A DNA stretch of 64,000 nucleotides from Macrocybe gigantea (taxonomy: Eukaryota > Basidiomycota > Agaricomycetes > Agaricales > Callistosporiaceae): NCBI GenBank assembly GCA_011319805.1, contig SJRY01000117.1, forward strand, positions 1 through 64,000, read 5' to 3'. The notes under the pieces are model-generated. The model had not been told where the DNA came from and did not search any database. It saw nothing but the letters and a program-made list of their open reading frames with translations. Position numbers and translations under genes: made by a program. Below are positions 1 to 64,000 of the stretch, piece after piece (the stretch's first letter is position 1; each line of letters opens with the position of its first letter).

Positions 1-2244
1 TCCTGGCCAACCCCAAAGACGAAGAAAGAACTACAAAAGTTCTTGGGATTCACGAACTTTTACCGACGATTCATCAAGGGATATGCCAAAGGTCGCTAAA
101 CCCCTGAACGGAGTTGACTGGAAACAAAACATTCCAGTGGACAGACAAGCAACAAGGCGCTTTCAAAGAACTGATCCACATATAACCTCAGCACCCATTC
201 AGCACTACCACAGACAGAAGGAAAATTCCGAGTTCGAAACGGACGCCTCAGGATATGCCATTGGAGGTACTATCACAACAGCAGAAAGGACTATGGCATC
301 CGATTGCATTCATTTCGAGATGCATGACCCCAGCAGAGCAAAACTACGAAATCTACGACAAGGAACTTCTTGCGATAATGGTCGCACTAAAGACATGGAG
401 ACAATACCTCCTCGAAGCTCGAGAGAAGTTCGAAATATTGACGGATCACAAGAACCTATCATACTTCCGAAAGCCGCAGCGACTCAATTCGAGACAGATT
501 GGCTGGTACCTGAAATTACAGGAATACGACTACGAACTACGACACGTACCAGGAAAGGCGAATGGAAAAGCGGATGTCCTGTCACGAATGCAGGATATGA
601 AGAAAACCTAGCAGAGAAGGACGACATACAAATGATCAAAGAAGCAGCATTCATTCGACATCTGGAAGAGAATAATGAACGAGACTTCGAATTTATGATG
701 TTCGAGACGAACACCCACAGAAAGAAGAAGCAGAAAATAACGAAACAATACAAACAAGAGGAATCACGATGATCGATCCTCAAGGATAGAACAAATTCGA
801 CAATGCGCACGAAGGGAAACGATCGTAACAACAGGACTGAAGGAAAAACCACACTGGTTCACAGAAGACGACCACATCGTATATGTAGGAGGGAAAATCT
901 ATGTTCCTCCAGACAACAAACTGAAGGAAAACATCATGTTTGAACACCACGACACACCCATCGGAGGACACCCAGGGCAATACCGCATGCACGAGCTCAT
1001 AAGCCGCACCTATTGGTGGCCATCAATGCTGAACAGACATCAAGAAGTATGTCAATGGATGCGAAACATGTCAGCGAAACAAAATCATCCGACAAAAGAA
1101 ACACGCACCCCTGCACCCGCACGAAGTCCCACAACAACCATGGAAGATATCGGAGTAGATCTCATAGGACCGCTACCCAGCTCGAACGGCTTTAACGCCA
1201 TCGCCGCAGTCACAGACCGCCTGACCAAGATGATCCACCTAGTTCCCACAAAACCGAACTCACAGCAGAGGGTCTCGCACGACTATACCGAGACAACGTG
1301 TGGCGGCTTCATGGAATTCCCACGAAAGATCATCAGTGATCGAGGACCCCAGTTCGCAGCACGATTCATGACAGCACTTCTAAAATTACTCGGAACAAAG
1401 CAAAACCTATCAACGGCCTATCACCCACAGACAGATGGACAGGCGGAGCGATCCCACCAAGAAACGGAAGCCTTCCTCAGAAGCTTCACAAACAACCTAC
1501 AGGACGATTGGGCAGAATGGATAGCAATTGCAGAGTACCAATACAATGACAAAGCACACCAGGGAACGAAGGAGACACCATTCTACCTCAACTATGGAAT
1601 GCACCCCTGGAAGAGAGCCGCAGACGACAGAAGGAATAACCCCGCAGCAAAAGACTTCGTCAAAAGAATGAGCCAAATACGAAAGGAAGCAAATGCCGCG
1701 CTGCAATATGCACAAACACGAGCCAAAGACAATTACGATGCGAGACGAAGACCTGCCCGTGAATACAAGAAAGGAGATAGAGTATGGCTAGAAGCCACCA
1801 ATATCACAGTCAATCGACCATCAAAGAAGTTATCGGCACTCCGATACGGACCGTTCAAGGTGGTTGAAAAGAAAGGAGCCTCGGCATATCGCCTGGAACT
1901 CCCAGCATCATGGCAGCTGATACACCCCGTGTTCAATGAAACACTGCTCACGCCTTACAAAGGACCCCGTTTCAAGATACAAGCGACCATCACCACCACC
2001 CCCTGAAATCATAAATGATGAAGAAGAGTACGAGATAGAAGAGATCCTAAAAAGGAAGAAACAAGGGAAGGGGACACTATTCCTGGTCAAATGGAAAGGA
2101 TACGGACACGAAGAGAACACATGGATCAAAGAGAAGGAGCTGGGGAATGCGCAGCAAGCTCTAGACCACTTCCTAAAGAAGACTGCGAACCAGGATAAAA
2201 GGATCACGACAAGAGGGAAGAAGACCAAAAATCGCACTTCATGA
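1..2244 (+). pseudogene. pol: Broken pol: RT end, RNase H, integrase, chromodomain
   Basis: The RNase H part is split between frames: one frame carries the ETDASGYAIGG block (about 230-275), another carries DKELLAIMVALKTWRQYLLE and TDHKNLSYF (about 350-470). Integrase is open at 936-2006, with an H2C2-type zinc region damaged near 1035-1110, then the catalytic core with GVDLIGPLP, SDRGPQF and HPQTDGQAERSHQE, giving the expected D, D, E residues. The chromodomain (about 2010-2200, EEYEIEEIL to WKGYGHEENTWI) lies in another frame after a two-base loss near 1982 relative to the second copy. One-base gains and losses occur throughout. It cannot encode intact pol as written. Confidence 0.88.
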
Positions 2245-2674
2245 CCACCAACGCCCCCATCAGCATCGACAGCAGCGAGGGCAGCCGCGCACCTACCCCC
2301 AACCGCCCAAGCGACCTCGAGAATCTGGCAAGGATTCTCAATGCTAGCGACTACATGGACCCCCTCGCCATCACACTCGCGCGCATATATGCGCTATGTT
2401 ATGACCGTCCGCACGCACCTCTGGACCGGGAGAACCCCTGATGGGACCGGCCCCACTGCAGCTGAACGTATCGCGCTTCGCGAAGCAATGGAAATGCTTC
2501 GCACAGAAAACCGGCGCTTAAACTCCTCGCCACCACACTCCACCACATTCGCGCCTATAATGAAGAGCTCATTCATACATGGGCCCCGCGTGCCGCACCG
2601 CCTGGGAGACCAATACTGGGTGGGACAGCTGGACTAAGGTTTTTCGCGAGGACGCGAATCTAAAGAGAGGGTGA

Positions 2675-2991
2675 TGTTACAGACGCCGCCCAAAGGACTA
2701 TTCATTTTCTTATCTTATCTTTCCCACATCCCTTATCTCCCCATCATGCTGCGCAGCGCGCAGCCATCGAGTCATCCCACTTCCCTAGTCATCCTGAGTC
2801 ATCTCCTCCAGTCTTACTCATCCGCAGTCCATAGCATTGCGCAGCCCATGGTCCGTGCTCGAGTACTGTAGTGTATATAAGGCCTCCCAGATGTACCAGT
2901 AACGCTAGGCTTAATATTCCTTTGCCATCATCTCAAGACCACTCTCGCACTTAGTCTGCCCGAGTCCTTCTGAGATTCGTCTAGCCTAACA
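2675..2991 (+). repeat. 3' LTR of truncated Ty3/gypsy element
   Basis: A 317-bp block beginning TGTTAC and ending CTAACA, and matching the 320-bp LTRs of the second element with a few substitutions and small indels. It holds a TATATAAGG box near 2873 and, about 30 bp downstream, the AGGCTTAATAT segment discussed under the primer-binding site of the complete element. Confidence 0.92.
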
Positions 2992-3201
2992 AGGTTCTGT
3001 GCCAGTGGCAAGTGTTTTGGAAGAATGAAACATACTCCTTCAACTTGAAGTCATTTGACCTCTAGATTTGGCTTGGCTCACTTGGCAGTCAGATACAGGA
3101 GGGGCTGGTCAGGCCATCTAAACCACCCAACACTCATCAAGGACTCGGCACTCACCTCATCCAAATTGCTATAGTCCGTGACTGCATCTTCTGGCTTCAG
3201 A
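2992..3201 (-). pseudogene. MAPR gene remnant, 3' part, cut by MULE insertion
   Basis: On the minus strand this reads the end of the second MAPR exon (the PEDAV-D-YS-LDE stretch, about 3201-3150) and then a different downstream sequence shared with the MAPR remnant at 27.7-28.0 kb. The 5' half of the same gene copy lies at 15743-16043 on the minus strand. The two halves are separated by a transposon with inverted terminal repeats and share the seven bases CTTCAGA at the break. The first Ty3/gypsy element ends directly against this remnant. Confidence 0.75.
3195..3201. repeat. Target-site duplication of the MULE, left
   Basis: CTTCAGA here is repeated at 15743-15749 on the other side of the element. 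The uninterrupted MAPR gene near 37.94 kb holds the same site once. The next base differs between the two sides, so a longer duplication with one mutation is possible. Confidence 0.7.
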
Positions 3202-3261
3202 TGAGCACCAAGTGCGCCCAAAGAGTGATGTGACTCGAACCCACTGATATAAGCATTCCCA
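3202..3261 (+). repeat. MULE left terminal inverted repeat
   Basis: About 60 bp that match the reverse complement of 15683-15742 with roughly a dozen mismatches. The best stretch is AGTGCGCCCAAAGAGTGA (3211-3228). Confidence 0.8.
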
Positions 3262-4740
3262 CTGTTCCCAGCCTTCGTGCTTGATAGGACCTGTCATCTC
3301 TCATCTTCAACGACTTTTGCATGCTTCTCATTATCCAGATCAGTGGTTTCCTTTTTTCTCTGCACATCTCATAATTACACATTTCTGTCTACAAACTAGT
3401 TCACACCTATGTGTTAGAGTGAATCCATTTAAGATGTGGTTTGTAGCAACCAATATATACTTTTCGAGTAGCTATCTGGCAGCATAAGTGAGTCGCATTG
3501 CCAGTGCAGCTCATGGACATGCAGTCCAATGGCTGATTTTTCACCCCCCAGCTCCTCACCTGCCAAATCAGCTTCCAGCGGTCCCATTCACTCTGCCACT
3601 TTCAGCAGGCTGAAGCACCTCCAAAACAGGTCATCGAATATTACGACCTTCGACCTTGCTATCCCAGCACTCATCTACAAGGTTCCTTAGTACACATTTC
3701 CAAATCTTTGCCATTATCACACTGCTCATTAAATCAGACTTTGTAGCCCACGCCTCCAGACAGGCAAGCTTCTGGAACTGAAATTCATCTGGCAGTACCA
3801 CAAGACCCATGACTTTGAGATGCTCTGCTGTTTCCACAATGTGGAAGTGAAAACCTACAAGGTTCCTGGCGACAACCCAAATGCTGGCAATTTCATTGTG
3901 CACTATGCTCAAAAAGAAGATTGTTCATACTACAGTATGTCTGCTTTGGATTTGCTCTTTATGAAATCTTGTATTTATCATTTACTACAGTTAATTTCAC
4001 GGAAGTTTACATGAACATTAACACCTCTATTATATTGAAAGTCTATTCAAAATGACTTCCAGGTATGTCCCTTGGTGTCATTCTGTTTTCCATATTACAT
4101 CTAATCTACAGTTCCCCCAATGCTGTCAACACTGACAAAAGCTAACTGCACTGACAGTGAGGTAGAAGACCCACTCAATGGTATGTTCATCATGATCTCT
4201 TTTACTCTGTCATTTTAACGAACCTACTAGTCAGGCTTTATTTTACCATTTCCAAGTGCTATATGCACTCAGCGACCCTGCCGCAAGCTCAGGCACACAC
4301 CCACTATTACTGCTGCATCAGGCATATTCACTACTGATTACATGTCACCATCTCCAGTTGCTTGTCATGAACACTCAGGAGTGAAGGCCCCAAAGCTCAT
4401 GAAGACAGGTAGGCTGAATGTAATTCCTCCCCCTCCAGCGCTGTCTCATATATTGGCAAATGGCAAGTCTCTCACCCACCAGAAGTTGATGTTTGCTGAT
4501 GAAGCCCCTCAAATGCATTGGAGCTACCACCCGCTGGCTCATCATTGCACTCATATACTATAGCTGTTTAGTCTGCCAGTAGTTCTACTGGCAATCTGGG
4601 GAGTGACCTCACCGCATCATTGGCAGACCTGGCAACGGACTTCTTAGATGTATACTTGGATCTTGACAGCTTGGATGGTATATCTGAAGCTGTCTTTTGG
4701 AAAATGTTTCGTCTCTGCCAAACTTGTAGTCATGTCATGA
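3262..4740. other. MULE interior, left side; no convincing gene
   Basis: AT-rich sequence with only short ORFs on both strands (for example 3631-3912 minus, 3820-4014 plus and 4342-4563 plus). None shows a domain I can name or a consistent exon structure. It is probably non-coding or decayed cargo of the MULE. Confidence 0.5.
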
Positions 4741-4745
4741 CTGTG

Positions 4746-5065
4746 TGTTAGGCTAGACGAATCTCAGAAGGACTCGGGCAGACTAAGTGCGAGAGTGGTC
4801 TTGAGATGATGGCAAAAGGAATATTAAGCCTAGCGTTACTGGTACATCTGGGAGTCCTTATATACACTACAGTACTCGAGCACGGACCATGGGCTGCGCA
4901 ATGCTGTGGACTGCGGATGAGTAAGACTGGAAGGAGATGACTCAGGATGACTAGGGAAGTGAGATGACTCGATGGCTGCGCGCTGCGCAGCATGATGGGG
5001 GAGATAAGGGATGTGGGAAAGATAAGATAAGAAAATGAATAGTCCTTTGGGCGGCGTCTGTAACA
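4746..5065 (-). repeat. 3' LTR of the complete Ty3/gypsy element
   Basis: On the minus strand it starts TGTTACAGACGCC and ends TAGCCTAACA. It appears identical to 10941-11260. It is preceded on the element strand by a purine-rich tract (AAAGAGAGGG, around 5070-5080), the likely plus-strand primer. Confidence 0.95.
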
Positions 5066-5496
5066 TCACCCTCTCTTTAGATTCGCGTCCTCGCGAAAAA
5101 CCTTAGTCCAGCTGTCCCCACCCAGTATTGGTCTCCCAGGCGGTCGCGGCACGCGGGGCCCATGTATGAATGAGCTCTTCATTATAGGCGCGAATGTGGT
5201 GGAGTGTGGTGGCGAGGAGTTTAAGCCGCCGGTTTTCTGTGCGAAGCATTTCCATTGCTTCGCGAAGCGCGATACGTTCAGCTGCAGTGGGGCCGGTCCC
5301 ATCAGGGGTTCTCCCGGTCCAGAGGTGCGTGCGGACGGTCATAACATAGCGCATATATGCGCCGAGTGTGATGGCGAGGGGGTCCATGTAGTCGCTAGCA
5401 TTGAGAATCCTTGCCAGATTCTCGAGGTCGCTTGGGCGGTTGGGGGTAGGTGCGCGGCTGCCCTCGCTGCTGTCGATGCTGATGGGGCGTTGGTGG

Positions 5497-7300
5497 TCAT
5501 GAAGTGCGATTTTTGGTCTTCTTCCCTCTTGTCGTGATCCTTTTATCCTGGTTCGCAGTCTTCTTTAGGAAGTGGTCTAGAGCTTGCTGCGCATTCCCCA
5601 GCTCCTTCTCTTTGATCCATGTGTTCTCTTCGTGTCCGTATCCTTTCCATTTGACCAGGAATAGTGTCCCCTTCCCTTGTTTCTTCCTTTTTAGGATCTC
5701 TTCTATCTCGTACTCTTCTTCATCATTTATGATTTCAGGGGGTGGTGGTGATGGTCGCTCTTGTATCTTGAAACGGGGTCCTTTGTAAGGCGTGAGCAGT
5801 GTTTCATTGAACACGGGGTGTATCAGCTGCCATGATGCTGGGAGTTCCAGGCGATATGCCGAGGCTCCTTTCTTTTCAACCACCTTGAACGGTCCGTATC
5901 GGAGTGCCGATAACTTCTTTGATGGTCGATTGACTGTGATATTGGTGGCTTCTAGCCATACTCTATCTCCTTTCTTGTATTCCGGGCAGGTTTTCGTCTC
6001 GCGTCGTAATTGTCTTTGGCTCGTGTTTGTGCATATTGCAGCGCGGCATTTGCTTCCTTTCGTATTTGGCTCATTCTTTTGACGAAGTCTTTTGCTGCGG
6101 GGTTATTCCCTTCTGTCGTCTGCGGCTCTCCCTTCCAGGGGTGCATTCCATAGTTGAGGTAGAATGGTGTCTCCTTCGTTCCCTGGTGTGCTTTGTCATT
6201 GTATTGGTACTCTGCAATTGCTATCCATTCTGCCCAATCGTCCTGTAGGTTGTTTGTGAAGCTTCTGAGGAAGGCTTCCGTTTCTTGGTGGGATCGCTCC
6301 GCCTGTCCATCTGTCTGTGGGTGATAGGCCGTTGATAGGTTTTGCTTTGTTCCGAGTAATTTTAGAAGTGCTGTCATGAATCGTGCTGCGAACTGGGGTC
6401 CTCGATCACTGATGATCTTTCGTGGAATTCCATGAAGCCGCCACACGTTGTCTCGGTATAGTCGTGCGAGACCTCTGCTGTGAGTTCGGTCTTTGTGGGA
6501 ACTAGGTGGATCATCTTGGTCAGGCGGTCTGTGACTGCGGCGATGGCGTTAAAGCCGTTCGAGCTGGGTAGCGGTCCTATGAGATCTACTCCGATATCTT
6601 CCCATGGTTGTTGTGGGACTTCGTGCGGGTGCAGGGGTGCGTGTTTCTTTTGTCGGATGATTTTGTTTCGCTGACATGTTTCGCATCCATTGACATACTT
6701 CTTGATGTCTGTCAGCATTGATGGCCACCAATAGGTGCGGCTTATGAGCTCGTGCATGCGGTATTGCCCTGGGTGTCCTCCGATGGGTGTGTCGTGGTGT
6801 TCAAACATGATGTTTTCCTTCAGTTTGTTGTCTGGAGGAACATAGATTTTCCCTCCTACATATACGATGTGGTCGTCTTCTGTGAACCAGTGTGGTTTTT
6901 CCTTCAGTCCTGTTGTTACGATCGTTTCCCTTCGTGTGCATTGTCGAATTTGTTCTATCCTTGAGGATTCGATCATCGTGATTCCTCTTGTTTGTATTGT
7001 TTCGTTATTTTCTGCTTCTTCTTTCTGTGGGTGTTCGTCCTCGAACATCATAAATTCGAAGTCTCGTTCATTATTCTCTTCCAGATGTCGAATGAATGCT
7101 GCTTCTTTGATCATTTGTATGTCGTCCTTCTCTGCTAGGTTTTCTTCATATCCTGCCATTCGTGACAGGACATCCGCTTTTCCATTCGCCTTTCCTGGTA
7201 CGTGTCGTAGTTCGTAGTCGTATTCCTGTAATTTCAGGTACCAGCCAATCTGTCTCGAATTGAGTCGCTGCGGCTTCGGAAGTATGATAGGTTCTTGTGA
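5497..7300 (-). pseudogene. pol: Integrase and chromodomain part of pol, frameshifted
   Basis: The frame at 7300-6430 reads the RNase H end, an intact H2C2 zinc-binding segment (H at about 6815, CETCQRNK near 6680) and the first catalytic Asp in GVDLIGPLP. A frameshift near 6430 moves the core (SDRGPQF, DGQAERSHQE) into 6446-5952, and a second near 5980 moves the tail into 5883-5497. That last frame holds the chromodomain (EEYEIEEIL to EENTWI). Chromodomains of this group guide integration to modified histones. The breaks differ from those in the copy at 1-2244. Confidence 0.88.
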
Positions 7301-9119
7301 TCCGTCAATATTTCGAACTTCTCTCGAGCTTCGAGGAGGTATTGTCTCCATGTCTTTAGTGCGACCATTATCGCAAGAAGTTCCTTGTCGTAGATTTCGT
7401 AGTTTTGCTCTGCTGGGGTCATGCATCTCGAAATGAATGCAATCGGATGCCATAGTCCTTTCTGCTGTTGTGATAGTACCGCTCCAATGGCATATCCTGA
7501 GGCGTCCGTTTCGACTCGGAATTTTCCTTCTGTCTGTGGTAGTGCTAGAATGGGTGCTGAGGTTATATGTTGGATCAGTTCTTTGAAAGCGCCTTGTTGC
7601 TTGTCTGTCCACTGGAATGTTTTGTTTCCAGTCAACTCCGTCAGGGGTTTAGCGACCTTTGCATATCCCTTGATGAATCGTCGGTAAAAGTTCGTGAATC
7701 CCAAGAACTTTTGTAGTTCTTTCTTCGTCTTTGGGGTTGGCCAGGATTGTACGGCTGTGATCTTTTCTGGTTCCATTTCTACCTTCCCTTCTCCTACGAT
7801 GTATCCTAGTACTGGGACTTTCGATGATTCCCAGACGCATTTCGGTCCTTTGATGAATAGGTCGTTCTTGTTCAGTATTTCCATGACTTCTATGGTGTTC
7901 TTTTGGAGTTCCTCTCGTGTTCGTCCGATGATTATAATGTCATCCATATAGATTATGCACACTCTTCTTCGTATTTGGTCTTGGAAGAGGCTCGCCATCA
8001 TTCGGCTAAAAGTGCCTGGTGCGTTGCACTGCCCAAAATACATGACTGTCGGTTCGAAGAGTCCTCTTGCTGTTAGGAAGGCTGCCTTCCATTCGTCCCC
8101 TTTCCGGATGCGCACGTTATTGTACCCCCAGATAATATCGATCTTGCTAAAGTACTTTGCTCCTTGTAGTACGTCGAGGAGCTCGCTGATGCGTGGTAGT
8201 GGAAACTTGTCCTTGACCGTATATTTGTTTATTTCCCGGTAGTCTTGGATGAGTCGCTTGCTTCCATCCTTCTTATTGCGAAAGAAGCAGGGTGCTGCGT
8301 AAGGTGATTTCGATGGGCGTATTTTTCCTGTTCGTAATCCTTCTTCGACGAAGGCATCTAGTTCCTCTAGCTCTTTCTGTGTCATCGGGTAGACCTTGCT
8401 CGGTATCGTTTTGGGTGCATCCTTCGTTAAGTTTATTTCATGGTCCCATTCTTTGTGGTCTGGTAAGCGATCAAAGTTCTTCTCCTTGAAGAGGTGTTTG
8501 AATCTGATCAGATATGGGGGTATCTGGGTTCCTGTCTTGTCGCTGGCTGTGGTTTTCGCTGGTTCAGCCACCTTCTGTATCTTGATCGTCTGGTGGTTTA
8601 TTTTGCACGTTTTGGGGCATCTATCGAAGACAATTTCTCCTGTCCTCCATTTGATTGTTGGGTTGTGGTAGACAAGCCAGTCATGTCCTAGTAGCATGTC
8701 GGTTTTTCCGATATCGAGTACGATGGCTTCCATATGCTCCTTGTGTCCTTTAATGTCGATGTGGACCTCCGCTACTCGGTCTGCTGTTTTCTGACGATTG
8801 GGTGATCCGTCTGCATTTATGATGGGAATCTTCTTGATTCGTCGTGTCTTCAGTCCTGTTTTTGCTACTATCGCGGTGTTGATGCAGGTCCTATCCGCTC
8901 CGCTATCGACTTCTGGTGTTATCGTTGCGATTCCTTTTCGTGTTCGTATCCTCGCTGGTACTGCGAGCTCTTTCCTCTTTGGTGGTTTGTCCCCTTGGAT
9001 GGTTTTTCTTGGTGCTTCAGATCGCTTGGCAGGAATGGTGTATTTCAGAGTATGGGATGATCTACATCCGGTATCGAAGCGAGTCTGTTTCAGTTGTATG
9101 GGTCGCGATTTAGCACCTC
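7234..9119 (-). pseudogene. pol: Protease, reverse transcriptase and RNase H part of pol
   Basis: A retropepsin active site DSGAD is encoded near 8910 on the minus strand, and the protease flap and end region (DMLLGHDWL) opens the long frame at 8733-7234. Reverse transcriptase follows, with the catalytic YMDD box near 7945, then RNase H with ETDASGYAIGAVLSQ and DKELLAIMVALKTW. The frame breaks near 7285, just after NLSYFR; the rest of RNase H continues in the frame of the ORF 7612-6374. Apart from that break the RT domain looks complete. Confidence 0.88.
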
Positions 9120-10874
9120 CTAGTCGGACCCTTCGGCAAAACCCTCTTTGTCAGAGCTTTCTTCATCCTTGTCTTCTTCGTCCTCTCCTTCTTCTTCTTT
9201 CACTTCTCTGACCCGGGATTTTCCTTTCTTCTTCTTCTTGCAGTTTCGTGCATAGTGTCCCTTTAAGCCACAGTTGAAACATGTGACATTTGCTGCTCCT
9301 TTTCGTGGTTCCGGGCAGTTTCGTGAGATGTGTCCTGGTTTATTGCAGTTGAAGCAGTTGTTGCTTCGTACTTTGTCGACTTCCATGGCCTGTCCTGCTC
9401 CTCGGCTTGGATTTCCGGCCTTGCGCTGATTGCTTGTGAATTCTCCTCTCATCACATTTCTGTGTTCATCGATGTTTCGTCCAATCGCTCGAACTGTCTT
9501 GATATATTCATCTCCATCTGTTGGAAGTGTGGAGATTGAGTGTACGGCTTCTGCTGTCCTTCGGTTTAAGCTCTTCTCGAGTAGGAAACGAGGGGCTGTT
9601 CCTGTCATTCCTGCTTTCCCTGCGAGGTCTACGAATTCATCCAGAAATTCGTCGATGGGTCGGTTTCCCTGTCTGATGTTGAATAGTTTGCTTCCTGCTT
9701 GTGATGGCGACATGACGTTGCTGAATCGTGTCTCTATCTCGGTTATGAAGTCGGCCCATGTGCTTTGGTTGGTAGTGGTGTCGATCTTCTTTGATGCCCA
9801 GTGGGCTCCGGGTCCGTCGGTCATTCTAGACAGGACCGCTCCAATCTTCTGTGTATCCGTGAGGTCCCATGTGCGGTTATGTAGAGTTTCATCTTTCTCC
9901 ACCAAATATCGAAGGACGTTCGATCTCCTGTAAAGGATTTCGGGTCGGCGATGATTCCCTTGTATTCTGTCGTCATCCTTTGGGGGTTTTCTTCGTCGTT
10001 CTCTTGGTCTTGGTCTTCCTGTTCCTGGATCTGTTGTTCTTGGGTCTGCTGTGCTTGTACTTGGGCTTGCTGTTCTTGGAGCTGTTTCTGTCTTCGCTCC
10101 TCTCTCTGTTCTTTCCAGTAGTCTAGGTCGACTCCTGCGATTCTACAAGCTTGTTCAAAATCGGCCCACTCTGCGGCGGTTGGTCCGGTTGTCTTTGGTA
10201 GTCCTTTTCGCTCCCTCCACCGATAGTATTCGTCCCAGTCGCTGTTGCTTACTTTCGCCACGGTGGTGCGATTCTCTCCTTATGCAGTGCTTCGGCGGAT
10301 TGGTCCTCTGAAGGGATTCGGTGGTTTCGTTCCTGTGTGTCCTTGACTCTGGTGTCGTTCTCGTTGGTTCTGTCGTACGCTCTGTGCGTCGTGCCCTCTC
10401 TGTATCAGTATGTCTTCCTCCTGTGTTCGGCGATTATAGTTCTCGATCTGTTGTCGCCTAAAATCTCGGGCTTGTGTTCGTTCTTCTCTCGTTTTCTTGC
10501 GGATGGGTTCGTCCTCTTCTTCGGCAAGAAGATTCTGGTCTGACCACAGCTCTTCTGGGCTTATCCCGTATTCTCCTCTAGGAAGAGTTCTGCAATGAGT
10601 TGTGCTGCTCCTTCGCTGAGGATTCAGCGGGCTCGTCTGTGGTGGTGAAGGCAAACTCTCTCAGAAATGCCTGTTCTTCGTCGTCGCTACTTGGTGTAGG
10701 TGTGCGCTCTCTCTTTCGTTTGTTTGGATTGCTAGTGTCTCTGCGGATGGCGTGGACTGTCTCTGCGAATGGCGTGGACTGCAATGTCTGGTCTACTTCT
10801 CTGAGCCAAGTGCTCTCGTCGCTCGTGCTAGTGCTCGCTGGGTCGGCGACCGCTTGTCGTCGAATGTTGATCAA
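9120..10874 (-). pseudogene. gag: gag of the complete Ty3/gypsy element, frameshifted
   Basis: Gag is spread over four overlapping ORFs (10874-10578, 10654-10280, 10261-9821, 9905-9120). The third holds a Gln-rich linker (about 10120-10000). The last holds the capsid-like region followed by two CX2CX4HX4C zinc knuckles, CFNCNKPGHISRNC and CFNCGLKGHYARNC (about 9365-9230), and a Lys- and Glu-rich end. Zinc knuckles bind the element RNA during packaging. At least one of the frame changes (10261-9821 to 9905-9120) falls inside the capsid region, so it is not a programmed gag-pol shift. As written, gag is not intact. Confidence 0.85.
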
Positions 10875-10927
10875 GTCTTTGATAAAGCGTGACGTGGTGT
10901 GTGTGTGAGTCTGAGCGAGTCTCGACG

Positions 10928-10938
10928 AGGCTTAATAT
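10928..10938 (-). promoter_or_regulatory. Putative self-priming primer-binding site
   Basis: Two bases inside the 5' LTR the minus strand reads ATATTAAGCCT. This is the exact 11-base reverse complement of AGGCTTAATAT in the LTR (11016-11026, read on the minus strand), located where the transcript should begin. In the Tf1/sushi group of Ty3/gypsy elements, reverse transcription is primed by the 5' end of the element's own RNA folding back on such a site instead of by a tRNA. The pairing is seen directly; its use as primer is inferred. Confidence 0.65.
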
Positions 10939-10940
10939 CT

Positions 10941-11260
10941 TGTTAGGCTAGACGAATCTCAGAAGGACTCGGGCAGACTAAGTGCGAGAGTGGTCTTGAG
11001 ATGATGGCAAAAGGAATATTAAGCCTAGCGTTACTGGTACATCTGGGAGTCCTTATATACACTACAGTACTCGAGCACGGACCATGGGCTGCGCAATGCT
11101 GTGGACTGCGGATGAGTAAGACTGGAAGGAGATGACTCAGGATGACTAGGGAAGTGAGATGACTCGATGGCTGCGCGCTGCGCAGCATGATGGGGGAGAT
11201 AAGGGATGTGGGAAAGATAAGATAAGAAAATGAATAGTCCTTTGGGCGGCGTCTGTAACA
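10941..11260 (-). repeat. 5' LTR of the complete Ty3/gypsy element, with promoter
   Basis: This is the copy that would drive transcription. On the minus strand it has a TATATAAGG box at about 11059-11051. The AGGCTTAATAT segment (11026-11016) starts about 30 bp downstream of it, a normal distance for a transcription start. The CTGTG duplication follows at 11261-11265. Confidence 0.94.
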
Positions 11261-11765
11261 CTGTGAGGTTTTATAAAATGCATGGCTATGAAATTCACTA
11301 GTTACAAAATGTTTTGGCAATATATTGTATTTCTTGGTCAAAGTACACCATATGACTTCCTCTGTTTTTGCTTTTGCTCAGGTGAGGGCAGAAGCAATTG
11401 CTTCCAAGTTGCCACATGATAATGACAAGAAACCATAGCAGGTGTAGCTATGTGTGCTGGTGCCTCCTTGCATGAGGATGGCTGCATCTGATAGTTGAGA
11501 GAACTGATTACACTTCAGAAATCATCGAGAACATGGTCCTGTTCTGGATTGCTGTTATTTATGACAGATTCCAGATTAAGGTCCTGCAGGAGAGTCAAGA
11601 TGCCATGGAGTGAAGGAAGAACTTTTTTCATATCTTGCATCAGCCTCTGATAGATCTGAAGAGTAATGGCATGCTGGTTTTCCTACCAATGTAGGTGATC
11701 AATTATTGGCCCATCGACAAAAAAGTATGCATACCTGCTGGATATCCGAGATGTCAGTTACAAGA

Positions 11766-14703
11766 TCAGTTTACCAGGTCACTGACTTCTGCTATGCTAC
11801 AATTGTTGTCCAATCCATCATCACTTGTATCATCTGTGAGATTAATGTCCCTGTCAAAGTCAATCAAGACTAGAGTGGTTTTTTCACCAATAAGATTTTG
11901 AAAGGCCACATCGTTGTTAAAGCCTTTTGCCACACCAATAGTGCCATGACATGGAGGACAGAGCTGTACAGGTGCATCCAATGATGGGAGATTCATGACC
12001 ATTGGGGAAGGTGGCTCAACCGAAAGCCCTGTAGATGCTATCCCAAATGCAGCTTGGTCCTGATGTTTTCTTGTGCTAACTGTAACAGCAAGGGGGAAAT
12101 ATTGACCATACCAAGCTTTTAAGCACTTCATAATGGCTTCAGCCTCTTGAAACGTTCCTGGGAAATGGAATTTAAAATGAGATTGTAGTTGTCCACTTGT
12201 AATCCAATCTGGAATCATGATTCTTAGTGCGCACAGGTGCTTGCAAGCAGAACCCTGATTAGCATACCAGTCCTGGCATGTACATGTCGCAGGCCCAGAA
12301 GAATGGATGGTTAGCCAATAGCAAAGGTGGGTAGGGTCATCAACATTTGCTGATGTAGCCACACATGAAGCCCATACTTCATATGGATGAAGTGAGGTGC
12401 AAATAGCAAGGCAAGTTTCGCTCACAATGGCTTTTGCTTTATGCTCACGGATGGGATCATCTGGATACCATGTTATCTATGTGTCCATTTGTTTTTCTGT
12501 AGCTACATGCTTTTATGTATTGCAGAGATTTTGACCACCAGAGATGTGTTTGAAGTGCTCATTGATCCAGATGTCATATTCATTCTGGATACAGCACCAT
12601 GCAAAAATCTCTGGAATGATTTTGAGGACCAGATGATGAATAAGAATGTTGAAACGTAGGCAGTTGCCTGTGCGCTGCCACTGGGGAATATATTTCTGTT
12701 TCAAAACACAGTTGAATGATTCAAGGTGATTCATGGTTGGAATGACACCAGCAATGGGTTTCTTTAATTGAACGGCAGCATGCTGCCACCCATACTGTGA
12801 CCAAGATGCCCAGATTGAGTGGTCTAACCATGTTGTCATCAGGTATTCAAGGTATGCAAGCCCGGCACCAGCATACTTCTTAAGTGATGCAGGTGATGTG
12901 GTGGATCTGCTCACTGATACTAGTTTACTATGCATCAGTTCTTCAAAGACCTTTTGTTCCGCCATTACAAGGGCTTGGGCATCAGCATGCTCCAATGTCT
13001 CTAAAAGCCTGTTTAGATGGGAGTTTAGCTGAATTTCATCAAGTATTACTCAGAACCTGCCTGTTTTCTAGGATACACAAGCAGCTCGATACATGGTCAC
13101 TCTAAAATAATGTATGGCAGTTTTCCTTTACAGACAAGAGTTTGCGGCGCTTGTTGGACCAACATTGTTGAATATGAAACTTGCAGAGCAAAAGAATTAT
13201 TTTTGGACAAACGTTCAAGAGCACACCACACTCATTTGTATCGGTATCAGTAATCGCCACTGCTGGCTCAAATGTGCCATAGCCTCGTTGACTTAAATGC
13301 TGTTTCCATTCTAGCAAGAGCTCTGTAAGGATTTCCATGTTGTATCCTGCATGTGTTGCTCTGCTTCCTGTAGGTGCAGAAAAAAGAAACAGAGCAAGGG
13401 GCACTCCATGTCCTTGAGCATCAACACCCATGGTGATGAATAGCAGCAGTCAAGTAGTACAGACACCAAACATGCCATCCAATATGATCTGGTTTTAAAA
13501 GCCATATGCCCATGCTGCTTCATCCATGTCTCAAGTCGATATGCATACTTTCAGCTGCTCATTCTGATCGGCTCGGCAGCAATAATGAAAAATAGCCTTA
13601 TGCAGATCTAGTTTAAACTGCAATGATTTGGGTTCATCCAATTGTCAAGGTTATACTTGGGGGCTAGGGAAATGTCGACTCCAATTTGTCTGTTGTATTT
13701 GCAGTAGAGAGCAGTGAAATCGGTCGGCAAAAGTTCATAGCGATGGTTTGCTGTCAATGGATTGAACTGGTCCTGGTCTCAGTATGTGCGTGCTGAAATC
13801 ATCTCCGAATTCTTCATCTGAACAGCTGTGATGCTGGATGTGCACATGAGCACATGTACAATAGGCTGGGAGACTGTACAAGTTGACAACCTACCTCGCT
13901 CCTGTAAGCAACTGTTCAATTGCAACTTCGGTGACATGGGGGTGAAGCGGAATAGCAGGTAGATGTTTCATAAGTGCAGTGGAGCAGGCATCAATGTATT
14001 CCAGGTATCCAACAATTCTTTTGATTTCATTCGTGCTTTTGGAATAGGTGATGTCCGCATGCGCAAGGCATCCATGAAAATCATATGGGGCTCAACAGTC
14101 CCAGGTCTTGCTGGACTTGCTGCTCGTTCACTTGTCCGCTTTCTGTCAGGCAGCCATATCGTAACCACATATGCTTTTAACTCAAATTTCAGATGCAACA
14201 CTCAATGTGTCTTCAAAGCAGTTGTTATGTTACCATTGAACTAGGATACGGGACATGGTATCATTGCCCTTGGCCCATCCACTACTCCAGCTGATGTTCT
14301 ACTTGTTCTCTAACTGTTGGCATGCTTGGACATCCAGGCCGTGTTCTTCGAGCAGGTGTGCAGCACGTGATTGACTGTCCATGGTGCCGGTGAAGACAAG
14401 TCGTGTCAACTTCCTGCCATCAGTGCCGTAGAGAGTTGTGAGCTCCACCATCTGCGTCACATCAACGTAGAGCTTGTTGAAAGGCACCTGTGAAGCGAGG
14501 ACATTAAAATCTCTCCAGAAGAAAAAAAAATTACACAATGAACACACCTTCACATCTGCTTGTAAATCATCATTTTCAATAACCTGGGTCAAATGTGCAA
14601 CATATGCAGGATTGCATTGCTGAGAGCCTTTGATAATGGTATCTTCGAGATTGCCTGGGTTTAATAAGAAAGAAATGGAGCCGCGTTTGGGGGTAGGATC
14701 CAT
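11766..14703 (-). pseudogene. MULE-type transposase with C-terminal SWIM zinc finger, fragmented
   Basis: Reading the minus strand, a first exon (14703-14300) starts with MDPTPKRG and contains a short GT-AG intron. Fragments follow at about 14200-13900, then the transposase core at 13431-13102 (FSAPTGSRATHAGYN, then AITDTDTNEC and LLCKFHIQQCW, typical of the MULE DDE core). A middle part lies at 12995-12513. The C-terminal SWIM finger at 12425-11766 has the pattern CTCQDWY followed by ACKHLCALR. Stops and frame changes separate the parts; some may be introns, but a coherent full model could not be built. It would cut and paste the element through its inverted repeats. Confidence 0.75.
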
Positions 14704-15682
14704 GGCTCTAAGCTGAACGGACGTGGATAGTGGACAAGGGCTGGGATGGGCTAGTCAGCCAGGGAACCTGACTTGAGCGATGAAATCTTGATGCTCTACA
14801 TGAAAAAAAAAAGTGACAGTGCCGAGGCTCAGAACACTCACCCAGGAATCATCACAAAAAATCACTGTGGGACTGAAAGGTAGACGTCGAACTGATTCTG
14901 GTCAAAGCTTACCTATATTGGCTGCATGCGAGTACCATGGCAAGGACCGCTGATGGGCTGGTGAAGTTGTCGATGTGTCGTGCAATGCTGAACTGCCAAC
15001 CTTCAGTTTCAGGTAAGTTCGATACTGAAATTATGCAGCAGTCTTGATGGATCATGACGTACCTATGTCCATGAGTAGCCCAAATTGTTCAGATGATAAT
15101 GGTTGCCAGGTATCATACTTGAAGCCATGTCCAATGCCATGTCAGTATGGACTGCACTGCAATTGGATTCACAAGTCACTTGTCAGCATTTCAGACTGAT
15201 AGACAGAAAAAGGTATCAAACAGACAATAATTACGTGCTGTGCGAGATACATCGGACAGAAATGCGAGGCAGCACAGGCAGACAGGTGTGGCAGAATTGG
15301 TGTGTCTAGAGTGAGCGAGGCACGAGTGAGGATAGAGTGTAGTCTTTGTAGGGAGCAGGGGATGATGTAAGCATCCTCTCTCCCTGCTTCCCCCCTCACC
15401 GGTGCATCCTGCATCCTCGGCCATAGTCTTTCTTTATCACCCACCCACCTCTCCCTCTCGCTCAGCACACCCGACTTGACAAGTGCGCCACGCTCCTCGG
15501 AAGGAGCTTTCATGAGCTGCCCATCCCGCCCTGTGCAGCTTGTCTCGTCCTCCTCCCAAGTCACTTGTCAGTCTGGAAGCCCTTTTGGGCTTTCCCCCCA
15601 CACTCAGCCTATCCCCCATTTCCACGCGCACTTTCACCTCCCGCGCACCGGCAAAGACTATCAAACTCCTGGCTTCGGTGGC
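14704..15682. other. MULE interior, right side; no gene seen
   Basis: Sequence between the transposase start and the right inverted repeat. It includes a CT-rich stretch at about 15380-15650. The ORFs here are short, overlap on both strands and show no recognisable motif. Confidence 0.5.
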
Positions 15683-15742
15683 AGGAAATGCTTACATGAG
15701 CGAGTTCGAGTCACGTCACTCTTTGGGCGCACTGGGAACTCG
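15683..15742 (-). repeat. MULE right terminal inverted repeat
   Basis: Reverse complement of the left terminal repeat at 3202-3261, including the shared AGTGCGCCCAAAGAGTGA core. It is followed at 15743 by the CTTCAGA target duplication. Confidence 0.8.
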
Positions 15743-16043
15743 CTTCAGACTGGACTTACCCAGACCCTTCGATCCGTCCTTCTCGGTAAAGATGTTGTAT
15801 GACTTTCCGGGGCCATAGCTGTCAGCCTTTCGTGTGACATCGAAGATGGTGCCTTTGAAGTGTGATCATCCAGCTCATCGGGCCAGTCATAGAGAACGCT
15901 CGGGAGTGGCGATCGTGCTGTTATCTACCTTTGATAGCTAGGTATATCGGCAGATCGGGGTTCGATCCGTCATATTTCTTTAGCTCCTCCGGCGTGTATG
16001 GATCGTCCTTGGGGGGTGCGAGGTCATCTCTGGCAGCTTGCAT
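15743..16043 (-). pseudogene. MAPR (cytochrome b5-like heme-binding) gene copy, 5' half, interrupted by MULE
   Basis: Exon 1 (16043-15929) begins MQAARDDLAPPK and leads into the YTPEELKKYDGSNPD block; a 76-bp GT-AG intron follows; exon 2 (15852-15743) continues with TIFDVTRKADSYGPGKSYN and stops at the transposon. Exon and intron positions are the same as in the intact gene at 37661-38173. It forms the outer end of the left arm of the inverted duplication and lies downstream of gene A, as the intact copy lies downstream of gene F. The 3' half is at 2992-3201. Confidence 0.85.
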
Positions 16044-16329
16044 TGTGAAAGAGCAGAGCAGAGAGAGGTACAGTCGATGCTGCAGCTGACGTTTTCGGGC
16101 AGTGTGAATGTGATTACAGCAGCGGCTTAGACGCCGAGCAATGGCATATATGGTGGAACAGCGATCCTTATACTATGGGTAAACCAACCTTTATCGAGCT
16201 GTTTGGCCGGGACCTGACGTCCAAGTTAGCCTAGGAAATATTCAAGACGTCGCTAGGAATGTATTCCGTGGCCATGTGGAGTGATGATCGAACTTTACCA
16301 CATGTTTCCTCCCGTCTTTGGAGATATTG

Positions 16330-16520
16330 GAGAATACCTCTCGCGAAGGGACCGACTACGTTGTTTATAATGTCCTGCACGCCAGTCTCGATGCACAAGT
16401 GAGCCTATCTTAAGGACCTCAGCAGACATGAAGGGATCGTCGGCCGAACAGCGTTCTTGCAAACGGCGACATCGTTGAACGAGAGGAATGGCGTGCGCGC
16501 ACTGAAGTTTTTATTATTGC
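16330..16520 (-). pseudogene. Degenerate downstream ORF, ADDPFKSA type (copy after gene A)
   Basis: On the minus strand this reads a decayed version of the peptide found after most family members, with a centre like PADDPFKSADVLKI followed by an IDAG block and DPFARGIL. The copy has stops and indels. The family is unknown to me. Confidence 0.5.
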
Positions 16521-16776
16521 CTACATGACTCCCCACATATATTCATTTCACTGGCAATGCACCCATTCTAAGCTCAATGACATGACAATCGCAAAACTCC
16601 CCTATTTCTCCAATCCGTCAAACCCGTGGTTTCGTCGCGCATTCCTCGTGCAAATGATTGTCATCCAGCAAACGGGTACGTCACGCCAGAATGTTTGCTC
16701 GTCGCCGTAGGGAAGTCTTTGCTAGAATTTGTCGAGGCTGATCGATGTGGATATTGCTGTCCAGAAAACGGGTACA

Positions 16777-17402
16777 TCAAGCCAGAATCTTTGCTTGTCG
16801 CCGTGGGGAAGTCTTTGCTAGAATTTGTCGAGGCTGGTGGATGTGGGGCTTGAGGAGGTGGATGCTGGGAGTTTGGAGGAGCGGATGAGTGCGGTGGATT
16901 TGCCGGGGGATGACCTGCACTAGGATGAATTGGACCGTGTGAGGAAGGCGCAGTATCGCCTTGATCAGGCCGGGGGGCAAGTTTGCGCTGTGTATTTGCT
17001 GGGGATTCGCTCCACTTTTAAGAATGAAGCAGAATCCCAAGTCGAATTCTGACGTCTTGGGGAACACACACTCTGGGGGTTCGCCTTTCTTGTTCTTCCA
17101 CAAGTTCCTGAAGTCTTGCAAAGGGATGGAGGGTTGTATCAGGAACCCTACGACACCCAACTTTACCGCACAGTTAGCCTGCCACATGGGCTTTGAGGCG
17201 AAAAGAGATGGTTGCTCATCTCCCACGGGATGGAGGCAACTAAACGTCGAGAGGACTAGGTGATCGTCAGAGGCTTTATGGAAAGCATAGTTGCTTACTG
17301 TGGTTGCGGCAGGTCTCGCGGGACGAGTTGACTTTCTCGCACGGGCTTCAAGGGATAGGCGGACGCAACGCCAGCGAGGAAGAGTAGGACTGCTAAATGC
17401 AT
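16777..17402 (-). CDS. Gene A: small secreted four-cysteine protein, array member
   Basis: Two exons, 17402-17299 and 17239-16777, joined by a phase-2 GT-AG intron of 59 bp at the position used by all family members; about 188 residues. Exon 1 encodes a classical signal peptide (MHLAVLLFLAGVASA, then YPLKP) and a short propeptide-like stretch (ESQLVPRD). Exon 2 encodes the cysteine domain with four Cys: CLHP at the splice junction, ANC, EPPEC and GFCFIL. The tail after GANPQQ is read in a different frame from the tails of C, E, F and K and ends RRQAKILA. It lies in the left inverted arm as counterpart of gene F. Secretion is inferred from the signal peptide; function is unknown. Confidence 0.85.
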
Positions 17403-17439
17403 GTCAAGGAATGTGCTTGTTTCTTTTTTGGCCTGAAGG

Positions 17440-17600
17440 ATAGAAAGAACCGGCTTTCGCTGCCTTGGGCCACACCATCGAGTTTCGTTGCGCATTTATA
17501 ATGTGTTCATCATCAGTCGCTGTGAACGAGTGATATGAGAGGCCTTGATATGTTACGGCTGTTGGATGTTACATCGACCTAACAACGAGGTCGCTCCGTT
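17440..17600 (-). promoter_or_regulatory. Promoter block of gene A with CGACCT-N7-AGGTCG inverted repeat
   Basis: The conserved upstream block of the family is present on the minus strand: a 5'-UTR GGTTCTTTC pyrimidine tract and a perfect inverted repeat CGACCT-N7-AGGTCG at 17575-17593. The same arrangement lies upstream of E, G and, with changes, the other copies. This suggests a shared transcription factor site, but the function is only inferred. Confidence 0.5.
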
Positions 17601-17899
17601 GAACGGAAGAAAGTCTATCCCTGAGGCCTCCGATGAACTGAGGTCGATCAGACTTAGGTCTGAGGACATGGACTGGCTGTGAGGACGCAGCGCTCCGGCT
17701 AAGGTCGAAGGATGACCTGCCACACGCCACAGCTAGCTCGAAGGATGACACTACTCGTAATCTGTACCAGAAGTCGACGTCAGACGAGTGCCATCGGAAA
17801 TGCGGATGCCTATCTGCTGATATTATTTCAACGGGATAGGAAGGAGACTGCGGGTTCTTATGGGGGGCTAGCAAGCTATAAGTACAGTAGATAAGATAC

Positions 17900-19145
17900 A
17901 ACACCAGAGGATATCTAGCGAAATCCCTTAGCCGGGGTCTTCAGTTCAATTCGTTATATGTATTCCTCTTCGTCCATGTTGACCAAGGGCCAGTGCACCG
18001 TGACCTGAGCCCGTCCGTCCTCCGACTCGGGCTTCTTGGCGCATGTTATGGTCTCCTCGTAGTGATCCATCCCTCTAGCACAAAGCCGATCACGTCCGAT
18101 CACGCCTCTAGAGACTGGTCCGCTTCTCTCTGTTCTGCATCCAACTTCATCGTCTTACATACCTCATCGGGGTCGAACACGACAGGACACGGCGGGCCTC
18201 CCTCTGTGAGCGTCTTCCGGCCATTCGTTGCTTGTATCAACGCAGCCTTCAACGCGAGAGTTTCGCCCCTCTCACGGGTGACAGGTCACTGGCGCGGCGG
18301 AAAAGACAGAGGTGGAACATGCTTATGGGGTCCGCCAATGTCGCATAATGGAGTTCATTGTGCTCCTCCGTGTTTTTCATGACATTGCTCAGCTGGAGGT
18401 CGAGAATCGAGATGGTAGATACGGAGATGACTAGGGGCCCTGGCGATCAGTGCTGATGCGGTGCAGAGATAGGGGTTCAGGTGCTCGATGTGATCCGACG
18501 GTGCTGGTGCAGGTACCTGTGCACTTCCCTTCTTACGCGTTAGAACTACGACAACGGTCGACCGAACCTTCACTGCAAAAGATCTCGATGTCACCATCTA
18601 ATGGTATATCGAGTCTTAACTGCGACTGTCAGGTCCGAAGGTGCGCCAGCCTCGGAATTCTGTTCTGCCACAGCTCTCGTGTATCACGCCATAAATACAC
18701 TGTACTTTTTGGGCCAACGCTGATGATTGGTCGTCCGAATGCAGATGTAACATATTCTTCAAGTAGCGTTATGTTAGAGAATATAATCTCACCTTAGAGA
18801 GCACAAATGCACATGGTACGTTGATTGGGCAAAGCGGAGTTTAGAGAGCGCTGTTTAGGACCATAGCCTCAGTCTCTTGGAATTGTGAAAGGAGTGCCGT
18901 CTGTGACTCCAGGGCCGGCGATTCGAAAGCCCCACATGCGTTGCAGAATCTTGGTAGATCACGTCCTCGCGCGTCAAAGGGACTACGCTCTGAATGTAGG
19001 TTGGCTCATGAGCATCTTCATGAACGCATGAGCCAAGATCCAAACATCTAAGTATAAAGAAGAGACACGAGAGCATTACGACGATCCTCGCGAGCAAAAA
19101 GTCTATGTATGAGAGAAGAATGGTTGCGCCTGCCCGATAAGGCAA
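17900..19145 (-). other. Conserved segment between gene A and GCP2 (left arm); probably a decayed gene
   Basis: This segment is repeated in the right arm (about 34675-35950) and in part at 31240-31600 and 39230-39460. On the minus strand it has an 80-codon ORF (18597-18355, starting MVTSRSFAVK) that is identical at protein level in both arms, a block reading TLALKAA, and at its far end a peptide ending GEECM. These could be exons of one old gene, but no coherent model or recognised domain emerges. Identity between the arms reflects recent duplication and is not evidence of constraint. Confidence 0.4.
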
Positions 19146-19259
19146 ACCATTTCATTTCTTACGCTCCATCCACAGACTCAGGTTGAGCGCTGCGTGCTCC
19201 GAGCGCGTTGCACCATTTATCCACCACAAGTACACGTTATATCTCTCTAACCCACAGCA

Positions 19260-22200
19260 ATGGATCCTTATACCCCACGGACGCGCACGGGATCACGGAA
19301 GAAAAACCTGACGCTGTCAGCAAAGGAGTACACCAAAGTGAGTCTGTGGTGTGAATTTTACCGGAACGCGCTTTGCTCAATGGTGAATCTGCATCTAATG
19401 AGATTGCTGGGACGATCGCGTCGGTACGGAGGAACAGGCAGACTAACGGGGACATTGACGATGAATACGATACGCGCGGACACTCTTCGCGCGATGGCCA
19501 ACCTAGTACGCACCTCCCTGGACTTTTTCTCGTACGATAATACGAAATAAGACTCTTTCAAGACCGCAGAGACTCATCCTTTATCGAAGAAACGTCCTTC
19601 GTCCGCGCGCCGCTCAATTCTCGAGTGAGCTCTGTCGGTCTTCCGCCCAAGTCAAAGGGCAAGGAAAAGCAGGAACCGTTGGACCGCGTTCCGCTTGAGA
19701 TACAAGAAGGCATGATTTTGGAAGACTTGTTATTCGTTCTTATGGTATGCGGTATGCTTTCCTGACATTATTCGGCGCAATGAAACAAAGTCCGCCTTTG
19801 ACTTGCTAGGGAATAGAAGGAAACCATCTCACATACCACCCCGACTATTCCCGGGAGGACGACGATCCTCTCCAGGGTATTCGATTTGTTGCGTCGCCGT
19901 CTTTGGGTCCGTGTATTTTGCATGTTCGGCATCCTATCATGTTGAATCCTTTTGGTCTTTAGATACTTCCTTGCGTGATTTGGTGGAGCGTATTTTGCCA
20001 CTCGGAACGTATTATACAGCCATCTACGCGTTTATCGAGATAGAAGTCTCTGGACTATGGTCTCGTCAATCACGCTTTATGTGCAGCAATGAGAGATATG
20101 TTAAAGGTGCGCTTCATTGTATGATTTCATCGTGGACTAATGCAAGGATGACACCCTAAATTCCATAGGATTATCAGACGCTCTTATCGCAATTGGAACA
20201 TGCTTTCAATACATCTCCGCAGTTCACCCTCCAAAAGCTCTGGTTCTACGTCCATCCGACCATACACACGCTCTCGCTCATTTACCAGCTAGTCCTCGAG
20301 CTAGCGACTGCGGACGACCCGACCGGCGACTCCTCGTCGTCGTCTTCATCAGAAGTCGATCCAGAGGAGGAAGCGCGAAATGAAGCGCTCGGTCTCGGAG
20401 GCGCCAACCTCAAAGCGGTCCTTTCAGAGATCGGAAAGACCGAACTGGGCATGGCGGGCGGAAGTGGCATTCCAGTGAAGGGCGGCGAGGTGCTGACGAT
20501 CATATACGAGAGGAAGCTGAACATGGCTGGCGATCCGACCGCCAACACAATGTACGGAACTCTCCTAAAAGCGGCTGGGACGCCGTACGTGGCGATGCTG
20601 AAGGAGTGGGTCAGCACGGGGCGGTTGTCGGATCCGTACGAGGAGTTTTTGGTGAAAGAGAGCAAGTTCATCAATCGGGGTATTCTGGAGATGGACTACA
20701 CGGACGAGTACTGGGAGAGGCGGTATACGGTGCGTTTTCGTTTTCTGTCTTACATCTGGCGGCCTCATATCTGGTGCAGCTTCGAGATGGATCAACGTTG
20801 TCAGCACCGTCGAAACGCCATCAAGCCGGAGTCCCTCCACCGCGGACAGTCGGTGGACGTTTACCTGGCGGTGCATGCGTACCGCCCTTGCTAGAACACT
20901 GGAAGCACAAGGTCCTTCTGGCTGGCAAGTATCTCAACGTGATACGGGAATGCGGCATGGACATCGGTCGAGATCAAAACGATGTGAAATTGGAGGAGCT
21001 TTCGATGGACAATGAAAGGTGCGGAACCTCATGATTACTGTGCCCTGACGAAACTGGAAGGAGTTCGTTGTCTCCTTTTTTTTTTATCCCAGCTTTCAAA
21101 AATTCCTAGAAGCCGCGTATTCTTACGCGAATCGGACGCTGCTACAACTCCTGTTACGCGATCAGCAGCTCATTCCGCGGCTCCGGTCGCTGAAGCGATA
21201 CTTCTTCCTGTCACAATCGTTTTTCCTCACGCATCTGCTCGACCTAGCGTCCAACGAGCTGCGCAAGGCGTCCAAGTCCGTCTCTATCGTCAAGTTCCAG
21301 AGTCTTTTGGATCTCGCTCTGAATCAGGACGTGTCTGGAGACGACACGATGTTCCGTGAGGACGTCAAGGTCACTATAGCGGAGTCAGGACTCTACGAAT
21401 TCCTGTTAAAGGTTGTCAATGTGAGCGGAGTTATCGGAGGTGAAGAAGCGGACGATCATGGTTCAAGCCATCATGATGATCACAAGAAAGAAAAGGAGAA
21501 GGAAAAAGACGAAAAGAAGTCAATGACAGGTAATCTTTTACGCATCTAGATTTCCATGGCGCGTATCTAAACACCTACTTCAGCTGTGGACGCTTTGGCC
21601 TTGGACTACACCGTCAAATTCCCTCTATCGCTAGTGATCTCGCGCAAGACCATCCTTCGCTACCAATTACTCTTCCGCTTCCTGCTACACCTCAAGCACG
21701 TCGAGCAATCCCTGTCTTCGATGTGGATCGAGCAAAAGACGACACCGTGGCGTCGATCGATGCGGCATCACCCAGACTTTGACCGGTGGCGGCTGCGCGT
21801 GTGCCTCCTGCGCGCGCGGATGCTGTCCTTTGTGCAGCAGATCCTCGCGTTCGCGACGTTCGAGGTGCTGGAGCCGAACTGGCGCGCGCTGGAGGCGAAG
21901 CTGGACAAGGTGACGACGGTGGACCAGCTGCTGCGGGACCACGTGGACTTTCTGGACACCTGCCTGAAGGAGTGCATGCTGACGAGCTCGAAGCTGCTGC
22001 GGGCGTACTCGCGCCTGATCGTGACCTGCTCGACGTTCGCGCTGTACACGTCATCGTTCACCAAATCGGCCAACCAAGCCATCGCGGCGTCCGAGACACC
22101 AGAGGGGGACCTATCCATGGCGAAGCGGTGGGAGTTTTTGGGCAAGTTTGAGACCAATTTTAACCATTGGTGCGTGTGTCTTTTTTCTTGGAGAGTTGTG

Positions 22201-22407
22201 CAGATGTGGGTTTACGGGCATTGTTTTCGTTTCTGAAGGTTTCAGGTAAATGTCGTCTTTGCTTGTATCCAGAATGGGATGCATTTCTGACTTCTGCCCT
22301 GCGTCTCGAAGGTACATCTTGATTGCGTGCAGTTTTACGCGTCCAGCGAAAACGTGTCGCTGTTGCCGCTCGTCGTACGACTCAACTCTGTCAAGGCCGG
22401 TCCATAA
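19260..22407 (+). CDS. Gamma-tubulin complex component 2 (GCP2/Spc97 family)
   Basis: GCP2 is a core subunit of the gamma-tubulin small complex that nucleates microtubules at spindle pole bodies. Family blocks read in order: MILEDLLFVLM (19710-19742), SLRDLVERILPLGTYYTAIYAF (about 19968-20035), QLEHAFNTSPQFTLQKLWFY, GGEVLTIIYERKLNMAGDPT, the very conserved SDPYEEFLVKESKFIN and YTDEYWERRYT, then GGACVPPLLEHWKHKVLLAGK (20861-20923), and the C-terminal half with SLVISRKTILRYQLLFRFL to FLDTCLKECM. The end uses a 7-nt exon (22239-22245) and a last exon 22312-22407. The 5' exons are uncertain. The exon near 20035-20065 lacks two bases present in the truncated copy at 33-34 kb, which breaks the frame; consensus error or real decay cannot be told apart here. 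Confidence 0.88.
22239..22245 (+). other. 7-nt micro-exon of GCP2
   Basis: The exon before ends at 22169 with two bases of a Trp codon. GTTTCAG at 22239-22245 is flanked by AG before and GTAAA after. Joining it to 22312 gives HWFQVHLDCVQFYASS, in frame to the stop at 22407. Skipping it gives a frame without that C-terminal motif. Confidence 0.75.
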
Positions 22408-23147
22408 TTGGCGTTTTGATTGTTAGTTTCAGCCTCGTGATCGTTGGGTGTTCATGTCCATCTGTTTTTTTCTGGGGATATCTATGTATGAAGGGACGGG
22501 TAGTGAAAATGATGTGCTTTGCGCCTCTTTAATTCCATGATGAAACGTTTGATACATATAAGAGAGAGGCATAAAGATGGAATGAGAACCGGATCCTGGG
22601 TGTCGAAACCAAATGAGTTCTGGATAAACACTTGCCCCGTCACGCAGGAGCCCGGAATCGGCAGTCGGGGGCAAGAATCTGCAAGCTTGATTTACGCAGA
22701 TAACCAAGCACCTAGACCTGTGGTTTTATCACTGCATTCTACGTGAGAGCTAGGGTCCTAGGGCCATGGGCGCGTTTACCGAGGCCTGGACTTGATCGAG
22801 ACGGAGCGTCCTTGCAGAATAATGTGAACCAGCGAGGTCAGGACAAGAGTTAACTGTCCATAATGGCTTGCTTAGCGCTTGCAGATGGCTCTGCGGTGCA
22901 ACGCGTTGCTGCGAAATGGATTGAAGATGGTGGAGGAGATGATCGTTGACAAAGCCGAAACTCGGTTTCTTGTTTTCTCAGGCACGGCATCCGGGTCCCA
23001 AATTTCCAAGTTTGCTCTCTCGCATAACAGCTCACTACCTCTCTCCCCCCTCTCCTCCTCATCGTCGACGGCATCGGCCTCGCTCCTACGTTACACCGGG
23101 CGACGACTATTCTCGAATAAAATACATACATCGGCGAGAGCAGAGAC
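22408..23147. other. Intergenic, GCP2 to Cue1-like gene; no gene seen
   Basis: 740 bp with short ORFs on both strands and no motif. The last 200 bp upstream of the Cue1-like start are CT-rich, consistent with a fungal promoter. Confidence 0.6.
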
Positions 23148-24089
23148 ATGGGTGAAGTGGTCAATGTCCTCGTCGCTTTCGCCGTCATCGTATTTCTCTT
23201 CCGATGGGCGACGTCGAGTGCGTTCCTTCGATGCACCTCGCGGAGTTACCGCGTTGACTCGGCGTTTCTGCCGCCATTTGTATAGGTACAGACTCGAATG
23301 AAAGATCCGCCGCAGATACACTAGGATTTCGACCAAAGCCGGTTACGCAAGACATGGTCAGATTCTCCGCCCTCTCGCGCGCTGCAACCGATCGCTCACA
23401 CTCCCTGCCCTCCCGTATTCCCAGATCGACACCATATCCAACATGTTCCCGGACATACCTGTGTAAGCCCTCTGTGGACGAGGCTCAGTGACGGATGGCA
23501 GCGCTGACAGCATCTTCGTTGGTCTTTTCTAGAGATAATGTTCGTTACGATCTCATGCGGACGGGCAGCGTAGAGCTGACGTCGAACAAGATCCTCGAGA
23601 GGGGTTTTCTGGATGCCGTGAGTTGTCACCGCCCATCATCGCTGATCCGTACTCCGTACCTAACCCGACCGTCACCAGCCTCCGCCCGCCTACTACACGC
23701 TTTTCCCCCGAAACACCACCGCCACCAACGCGAACGGCCGACCCGGCGCCCCGACACCCGCCCACGGCGGCCCAGGATCGGCCAACAGCTCATCAGATGT
23801 CGAAAAACTAAAGGAGACGCTGATCTCGCGGTACAACCTACAGGACCGGATCGTCACCGAGCCGCCAATTCCCGACGAGTCGGTGGGCGGCAAGGCGAAG
23901 TGGGAGATCACGGCGGAGGAGCGGGAGGCGAGCCTTAAGGAACGCAAGGCGCGCATGATCTTGGCGGCACGACAGTGAGTCTTTCTGTCCTCTCTCTGGC
24001 CTTTGGCAGTGTGAATGCTCAGCTTCTGTCCTTTTCCCAGACGCATGTTGGCGCAACAGCAGCAGGAGACATCGGCGGCCAGCTCCTAA
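23148..24089 (+). CDS. CUE-domain ER protein, Cue1-like
   Basis: Six exons: 23148-23217, 23286-23356, 23425-23462, 23533-23617, 23679-23974, 24041-24089, all with GT-AG introns and consistent phases, giving 202 residues. Yeast Cue1, of about the same length, anchors the ubiquitin-conjugating enzyme Ubc7 at the ER membrane for ER-associated degradation. The N-terminus (VVNVLVAFAVIVFLFRW) is a membrane anchor. Residues about 47-90 form a CUE domain with the MFP signature (SNMFPDIPVDNVRYDLM) and LTSNKILERGFLD. The C-terminus is charged (EEREASLKERKARMI) and could be the Ubc7-binding helix, which is inferred. It lies in the same direction as GCP2. Confidence 0.85.
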
Positions 24090-25060
24090 CCTGTAACCTA
24101 GACCGTGCATGTTCGACGCGATGGGCGTGGTTAATGATGACGACAAACCCTACGTTCTGTTTTTCTTTCTTGCTGGTATACGTTTCGGTGATTCTTATTA
24201 GGATGTAATTGCATTTGTCTTTCCTCTGTGTCTTATCCTCTTTTTGTTTGTTCTCGCCACTCTTACGACCCAGTCATACAATGCTCCCTCTCCTCAAACA
24301 AAACGGAAAAGAAGTCCCTCCACTATGAGTACAAGTCTTATCATATTTTTTTTTCGAGAAGTTATATCAGCAGACAGACATATTCATTTCCGATGGCACT
24401 TGTTTGTGATCCCTCGAGCTGGTTGTGGCGTATGGCACTGATACCAGAGGTCGACGTCACCTCTGTTCCACCGAGAAATGTCGTGCTCCATTCTTCGTCC
24501 TTAGCCGGAGTGCGTCGTGCTCACACCGGTCCGTGTCCTCTATCGTTGAAGTCGCTGTCGGGAAAGGTCTTTCATTCGAAGTCTGCAAAAAAATAGGACA
24601 GCACCACGAACGCGGAGACGATGGCATTCGTATTTGTCGCGCACCTTCTATCACGGCCTCGGGGATCAACGAGAGCCGGACGCAACGGGCGGTGCGAAAC
24701 GAAAGGTCGGAGACATCTCTCGAGCAACGCTTTAGAGAAGATTAATTGCAATATTGTCTCCGGGCGGATGCTCGTAAACTGAGGATACCTAGCTCACATA
24801 TCTGCCCGACGCATCAGCATGGATAGCTGTGGCTAGAGCATCACAGAATGTGTAAACACTTGCTTGCATCTGGTCTCTCGAGATAGTAAGTCTAACCGAC
24901 CTCAGTTCATCAGAATCGAAAGTCCATCACTGACTCAATGATGGACTTTTGTTCCGTTGGTCAGCGACCTCGTTGTTAGGTCCGTGTAACATCTAACAGC
25001 TATGACACATCGAGCTTTCAGGGCCTCTCATATCCTCGCTTACATTGATGAGGAAAAAGA
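24090..25060. other. Intergenic with pieces of the array's upstream repeats
   Basis: No gene is supported. About 24350-24460 resembles a segment near 17750-17830, and 24640-24830 resembles 28510-28700 and 41310-41500. These are the spacers repeated between array members, and the ORFs here look like chance frames. Confidence 0.5.
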
Positions 25061-25077
25061 TATAAAAGCGCAACAAA
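24964..25077 (+). promoter_or_regulatory. Promoter of gene B
   Basis: The inverted-repeat element (CGACCT-N7-AGGTCC, one base changed in the right half) is at 24964-24982, and TATAAAAG at 25061, about 110 bp before the ATG. The CT tract GGTTCTTTCTGTCCTTCAGG follows in the presumed 5' leader. Confidence 0.6.
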
Positions 25078-25170
25078 ACTCGATAGTGTAGCTCAAGGTA
25101 AGGAAAGCTGGTTCTTTCTGTCCTTCAGGCCAAAACAAAAGCTAGCGCATTCCACCTGAATCATACAAAC

Positions 25171-25799
25171 ATGCATTTAGCAGTCCTACTCTCCCTTGGT
25201 GGCGTTGTGTCCGCCTATCCCTTGAAGCCCGCGCAGGAAAGCCAACTCGTCCCGCGAGAGCCGCAGCAACAAGCTCAGTAAGCAATCAGCCTTTCCATCA
25301 TGCCTCTGACGTTGACCTATCTCTTTCCATGTTTAGTTGCTTCCGACCTATCAACGGTGTGCTACCGACCCTCGCATCCAGCTCGGCCATGCTGAGGGAG
25401 AGCTGTGAGGTCAGACTGGGTTCGGTAGGATGGCTTAGAAAACCCTCCATGCGTTTGCGGACGTTCAGGGACTCGTGGACCAGCGAACTAGAACCCCCAG
25501 AGTGTCTGCCCCCCCAGGGACCAGTCAGTGACGAGTTGGGTTACTGCTACGTTCTTCAAAGCGTAGTGCATCCACAGCGCCCACTTGCCCCCGGCCTGCT
25601 CAAGCCAATACTGCGCAGCCACCTCCGCATCCGCCTTCTTCATACGGTCCAAATCATTCCAGTGCAGCGCACTCAGCCGCTCCTCAAAACTCTCAGCATC
25701 CACCTCCTCAAGCTCCACATCCACCAGCCTCGACAACGGCGCGAAATGACACACATTCTAAAGACTTCCCCACGGCGACAAGCCCACATTCTGGCTTGA
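25171..25799 (+). CDS. Gene B: small secreted four-cysteine protein, array member
   Basis: Exons 25171-25277 and 25337-25799, phase-2 intron of 59 bp, 189 residues. The signal peptide MHLAVLLSLGGVVSA is followed by YPLKPAQESQLVPRE. Cysteines are in CFRP, ESC, EPPEC and GYCYVL. As in gene A, the Pro/Gln/His-rich tail is read in the alternative frame and ends RRQAHILA. It lies downstream of the Cue1-like gene with the standard family promoter and the conserved 3' flank (ATAATTTGCACGAGGAATG at about 25822). Confidence 0.85.
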
Positions 25800-25949
25800 C
25801 GTACCCATTTTCTGGACGACAATAATTTGCACGAGGAATGCGCGACGGGACCACGGGTTTTACGGATTTGAGAAATAGGGGAGTTTTGCGATTGTCATGT
25901 CATTATGGAAGCTTAGAATGGGTGCATTTGCGTCCCCGTGAAATGAATA

Positions 25950-26280
25950 TACGTGGGGAGTCATGTAAGAATGATGGAATACAACATGATAAAAACTCAA
26001 TGTGTGCAGGCCATTCATCTCGTTGTTCCGGCTGACGATCCCTTCAAGTCAGCCGACGTCCTGAAGATCCTAAACGCATGCTTCTATATTGACGCTGGCA
26101 TGTATGTCATTACAAAGGATGTAGGAGACCCCTTCGCAAGAGGTATTTTCTAAGAGACCATGACACGCAGCAAGAAGCTGAAGGAGGATGGATTGGCGGC
26201 GGCCGAGTCGGAGGAGGAATGGGCTCGGATCGCGGCCCACTGGCCCTTGAACGACATGGATGAAGAGGAATGTATGTGAT
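25950..26280 (+). pseudogene. Degenerate downstream ORF, ADDPFKSA type (copy after gene B)
   Basis: The plus strand reads VPADDPFKSADVLKILNA, an IDAG block and DPFARGIF, then a stop. After it comes an in-frame KKLKEDGLAAAESEEEWA block ending DMDEEECM and a stop. Similar pairs of blocks follow genes H and I and occur partly elsewhere. I do not recognise the protein. The single stop between the two blocks suggests a once continuous gene, duplicated with the array and now decaying. Confidence 0.5.
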
Positions 26281-26676
26281 GAATCGAGGGATTTCGCTGG
26301 TATCTTATCTGCTGCGTTCAAGAACCTCCAACCCTTCGAAGAAATATGACTGCGTCTTGCTAACTGCCAATGTTTCTGGGCAGATACTCGTAAACTGAGG
26401 TACCTGACCCACATATCTACATTGCATCAGCATAGTTGCCGAAACACCTGCTCACATCAGGTCTCCGGGACAGTATGTCTGACCGACCTCAGTTCATCCT
26501 GAGTGGTAGACTTTGTTCCAATGGTGAGCTACCTTGTTAGGTCAGTGTAACATCTAACGATTATAACAGATCAAGGGCTCTCATCACACGCTTAAGATGG
26601 AAAAAGTTATAAACGCGCAACAAAACTTCGGTAGTGTGGCTCAGGGCAAGGAAAGCTGGTCTTTCTATCCTTCAAA

Positions 26677-26703
26677 CCCCCCCCCCCCCCCAAAAAAAAA
26701 AAA
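26677..26703 (+). repeat. Homopolymer pair (C run then A run) in gene C leader
   Basis: About 15 C followed by 12 A lie where other family members have GGCC plus a short A run. Run lengths like these are prone to assembly error. Confidence 0.7.
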
Positions 26704-26731
26704 CTAGCGCATTCCTCCTGATCATACAGAA

Positions 26732-27288
26732 ATGCATTTAGCATTCCTACTCTTCCTCGCTGGCGTTACATCCGCCTATCCCTTGAAGCCTGCGCAGGCA
26801 AGTCAACTCGTCCCGCGAGAGCTGCCACGAGGACAGTAAGCAACTATGCTTTCCATCATGCCTCCGACGTTCACCTGTTTCTGTCAACGTTTAGTTGCTT
26901 CCATCCCGTGGGCGGCGAGGAGCCGGTCCTCAATCCCCACACGCGCACATATATGGTTAGGTGTGCGGAAATGTCAGGTGTGGTAGGGTGGCTTCCACAA
27001 CGACGGGGCGTGTCTTTGCGGGAGTACAGGGCTTCGTGGCCGGTCAGCCAAGGCGAACCCCCGGAGTGCGTCGTCCCTGTCCGGATACACATTGATGATG
27101 TGTTGGGTTACTGCTTTGTTCTTAAAAGCAGAGCAGGTTCCGCGGCAAATCCACCGCACTCAGCCGCTCCTCAAAACTCCCAGCATCCACCTCCAGCTCC
27201 ACATCGACCAGCCTCGACAAATTCTAGCAAAGACTTCCCCACGGCGACGAGCAAACATTCTGGCGTGACGTACCCGTTTGCTGGATGA
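26732..27288 (+). CDS. Gene C: small secreted four-cysteine protein, array member
   Basis: Exons 26732-26835 and 26895-27288, 165 residues. The signal peptide MHLAFLLFLAGVTSA is followed by YPLKPAQASQLVPRE. Cysteines lie in CFHP, VRC, EPPEC and GYCFVL. The tail is the common type, PQNSQHPPPAPHRPAST followed by DFPTATSKHSGVTYPFAG, shorter than in E and F. Downstream are the degenerate ORF (about 27450-27640) and a MAPR remnant, the same order as after F. Confidence 0.85.
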
Positions 27289-27704
27289 CAATAATTTGCA
27301 CGAGGAATGCGCGACGAAACCACGGGTTTGACGGATTGGAGAAATAGGGGAGTTTTGCGATTGTCATGTCATTGAGCTTAGAATGGGTGCATTGCCAGTG
27401 AAATGAATATATGTGGGGAGTCATGTAGGCAATAATAAAAACTTCAGTGCGCGCACGCCATTCCTCTCGTTCAACGATGTCGCCGTTTGCAAGAACGCTG
27501 TTTGGCCGACGATCCCTTCATGTCTGCTGAGGTCCTTAAGATAGGCTCACTTGTGCATCGAGACCGGCGTGCAGGACATTATAAACGACGTAGTCGGTCC
27601 CTTCGCGAGAGGTATTCTCCAATATCTCCAAAGACGGGAGGAAACATGTGGTAAAGTTCGATCATCACTCCACATGGCCACGGAATACATTCCTAGCGAC
27701 GCCT

Positions 27705-27868
27705 TGACCGACAGCTATGGCCCCGGAAAGTCATACAACATCTTTGCTGGGAAGGACGGATCGAAGGGTCTGGGCAAGTCCAGTCTGAAGCCAGAAGATG
27801 CGGTCGCGGACTACAGTGATTTGGATGAGAGCGAGCGCCGAGTCCTTGACGAGTGTTGGGTGGTTTAG
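27705..27868 (+). pseudogene. MAPR gene remnant after gene C
   Basis: Only the second exon is preserved (SYGPGKSYNIFAGKDGSKGL to RRVLDE). Exon 1 is missing, and after codon GAG the sequence switches to unrelated DNA that ends the frame (CWVV, stop). The switch point and following sequence are shared with the remnant at 2992-3150, so both descend from one chimeric copy. Confidence 0.8.
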
Positions 27869-28380
27869 ATGGCCTGACCAGCCCCCTCCTGTATCTGACC
27901 GCCAAGTGAGCCGAGCCGAATCCTAAAGGTCCAAACGACTTCAAGTTGAAGGGGTATTCGTTCTTCCAAAACACCTGCCGCTGGCACAGGACCTCCCCGA
28001 GGGCACCGTTCAGCCTCCAGCCGTGTCGCCATCTCCCCCTGTGCCTCAGGCCCAGTCAGGGTGGTCGCCTTCCACGAGTCCAATGCCCGCCTGCCCCCGC
28101 TTCGAGCCAATTCTTTGTACCTGTCTTCACCACCCCTTCCCAAGACCCTGCCGCTGCAGGCAGCAAATCCTCGTATCAACGAACCCCATCTGACCCGCCC
28201 CAGCATGGAGATCACAAAGCACTATACCGCCGGGATACCATGAGAAAATTTTCTTCCCACATCCAAGCGACAATTCGTTCTGAGATTACCATCATCAACT
28301 GGGTATTACTTTCAAACAGCCCAGAAATCGGCCAATTCCAGATTTCTGATGCAGATAAAATGCGCCGAGTGAATGAATGA
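27869..28380 (-). pseudogene. Unknown gene fragment abutting the MAPR remnant
   Basis: On the minus strand about 27990-27865 reads VFWKNEYPFNLKSFG and GSAHLAVRYRRGLVRPSK, a coding-like stretch repeated with stops at 2993-3140. I do not recognise the protein. The rest to 28380 has only a plus-strand ORF without motif. Confidence 0.35.
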
Positions 28381-29020
28381 AACAAGATCAGAGAGTTTGA
28401 TCCACAGTGGAAGACCTGCAGTCGATGGTACAAACGCTAGTTAATCGAAACGCGAATGAGCGATATGATTGATTGATTGCATCTGCAGAGATCGCAACAT
28501 TGACGCTTTTGACGGCGTTGATCATGGCCTCAGAAAGGGAATCAACGAGAGCTAGAAGCAACGGGCGATGCATCGAGAGAAGGGTCATAGAATTGAAAGG
28601 CCAGAGGCACTTCTTGAGCAACGTTTAGAGGAAGGCCAATTGTACTATTGTCTCTGAGCAGATACAGAAACCTGATGCACATATTTGCCTAATGCCATCA
28701 GCATACAGTAACTGCGGCTAGAGCATCACAAAATAAACACTTGCTCGCATCTGTCTCCCGAGATAGTAAGGCTGACCGACCTCAGTTCATCGGAGGCCTC
28801 AGTGACAGCATCGGTGAGCGACCTCAACGTTAGGTTGGTGTAACATCTAATAGCGATGACACATCGAGCTTTCAAGGCCTCTCATATCACTCGCTTACGG
28901 CAATGAGGAAAAAGTTGTTAACGCACGACAAAACTTTGGTAGTGGCTCAAGGCAACGAAAGCTGGTCTTTCTATCCTTCAGGCCAAAAAAAAAACAAGCA
29001 CAGTCCTCCTTATCATACAG
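28381..29020. other. Spacer and promoter region of gene D
   Basis: Repeat spacer similar to 24640-24990, then the family promoter with a weakened inverted repeat (CGACCTCAACGTTAGGTTG near 28819) and the leader CT tract near 28962. No separate gene is seen. Confidence 0.5.
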
Positions 29021-29024
29021 AGAG

Positions 29025-29730
29025 ATGCATTTAGCATTTCTACTCTTTCTCGCTGGCGTTGTGTCCGCCTATCCCTTGAAGCCCGCACAGGAAAGTCAAC
29101 TCGTCCCGCGAGAGCCGCCGCAACCACAGTAAGTAACTGTGCATTCTATCATGCCTCTGACATTCACCTCTTTCTGTCAATGTTTAGTTGCTTCCATCCC
29201 ATGAATGGTCAGACACCGATCCTCAATCCCAGTACGCTCACATACATGCGTAACTGTGCGGACAACCGGGATGCGGTAGGATGGCTTCCACAACCACCCT
29301 CCACGTCTTTGAAGGACTACAAGAAATTGTGGCCGGCCGTCCGAGGCGAACCCCCGGGTGTGTAGTCCCCCTGAAGAAACCAGATAAAGACAAGTTGGGT
29401 TTCTGCTTCGTTGTTCAGGGTGCAGCTAGTACCCCGGCAACTCAACATCGCCCAGCGCGCCCTCAAGTCTCCCAGCCTCCGGCTCCACCTTCCTCACCCA
29501 AGCATCTACCAACCCGGCCCACACAAATGAGCTCAGGCCGGGCTGGTTCCCCCTCCCCGCCTCCGCAGTCTCCACCTTTGACTCCACCTCTGGAGCAGGT
29601 GTTTCCGTCATATTCGCCGATTTCGTTATCGCCACCGGTGTCGCGGAGCACAACACCCAAGTCCGATGAGAAGATCTTGTTCCCGCATCCGAAGGGTGAT
29701 TCTTTCTGGGACCTCCATCCCCAACAATGA
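29025..29730 (+). pseudogene. Gene D: small secreted protein, array member, frameshifted at the third cysteine
   Basis: Exon 1 (29025-29128) encodes MHLAFLLFLAGVVSAYPLKP and exon 2 starts at 29188 with CFHPMNG. Near 29355 the usual EPPEC codons have lost one base (EPPGV, stop), while the following CVVPLKKPDKDKLGFCFVV continues in the next frame. The tail is of a third type, Pro/Ser-rich, ending LFPHPKGDSFWDLHPQQ; its decayed relatives follow G and I. If the lost base is a sequencing error the gene would be intact at about 202 residues. Confidence 0.75.
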
Positions 29731-31600
29731 TGATTGGAGAGATTAGTTGTTTTGCCCACGATGAGCGTCGAGCAATTGTCAGATCGTTGTATAAGTTTAG
29801 GAGCACATTGCCTCTCAGCGAAATGAATATACACGGAGGAGTCATGTAAGAACGATGGAGAAATTAGGGAAATAAGAAGGATGCGATACCATATTATCTT
29901 ATCGATCTTATTTATGCTGGCTGGTTTCTTATATTTGATCCCTTCTTCCGCCCCCTCTATATGCCTTACCACCGGTTCCAGTCTGCCTGTCTCTGCACCG
30001 TCCTCAGTCCTCACGGCAGCCTACTCTAGCCGCGTTCTCTATCGTGGCGCATCTTCGTGGCGACTTTTTTGAACATGCGTCAGGGTGATGGATGTGTCTA
30101 ATACCCGTTATTCTATGCGGAATATGCCTATAATCTAAGAACGAATGTTCTGGCGTCAGATGGGGGTAGACATCCATGGGTCGGTACAAACAATGTAGAA
30201 ACCCTGGACGACCATTCACAATGCTTTAGCACCACCGAGAAAGAGTCGAGCACAATACTTACCTGGTCTCCAAAACGCGTTCCCAGACGGGTGAGCCCTT
30301 TGCCTCTGGCCTAGCTCATCTGTGGCCTACTGTTTGGTTGAGAGAGACATTGCGCTTGGTGTCTCTAGTGCATTCAGATCCGGATGTGGAACAATTCTTG
30401 CGCATTGGGCTGCCATTGGCTTTCCCTTAGAAAGGCAAAGGAGTAGGAGTCGGATTTGAGGCCCGTGAGGTCGTTCTTGAGAGTCCATGTCGGCCGAAAG
30501 GTCGTGGGGTGATCGAGAATGAGAGACAAAAAAACATTCAATTTGAACGCGCCGTGGAACAAGAACGAATGCGTTCTTATGGGGGCGGTGCATAGCGCAC
30601 TCTGTCCAAGTCGTCGATTGTTGGGAATGACTGCATGGCTGGGAAGTGATGAGAATGTGGAATAAAAGATGTCAATAAATGCATAGCAATGCCACAGGCC
30701 CTGCTTGGAGTAGTCGAATTCAGCTACTTACACTGCCCGTAATCCAACGAGCCTAGCTTGCTCTAGGCCTTCCTTCAACGTTCAGGACACCACGCGAAAT
30801 CATTTAACGACGCGACGGCCGTCGTTCCATCATAATTCATGCTCGAACTATGGTCGGACCATGGTCGTCATAGTGCCCAGAATCGACAGATCCATTGAAT
30901 CGTTGAGTCGACTAGGATACACGTGGAGCCTTTCGAATACTGTCCAGGTGCTCCGAAGTCGGGATGCCACTGATCTACGAAAGAGACCTCCTAAAACGTC
31001 ATGTGGTGAGAGAAACAACGAAGGACTTACTTTTGTACCTCACGATCTGCCATCCGCATGACGAAGTCGCTGAATGGAGCGCTCTTGCAGCGCTGGTGGT
31101 CGAAAAAACGTTTGAGCAGTCTTTGTGGGGTTGTACCGGCAATGTAAGGCAGGCGAGAGAGAATGTGGGATGTTTGCCAGTGGCGGCGGCTTGATAAGTT
31201 GGGTGCGGTGGCGAACTATCACGAATAGAGATTGCATCCAACCGTCACCTAGCTGCCAGGTGAACTCCATTATGCGACATTGGCGGACGCCATGGTCCGG
31301 CTCGCGTTTTCTGCCACGAAACTCTCACGTTGAAGCAAGTAATGAAGGACCGGAAGACACTCACAGGGGGAGGCCCGCCGTGTCCTGTCGTGTTCGACCT
31401 CAATGATGAAGTGGGACGCCAGAACAGAGAGAAGTGGACGAGTCTCTCGAGGTGTGACGGGACATGATCAGCTTCAGACCGGAGGGCTGGGTGCCCACCG
31501 AGCGCTACGGGGAAGCCGTGGCATGCAGCAAGAGGGTGGCCGAGTCAGAGGAGGGACAGGCTGAGGTCGCGGTGCGCTGGCCCTTGGACAACATGTAATG
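29731..31600. other. Spacer with array-derived repeats; no supported gene
   Basis: The region 29940-30120 resembles 38820-39040, so a second type of spacer module exists. From about 31240 to 31600 it is a diverged copy of 35480-35880 (right arm), including the TLTGGGPPCPVVFD-like block and a WPLDNM end. Between 30200 and 31200 several short ORFs overlap on both strands and none is convincing. Confidence 0.45.
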
Positions 31601-31727
31601 AGCTGATACTCGTAAACTGACGCACGTTATCATATCTATACACACATTGTGCTCACGTCAGGTCTTCCGAGATGACTGACCTCAATTCATCGGAGGCCTC
31701 GGCAGTAGACTTTGTTCCGTTGGTGAG

Positions 31728-31820
31728 CGACCTTGTTGTTAGGTCGGTGTAACATCTAACAGCTAAAACGCATCAAAGCCTCTCATATCACTCGCTTACA
31801 GTGATGAGGAAAAAGTTATA
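31728..31820 (+). promoter_or_regulatory. Promoter of gene E
   Basis: A perfect inverted repeat CGACCT-N7-AGGTCG at 31728-31746 is followed by TATAAAAGCGC near 31816, about 100 bp before the start codon, and the CT-rich leader near 31865. Confidence 0.6.
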
Positions 31821-31914
31821 AAAGCGCAACAAAACTCGGCATGTAGCTCAAGGCAACGAAAGCTGGTTCTTTCTATCCTTCAGGCCAAAAGAAAAAACAA
31901 GCACATTCCTTGAC

Positions 31915-32684
31915 ATGCGTTTAGCAGTCCTACTCTTCCTCACTGGCGTTGCGTCCGCCTATCCCTTGAAGCCGGCGCAAGAAAGTCAACTCGTCCCGCG
32001 GGACCAGCCGCAACCACAGTAAGCAACTATGCTTTCTATAATGCCTCTGACGTTCACCTGTTTCTCTCAATGTTTAGTTGCCTCTGCGAGGTGGACGGCA
32101 GGCGACCGGTTGCCGCATCCACACAGCCCATGTGGACGGCTACATGTGCGCTCCAGCCGGGTGTGGTAGGGATCCTTCTAGATACCTCCTTGTCTTTGAA
32201 AGACTTCAGGAAGTCGTGGGGGGACAAGAAACAGGAACCGTCCAAGTGTGTAATCCCCAAGGGATCAACACTTGGCGAGAAGGGTTACTGCTTCGTTCTT
32301 AAAAGTGTAGCGAATCCCTCAGCAAATACACAGCGCACACTTGCCCCCCGGCCTGCTCAAGGCGATATTGCGCAGCCATCTCCGCATCCGCCTTCCTCAC
32401 ACGGTCCAAATCATCCCAGTGCAGCTCATCCCCCGGCAAATCCACCGCACTCAGCCGCTCCTCCAAACTCCCAGCATCCACCTCCTCAAGCTCCACATCG
32501 ATCAGCCTCGACAAATTCTGGCAAAGACTTCCCCACAGCGACAAGCAAAGATTCTGGCTTGACGTACCCGTTTTCTGGACAACAATATCCACATCGATCA
32601 GCCTCAACAAATTCTAGCAAAGACTTCCCCACGGCGACAAGCGAAGATTCTGGCTTGAGATACCCGTCTTCTGGAAAACAATAA
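31915..32684 (+). CDS. Gene E: small secreted protein, longest array member
   Basis: Exons 31915-32018 and 32078-32684, 236 residues. The start is ATGCGT instead of the usual ATGCAT (MRLAVLLFLTGVASA, then YPLKP). Cysteines lie in CLC (one extra Cys), ATC, PSKC (usual EPPEC changed) and GYCFVL. The Pro/Ser/His-rich tail contains an internal duplication: the HRSASTNS, DFPTATS, DSGL unit occurs twice (about 32500-32580 and 32590-32675). The alternative tail frame (32341-32562) is also open and resembles the tails of A and B. The 3' flank and degenerate ORF follow, then the right inverted arm begins. Confidence 0.85.
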
Positions 32685-32859
32685 TTTGCACGAGGAATGC
32701 GCGACGAAACCACGGGTTTTAGGGATTGGAGAAATAGTTTTGCGATTGTCAGGTCATTATGGGAGCTTAGAATGTATGCATTGCGTCCCAGTGAAATGAA
32801 TATGCGTGGGCAGTCATGTAAGAATGATGGAATACAGCAATAATAAAAATTTCAGTGCG

Positions 32860-33040
32860 TGCGCGCCATTCCTCTCGTCCAACGATGTCGGCGTTTGCAA
32901 GAACGCTGTTCCGGCCGACGATCCCTTCAAGTCTGCTGAGGTCCTTAAGATGGGCGCACTTGTGTATCGAGACTGGCGTGCAGGACATTATAAACGATGT
33001 GGTCGATCCCTTCGCTAGAGGTACTCTCCAAGTCCAAGAT
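32860..33040 (+). pseudogene. Degenerate downstream ORF, ADDPFKSA type (copy after gene E)
   Basis: Reads VPADDPFKSAEVLKMGALVY and then shifts frame. It ends at the boundary of the inverted GCP2 segment near 33140. Confidence 0.45.
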
Positions 33041-33139
33041 CTCTAAAGACGGCAGGGAAGGAGGGTTGGAAGGAGGGTTGGAAGGATGTGATGAAGGTTG
33101 ACCATCACCCCACATGGCCACGGAATACATACCTAGCGA

Positions 33140-34560
33140 CCGATTGATGAACTTGCTCTCTTTCACCAAAAACTCCTCGTACGGATCCGACAACCGCCCC
33201 GTGCTGACCCACTCCTTCAGCATCGCCACGTACGGCGTCCCAGCCGCTTTTAGGAGAGTTCCGTACATTGTGTTGGCGGTCGGATCGCCAGCCATGTTCA
33301 GCTTCCTCTCGTATATGATCGTCAGCACCTCGCCGCCCTTCACTGGAATGCCACTTCCGCCCGCCATGCCCAGTTCGGTCTTTCCGATCTCTGAAAGGAC
33401 CGCTTTGAGGTTGGCGCCTCCGAGACCGAGCGCTTCATTTCGCGCTTCCTCCTCTGGATCGACTTCTGATGAAGACGACGACGAGGAGTCGCCGGTCGGG
33501 TCGTCCGCAGTCGCTAGCTCGAGGACTAGCTGGTAAATGAGCGAGAGCGTGTGTATGGTCGGATGGACGTAGAACCAGAGCTTCTGGAGGGTGAACTGCG
33601 GAGATGTATTGAAAGCATGTTCCAATTGCGATAAGAGCGTCTGATAATCCTATGGAATTTAGGGTGTCATTTTTGCATTAGTCCGCGATGAAATCATACA
33701 ACAAAGCGCACTTTTAACATGTCTCTCATTGCTGCACATAAAGCGTGATTGACGAGACCATAGTCCAGGAGACTTCTATTCTCGATAAACGCGTAGATGG
33801 CTGTATAATACGTTCCGAGTGGCAAAATACGCTCCACCAAATCACGCAAGGAAGTATCTAAAGACCAAAAGGATTCAACATGATAGGATGCCGAACATGC
33901 AAAATACACGGACCCAAAGACGGCGACGCAACAAATCGAATACCCTGGAGAGGATCGTCGTCCTCCCGGGAATAGTCGGGGTGGTATGTGAGATGGTTTC
34001 CTTCTATTCCCTAGCAAGTCAAAGGCGGACTTTGTTTCATTGCGCCGAATAATGTCAGGAAAGCATACCGCATACCATAAGAACGAATAACAAGTCTTCC
34101 AAAATCATGCCTTCTTGTATCTCAAGCGGAACGCGGTCCAACGGTTCCTGCTTTTCCTTGCCCTTTGACTTGGGCGGAAGACCGACAGAGCTCACTCGAG
34201 AATTGAGCGGCGCGCGGACGAAGGACGTTTCTTCGATAAAGGATGAGTCTCTGCGGTCTTGAAAGAGTGTTATTTCGTATTATCGTACGAGAAAAAGTCC
34301 AGGGGGGTGCGTACTAGGTTGGCCATCGCGCGAAGAGTGTCCGCGCATATCGTATTCATCGTCAATGTCCCCGTTAGTCTGCCTGTTCCTCCGTACCGAC
34401 GCGATCGTCCCAGCAATCTCATTAGATGCAGATTCACCATTGAGCAAAGCGCGTTCCGGTAAAATTCACACCACAGACTCACTTTGGTGTACTCCTTTGC
34501 TGACAGCGTCAGGTTTTTCTTCCGTGATCCCGTGCGCGTCCGTGGGGTATAAGGATCCAT
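33140..34560 (-). pseudogene. Truncated inverted copy of GCP2 (5' part only)
   Basis: This copies 19260-20678 in reverse orientation and stops inside the DPYEEFLVKESKFINR block. From the ATG (34560) to the break the protein differs from the main copy at only a few positions. In the exon near 33790-33720 it reads ENRSLLDYGLVNHAL without interruption, where the main copy lacks two bases; the truncated copy therefore keeps the family-like sequence. It lacks all downstream exons and cannot give a working GCP2. Confidence 0.9.
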
Positions 34561-34674
34561 TGCTGTGGGTTAGAGAGATATAACGTGTACTTGTGGTGGA
34601 TAAATGGTGCAACGCGCTCGGAGCACGCAGCGCTCGACCTGAGTCTGTGGATGGAGCGTAAGAAATGAAATGGT

Positions 34675-35950
34675 TTGCCTTATCGGGCAGGCGCAACCAT
34701 TCTTCTCTCATACATAGACTTTTTGCTCGCGAGGATCGTCGTAACGCTCTCGTGTCTCTTCTTTATACTTAGATGTTTGGATCTTGGCTCATGCGTTCAT
34801 GAAGATGCTCATGAGCCGACCTACATTCAGAGCGTAGTCCCTTTGACGCGCGAGGACGTGATCTACCAAGATTCTGCAACGCATGCGGGCTTTCGAATCA
34901 TCGGCCCTGGAGTCACAGACGGCGCTCCTTTCACAATTCCAAGAGACTGAGGCTATAGTCCCTAAACAGCCCTCTCTAAACACCGCCTTGCCCAATCAGC
35001 GTACCATGTGGATTTGTGCTCTCTAAGGTGAGATTATATTCTCTAGCATAACGCTACTTGAAGAATATGTTACATCTGCATTCGGACGACCAATCATCAG
35101 CGTTAGCCCAAAAAGCACACTGTATTTATGGCGTGATACGCGAGAGCAAGGGATCTGTGGCAAAACAGCATTCCGAGGCTGGCACACCTTCGGACCGGAC
35201 GGTCGCGGTTAAGCCTCGATATACCATTGGATGGTGACATCGAGATCTTTTGCAGTGAAGGTTCGGTCGACCGTTGTCGTAGTTCTAACGCGTAAGAAGG
35301 GAAGTGCACAGGTACCTGCACCAGCACCGTCGGATCACATCGAGCACCTGAACCCCTATCTCTGCACCGCATCAGCACTGATCGCCAGGGCCCCTAGTCA
35401 TCTCCGTATCTACCATCTCGATTCTCGACCTCCAGCTGAGCAATGTCATGAAAAACACGGAGGAGCACAATGAACTCCATTATGCGACATTGGCGGACCC
35501 CATAAGCATGTTCCACCTCTGTCTTTTCCGCCGCGCCAGTGACCTGTCACCCGTGAGAGGGGCGAAACTCTCGCGTTGAAGGCTGCGTCGATACAAGCAA
35601 CGAATGGCCGGAAGACGCTCACAGAGGGAGGCCCGCCGTGTCCTGTCGTGTTCGACCCCGATGAGGTATGTAAGACGATGAAGTTGGATGCAGAACAGAG
35701 AGAAGCGGACCAGTCTCTAGAGGCGTGATCGGACGTGATCGGCTTTGTGCTAGAAGGATGCATCACTACGAGGAGGCCATAGCATGCGCCAAGAAGCTGA
35801 CGCAGGGTGGATTGGCAGTGGCCGAGTTGGAGGAGGGACAGGCTCAAGCCTTGGACAGCCTGGACGGAGAGGAATGTATGTAATGAACTGAACTGAAAAC
35901 CCCGGCTAATGGATTTAACTAGGTATCCTGTGGTATTGTATTTTATCTGC
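34675..35950 (+). other. Conserved segment between truncated GCP2 and gene F (right arm)
   Basis: Counterpart of 17900-19145. ORFs at 34675-34950 (hydrophobic N-terminus, then TREDVIYQDSATHAGFRIIG) and 35231-35473 (MVTSRSFAVK) look coding-like. Further on are TLALKAASIQATNGRKTL (about 35570-35620) and a C-terminal KKLTQGGLAVAELEEGQAQ ending DGEECM, stop (to 35883). I suspect one old gene but cannot assemble it or name it. Confidence 0.4.
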
Positions 35951-36358
35951 TGTATTTATAGCCAGCCAGCCTCCTATAAGGAACCCCAATCTCACTTCCC
36001 ATCCCGTTGAAGTGATGAAGGGGACCGATGCTAGAAGTCGACGACAGGTCATCCTTCGACCTTAGCCAGTGCGCTGCGTCCTCACAGCTGGTCCATGTCC
36101 TCATATCTAAGTTTGATTGACCTCAGTTCATCGGAGGTCTCAGTGATAAATTTTTTTCCGTTCAACGGTGAGCGACCTCGATAGGGCGGTGTAACATCCA
36201 ACAGCCGTAACACATCAAGGTCTCTCATATTACTCGCTTACGGTGATGAGGAAAAAGTTATACATAAAAGCGCAACAAAACTCGGCATGTAGCTCAAGGC
36301 GAGGAAAGCTGGTTCTTTCTATCCCTCAGGCCAAAAAAAAACAAGCACATTCCTTGAC

Positions 36359-37029
36359 ATGCATTTAGCAGTCCTACTCTTCCTCACTAGCGTTGCGTCC
36401 GCCTATCCCTTGAAGCCCGCGCAGGCAAGTCGACTCGTCCCGCGAGACCAGCCGCAACCACAGTAAGCAACTATGCTTTCCATCATGCCTCTGACGATCA
36501 CCTGTTTTTCTCAACGTTTAGTTGCCTCCATCCCGTGGATGGTCAGAAACTGGTTCTCGCATCCAAACAGGTCATGTACATGGCTAACTGTGCGCTCAAG
36601 CCGGATGCGGTAGGGTTCCTTATTATACAACCCTCCATCCGTTTAGACCAGTTCCGGAAGTCGTGGAGGAACAAGAAAGACGAACCGCCAGAGTGCGTGT
36701 TCCCCAAAGGGCCAGAACTTGGCGAGAAGGGTTTCTGCTTCGTTCTTAAAAGTATAGCGAATCCCCCAGCAAATATACAGCGCACACTTGCCCCCCGGCC
36801 TGCTCAAGGCGATACTGCGCAGCCATCTCCGCATCCGCCTTCCTCACACGGTCCAAATCATCCCAGTGCAGCTCATCCCCCGGCAAATCCACCGCACTCA
36901 GCCGCTCCTCCAAACTCCCAGCATCCACCTCCTCAAGCTCCATATCGATCAGCCTCGACAAATTCTAGCAAAGACTTCCCCACGGCGACAAGCGAAGATT
37001 CTGGCGTGACGTACCCGTTTGCTGGATGA
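36359..37029 (+). CDS. Gene F: small secreted four-cysteine protein, array member
   Basis: Exons 36359-36462 and 36522-37029, 203 residues. The signal peptide MHLAVLLFLTSVASA is followed by YPLKPAQASRLVPRD. Cysteines lie in CLHP, ANC, EPPEC and GFCFVL. The tail is the common type, Pro/Ser/His-rich, ending TSEDSGVTYPFAG; its alternative frame (36788-37009) is open too. It is the right-arm counterpart of gene A, yet the cysteine domains differ at many positions although flanking DNA is nearly identical. It is followed by the conserved 3' flank, the degenerate ORF (about 37200-37340) and the MAPR gene. Confidence 0.87.
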
Positions 37030-37660
37030 CAATAATTTGCACGAGGAATGCGCGACGAAACCACGGGTTTGACGGATTGGAGAAATAGGGGAGTTTTGCG
37101 ATTGTCATGTCACTGAGCTTAGAATAGGTGCATTGCATCCCAGTGAAATGAATATACGTGGGGAGTCATGTAGGCAATAATAAAAACTTCAGTGCGCGCA
37201 CGCCATTCCTCTCGTTCGACGATGTCGGCATTTGCAAGAACGTTGTTCCTGCCGACGATCCCTTCAAGTCTGCTGAGGTCCTTAAGATAGGCGCACTTGT
37301 GTATCGAGACTGGCGTGCAGGACATTATAAACGATCTAGGTATTCTCCAAGATCTCCAAAGACAGGAGGAAACATATGGTAAAGTTTGACCATCACTCCG
37401 CATAGTCAAAGAATACATGCCTAGCGACGCCTTGAATAGTTCCTAGGCAGCACCTTCCCGTGTCTTCTGTGATTGGAACAGCTTGGACGTCGGGTCCCGG
37501 CCAGACAGCTCAATGAAGGTTGGTTTACCCATAGTATAAGCGTTGCTCCACCATTTATACCATTGCTCGGCGTCTAAGCCGCTGCTGTAATCACATTCCT
37601 ACTGCGAGAAAACGTCAGCTGCAGCAACGACCGTACCTCTCTCTGCTCTGCTCTTTCACA

Positions 37661-38173
37661 ATGCAAACTGCTAGAGATGACCTCGCACCCCCCAAGGGCG
37701 ATCCATACACACCGGAAAAGCTGAAGAAATACGACGGATCGAACCCCGATTTGCCGATATACCTCGCTATCAAAGGTCGATCACCTCTCCCGAGCATTCT
37801 CCTCCGTGACTGGCCCGATGAGCTGACGATCACGCTTCAAAGGCACCATTCTCGATGTCACACGAAAGGCCGACACCTATGGCCCCGGAAAGTCATACAA
37901 CATCTTTGCTGGGAAGGACGGATCGAAGGGTCTGGGCAAGTCCAGTCTGAAGCCAGAAGATGCGGTCGCGGACTACAGTGATCTGGATGAGAGTGAGCGC
38001 CGAGTCCTTGACGAGTGGTACAACTTCTTCTCATGAGTGGGTCTGATTCTGCTGCTGCGTTTGAAGGCCTATCGGTCGCCATCACCTCTAGCCAACGCTA
38101 CAACGTTGTCGGCAAAGTCGTGGAGTCTACCGCGACCTCGATGTCTACAGAGTCGAAGCCTACTAGCTCCTAA
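37661..38173 (+). CDS. DAP1/MAPR-type cytochrome b5-like heme-binding protein
   Basis: Members of this family (yeast Dap1, animal PGRMC1) bind heme and support sterol-making cytochrome P450s. Exons 37661-37775 and 37843 onward are clear, with YTPEKLKKYDGSNPD, IYLAIKGTILDVT, the YGPGKSYNIFAGKDGSKGLG heme-pocket region and ESERRVLDEWYNFF. The frame then meets a stop at 38034. The family's C-terminal block RYNVVGKVVES occurs at 38092-38173 behind a good AG acceptor, and the matching donor reads ATGAGT where GTGAGT is expected. With splicing at 38032 the protein would be 128 residues; without it, 102. No N-terminal membrane anchor is visible. Confidence 0.8.
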
Positions 38174-38661
38174 CGATACACAACTGGCAACTGCTCTGAT
38201 TACCGAATTGGATTTGCTCTCAGCCTCCCTCGCGCCCGCTATTGTCTCTGTTGCTGTGTCGTTAAGATTGACATCCAGTTCTTCAATGATTGTTCTGGCT
38301 ACTCTCGAAAGCTCATCGTCGACGAGGAAATTGGCGACCTACATCGGTAACTCACGAATACCTTTGCAACGGAGCGTGCGGACGACACGGATGGTTGGTT
38401 ACAATGGAGTGTAGTTGAGAAAGACATCTCATCAATTCGAAGGGTCCCAACAGCAAACGGCGTTGCAGAGATGATGGAGATGGTCACTCCATGGCACGTA
38501 TTGAATTCAGCTCCTCAGTCTGCTTTTGATATATGTTATCGTCTGGATTTGCTAAGAGCTCCTTTCGGTCATACATTCGACAGAACGAACGGCCTATTGC
38601 AGGGCTGGCCTTTTCTACCATTCAAAGGTTCAAGACAACCAGCCTGTTTGAATACTCCATC

Positions 38662-38740
38662 ATGCATTCCTTCTTTTCCTTGCCTGCATTGCATTCGCTT
38701 ACCCGATGCTAAGAACTGAACACTCGGAAAAGCCTGAACG
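38662..38740 (+). pseudogene. Decayed exon 1 of a secreted-family gene
   Basis: The stretch after ATGCATTCC reads, in a shifted frame, FLLFLACIAFAYPM followed by RTEHSEKPER and a GTAAGG donor at 38741. This matches the signal-peptide exon of the array with a small deletion after the ATG. No cysteine exon follows. Confidence 0.6.
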
Positions 38741-38799
38741 GTAAGGCACATCCCTTTTTGCGTTTTACGTCCATGTGCCGCTCAGCTGTTCTAGCCGCG

Positions 38800-39470
38800 T
38801 TAACGGAGTAACGTCCGAGCGTACTGCCTTACCGCCAGTTCCAGTCTGGCTGTCTCTGCACCGTCCTAGCTCCTCACCGCAGCCCGCCCTAGCTCCATCG
38901 CCACCCCGACCCGTTATCCTCCACGTCGTGTGTTCTCTATCATGGCGCATCTTCATGGCGACTGTTTTTTTTTTGAATATACGTCAGGGCGGTGGATGTA
39001 AGTTTAATACATGTTATTCTATGCGGTATATGCGTGTAATTTAATATCTTCAGCTTCAACTGTCTTTGACGTCGATGAGCGGAGTCCGTCAATCAGATCC
39101 TTGATGATATCGTCTGCATAGAAAAACTAGCCGAGGGTAGGTTTAACCGTACTTTCATCATTACCATGCGCAGTGGCCTCCGAACGGCAGGACGTACCTG
39201 GCTACGATTCCCAAGTGCTTCGACGGCGGCTCTGTTCACATTATCATGAGAATGAGGCTATGTCCCTAAACAGCGCTCTCCAAACTGCGGTTCGTCCAAT
39301 CAGCGTAGCATGTGCACTTGTGCTCTCTAAGAGGTGAGACTGTACTTTCTAGCATAACGCTATTTGTTACATCTGCATTCGGACGACCAATCATCAGCAT
39401 TGGCCCATGAAGCGCAGCGTATTTACGGCGTGATACGCGAGAGCTGCCCATTCCTTTCCATCCCCTTGAA
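38800..39470. other. Spacer made of array-derived pieces
   Basis: 38820-39040 resembles 29940-30120, and 39230-39460 is a third, diverged copy of part of the GCP2-upstream segment (compare 34950-35160). Nothing here supports a gene. Confidence 0.5.
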
Positions 39471-39580
39471 GTGATATCAGCAGACGGCGTCTTGCTAATC
39501 TGATGTGAGCAAATATTTATTCTGTGGCGATCTCCCCAGACGGTAAGTCTGACCGACCTCAGTTCATCGGAGGCCTCAGT

Positions 39581-39801
39581 TGTTGGAATACGACCGTGAC
39601 GCCAATGTCACTTGTTATGCCGATGCTGCGCCCAGCCGCCATCCGCTGGCTAAAATAAAAGGAAGAAATTTTTTATTTACTAATTTAGAGTACAAACTGT
39701 GTATTTAAGCACCCGAAAATCATAGAGTACGGGCGCGCGTTTGCCCACCCGCCAATCGTCTCTCTTCGTTGCCGCGTCGTCATCCTCGGCTAATTTTATC
39801 A
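39581..39801 (+). mobile_element. Solo LTR inserted in the promoter region of gene G
   Basis: A 221-bp insertion beginning TGTTGG and ending TTATCA, with TCAGT directly repeated on both sides (39576-39580 and 39802-39806). The otherwise near-identical upstream region of gene I (about 43427-43440) has the uninterrupted sequence with one TCAGT. TG...CA ends, a 5-bp duplication and a TATTTAAG box inside fit a solo LTR of an element unrelated to the Ty3/gypsy copies in this window. Confidence 0.8.
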
Positions 39802-39830
39802 TCAGTGGTAGACTTTGTTCCGTTGGTGAG

Positions 39831-39911
39831 CGACCTCGTTGTTAGGTCGATGTAACGCATCAAGGCCTCTCATATCACTCGCTTACAGTGATGAGGAACA
39901 AGTTATAAAAG
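39831..39911 (+). promoter_or_regulatory. Promoter of gene G
   Basis: A perfect CGACCT-N7-AGGTCG inverted repeat at 39831-39849 and TATAAAAG at 39904, 120 bp before the ATG. The solo LTR ends 30 bp upstream of the inverted repeat. Confidence 0.6.
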
Positions 39912-40023
39912 CGCAACAAAACTTCGGTAGTGCGGTTCAAGGCAACGAAAGCTGGTTCTTTCTATCCTTCAGGCCAAAAAAAAAAACGACAACAACAGGC
40001 ACATTCCTCCTGATCATACAGAG

Positions 40024-40424
40024 ATGCATTTAGCATTCCTCCTCTTCCTCGCTGGCGTTGCATCCGCATATCCCATGAATCCTAAGGATGAATCCTTCGC
40101 AGCACATGTGCGCCCAGGACAGTAAGTGCCCATGATTTCCATATTACCTCTAATGCTCACATATTTCTCTCGGCGTTTAGTTGTTTCCATCCCGTGAACG
40201 GTCAGGTACCAGTCGTCGGTGCCAGGGGGCGTGAATACCTGGCCCGATGTGCCACCAGGCCGCATGCGGTAGGGTGGCTTCCTCAACGACCTGGCATGTC
40301 CTTGAGAGATTACAGGAAAATCTGGATGGACCACGGAAGCGAACCCACCGAGTGTTTGTTCCCCGACCCCAACCTCCCACACGCTGAGGTGTTAGGTTTC
40401 TGCTTCGTTCTCCCATATCACTAG
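40024..40424 (+). CDS. Gene G: small secreted four-cysteine protein, short array member
   Basis: Exons 40024-40121 and 40181-40424, 113 residues. The signal peptide MHLAFLLFLAGVASA is followed by YPMNPKDESF and a shorter propeptide. Cysteines lie in CFHP, ARC, EPTEC and GFCFVL. The protein stops at LPYH, directly after the fourth cysteine, so it consists of the cysteine domain alone. From promoter through exon 1 it is almost identical to gene I, while exon 2 is very different. A decayed tail lies downstream. Confidence 0.83.
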
Positions 40425-40439
40425 ACCATTGTGGTAGCA

Positions 40440-41227
40440 AAGAGTACTCGCCTCAGCTCCCTCCTTTCCTCCCCCTCAGCTCAGAATTCCCAATGGTCCG
40501 TGGAGATCGTCATGAAAGTCAGACGCTAGGTTGAACACCTCCCGTGCTTGGATGATCCGCGCTGGTGGTTCAGCAGTCGCGTTCGCAAATTGATCTCCAT
40601 GCTACGGTCGAGAGTTCCCGAGTCATTCCTGACTAGAGCGGCATATCTTCCATTGATCCAAATGTTTTTGTCTGAGGTTAACTGTATCCTCTTTTTCCTA
40701 TCTCACCGTTCTCTATTTACGTGGTCTGTATGAACATCCTGAATACAATCTCTGCTGGGCTCAAGTTCCAGCCCTACTACTCTCTAAGTCTGATGGAATC
40801 TGCGGGGCGCTTTCAGGACGCCAAAATCATTCGAACACGTCGGACATAACTGACTTTCGAGGACGACCAAGGACCCTCTCCGCTGCTCTCACACCGTAGC
40901 ATCCGTGGCAAATCAACCACACTCAAAACTCCCGGCCTACACCTGGTCGCTACATCCGCCTCCTGAAGCCATTTCTGCACGCCCACATGCCTCACTAACC
41001 TCTGCCACTCCCGCCCCCATGAGTGAACTCCACGCGCCTCCTCGACCCATTCTCTCTTCCCGCCTCTACATTACGGGCCTCTGAACCCACCTCTGCAGGC
41101 AGTGCATCCGTCATATGAACCAACGTCGTCACTGCCGCGAGGTGCCACACCTCCTGGGTTCTACGAGAATGCCTTGTTCTCGCATCCAAGCTGTTATTCT
41201 CTCTGGTACCCATTTCCTCAACAATGA
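40440..41227 (+). pseudogene. Out-of-frame tail remnant after gene G
   Basis: The end of this stretch (about 41020-41227) matches the tails behind D and I: a Pro-rich part, then FYENALFSHPS and WYPFPQQ, stop. It is separated from gene G by stops and about 600 bp of unclear DNA. It suggests that G once had, or recombined away from, the third tail type. Confidence 0.5.
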
Positions 41228-41936
41228 TAAGCTTACACCTCTTCAGTACAATGCGCTGTGCTAGCTGAACTACTCACTTTCGGCCAAGATCAGCATGCCG
41301 TTCGAGACAGCGTGGCGGACGACGGCACCAGGCAGTGACTTGGCATCGTTGGCGGCCAGTCAACCACAGACAGTGGCAGACACGGAGGCACTTCTCGAGT
41401 GAGCAATGCTTGGAGGAAGGCTAGTTGTACTATTGTCTCCAGGCAGATGCTCATAAACTGATATGCTTGACCAAGATATCTGCATAGTGCATCAGCATAC
41501 TTGTGGTCAGAGCTGTAGAAGGCAGGATCCAGTCGGGCAACTGAAAAGGTGGAAATCTAAAGATAATATAGCCTCAGTATCTCGTAGAGTACTTAGCCTA
41601 CTGTAAATACCTAAAGATGATATACTAAGGTCTTTTAGTGATAGAATAGTGAATATAACAAAGGAACTCACGCCTCAGTATCTACGGAAATTTTGCCTAT
41701 GGTTACATAATGCCGGTAGCAACGGTGCGGCATCAATCAGGTCTCCCGGGCTGATCAACCTCAGTTCATCAGAGGCGACCTCAATTCATCGGAGGACTAC
41801 TCTCATATCACTCGCTTACAGTGATGAGAAAAAGATTATAAAAGCGTAACAAGACTTGGAAGTGTGGCTCGAGGAAAGGAGAGCTGGTTCTTTCTAACCT
41901 TCAGGCGAGGAAAAAAAAACAAGTGCATTCCCTGAC
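41228..41936. other. Spacer and promoter region of gene H
   Basis: Repeat spacer (41310-41500 resembles 24640-24830), an AT-rich unique stretch at about 41540-41710, and the family promoter with TATAAAAGCG near 41838. The inverted repeat is reduced to a half site (GCGACCTC near 41774). No gene is seen. Confidence 0.5.
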
Positions 41937-42517
41937 ATGCGTTTAGCACTGCCACTCTTCCTGGCTGGCATTGCGTCCGCCTATCCCTTGAAGCCTGCGC
42001 AGGAAAGTCGACTCGTCCCGCGAGATCTGCCGCCAGGACAGTAAGCAACTATGCATTCTATCATGCCTCTGATGCTGACCTATTCCTCTCTACGTTTAGT
42101 TGCTTCCGAGCCATCGACGGTGTGCGACCGACCCTCTTACATGGAATGGTCATGCGCTTGGGCACATGTGCGGGCAAGCCGGGTGCGGTAGGGTGGCTTA
42201 CGCAAACCTCTCAGACTATGAAGGAGTTGAAGGACACGTGGGCGAACGGCGAAAGCGACCCCCATGAGTGTTTTCACCCCAAGGCAGCATACAGTGGCAA
42301 CAAGTTGGGTTACTGCTTCGTTCTTAAAAATGCAGCTCCTTCCCAGGCCAATCCACCGCACCCAGTCGCCCCTCAAAACTCCCAGCATTCACCCGGAAAG
42401 CCACATCCGCTTCTTCAAGTTCCACATCGACCGGCCTCGCCACCGCCCGAGTTCTACGAGAATGACTTGCACACGCATATGACCAAGTATACTAACTGGG
42501 GGTTTCCATCTCGTTAA
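41937..42517 (+). CDS. Gene H: small secreted four-cysteine protein, array member
   Basis: Exons 41937-42040 and 42100-42517, 173 residues. Start codon context ATGCGT, signal peptide MRLALPLFLAGIASA then YPLKPAQESRLVPRD. Cysteines lie in CFRA, GTC, PHEC and GYCFVL. The Pro-rich tail ends in a different motif, TKYTNWGFPSR, shared only with gene J, so H and J form a tail subgroup. The 3' flank with AATAATAAAAATTTCAG (about 42700) is the family type. Confidence 0.85.
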
Positions 42518-42719
42518 CAACAATAACTTGCACGAAGAGTACGCGACGTGACCTGCAGGTTTACGGATTAGAGAAATAGGGTTTGCCTCCGACCATTGTC
42601 AGGACATTATTGCTGTTTAGAATGGGTGCATTGCGTCCCCTGAAATGAATATACGTGGGAGTCGTGTAAAGGTCAAATAAAAATGATGGAATACAAAAAT
42701 AATAAAAATTTCAGTATGT

Positions 42720-42990
42720 GCAGGCCATCATCTCGTTCAAAGATGTCGTCGCTCTCTGGAACGCCGTTCCGGCTGACGATCCCTTCAAGTCTGCCGATGT
42801 CCTCAAGATCCTAAACGCACACTTCTGTATCGACGCTGGCATGCATGTCATTATAAAGGATGTAGTCGATCCCTCAGTAAGTGGTATTCTTTAAGAGGCC
42901 GCGACGGGCAGCAAGAAGCTGAAGGAGGATGGATTGGCGGCGGCCGAGTCGGAAGAGGAAGGGGTCCAGATTGCGGCCCACTGGACGGCA
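42720..42990 (+). pseudogene. Degenerate downstream ORF, ADDPFKSA type (copy after gene H)
   Basis: The best preserved copy: SFKDVVALWNAVPADDPFKS, then ADVLKILNAHFCIDAGM and DVVDPSVSGIL before a stop, followed by the KKLKEDGLAAAESEEE block. It has no obvious start codon or splice structure. Confidence 0.5.
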
Positions 42991-43647
42991 TGGATCGAAC
43001 TGAAGACGCTCAGCCATGGGCTTTCGCTGGACATTAGAATGTATTTGCGACCCCCTTTTTTAGACTGTTTAAGCTAACCGATGTTCAGAACACGATTAAA
43101 TCACTTTGATCAGACCCTGCATGTTCAGAACGTGTTTAGCCGATGTTCAGAAAAAATGCCTTGCAAATACACTCTATTCCATGGTGTCATATTTTATCCG
43201 CTGCATTTGTAGCATAAGAACCCCCATTCCTTCCGCATCCCCTTGAAGTAATGTCAGCAGACAGGTATCTTGCCAACTGCACCATTGTTCTCCGGGCAGA
43301 TACTCGTAAACCGAGATACATCTGCCTGGTGCGTCGGCATAATGTAGAACATCACAGAATAAATATTTGCTCGCATCAGGTCTCCCAAGATGGTAAGTCT
43401 GACCGACCTCAGTTCATCGGAGGCCTCAGTGGTAGACTTTGTTCCGTTGGTGAGCGACCTCATTGTTAGGTCGATGTAACGCATCAAGGCCTCTCATATC
43501 ACTCGCTTACAGTGATGAGGAACAAGTTATAAAAGCGCAACAAAACTTCGGTAGTGCGGTTCAAGGCAACGAAAGCTGGTTCTTTCTATCCTTCAGGCCA
43601 AAAAAAAAAACGACAACAACAGGCACATTCCTCCTGATCATACAGAG
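42991..43647. other. Spacer and promoter region of gene I
   Basis: A short direct repeat of GATGTTCAGAA-like units at about 43080-43160, then the family promoter: inverted repeat CGACCT-N7-AGGTCG at 43455-43473 (one base changed in the spacer) and TATAAAAGCG near 43529. From about 43430 to 43730 it is almost identical to 39801-40105. Confidence 0.6.
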
Positions 43648-44138
43648 ATGCATTTAGCATTCCTCCTCTTCCTCGCTGGCGTTGCATCCGCATATCCCAT
43701 GAACCCTAAGGAGGGATCCTTCGCAGCGCATGTGCGCCCAGGACAGTAAGTGCCCATGCTTTCCATATTACCTCTGACGTTCACCTGTTACTCTCAATGT
43801 TTAGTTGCTTCCATCCCGTGCACGGTCAGCAACCGATGCTCAATCCCGATACACCCATAAGCGCGGCTGATTGTGCAGCCAAGCCGCATGCGGTAGGGTG
43901 GCTTCCGCCGCCGCCTTCCATCTCTTTGAAAGAGTACAAGGCATTGTGGCTGGACAGGGGAGATGGAGGCGAACCCACTGAGTGTCTGTCGCCCGGCACG
44001 ATACCCGGTCAGATGTTGGGTTACTGTTTCGTTCTTGATAGTAAAGCAGGTTCCGCGGCGAATCAAGCTCAACCTGGATCGCAACATACGCATGTTCGAG
44101 CCATTGCTCCGCACCCGCCTTCGTCCCCCTCACACTAA
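43648..44138 (+). CDS. Gene I: small secreted four-cysteine protein, array member
   Basis: Exons 43648-43745 and 43805-44138, 143 residues. Exon 1 nearly equals that of gene G (signal peptide then YPMNPKEGSF). Cysteines lie in CFHP, ADC, EPTEC and GYCFVL. The tail is short (AANQAQPGSQ to PSSPSH). The following 200 bp (to 44342) still encode, in other frames, the third tail type ending FYENVLFSHSS and WCPTPQ, so the present stop seems to result from a frame change. Confidence 0.8.
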
Positions 44139-44519
44139 CATCCGCCACTCCCGCACCCACGAATTAACTCCGCCGCGCCAGCACCTCGTTCACCCTCCCG
44201 CCTCCACAGTACCCACCTCTGCATGTAGTGCATCCGTCCAGCCTGGTCACCGCCGCGAGGCGCCACACCTCCCGGTTCTACGAGAATGTCCTGTTCTCGC
44301 ATTCAAGTGCGTATTATTTCTGGTGCCCAACTCCTCAATAATGAAGCTGCAAGCAAACAGAACGTATGATGAAACCACAGGGTTTACGGATTGGAGAAAT
44401 AGGGGGTTTTGCCTCCGACGATTGTCAAGCGATTGTGGGGTCATTATGGGAGTTTAGAATGGGTGCATTGTGTCCCAGTGAAGTGAATATACGTGGGCAG
44501 TCATGTAAGAATGATAGAA

Positions 44520-44800
44520 TACAGCAATAATAAAAATTTCAATGCATGCAGGCCATTCCTCTCATTCGACGATGTTGGCGTTTGCAAGAACGCTGTGTCG
44601 GCCGACGATCCCTTCAACTCTGTCGACGTCCTCAAGATCCCAAAGGCACACTTGTACATCGACGCTGGCGTGTAGCACATCATAAGCAACGTAGACAGTC
44701 CGGTCGCGAGAGGTATTCTCCAAAAGGCCGTGAGACGATAGATTGGCGCACTGGCTATTGGACGACATGGATGAAGAGGAATATGTGTGATGAATCGAAC
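44520..44800 (+). pseudogene. Degenerate downstream ORF, ADDPFKSA type (copy after gene I)
   Basis: Reads SFDDVGVCKNAVSADDPFNS and VDVLKIPKAHLYIDAGV, then a stop; the second block (DDMDEEEYV) is shortened. It was duplicated with the array. Confidence 0.45.
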
Positions 44801-45351
44801 TGAAGACCCTCGGTCATGGGATTTCGCTGTATATTCCATGGTGTCGTATCTTATCTGCTGCATTTATGGCATAAGAACCCCCAATTTCCCCTTGAAGTAA
44901 TATGAGCAGATGGGCGTCTTGCTAATCGCGAATATCTCCAGGCAGATACTCGTAAACTGAGATACCTGACTGCGATAGCCGCGAAACGGAAGAGACAAGC
45001 GAGAAAAAGCGTCGAACGAAAAATCCGAGAGTCACTGGCGTTGATTCGACAAGGAAAAGAGTACAAACGAGCGGCGACAGGTGATTGTTGATAAGTAACC
45101 CTCCCACTGGTGAAACACTGAGAAAGTCTGACTGACCTCAGTTCGTCGGAAGCCACACTGATAGACTTCTTTCCGCTGGTTAGCGACCTCGTTAGGTCAA
45201 TGTAACATCCAACAATCAACGTGTCTCATATCACTCGCTTACGGTGATGAGGAACGGGTTATAAATTCGCGTCAAAACTCGATAGTGTGGCTCAAGGCAA
45301 CGAAAGCTGGTTCTTTCTGTCCTTCAGGCCAAAAAAAACGCATTCCTTGAC
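44801..45351. other. Spacer and promoter region of gene J, with a small insertion
   Basis: About 44965-45110 interrupts the usual spacer. On the plus strand it reads a Lys/Arg-rich peptide (IAAKRKRQARKSVERK, then RQGKEYKRAA) that could be the end of a transposase-like ORF; this is only a guess. The family promoter follows, with a shortened inverted repeat (CGACCT-N4-AGGTCA near 45184). Confidence 0.4.
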
Positions 45352-46101
45352 ATGCATTTAGCAGTCCTACTCTTCCTCACTGGCGTTGCGTCCGCCTATC
45401 CCCTGAACCCAGCGCAGGCAAGTCGACTCGTCCCGCGAGATCTGCCGCAACCACAGTAAGCCACTATATATGCTTTCCATCATGCCTCTGACAGTCACCT
45501 ATTTCTCTCAACGTTTAGTTGCTTCCGACCCATGCCCGATGGCACGCTACCGGTTCTCGATCCCCCGGCACTCATGGCGATGACTAACTGTATGCGCAAG
45601 GCGGATGTAGTAGGGTTCCTGAGAAGACCCCCCAAGCGATTGCAGGATTACAGGCAAATCTGGCGGAACAAGCAAGGCGAACCCCCAGAGTGTGTGATTC
45701 CCATGGACAAAAACAATTACGAACAGGGTTTCTGCTTCGTTCGTCGAAGACCCTCTGCTCCCCCGGCAAATCAACCACCACAACCACCACCACAACAACC
45801 ACTACGCCCTATACTCCCTCGGCCTCCTGAAGCAAATGCTGCACACCCACTTGCTTCTCAAGCAAATGCCGCACGCCGGCTTGTCCCTATACTCCCTCGG
45901 CCACAAATGAACTCCGCCGCGCAAGCGCCTCCTCCGTCCCATTCTGCCCTCCAGCCTCCGCAGCACCCACCTGTGAATATATCTCCGCAGGCCGGGCATT
46001 CGTCACATGGACAAACCTTGCCAACGACACAAGACGACAGTGATTCTGGCTTCCCCACGACTATAAGCAACTATGCTGACTGGGGGTTCCCACCCCGTTA
46101 A
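45352..46101 (+). CDS. Gene J: small secreted four-cysteine protein, array member
   Basis: Exons 45352-45455 and 45519-46101, 228 residues. The signal peptide MHLAVLLFLTGVASA is followed by YPLNPAQASRLVPRD. Cysteines lie in CFRP, TNC, EPPEC and GFCFV. The long Pro/Gln/Ala-rich tail has a repeated ILPRP unit (about 45810 and 45890) and ends SNYADWGFPPR, as in gene H. It is the last gene of the main array. Confidence 0.86.
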
Positions 46102-46681
46102 CAACAATAACTTGCACGAAGAATGTGCGACGAAACCACGGGTTTTACGGATTGGAGAAATAGGGGAGTTTTGCCTCCGACCGGATTGTCAGGTCGTTAT
46201 TGGAGTTTAGAATGGGTGCATTGCCTCTTGGTGAAATGAATATACGTGGGGAGTCGTGTAAAGGCTAAATAAGAACGATGGAATACAAAATAATAAAAAC
46301 TTCAGTGCGTGCAGGCATGTATGTACGTACGTACGTATGAGTCAGTGAGGAGAGAAATTAGGGAATAAACAAAGAGCGAGATCGCAGAACTGTTGCTTCG
46401 ACAAACATGAAATGTGAGAACAATGGGCAGAAACAAAGAGGAATCCGAGTGCTAAATTAGGTTTGTACGCAGAGCCTAGGGAGAAGGAAAAGGAAAGCAG
46501 TCTGTAATATCGAAGAGAATAAAAAAAGGGGGAATGGACTAGAGAATTAATGGCGAGTCGAGGATTTTTTTCCTTTCTTCCCTCGAGGTGACCGACGACG
46601 TGTCCTGAGCAAAAAAGAGAGGATGAGTGAAAGACTTTGACATTGGCGGATCGCCTTTGTTTCCTGAAATTTTTGTGCGTG
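46102..46681. other. Intergenic; family 3' flank, TACG microsatellite, no gene
   Basis: The conserved 3' flank of gene J is followed by a short TACG/GTAC microsatellite at about 46317-46338, which marks the end of array-type sequence. The rest is the downstream region of the convergent membrane-anchored protein gene. Confidence 0.6.
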
Positions 46682-49600
46682 TTATTGGAGGGTGGTGCTA
46701 CCATTTGAACCCGAATCCGAGTTCACGTTGGTCGCGCTTGAATCCGAGTCATTTGTTGTTGCTGTGGTCGCGGTCATGGAGATGGTGGTAGACATCGGCA
46801 CCTTCATCACTTGAACGCTGGTTGTTTCTTTTTCACCGGGACTCGGCTCAATAGATCGCGCGGGAGAGTGACAATCGCCCTTGACAGCACCTCCGACGTC
46901 GGAAGGCGGCTCTGTGGGCTCCAAGGCCACTGTCGATGTTGAGGCCTCCATCTCTTTCCAATCCGAAGAAGACGTAACAAGCGCGTCCGGTTCTTCCAAA
47001 TTTGCATATGCAGCTGAGCTCGCGTTCGCGTTCGCATCCGTATTTTCGTCTGAGGCGGCAGCAGGAGCAATTGTGGCTAAGGTCCCTCGTTGAACGTTGC
47101 CAAGATCCGAAAGCGAGGGGAACACAAACTCTCTCGGCGACTCTTCCTCTGTTTCGAACTTCTGTTGCTCTCCTTCCCTTGGCGCCATGCCCGCGCCCAC
47201 GTGTTCAAAGCGGTACCCAATCCCAAGCCCGACGACGCTGCCACTCTCGCCCTCCCTCGCCTTCCTGGCTTCGTTCTCATTCGACGACCTCCTCGTGCCG
47301 CTCTTCCTCGATATGCCTCGTATGCTCCCCGGCCGCTTGAAGATCGCGTCCACCAAGATGTCGCTCACACCTGCAGCGCCGTCGTCGTCGTCCTCATACT
47401 CGTAGCCGTACTCTTCGCGATCCTCTGAACCATCTCCTTCCACGTGCCCGTGCCCATAACCGTAGCTGTGTCTAGAACCGTACTCGTTAGATCGGCTCTG
47501 GCCCGAATCTTCTTCCCCAGCACCACCGGTCTTGCCACTTCCATATCCGTTTCCGGAGCGGCTCGCAGCATCCGCAGCTACACCGAATCCAGCAGCTCCG
47601 ACTGGCTGCTGTTGCTCATCCCCACTGGCAATAGTTCCGCCAGCTGCGTCCCTCGTTTGATCATCTGACGAGACCGCCACCCATCCTGAGGCATCAAACA
47701 CCGTCACTGTCGATCTCACACTCCTTCCGCGTGTTGAATCGCCCTTTCCGTTCGCAGCACTCGCATTGGTGGAAGGCCCATCCGGGGCTGAAGAACCTGA
47801 ACCCGAAGCGGGCATCGAAGCTGACGCGCTCGCACCATTGGCACCATATGGGAACGACATGCCATACATGCCCGTTCCTATGCCCACGCCTTGCTGCTGA
47901 TATCCGGGCAAATATTGTGGTATGTGGGATAAATGCGCGAGTGGTGAGTACTGCGCGTGAAGGTGGTGGGAGAGGTGCTGTAGACTCTGATGGTGCGTGT
48001 GGGACGTGAACGGGTGCGGGGATCCGGCGCCGATGCTGAGGGCGGCAGGGCCAGATGGCGACTGAGGTGACATCGGGTTCGATTGCAGTCCACTTGCGGG
48101 AATGGGTGACATAGGGTGCTGATGCTGATGAGGGAGCGAGTGCGGGAGATGCGGAAGTGGAAGGGGAGGGCCTGTGGGAGCGAGAGGCGGTAGGCCGGGA
48201 TGAGGCGAGTGAGGCGAGTATAGGTAAAACGGGAACAACGGAGACTGATGACCGGGGCCGGCAGGATGGAAGGCAGATGCAGTAGAAGGGGAAGACGCCG
48301 GCACCGGTGACAGCATGCCCATACCGTTTCCAAGGAGGGACATCCGCATCGGGAGGATCTGCAAATGGGGAGGTAGCTGTGACGACGACGTCGATGCCTT
48401 CGTCACGGCGGCAGATGTGGAGGAGGAAGACACCGGCGTGGGAGCAGGTGGTGTACCAGTCGAAGTTGGTGGATTTGAGACCGACGGTGAGAGTGTGGGG
48501 AGAAGGGCGCCTCCGTTCCCGTTCAGCGATTTCGTCTGCAGGTTCGCGGAGGTTGTTGTTGTCGTTGTTTCATCCGTGGAGGTGTCTTCGTTCTCGACGC
48601 AATTGTCCAGATCAGAAGTGGAGGAAGAAGCATGTGGTTGAGGAGCAGAGCCGGTGGTATTAGTTGGAGGGGCGGAAGCTGCGGTCGCCTGACTCGACGC
48701 AGAGGCTAGAAGCATAGCATAACTGTGCACTTGCTGCATCAGTTGCTGAACTTGAAATTGGAGCTATTGAAGAAGAAGAATACGCATTTAGGTTAACACC
48801 AAGAATCAGAAGGAAAAAGCGCAGATTATTTGAAAAAACAGATTCCGGCGCGATTGACAAAATGACTAAAAAAAAAAAGAGAACCCACCTCGGTCTCTCT
48901 GTGTTTCCAAGTCATGCTCTCCCAACGGAGGACATCTAACTCTTGAGTCGCTCTCTCCAGGTCGACCTTTGCTTTCTCTTCTCTTAACCTCGCAGCCTCT
49001 AATGCACCTCTCATCGAAGCTATCTGTGTCTGGGTCGATAGACCAGGGAGCGATGGTGGTGGGGTATTGGTCCCAGAAGACGGCGTAGTCGACCGTCGAG
49101 GGGTCGGCGCGCGGCGTGGGATCGTTCCATTGGATTGTGCGCTGCTGCTATTGCACCGTTTCGAACTCGAAGGGCCGGCTAGGGGAGGGGTAGAGTTCAA
49201 AGAAGGGAATGTGAGTGGGGCCGAGTTGGCGGGTGCGTCCTCGTTTGAACCGGTCGATAGCGAAGAGCGCGACGACGAGGTGGGTCGCGGTGACTTGATA
49301 GGGGACATGGGCTCGACTAATGTCGAGTTCCTCGATTTGGAACGGAACCTGGGTGGCTTGACATATGTCGTGGCCTCAGGTAAGGAATTCGGATTTGAAT
49401 TGGCGATGGCGGACGACGAAGGGCTGGCAGAGGGGCTATCAAGATCCAAAAGCGATGTGGATGATAAGGAACTCTGGTTGGATATGTGTTGGCGCGCTGA
49501 GGAGGAAGACGATGCGGATGAGCTGGCGGACGGATCGGAAGGAGGGACGGAGGTGGGAGGACGGGAAGGCGAGGAAGTGGATGAGATGGCCTTGCCAGAG

Positions 49601-50504
49601 TGGGATAACGTCGGAGAGGTATTCGGCGTTTCGTTCGGTGGGGACGAAAATATGGAATCGTTGTGCGACGTGGAAGAAGACGAGGCGGCGGAAAGGGATA
49701 TAGTCGGAAAATCGGGAGTTTGGGAACGTTGATCGCTTTTGTGGGAAGGGGACTGGAAAGGCGTGGTGGACGGGCCATTGGCGGTCGCTGGTATCGCATT
49801 AGCGAGCGTGGGCGTAGAGGACGAGGGAGACGAGCCGTTGCCTTGGCCATCTTGCTGTCTTTCTGTGTCCGATGATGGGCCAGCCATGTCAGCATTGGAG
49901 GGAGTGTCACGGGTCGACGAAGACGAAGCGATCGCGGAGTCCAATTTGGAGGAGTCTGGTTCAGAAAGATCAGTGTTGCTGACGTTTAAACGGGGCGAAG
50001 AGACGGCGGGGTCGAATATCTCGCTCGCTTTGAGAATTTTGGACAGGGCCTTGCCGGCCTTCTTTTCGTTCTTGAGGATCTCCTTGAGCGGGTCCTTGCC
50101 TCTTCTGCGCCGCTCCTTGGATCGCGAGGTGTTTTTTGCATCCTTACCGTCACTGCCACTGCCAGCGGCGGGGTATGCGTTACCTGGGGCAACCCTGGTG
50201 CCAGTTACGGCCTGCGACCTGGAAGAGGATGCAGTGCTGTTGTTGGCGTGATCGGTCGGTGCAGCGGCATCAGACGCCGGGCAGTCTGATTCTGTAGACG
50301 AGAGGGTGAGCACACGCGCATTTGACGGGTGGGAGGTCGACGAGACGCACCACGGCGGTGTGAATCAAGGAGGAGACGGCTTGGGAAGGACCTCCAGACG
50401 AGAGCGGCACCGACGAGGACGATCGTCGCGAGGGTTGTTGCGACGACAAGTGTGGAGTCGGTTGCGAGGGCAGAGTCGAGGCGCTCGCGGTCGCCGTCCT
50501 GCAT
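46682..50504 (-). CDS. Large low-complexity single-pass membrane protein with coiled coil
   Basis: Three exons on the minus strand: 50504-50354, 50291-48889 and 48763-46682, with consistent phases, 1,211 residues. The first exon has an N-terminal membrane segment (STLVVATTLATIVLVGAALVW, residues about 17-37). A basic stretch (SRSKERRRRGKDPLKEILK) follows, then long Ser/Pro/Thr-rich regions, and a coiled coil around residues 430-490 (LEAARLREEKAKVDLERATQ through WKHRETEV) that runs across the second intron into LQFQVQQLMQQ. The last exon is rich in Pro, His, Ser and Gly. No catalytic domain is recognised; the name is descriptive. It shares a divergent promoter with the amidotransferase gene. 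Confidence 0.82.
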
Positions 50505-50692
50505 GGGGTCGTTCGTCGTCGTCTTCGTTGTCGTCTACAGCGTTCGTGTTTGCAGCCAAAAAAGTCGCTGCCTGCAAGTCATTGGCCGCTTTCAAACTCC
50601 GAACAATACCCTTTTTCGGAAACCTGCGTGCCTGAGGGAACGTCCCTGGCCAACCCCGGGCCGCCGGCAACGTTTACAAACACGCTCAAACA
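50505..50692. promoter_or_regulatory. Shared divergent promoter region
   Basis: 188 bp separate the start codons of the membrane-anchored protein gene (minus) and the glutamine amidotransferase gene (plus). No TATA box is obvious. Any element here could affect both genes. Confidence 0.5.
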
Positions 50693-51706
50693 ATGCACAA
50701 GTCGCTCGCCCTCCTCGTCGCAGGCAGCCTCAAGGGCGACCTCCTCGCCAAGCACGGCGACTACACGCGCATATTCAGCCAGTTTTTTGCTGCGTCTGTC
50801 CCGCAACGTGCACACGTCGAATTCACGCTCGATCCATACGATGTCGTGCACGAAATGGAGTACCCGTCCGAGGACAAGATTGACTCGTACGACGCGCTTG
50901 TCCTGACGGGCTCAGGTGTGCACCTTCAATTGTGAGTGAGAGAACGCATTCGAACCCACGTTATTTTCATCCAGCGTCCAACGCATACGACGACCTCGAC
51001 TGGATCAACAAGTTTGTCGCGTACATCGCGGATCGCCGCCACCAAACCGCACGTCAAGATCATTGGTGTGTGTCAATATGGATTAATCGCAGCAAGGACC
51101 TAAATTCATGCATTTCCATCAAGCGATATGCTTTGGCCACCAGATTGTCGCGCGAGCTCTGGGTGGCGAATGCGTTCCCAACGACGGCAAATGGGAGGTA
51201 GGCCCAACTCCGATCCAGCTCACGGACCTCGGTAAACGCATATTCGGTGTCGACTCTCTGGCAAGTCTTCTCCGTTTTGCCGCGGATATCTTATCATTAA
51301 AATCAACTCGTTCATTAATATTGACTGAACGCATGGAACACTCATCCAGAACATCCAACAAATGCACCGGGACCACGTCCCTTCCGTCCCTCCTCCTTTC
51401 CACCTGCTTGGATCCACCCCGGTCTCGCCAAACCAAGGCATGGTCCGCTTCTCGTCTGATAAGACAGAAACCAGTGCTTCCATGCCACAGTTCAAGGACT
51501 TGACAGATGTCCACATCCTCACTCTCCAGGGTCACCCCGAGTTCACCGAACCCATAGTCTCCGGCATCGTCGAGCAACGTAGCCGCGATGGCATCATCGA
51601 TCTTGCACGGCTGCAGATGCTGAGACGCGAAAGGACTGGCGTAACGATGGAGTTGCCGTGCTTGGCAAGGCCGTCTGGGGCATCTTGGGCGTTAGAGCCT
51701 AGATAA
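50693..51706 (+). CDS. Class I glutamine amidotransferase-like protein
   Basis: Proteins of this type use a Cys-His-Glu triad to release ammonia from glutamine or are related hydrolases. Exons 50693-50915, 50975-51065, 51124-51260 and 51350-51706. The nucleophile elbow ICFGHQIVARALGGE starts in exon 3, and the second active-site block LQGHPEFTEP is in exon 4. The third intron starts with GCAAGT, a GC-AG intron. Exon 2 reads well to FVAYIAD and then needs a one-base shift to reach TKPHVKII. A second shift near 51605 would restore an ending DAETRKDW to GILGVRA with a stop at 51702. These two indels may be sequence errors. Substrate unknown. Confidence 0.8.
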
Positions 51707-51979
51707 TAACCCGCGTTCTTTCATATTTCCGGACACGCTATAGATGTAGAGTAAGGTAAACATCTATTCCATGCTTTTGAATGTCTTCCGCCCGGGAAGC
51801 GGCTAAAGGAAAATATAATCATTATAATATTACATGAAGATAAATAAACCGAAAAAGCGCTTGCGATCCTAGATGGTTCATCGACAATGATGTATGCGGC
51901 AAAAAGGGACGAGACAGAAAAGATCACAATAGACAGACGAACGTGGAGGGGATGGACTCCACACCGGAGAAGCATCCCT
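51707..51979. other. Short region between convergent genes; no gene
   Basis: 273 bp, AT-rich, between the amidotransferase and syntaxin 8 stop codons; it presumably holds both 3' ends. Confidence 0.6.
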
Positions 51980-53051
51980 CTATGTTTTGAACACGATAAT
52001 GAGTATCAAAAGGACGAGTATTAAAAGACCAATCGTCACAGTCGAGACTGCAAAACAAAGACATCAATAACCGAGACCTTCGAGACACAGCAAGGAACGC
52101 AACTGTTCTCCCTCGCGCCCTTGGCGACTCTGTCTAGCCTCCGTCTCGCACCAGACAGTCTGATGGCAGTATGATCGAGATCCGTGTCGAGTTCCTGCAG
52201 CAGCCCCGTATGAACGTCCAGCTCCTCATTGATCTGTAGCGAGAGGTGGTGCTGGCGGTTTATAGAGTGCGACAGCATGTCCAAGTGCTCGTCTTGTTCT
52301 AATTCAAAAGCCCATCAACACAAGTCGTGCAACCAATGGAAAAAAAACGGCGATGATGCGAAACGAAGAGACTCACCATCCATCATGCGCCGCTGCATCT
52401 GGATCATGCCGCTTGGCTCGTATCCCATCTCCGGGTCGTCCGTATATGGCGTATACACTGTCGGCTGCTCTTTCGTCGGTGCGTCCCCCAGCGCGAGCGG
52501 GGTCACATGGGAAGCAGGAAGCGCAAGGGACGCAGCGGGCGGAGGCGTGTGCGCGGACGACCCGGACGCCGAGTCCGCAGAATCATCCGTCACATCGGGC
52601 AGGTCGAGACTGGGCAAGAGTGAGCCAACGCCAAGCGAACACAGCGGCAAGAAAAGCAGAAATGCGACAGTCTCAGTGACGGCTGGGGACGTGTGAGAAA
52701 CGAAAGATGAGAACCGCACCTCTCGACGTCGACGTCGGGCCTGACCATCTCCCGCATGCGCTCGTACTGGCTCCTGAGGAGCTCCACCGCCTCGGACTGC
52801 CGGCCCTCCTTCGCCTCGAGCTCCAGGATCCCGCTGCGCAGTCGCTGCAAGTTCTTTGTGATCTGTGGCAAGTGGCGCGTGTCGTGCGTGCTCGTGCTCG
52901 TCGCCGTCATCGTCATTGTTGTCGTCGCGGACGCGGCCGTCGTGGCTGCGGTCGACGAGGCGGCGAAGGAAGATAGGGACTGTAGCCGCTGGCGCTCCAA
53001 CAGTAGCGAGAGAGTTTGGGTAGAGAGCGAGGTCAATTTGGCGAGGGACAT
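51980..53051 (-). CDS. Qc-SNARE, syntaxin 8-like
   Basis: Four exons: 53051-52720, 52609-52377, 52298-52104 and 52047-51980, 275 residues. Syntaxin 8-type SNAREs act in endosome and vacuole fusion as the Qc helix of a four-helix SNARE bundle. The N-terminal part (LAKLTSLSTQTLSLLLERQR and EAVELLRSQYERMREMV) is helical, followed by an acidic linker. The SNARE motif runs from MQRRMMDEQDEHLDMLSHSI through ELDVHTGLLQELDTDLDHT, with the central Gln expected in ELD..TGLLQ. The C-terminus is a tail anchor (VTIGLLILVLLILIIVFKT). An Ala/Thr-rich stretch at residues about 30-55 is low complexity. Confidence 0.87.
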
Positions 53052-53728
53052 CCTTGTTCTTTTCGTTCCTATGAAGTTTTCTCTGTATGTTGCCTTTCTT
53101 CTCTTCTTCCTCGCTTTGCCCCCGTTTACTATACCCAGTCGTAATTGAGACTGTTACCTTGTGCGTGAGGGTACTGTCTGTATGTGTGTCACAACCACAA
53201 GTAAGCGCTAGCCGACGATAGGGATATAGGAGAAAGGTAAGGGTATATGGACCGCTGTATGACGAACGGGATCGACGGTGGGTACAAAGAACTGTGAGAG
53301 CCACAACACAGTCAAAGTTTCGGACCTCGCAGATCAGCACAGACCTGCATGTACTCAAGACCCCTCTAGATGTTGCTGCAAGACTGCATATTAATATCGG
53401 TGTATGTACAACTACCGAAAGACTACTTCAACAAGGGTGCGAGGTTATTTCTGGCAGTTTGCAGAGAGAGGTACGGCCGTTGTTGCAGCGGACGGTGTCT
53501 GGTGTCCAACTGCCTAGGAATATTCAAGGCGTCGCTCGGTATGTACTCTTGGCAGACTTGAAGGGATCGTCAGCCGGAACAGCATCGTTGAGAACGACAA
53601 CACATTGCATCGTGATTGGGATGCAATGCATACATTCTGACATCCCATAATGACATGACAATCGCAAAACACCCCCTATTTCTCCAATCCGTAAAACCCG
53701 TGGTTTCGTCGCGCATTCCTCGTGCAAA
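53052..53728. other. Spacer with a MAPR exon 1 remnant
   Basis: On the minus strand around 53465-53430 a piece of MAPR exon 1 is recognisable (TARNNLAP) without its start codon. It is preceded (53540-53470) by the same upstream sequence as the MAPR copies at 16.05 and 37.6 kb. The position relative to gene K is the same as MAPR relative to genes A and F. Confidence 0.55.
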
Positions 53729-54309
53729 TTATTGTTTTCCAGAAAATGGGTACGTCAAGTTAGAATGTGGGCTCTTCGCCGTGGGGAAGTCATTCTTAGA
53801 ATGTGCGCCGTTTTGCGCCGTTGTCGAGGCTGGTTGATGTGGAGCTTGAGGAGGTGGATGCTGGGATTTTTGAGCGGCAGCTGGTTGCGGTTGATTTGCC
53901 GCGGAATCTGCTTTGCTTTTAAGAGTAAAGCAGTGACCTAACTTGTCACTGAATGGCTCCTGGGGGAGCAAACACTCTGGGGGGTCGCCGAGCTCGCCGT
54001 TCTTCCACAAGTTCCTCAACTCCCCCACAGACTTGGAGGTGGAGGTTACCTCAATCCACCCTACCCCACCCTTGCCCTTACATGTGCCCATGTACATGTT
54101 TCTTCCGTTGAGAGCCGGTTGCTCACCGTTCAGGGGTCGGAAGCAACTAACCATAGGGAGAACTAGGTCAGCGTCGGAGGCATGATAGAAAAGATAGTTG
54201 CTTACTGTCCTTGTGGCCAATCTCGCTGGACGAGTCGACTTTCCTGAGCAGGCGTCAAGGGATAGGTGAATGCAACGCCAGTGAGGAAGAGTAGGACTGC
54301 TAAATGCAT
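53729..54309 (-). CDS. Gene K: small secreted four-cysteine protein, outlying family member
   Basis: Exons 54309-54206 and 54146-53729, 173 residues. The signal peptide MHLAVLLFLTGVAFT is followed by YPLTPAQESRLVQRD. Cysteines lie in CFRP, GTC, DPPEC and GHCFTL. The tail is the common type (QHPPPQAPHQPAST, then DFPTAKSPHSNLTYPFSGKQ). It lies 8 kb from gene J, past the amidotransferase and syntaxin genes and on the opposite strand, but carries the family promoter, intron and 3' flank. It was therefore moved or duplicated as a complete unit. Confidence 0.86.
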
Positions 54310-54671
54310 GTCAAGGAATGTGCTTGTTTTTGTTTTGGCCTGAAGGATAGAAAGAACCAGCTTTCGTTGCCTTGAGCCACATGCCGAGTTTTGTTGCGCT
54401 TTTATGACTTTTTCCTCATCACCGTAAGCGAGTAATATGAGAGACCTTGATGTGTTACGGCTGTTGGATGTTACACCGCCCTAACGACGAGGTCGCTCCG
54501 TTGAACGGAGGAAAGTCTATCACTGAGGCCTCCGATGAACTGAGGTCTATCAAACTTAGATATGAGGACATGGACCGGCTGAGTACCGGCTGTGAGGACG
54601 CAGCGCTCCAGCTATTCATACTCGAGCACGTACCTTTCTTTTTTCCCCTTGGCCGTCCAAATTCGCTACAA

Positions 54672-55512
54672 CTACCCTTGTTCAGGTTCTCTCTTCACGA
54701 CGATTCCTTCGCCGTGTCTCCCTGCCCGTTCCCTGCCAACTTCACGGTCATGACGGTTCTTCACCCTCCTTATCTTCCAAAGCACGTAAAACAGCGTCAA
54801 GACCCCGCAAACAAAAGTAGACACGGCCGTCACGACGATGGTCACTTTGCTCGTCACCGAAAACTCTCCGTGCTGGACTCCGTACACGTTTGCGATGGTC
54901 GAGATGAGACCGGCGAGCGAATTCAACAGACCTGGACTTGGTGCAGATTTCTTGCAGCTCAGCATCGTTGACCGCTGAATCCGCGTCTGATCGACTCACA
55001 GGAAGATACGATTCACAAGCCAAAGATAGTTGTACATCCATCTCCACCACAAGTAGCACATCCCAGCGACGCCTATCCCACAGCACAGGAATGCGATCAC
55101 AAACCTGCACAGGTCAATCCGAGCACCATACTCCGCTCGACTACAAACGCGACGGTTCGACTCACAACGGCACATGCGAAACAGCATTAAGCACCTCCCT
55201 CCCCACCTCGTTAGAAAGGCCCCCTTGCACGTTCTGCAAGCTCGTGAACGTCCCGGGAAAGAGGACGAATCCGGCCAGCAAGATCCACGTGAAGAATGAT
55301 GCGAGCAGGTTGTGCAACCCCGGGATGCTGTCCAGCGCCAGCAGCATGTTCACGTACTTGGTTTCCATCTGGCTCCCCGATGGGTGCAAATGTTCCGGAT
55401 GGGGTCGATCGTCGCCGGACGTTGCGTCCCGCACGGTCCGTTTGACATCGGATGTCCTTTCTTTCTTGGTAGAAGGCCCTGATCGCGGCTCATGGGCTAT
55501 AGGAATCGTCAT
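54672..55512 (-). CDS. Four-TM fungal membrane protein of unknown function
   Basis: Exons 55512-55166, 55104-55000 and 54936-54672, 238 residues. Membrane segments: LASFFTWILLAGFVLFPGTF (exon 1), FVIAFLCCGIGVAGMCYLWW (exon 2), LLNSLAGLISTIANVYG and VTIVVTAVSTFVCGVLTLFY (exon 3). The loop WRWMYNYLWLVNRIFLPGLL joins exons 2 and 3. The N-terminus is hydrophilic, with Pro and Ser, and the C-terminus is basic. I recall proteins of this layout as conserved in fungi without assigned function; that is memory, not a search. Confidence 0.8.
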
Positions 55513-57173
55513 AATGCCTCAGTTGCAGGTGGAATCGGGCGGATGGGACAGCACAACTTGGTGAGAAGCACAGCACCTATAAACACCAATATTTGGCCAA
55601 CCATATGATCATATTACTTCCATCTATCTATAGGTATGCCACATTTTATCGGCGTATCCCCGCACGGATGCATGCAGTCACGGAGCACGAATACGGCTAA
55701 TGGCGCCTTAGACGCGGACTTTAAAATATCCTTGTGTACTTTCAACACACCGAGTAAACTCCACACCGTCTCCTACTTTTCGTCCTGCCTTTCGATCGCT
55801 TGTCCTTAATAGGATAGTCGATCTCGCTGCAGGGTGGAAGGCAGGGGGATGGCGGGGGTTCACTTGAAGAAAAGAAAGGATTAGAGAAAAACAAAACACC
55901 GCGGCACCAGCGTCAGTGAACGTGATCGCAAAAATGCGAGACTCGTCGAGTGGACCAACCAGCTCTCCTGGCGGGGTTCCCGCCAAGGCCGAGGAGGTGC
56001 TCGACGGTTACGTTATGACGAGTTTGGCGCGCGCTTCCTGCCCCCCGAACGCGATGCCCGCAGAATGTCACCAGTCCTTCCAACCCGCAAAGGCAGTCGG
56101 AAAGGTGCTCCATTGGACACCGACGTTCGGGCCCCCGTAGAAAGGAAAAGGAAAAGGAAAAGAGAGGAAGAAAAAGAGAGAAAAAGAAACAGAAAAGGAA
56201 AAGCTATCTACTCATGCATCACACGGTGCCTCCTGGTGCCGTTGCTGCTGTGACTTGCCTCACGTCTTGCCCATTGTCGACCTCGCTCGCTCGCCTATCG
56301 GGATCTGTTAAATAGTCCCGCCCACCCGCCCATGTCAGTTTCGAACTATAACGCGCCACGCACCTCACAAGTCACAAATGCGCGTCCCGCTGTCACCCTT
56401 AGCTTCAATGGTGCCTTTCTGGCCAAGGCGGGATGATGGGTGGGCGTTGTTGACGACGTGGACGAGGTAGATGAGTGAACGCTGAACACCGATGACGATC
56501 CCTCATCAAGCACGAACGCGAGCATGATTACCTGGTGGGCGAGGTAAGGGAGGGTGATGAAAGTAGGAGGGAAAGGACGACGCTGGCTTGAGTCGCGAAA
56601 TGGCTTGGTATTTATACCGTCATCGATCGGGGGCTGACAATCTCGGCCAAACTCAGGTCCAAATTCAAGCACAGAGGTGGACCTCAACTCGAATCAGCCT
56701 ATGTGGCTGACATTCTGAAAATCACCATCTATTAGCCGCGTCGAAACAGCGGTTCAAGACTCACGCTGTCGCAGAAATCCTCTTTATGGTATTACAGATC
56801 GGGCGGGCTGCTACGCAACACGTCGCTTTAGTCTTTTCGGCCCCTCCTTCTCATTCATTGAGTTGACCTTCCTGTACTCAGCAGCTTTTCAGGACATGCA
56901 TCCATTCCGTGGTTCCAAGAAAAGTGTTCAGGTATCCAGTCGCTCCGTTGATACTGAAGATAAATAGATACCATATATCCGAATCATCCTCCACCATAAT
57001 TAATGGCTTTTTATTGTTCTGTGCAGTTGTTCCTTTGGCGGAGAGGAAGAGAGTCGTCCTGAAATGGTTAGGTAGTTTTCTGACTAAGCCTTTTTCCCTT
57101 GAGCTTCTTCCGACATGGAAGCCAATCCAACAAAACGGAATGCGCCTTCAACTGCACCGCTGCAACTGAGCAG
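55513..57173. other. Intergenic; purine microsatellite and small ORFs only
   Basis: A GGAAAA/GAGAAA purine-rich stretch lies at about 56143-56210. A minus-strand ORF (56687-56346, Ser/Thr-rich centre) and a CpG-rich stretch at 55910-56110 have open frames, but no motif, splice pattern or signal peptide supports a gene. Confidence 0.45.
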
Positions 57174-59261
57174 ATGCTGCTTTCTCGGTCTCGGCGACTG
57201 AGACTGGTATTTCTGATTGCTGTCTTCTGGGTCTTCTACTATCACCTCAAAAAGAACGATGGTGCTGTTTATGTCGATCAGCCCGAAGACACGCCTACAG
57301 TCCCAAACACGGTAGCGCCTGTGGTCAGAAACGTCGAGAAGAGTAAGCCGCAATCACAAGCAGCCCCGGAGCTCGCGAAGCATAAGTATCGTAAAGATGG
57401 GCTTCTCGAAGTCAATGAGGATGGACCCCATCCCATTTATGAACTGATTGCTCGGGCAGAGAAGGCATGGGACGACAAGCTCAAGCGTGCGAGCAAGACA
57501 CTGAGGGAGGCCGCAAAGGAATATAGGCGCAGGTACAACAGGGATCCACCTGCGGGGTTTGACGTCTGGTGAGCCTCGATCGTCCGACTTGAGAGGGGAA
57601 AGTATTAAACGTACCATTGTTTAATTAGGTGGAAATATGCACAGGACCATAACGTTCAACTGCCGGACGAATACGACACGATATTTCACGACATAGAGCC
57701 ATTCTGGGGAATCGAGCCCGAAGACCTGGCGAAAATCCAGAAGGAGTTGGAAACAAAGGTCGATTCGTACACCCTCGGAAAAAATGAGTCGAGCCTGCTG
57801 GGTGTTGTGACGTATGCCTTTCATGAAGGAAAGTACAACGACCTCATCAAGGGTTCGGTGAAGATTCTAGAGCTGCTTCGCGAGGTCGAAGCGGACCTCC
57901 CACCTTTCAGAGCGACATTCTCTCCTCATGATGGACCCAATCGTTTGTCAGATTATGGAGTCAAGTCTGCCGTTCTCGAAGCCGCGGCAGGCGGGACGGG
58001 TACGTCTTCGCGTCGGTGCACCACCTTTATCTGGACTAATTGTACAAGCTGTCTTGGTTCACTCGTTACCTAAGATTAACCCGATAGGCTGGATCGCGGC
58101 TTGCCCGCCATCCTCTCCGGCTCGGCAAAAACCCCCAAACCTCGAAAATCCTCCACCACGATCCGCCAAAAAGACGTTCATCCACGATCACAAAAGGGCC
58201 ATGGATCCGTGCGTCCATCCAGGTCATTTCCACCATCATGGCCAGTTTCTCTCGCACTACAACGGTCCGACTCCGCAGCAGGTCATGGTGCCCGAGTTCT
58301 CATACTGTTCCACGACTCTTCATCACAACATTCGCATATCTGTTCCATATGGATGGGTGGAAGATATATTTCCGCGTTCAAATGATCCAGAGTGGGAGGA
58401 TAAGCTCGACGAGCGCCTCTTGTGGCGAGGAAGCAACACGGGCATCTTTCACGCAGAACACATCCCTTGGCAAGGCTCTCACCGGGACTTTCTTGTGTCG
58501 TTCACGAACGAGCTGAACGGTACGAGCCGAATTCTTCCGCCAACGCTATCTCCAAAGGACAGAATCGGCAAGCCAAAGGAAATCCGCAACGCCTATTTGA
58601 ATCCAGCGATGATGGACATCGCATTCGCTGGCACTCCGATTCTGTGCACTTCGCCCACTTGCGAGCTGCTCGCCGCCGTATATCCCTGGAGAGAAAAGCA
58701 GAGCATTCGTGAAGCGGGGAATTATAAATATGTTCTCGATGTGAGAGCTTACCTTAGCCCACGTTTGGTGCTTTGCCTAATAAACGAGCAGATCGACGGC
58801 AATGGATGGTCTGGCCGATTTAAGCGCCTTATCACGTCGAACGCATTGATATTTAAAGTCACTGCATATCCCGAATGGTTTGTGCCCTTCCTTAGCCTTG
58901 TTACACTGACGTACTGAGTGCTACGAACAGGTATATGGACCGCATAGCCCCTTGGGTCCATTATGTGCCTGTCCAGATAGATCTATCGGACCTGCACGAT
59001 ACGTTGCTATTCTTCCGAGGTGACGGAAATGGCGATGGTGCGCACCAAAACATGGCAAAGAAGATCGCCATGGCGGGCAGGCAATGGAGTCGGACGTTTT
59101 GGAGAAAAGAGGATATGGTTGCTTACCTTTTTCGGTTTGTTCGGATTCATGCTTCACCCCAGTTCAGTACTAACCTTCGTGTTAGACTAATGTTGGAATA
59201 CGTTCGCGTAATGAGTCCTGATAGGGAGACCATGTCGTACCGAGAAAGGGGCCGCACATGA
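57174..59261 (+). CDS. GT90 / CAP10-type glycosyltransferase
   Basis: Exons 57174-57568, 57629-57999, 58049-58740, 58792-58877, 58931-59134 and 59186-59261, phases consistent, 607 residues. GT90 enzymes (fungal CAP10/CXT1, animal POGLUT) transfer xylose or glucose in the secretory pathway. A type II anchor (LRLVFLIAVFWVFYYHL) follows the start. The CAP10 domain shows WIAACPPSSPAR, RISVPYGWVEDIFP, LLWRGSNTGIFH, and then KYVLDIDGNGWSGRFKRL and FFRGDGNGDGAHQNMAKKI, which are typical of the family C-terminal core. An alternative start at 57115 lies in another frame; the ATG at 57174 is chosen because it leads straight into the anchor. Confidence 0.88.
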
Positions 59262-59366
59262 GAGAATGATGTCGGCGAGATGCTACATAGGTAAAATTGC
59301 AATCTATACCAACTTGTAACAGCAAATCAGTAATCTTTTCAAACTAACGTTTAGCGGTCGTCAAAA

Positions 59367-61138
59367 CTACAGAGACGATTCCGAATCCGAGTCTGGGCCC
59401 CGCCAGCGAACCGCGGGCACTAAACTCCTCAGCTTCGCAATCTTCTCTTCCGATAAAGAAAGGTCGTTCGAGCTCAGATCGAGTTTTTCGATCCCAATGC
59501 CCTGCACCTTTCTGGCTCGTAAGAACTCCAGAAACGCTTCGAATCCAGAAAGCCTAGAGCCAGTTTCGCCGGTCTTGAAATGGAGATTCGAAATCGCCAG
59601 CCTCTTCAACGATGGAAGAAATGATGTGCTTGATGTCGCGACTCCCGTCATTGAGCACGGAACGGACAACATATTTATCAAGTCGTCGCGCGACTGACGA
59701 ATGCTCAGGCTTTGCAAACGTCCTAAGCGGCTGAAAACGTCTAGCCAGTCCTTCTCCCTGATGACGGAAGTGTAAATGTACATGGACTGAAGATTTTCCA
59801 GCGGAAGGGACGAGATCATTTCCCCGACCGAATCGAACTGGGATTGCTGCGCTCTGTGAAAGTAGTTGGAGCGGATGTTGATATCGAGCTGCAGGTCGTC
59901 ATCCTTGGGTTCTGGCGAGTACCACGTCCTCAGCCAGAACCGTTCTTGCCATGGAGAACCTGAAAAACCACCTTCGAGATATGCGCAGCGAATTGAGGGA
60001 TGGACGCATTCTCGAACGGCCTGGGGGACGACATTGCACGAATTGAAGCACTTCATGGCTATGACCGCTCTCTCCGGATAGACCAAGTTTTGCAGTGCGT
60101 ACAGGCAATCCAATAAGGAAGAACACTGCAGTCGAATGTGACTCAGATGCGACAGGACACACGGCTCGTCGACGACGAGGTGGTCAGAAGGAAGAGTGTT
60201 GGAGAGGTCCAAGTGCTCCAGCCGGGGCATCTTGCGCAACGCGGAGATGAACATGTTGGTCGAGGGCGTCGACAACACTTGGATCCATGATAAGTGGAGC
60301 TTGAGGCTGACGATGTCGTGTCTTCCGCTTTGCAGGAGCGGCGAGTCCCATCTGAGAGGACAGTCGACCAATTCGAGGTGCTGCAAGAGCGGCGCTGCTG
60401 GGAATGTCTGCGCCAGGAGCGACCCAACGTTCTCCGACTCAAACTCGGATTCTCCGGGCGGGTAACGATGGAGGCTGAGATACGTCAGACACGACGGCAT
60501 TTGGCCAACGGACGCACTTCGAAGCGCGACGCGCAGCGCTTCCTGCTGTCCACAAAAAATAAACTTCTGGACCCTCGACAGCTCTCTCAACGCTAGATGC
60601 AGCTTATCCAACCTCGTCGAAAGCGCGTAGTCGACCAGGATGATAAGAGGTGCCGTCTTTGACCTTCGAAGCATCTCTTTCGCCCATTCCGGGTGGGCAA
60701 GCGGAATGCAGGTCCAAAGGTCCGGCGATTCCAACGCGACGGCTCGCCACCGCGAACACACGGAAGTGATCTTGATCAGCATCCGGAGGCGGAACTCTGA
60801 CTTCATCTCTTGTATGCAGACGAGCGCGTGAAAGATTTTTGCGAGTATTTCGACGGGAAGTCTGACGAATGGCACGATGGCGTTGCGACGTCGCTTCAGC
60901 CTCTCGGCCGTCCTCTCCAGCTCGTTGATGCTGACATCTATCGTGCTCTGCGCCGCCCGGACGTCCTTTATGCGACAGTCATGAGAATGAACCAGTTCCC
61001 AAAATGTGAATTCTACGATGGCTTGAATTGTCAGCTTTCATCAATTTTTAGAGTAAAAGTCCATACCGTCCATCGTACTACGATGTCCTCACCGTGCATT
61101 TGAAGTCGAAGGCGTGTGGTCCTTCCCTTCTGGAGCAT
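59367..61138 (-). CDS. F-box protein with LRR-like C-terminus
   Basis: F-box proteins recruit targets to SCF ubiquitin ligases. The main exon (about 61052-59367) has a helical lead (AAQSTIDVSINELERTAERL), the F-box (VRLPVEILAKIFHALV, then SVCSRWRAVALESPDLWTCI) and repeated Leu-rich segments (LEHLDLS, LQHLELVDCPL, LQSLSIRQ) with a last LDLSSNDLSL. An in-frame methionine lead exon (61138 to about 61093) joins through a GT-AG intron of about 70 bp, but the exact start is uncertain. This layout belongs to a large agaricomycete F-box expansion; the substrate cannot be guessed. Confidence 0.82.
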
Positions 61139-61856
61139 CTGAAACCATAGATACACCGCGCTGTATCCGAGACACAAACTACATACGTACGATAAAGCTA
61201 TCATCGTCGATGTAATACTACTGTGAGTAATTTCATGGTGGAACTTGAGACCGGGCCCCGACGTTTCTGGTGTGCAAGTGTATCCTGCGCTGGGGATGCA
61301 GCAGCGACGATGATGTAAGGTCCTATGTAGAATGGAGTAGACTGAACCAGTGTTTTCCTTACATAATAAAACCATGGCTTGTCAAGCATAACTGAACTCA
61401 CACGTCGTGGCTCGCCAGGCGACAATGGCATTCGCTTCGTTTTGCGTCACAGGCTGCGACGAGTATATGTACATGAGTCGTACTGTACCAGCATTATATG
61501 TCCTTTTCTCTCTCTCAAAAAAAAAAAAACCTTGGCAAGTCGCTAGGGACGTTGTTCCACTCTCTATCATGACTGTCGATGAGGTTTTCGAGTAATTCGT
61601 CGAAGAGGAAGGCATCGATTGGCAAGAATTATGCGAGGACAATACCATGATGCAGAAACGCACGACACAAACGATTATTTTGAGACACGATGCACAGATG
61701 TGTCGACAACGCGGCGCACCCACCCAGGTTAGAGGCACATATCAAAGTTATGCGATTGCCGTATAGGTTACTTCATCTGCTTCATACAAAGTAGCAGCTT
61801 CCTATCTCTGACTGTCCCGACTCGGATGCTCCACACATTGCCTCTGTGAGTACCTT
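61139..61856. other. Intergenic; no supported gene
   Basis: Short ORFs on both strands. The plus strand near 61590-61700 reads a coding-like EEEGIDWQELCEDN, but behind a stop and without splice signals I trust. Confidence 0.4.
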
Positions 61857-62232
61857 TTAAAGCCCCTCGAGACGAGGCCATCTTGCGCCAAAAGGGCCGC
61901 GCACTCCGCTTCTGGTATGTTTATAATAACGCGATTTTGGTGCTGCATCTGTCATCCAGAATGAAAGTGAGCGTACGAAGTTGCGGTTCTGTAAATATAT
62001 CGAGAACTGCAAACCGTGAGTGCAATACGTACAGCGGGTAACGTGCAGACTCGGAATGCGTCTTGGCGCTCTGCGATTCTGGGTCTTTCCACATTGGCAT
62101 GCCTCGTCTCTCGACAAAGTTGTCATCTGACGCCAGGGATCGGCTGATGATATCATATGTACGGCCTTGCTTCACGGGCTGTGCCAGCACGGCTTGGAAA
62201 GTCAGGGAAAGTAAGAGCAGTTTGAAGCTCAT
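61857..62232 (-). CDS. Small secreted protein, not of the array family
   Basis: Exons 62232-62029 and 61988-61857 with a phase-0 GT-AG intron of 40 bp, 111 residues. The signal peptide MSFKLLLLSLTFQAVLA is followed by QPVKQGRTYD. The mature part has a dibasic VERRG site, few or no cysteines and a basic, aromatic C-terminal half (SFWMTDAAPKSRYYKHTRSG). It has no resemblance to genes A to K. The 40-bp intron is short, so the model is tentative. Confidence 0.5.
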
Positions 62233-62685
62233 GACGACGAAGAGGCCCGCTTTTCGTTACCTTTTTTTGGCCTTCTCGACTTGGGCGAGGCTTTTATATC
62301 CAGAAGTTTGAAACATGGGGACGCAAAACAATGAATCAGACAGTGATGAAACCATGTACATGTATCAGGGCGCGAGAGATTGCGCCTTGGCCTCAAGTGA
62401 GGTAACGAGGCGGTATAACTTAGTAATGAATAGAAGTGAGGAAACACAAGAAAACCCAGGCCAGAGAGGGTCTAGCTTTGACTCGCCGGGAGTGCAGTTC
62501 GCTGGGTAGTTAGCCTCATTATATCACGAGTCCGTACCATGTCATTGGTCAAGATTAAAAAAAGATTATTACAGCCCTTTGCATAAATAACTGAACACGT
62601 CGATTTTTTCTCTCTATTTGTGCGACTAAACAGTGTGACAGGATAAGATGCTTAGCTAATGAGGCTGCCCATATCATGAACGACC

Positions 62686-63180
62686 ATGGCGCCGCACTTG
62701 TCCAAAGATCTCCGCGATCATGTCGTGAAATGGCGGAAAGAGTATGGTTGGACATATCGAAAACTCGCTGATGTTGCAGTTGCTCCATCGGCACGATCAG
62801 CACGATTCTAGCTCTTCAGAAAATGTACGGTCAATCAACTAACCCCTTCACGTAACGTACAGGGCGCCCTCGCCTCCTGGATGACCATAACATGCTGTTT
62901 CTTGACCAACTTCGAGAAAGAGAGCCAACTCTATACCTTGATGAGATCCTACAGCAGCTGGAGGTGCACCGGGAAGTTTCTATATCAACTGCTACTTTGC
63001 AACGCGCGATAACAAAATACAGACCTCCTGCGGACAGGAAATGACCGTAGAGCATGTTGAGTTCCGTAAACAATACGCAACGGGTCCCTCGAGGCTCCGA
63101 TCTTCCTCACGTTCGACGGCGCTCGTGAAATGCGAGGAGACAGGGTAGCAGTGGCTTATCAGCGTGACGATAAGGAGGAT
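62686..63180 (+). pseudogene. Tc1/mariner-type transposase relic, N-terminal part
   Basis: The start MAPHLSKDLRDHVVKWRKEY is followed by YRKLADVAV, as in the helix-turn-helix DNA-binding part of fungal Tc1/mariner-like transposases. Later frames read RPRLLDDHNMLFLDQL, REREPTLYLDEILQQLE and VSISTATLQRAITKY, the usual linker and second helix-turn-helix. Stops and a frameshift interrupt it, and the catalytic DDE domain is not recognisable downstream. Inverted repeats were not found by eye. Confidence 0.7.
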
Positions 63181-63662
63181 CAGTCACGATATTTGGCTGG
63201 TACAATTAAGTGAAAAAAATGGACGTGTTCAGTTTATTATGCAAAATCCTGTAGTTCTATCATGTTTCTTTTGTTAACTCAGTGGCATGAAAAGTACAAC
63301 CTTCTAGAAAACAACTGTATGTCTTACTTTTTTTCCTTCCAACCACCTCTATTTGTCAAGATCTAGGAGCATTCTTCTTCCACTATCCAGCAACTTGTCA
63401 CCAACTCACTACGACATGTGCAAGCCTGTCAATGCCAAGCCTGCATTGGTACATGAATCCTCATATATGCCACACAGTCGGATCTAGATCACGGGTTGTG
63501 GGGGTGATCGAGGAACGGAATAGGTATCCTCCGGAAGTATTATGGATGTACGACTGAGGCCAAGGAACAACCACCTCCCGCCGCACTTTCTTCCGTCACC
63601 CAGCACTTATCAGACAGCAACCTTCGCATTCGTTATGCCGTCTCCTCTGGCAATTGTTGGCA
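63181..63662. other. Upstream region of the last gene; nothing recognised
   Basis: About 480 bp without a supported ORF; it presumably includes the promoter of the gene starting at 63663. Confidence 0.5.
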
Positions 63663-64000
63663 ATGGTACACCCCAAGTTCGCCATCGCTTCACTGTCGCT
63701 CGGAAGCTGTGAGCACCACTCGCTCCCCCAGAAGATCCGTGTCGCAAGTTCGCTGGGCTACGAAGGACTAGAAATATTTTTCGCCGATTTCGAGGCTTTC
63801 GTAGACGAGGTGCGGAACGGACAACACGCGGATCTTTTTCCTTCCAGCCAGCCGCCCTTCCCTGATGTTTCCCGCCGTGAATTTGAACGCGCCTGTGCAA
63901 CAGCTATCTCGACCCTCTGCAAGTCACATAACCTCGAGATACCCGTCATCCAACCTCTTCGCAATTTTGAAAACTTCTCGTCACGGGCAGAGATTGAGGC
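63663..64000 (+). CDS. Sugar-isomerase / 3-dehydroshikimate dehydratase-like TIM-barrel protein, partial
   Basis: From ATG 63663 the frame is open to the window end (112 codons). MVHPKFAIASLSLGSCEHHS and LPQKIRVASSLGYEGLEIFF match the first strand and helix of xylose-isomerase-like TIM barrels; FADFEAFVDEVRNG and the following region with ACATAISTLCKSHNLEIPVI and QPLRNFENFS fit fungal 3-dehydroshikimate dehydratases of quinate breakdown. Metal-binding residues lie beyond the window, so the exact enzyme is undecided. An upstream ATG at 63634 is out of frame. Confidence 0.75.
   Translation, partial: MVHPKFAIASLSLGSCEHHSLPQKIRVASSLGYEGLEIFFADFEAFVDEVRNGQHADLFPSSQPPFPDVSRREFERACATAISTLCKSHNLEIPVIQPLRNFENFSSRAEIE

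What the first reader, a model, noticed from the sequence alone, without database searches (positions are those of the whole stretch)
16777..54309. An array of eleven paralogous small secreted four-cysteine proteins of unrecognised family
Ten genes between 16.8 and 46.1 kb and one at 54 kb share the same two-exon layout, a signal peptide of the MHLAVLLFLAGVASA type, the stretch YPLKPAQES-LVPR, and a domain with Cys at the splice junction, C-x5-[AV]VG[WF]L, E-P-[PT]-E-C and G-[YF]-C-F-V-L, followed by a Pro/Ser-rich tail. I cannot match this to a family I know. Clustered, secreted, cysteine-containing and fast changing, they look like candidate effectors or a self/non-self or surface family.
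Basis: partly seen in the sequence, partly recalled or inferred. Interest (0 to 1): 0.88.

Follow-up and report, generated by a model that had tools for sequence, protein, structure and literature searches.

The report
Fast-evolving secreted fungal four-cysteine protein array
A fungus carries a duplicating row of genes for small secreted proteins in which the signal, control DNA and intron stay nearly the same while one four-cysteine domain is driven to change, as in an arms race; its partner and its job are still unknown.

Summary
Eleven genes (16777-54309) share a signal peptide, a phase-2 intron (59 nt in 10 of 11) and an exon-2 domain with four cysteines. The copy at 29025 has a broken frame. 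Three more two-exon loci (one broken) lie on overlapping contig C143: 14 in the genome, 12 with an open domain. No relative was found in Pfam, NCBIfam, PDB sequences, PDB or viral folds, or a 5.8-billion-protein set; a control shows that set holds few relatives even of an F-box neighbour, so absence from other fungi is not shown.

New result: promoter, exon 1 and intron (and usually tail and 3' flank) are alike, but the ~230-base domain between them is not. The domain differs more than the intron in 66 of 66 pairs of open copies. A site model puts 41% of domain codons at dN/dS 3.2 (2dlnL 67.7; highest 6.3 in 20 neutral simulations), while cysteine codons are almost frozen. The tail is neutral. 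Two members covered by two contigs show no substitution between them, against an allelic self/non-self system.

Best reading: a conotoxin-like arsenal of secreted binding domains in an arms race with outside proteins. Target, expression and species are not established.

The parts
16777..17402 (-). Member m1: exon 1 17402-17299, intron 17298-17240, exon 2 17239-16777; open domain; tail read in a non-Pro/Ser frame. Same locus is on C143:7084-7709.
25171..25799 (+). Member m2: exon 1 25171-25277, intron 25278-25336, exon 2 25337-25799; open domain; tail in the shifted, basic frame
26732..27288 (+). Member m3: exon 1 26732-26835, intron 26836-26894, exon 2 26895-27288
29025..29365 (+). Member m4: exon 1 29025-29128, intron 29129-29187, exon 2 29188 on; frame broken in the domain (stop before Cys3); degenerate copy or assembly indel
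31915..32684 (+). Member m5: exon 1 31915-32018, intron 32019-32077, exon 2 32078-32684; one extra Cys in the domain
36359..37029 (+). Member m6: exon 1 36359-36462, intron 36463-36521, exon 2 36522-37029
38655..38740 (+). Degenerate exon-1 relic, ATG lost, no domain found behind it; a like relic at C143:46259
40024..40424 (+). Member m8: exon 1 40024-40121, intron 40122-40180, exon 2 40181-40424; variant pro-region (YPMNPK...), almost no tail
41937..42517 (+). Member m9: exon 1 41937-42040, intron 42041-42099, exon 2 42100-42517
43648..44138 (+). Member m10: exon 1 43648-43745, intron 43746-43804, exon 2 43805-44138; variant pro-region as m8
45352..46101 (+). Member m11: exon 1 45352-45455, intron 45456-45518 (63 nt), exon 2 45519-46101
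53729..54309 (-). Member m12: exon 1 54309-54206, intron 54205-54147, exon 2 54146-53729
18031..20678 (+). 5' part of a gamma-tubulin-complex gene region, duplicated inverted at 33140-35797 (98-99% in three blocks) with neighbouring family members; the full gene continues to about 22233
33140..35797 (-). Inverted partial copy of 18031-20678 inside the array
4746..11260 (-). Ty3/Gypsy-type retrotransposon with identical 320-base ends (4746-5065, 10941-11260), absent at the matching place on C143 (about 13222-13227); marks a moving locus

Best explanation
The array is an expanding repertoire of secreted proteins in an arms race with proteins outside the fungus. Shown: shared gene anatomy; tandem, inverted and segmental duplication; conserved promoter, signal peptide, pro-region and intron around a four-Cys domain that diversifies mostly at loop positions under positive selection; nearly fixed cysteine codons; a tail evolving without detectable constraint on its amino acids. 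Inferred: the signal peptide is removed and the 14-residue pro-region (YPLKPAQESQLVPR) may be cut after Arg; the four cysteines make two disulfides holding a small alpha/beta scaffold; the changing loops are the face that binds a moving protein target of another organism (a host, prey, grazer or competitor), as an effector, toxin or inhibitor. Duplication plus selection keeps many variants in one genome, as in conotoxin families.
For: 11 same-anatomy genes in the window, 14 two-exon loci in the genome. Domain less alike than the intron in 66 of 66 pairs of 12 open copies, and than exon 1 in 66 of 66, than 200 upstream bases in 65 of 66. Sharp profile: about 0.8-0.9 identity upstream, exon 1 and intron, 0.55-0.74 over the domain, 0.8-0.96 behind it for 8 core members. 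Within segmental copies: m1/m14 domain 0.81 against 0.91-0.99 around it; m3/m6 domain 0.62 against intron 0.93 and tail 0.94. m5/m13 domain Ka 0.23, Ks 0.06. M2a over M1a 2dlnL 67.66 with 41% of codons at omega 3.24, and 95.80 on the 5'-flank tree (M0 lnL agrees with IQ-TREE's); 20 neutral simulations gave 0-6.27. Of 20 sites with posterior above 0.9, 14 lie in coil, 3 in helix, 2 in strand and 1 where the modelled copy has a gap. Cys codons by position TGC 10/12, TGT 12/12, TGT 10/12, TGC 11/12. Tail pooled ps 0.135, pn 0.137 in 15 pairs of 6 members. TATAAA within 200 bases upstream in 11 of 14.
Against: No expression, target or phenotype data. One-ratio omega is only 1.32 (p = 0.028) on the domain tree and 1.00 on the 5'-flank tree. 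Nei-Gojobori Ks in the domain is itself about twice the intron distance (medians 0.47 and 0.24; 65 of 66 pairs); same-residue fourfold sites (0.238 against intron 0.197) suggest much of that is a counting effect, but homogenised flanks or recombination (domain rejects the 5' tree, p-AU 0.0003) may add. In m5/m13 the tail is as diverged as the domain (0.826 and 0.836). Broken or shifted frames (m4, m15, tails of m1 and m2) could mean decay of part of the array, or assembly indels. The simulations printed numerical warnings.
Confidence: 0.6

Rival explanations
1. Host-directed effectors: the proteins act on a living plant (or other host) and vary to escape its recognition.
For: Secreted, small, cysteine-holding, clustered in a transposon-rich duplicating locus, positively selected, all usual effector traits (recalled).
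Against: Species and lifestyle unknown. Gene content points to a cellulose degrader: GH7 at 4 places (two identical pairs), AA9 in 45 exon matches, CBM1 22 matches, laccase-type 23 matches. Nothing in the data names a host.
Confidence: 0.25
2. Defence or attack proteins against microbes, nematodes or insects: toxins, or inhibitors of their secreted enzymes.
For: Anatomy and selection pattern equal that of toxin and anti-toxin repertoires (conotoxins, PMC3823881 passages; snake small serum proteins, PMC7150969 passages). Likely saprotroph gene content.
Against: Domains are not uniformly cationic (net charge -4 to +8 over 12 copies), so a simple membrane-active peptide is unlikely; no match to any toxin or inhibitor family.
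Confidence: 0.3
3. Self/non-self recognition or mate-specific signals of the fungus.
For: Secreted diverse paralogues in one array; the basidiomycete non-self system is poorly known (recalled).
Against: No substitution between two contigs in the 2 of 2 members that could be compared (m1 and m13), whereas allorecognition genes are usually rich in alleles (recalled).
Confidence: 0.08
4. No arms race: flanks are homogenised by gene conversion and the domain just escapes it, drifting under weak constraint.
For: Domain rejects the 5' tree; m8/m10 share a 95.8% identical stretch of about 404 bases over promoter, exon 1 and intron with dissimilar flanks on both sides; domain NG86 Ks is raised too.
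Against: Drift cannot give codon classes at omega 3.2 next to frozen cysteine, Val and Gly codons, and neutral simulations did not come near the test value. The 5' alignment does not reject the domain tree (p-AU 0.085).
Confidence: 0.12

Closest known systems
Conotoxin gene superfamilies
   Same: Signal sequence and pro-region conserved, mature domain hypervariable between conserved cysteines with position-specific Cys codons, gene duplication plus positive selection (PMC3823881, passages seen).
   Different: Fungal, four cysteines in a 74-78 residue domain, no sequence relation found; venom function cannot be assumed.
Small serum protein arrays and venom phospholipases A2 of pit vipers
   Same: Tandem array of small secreted Cys proteins with accelerated coding change measured against introns (PMC7150969, passages seen).
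   Different: Other fold family (10 cysteines, four exons in the serum proteins); animal.
Powdery mildew candidate secreted effectors of the RNase-like group (RALPH)
   Same: Many clustered small secreted paralogues under diversifying selection, short intron (listing only; intron feature recalled).
   Different: No Pfam, PDB-sequence or PDB-fold match here; element order of the model differs from the RNase T1 type (recalled).
Amanita MSDIN toxin precursors
   Same: Conserved leader with a hypervariable core in mushrooms (PMC10356791 listing only; leader feature recalled).
   Different: MSDIN cores are short cyclic peptides without signal peptide (recalled); here a disulfide domain with signal peptide.
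Hydrophobins
   Same: Small secreted Cys proteins in basidiomycete families (PMC3879219 listing only).
   Different: Eight cysteines in a fixed spacing (recalled); here four, and no Pfam match.

Membership tests
Any family of Pfam-A or NCBIfam | Profile match | tested here: not met
   0 families for 3 whole proteins at E <= 10 and for 10 of 10 domains at E <= 1 in each library
Any family with a solved structure | Sequence or fold match in PDB | tested here: not met
Conotoxin-like precursor organisation (works like, not member) | Conserved prepro part, hypervariable Cys domain, position-specific Cys codons, positive selection | tested here: met
Conotoxins (membership) | Homologous superfamily signal sequence and Cys framework | not tested
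   No sequence comparison with conotoxins was made; only the general libraries were searched
Hydrophobin | Eight cysteines in hydrophobin spacing | tested here: not met
   Domains hold 4 Cys in 10 of 12 open copies, 5 and 6 in the others; no Pfam match
RNase-like (RALPH) effectors | RNase T1-like fold | tested here: inconclusive
   No PDB match of either model, one model good (pLDDT 85.8) but the five models disagree in confidence (69-86)
Fungal secreted effector | Signal peptide and secretion | tested here: inconclusive
   Signal-peptide-like start read in 11 of 11; no predictor or experiment
Fungal secreted effector | Induced on host contact and acting on a host | not testable with these tools
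   No RNA-seq or host data
Allorecognition (self/non-self) genes | High allelic diversity | tested here: inconclusive
   No substitution between contigs in m1 and m13, one individual, 2 members, and m1 contigs may be one haplotype there

The most novel reading that the evidence does not exclude
A protein fold family not yet described, used by a mushroom-type fungus as a conotoxin-style arsenal: one exon-delimited disulfide domain is turned over by selection inside a duplicating cassette of constant promoter, signal, intron and 3' end, giving a gene-encoded repertoire of secreted binders against other organisms' proteins.
Probability: 0.3. Interest if true: 0.78.

Novelty: new member of a known kind. 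Interest (0 to 1): 0.52.

Why it matters
Fast-changing secreted protein arrays mark the molecules on which an organism's encounters with others turn. Here the selected residues, the constant scaffold and the limits of the variable cassette are mapped in a family without known relatives, so structure, target and use can be tested directly. If the targets are microbial or animal proteins, the array would be a natural library of small disulfide-held binders.

Tried and rejected
Known-family assignment: Pfam, NCBIfam, PDB sequences, PDB folds, viral folds (best E 1.9) and 5.8 billion proteins (27 candidates: 84 candidates, none at E <= 10) gave nothing. The control with the neighbouring F-box protein found only 4 proteins, so this set is a poor test for fungi. 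Papers: searches listed no paper that I could match to this family; only titles and abstract starts were seen, except passages of PMC3823881 and PMC7150969.

Species: ITS and 28S were read and a laccase piece compared with PDB; I could not name the species. 'Fungus, probably a mushroom-type basidiomycete' is inference.

Pure gene conversion or drift was considered and is kept as a rival. Cationic antimicrobial peptide rejected as a general rule: charges run from -4 to +8. The C259 copy was first spliced with a wrong acceptor and gave nonsense; it has promoter and exon 1 but no recognisable domain.

Dropped before counts: the two frame-broken copies (m4, m15) from all pair, codon and site analyses; C143:7084 (same locus as m1) and the C149 copy of m13 were counted once.
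Full report
What is there. Eleven genes of one family lie between 16777 and 54309. All have the same two-exon plan: exon 1 codes for a signal-peptide-like start and a pro-region (mostly YPLKPAQES-LVPR; YPMNPK... in 40024 and 43648), then a phase-2 intron that is 59 nt in ten and 63 nt in one, then exon 2 whose first full codon is Cys1. The domain runs about 74-78 residues to G-[YFH]-C-[FY]. Ten of eleven have an open domain; the one at 29025 is stopped before Cys3. The tail is Pro/Ser-rich in most but is read in another frame in 16777 and 25171 and almost absent in 40024.

The family in the genome. The window is contig C117:1-64000 of a 41.2-Mb assembly in 333 contigs. C117:11260-24489 matches C143:13227-1 at 99.86%, so C143:7084 is the same locus as 16777. 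C143 adds two-exon members at 39567, 43881 and 82948 (the last frame-broken); C149 holds a 99.7% copy of 39567. That makes 14 two-exon loci, 12 open. There are also exon-1 relics at 38655 and C143:46259, and a copy on C259 with promoter and exon 1 but no domain found. These are counts of what single-query searches with capped candidates returned; very diverged members could be missed.

The locus moves. A gamma-tubulin-complex gene near 20-22 kb has its 5' part copied, inverted, at 33-36 kb, and C143:3809-8744 and 40625-45527 are 93.6% alike with a family member in each. A Ty3/Gypsy element at 4746-11260 has identical 320-base ends and is missing from the matching place on C143.

The key result. 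Along the gene the mean identity of eight core members is about 0.8-0.9 from -240 to the end of the intron, drops to 0.55-0.74 in the domain, and returns to 0.8-0.96 in tail and 3' flank (over all 12 the tail is lower, about 0.6-0.75). In 66 of 66 pairs of the 12 open copies the intron is more alike than the domain. In the segmental copies m1/m14 the domain is 0.81 identical against 0.91-0.99 for the segments around it, and m3/m6 has 0.62 between an intron at 0.93 and a tail at 0.94; in m5/m13, however, the tail (0.826) is as diverged as the domain (0.836).

Selection. Nei-Gojobori medians in the domain are Ka 0.55 and Ks 0.47, against 0.24 for the intron and 0.18 upstream; pn exceeds ps in 46 of 66 pairs. 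Ks is thus raised too. At codons with the same residue, fourfold third positions differ by 0.238 on average, near the intron (0.197) and exon-1 fourfold sites (0.187), so part of the Ks rise comes from multiply hit codons. One-ratio omega is 1.32 (p 0.028 against 1) on the domain tree and 1.00 on the 5'-flank tree. With site classes, M2a beats M1a by 2dlnL 67.66 (17% of codons at 0.09, 43% at 1, 41% at 3.24), and by 95.80 on the 5'-flank tree. The code is my own; its one-ratio likelihood equals IQ-TREE's (-2316.25). Twenty data sets simulated without positive selection gave 0 to 6.27 (with overflow warnings in the optimiser). Recombination can inflate such tests and was not modelled: the domain alignment rejects the 5' tree (p-AU 0.0003), the 5' alignment does not reject the domain tree (0.085). 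Cys codons are TGC 10/12, TGT 12/12, TGT 10/12, TGC 11/12, and the invariant Val and Gly before the variable stretch are GTA 12/12 and GGG 11/12. In-frame tails of six members are neutral, pooled ps 0.135, pn 0.137.

Structure. AlphaFold2 on ten domains gives pLDDT 85.8 and pTM 0.73 for the first member (other four models 69-78), and 66.3 when another member leads, with the same main order: strand, short helix near 20-24, strand 29-34, helix 40-47, strand near 67-75. Selected sites are mostly in coil: 14 of 41 coil, 3 of 13 helix, 2 of 20 strand residues. No match in PDB or viral folds. An unseen fold is possible but not shown.

What it does. The combination of a constant secretion part, a selected loop surface on a fixed Cys scaffold, duplication and many variants per genome is that of toxin, anti-toxin and effector repertoires (PMC3823881 and PMC7150969, passages). 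I take it as a secreted binding domain in an arms race with proteins of other organisms. Whether these are hosts, prey, grazers or competitors is open. The gene content suggests a cellulose degrader without clear class II peroxidase (3 weak peroxidase-family matches, 2 over the cut-off; GH7, AA9, CBM1, laccase matches), which leans slightly to antagonist-directed use; six-frame exon matches are a crude guide. Self/non-self is less likely: no substitution in m1 or m13 between the contigs that cover each twice (m13 shows a one-base gap in the tail and a three-base gap near its end), although for m1 the two contigs are almost identical for about 8.6 kb and may be one haplotype there. Single-base gaps between contigs show that assembly indels may underlie some broken or shifted frames.

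Limits. No expression data, no species name, no fungal proteome search. The 5.8-billion-protein set found only four relatives of the neighbouring F-box protein, so its silence on this family says little about other fungi.

Noticed in passing
4746-11260: Ty3/Gypsy-type element with 100% identical ends, absent at the matching place on C143; another partial copy at 1-2991 (98.8% to 7746-4746) and two inverted copies at C143:17887-24182 and 26249-32552.
   Followed up: partly
18031-20678 and 33140-35797: The 5' part of a gamma-tubulin-complex gene was duplicated inverted into the array together with family members; further copy at C143:40625-43233.
   Followed up: partly
39802-40205 and 43426-43829: Promoter, exon 1 and intron of two members are 95.8% alike while the DNA on both outer sides is unrelated and the domain differs: looks like a conversion or module-swap tract.
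   Followed up: partly
L051 and L052: Two 5.8S rRNA loci with unlike scores (162 and 146 bits) on different contigs: a second, diverged rDNA copy.
   Followed up: no
G000:C113:44263-84990: At least seven Cu-oxidase (laccase-type) first-domain matches within about 41 kb: a laccase cluster.
   Followed up: no
57871-58914: ORF whose end (…YKYVLDVR…DGNGWSGRFKRLI…) recalls glycosyltransferase family 90; Pfam gave no match at E <= 0.001.
   Followed up: no
46685-50364: Two long, low-complexity Ser/Pro-rich ORFs on the minus strand (693 and 512 codons) without Pfam match, beside the array.
   Followed up: no
L019:3400-4500: Family remnant on C259 with intact promoter and exon 1 but without a recognisable domain; a downstream frame ends in WGFPPR like the tails of 45352 and (WGFPSR) 41937.
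   Followed up: partly
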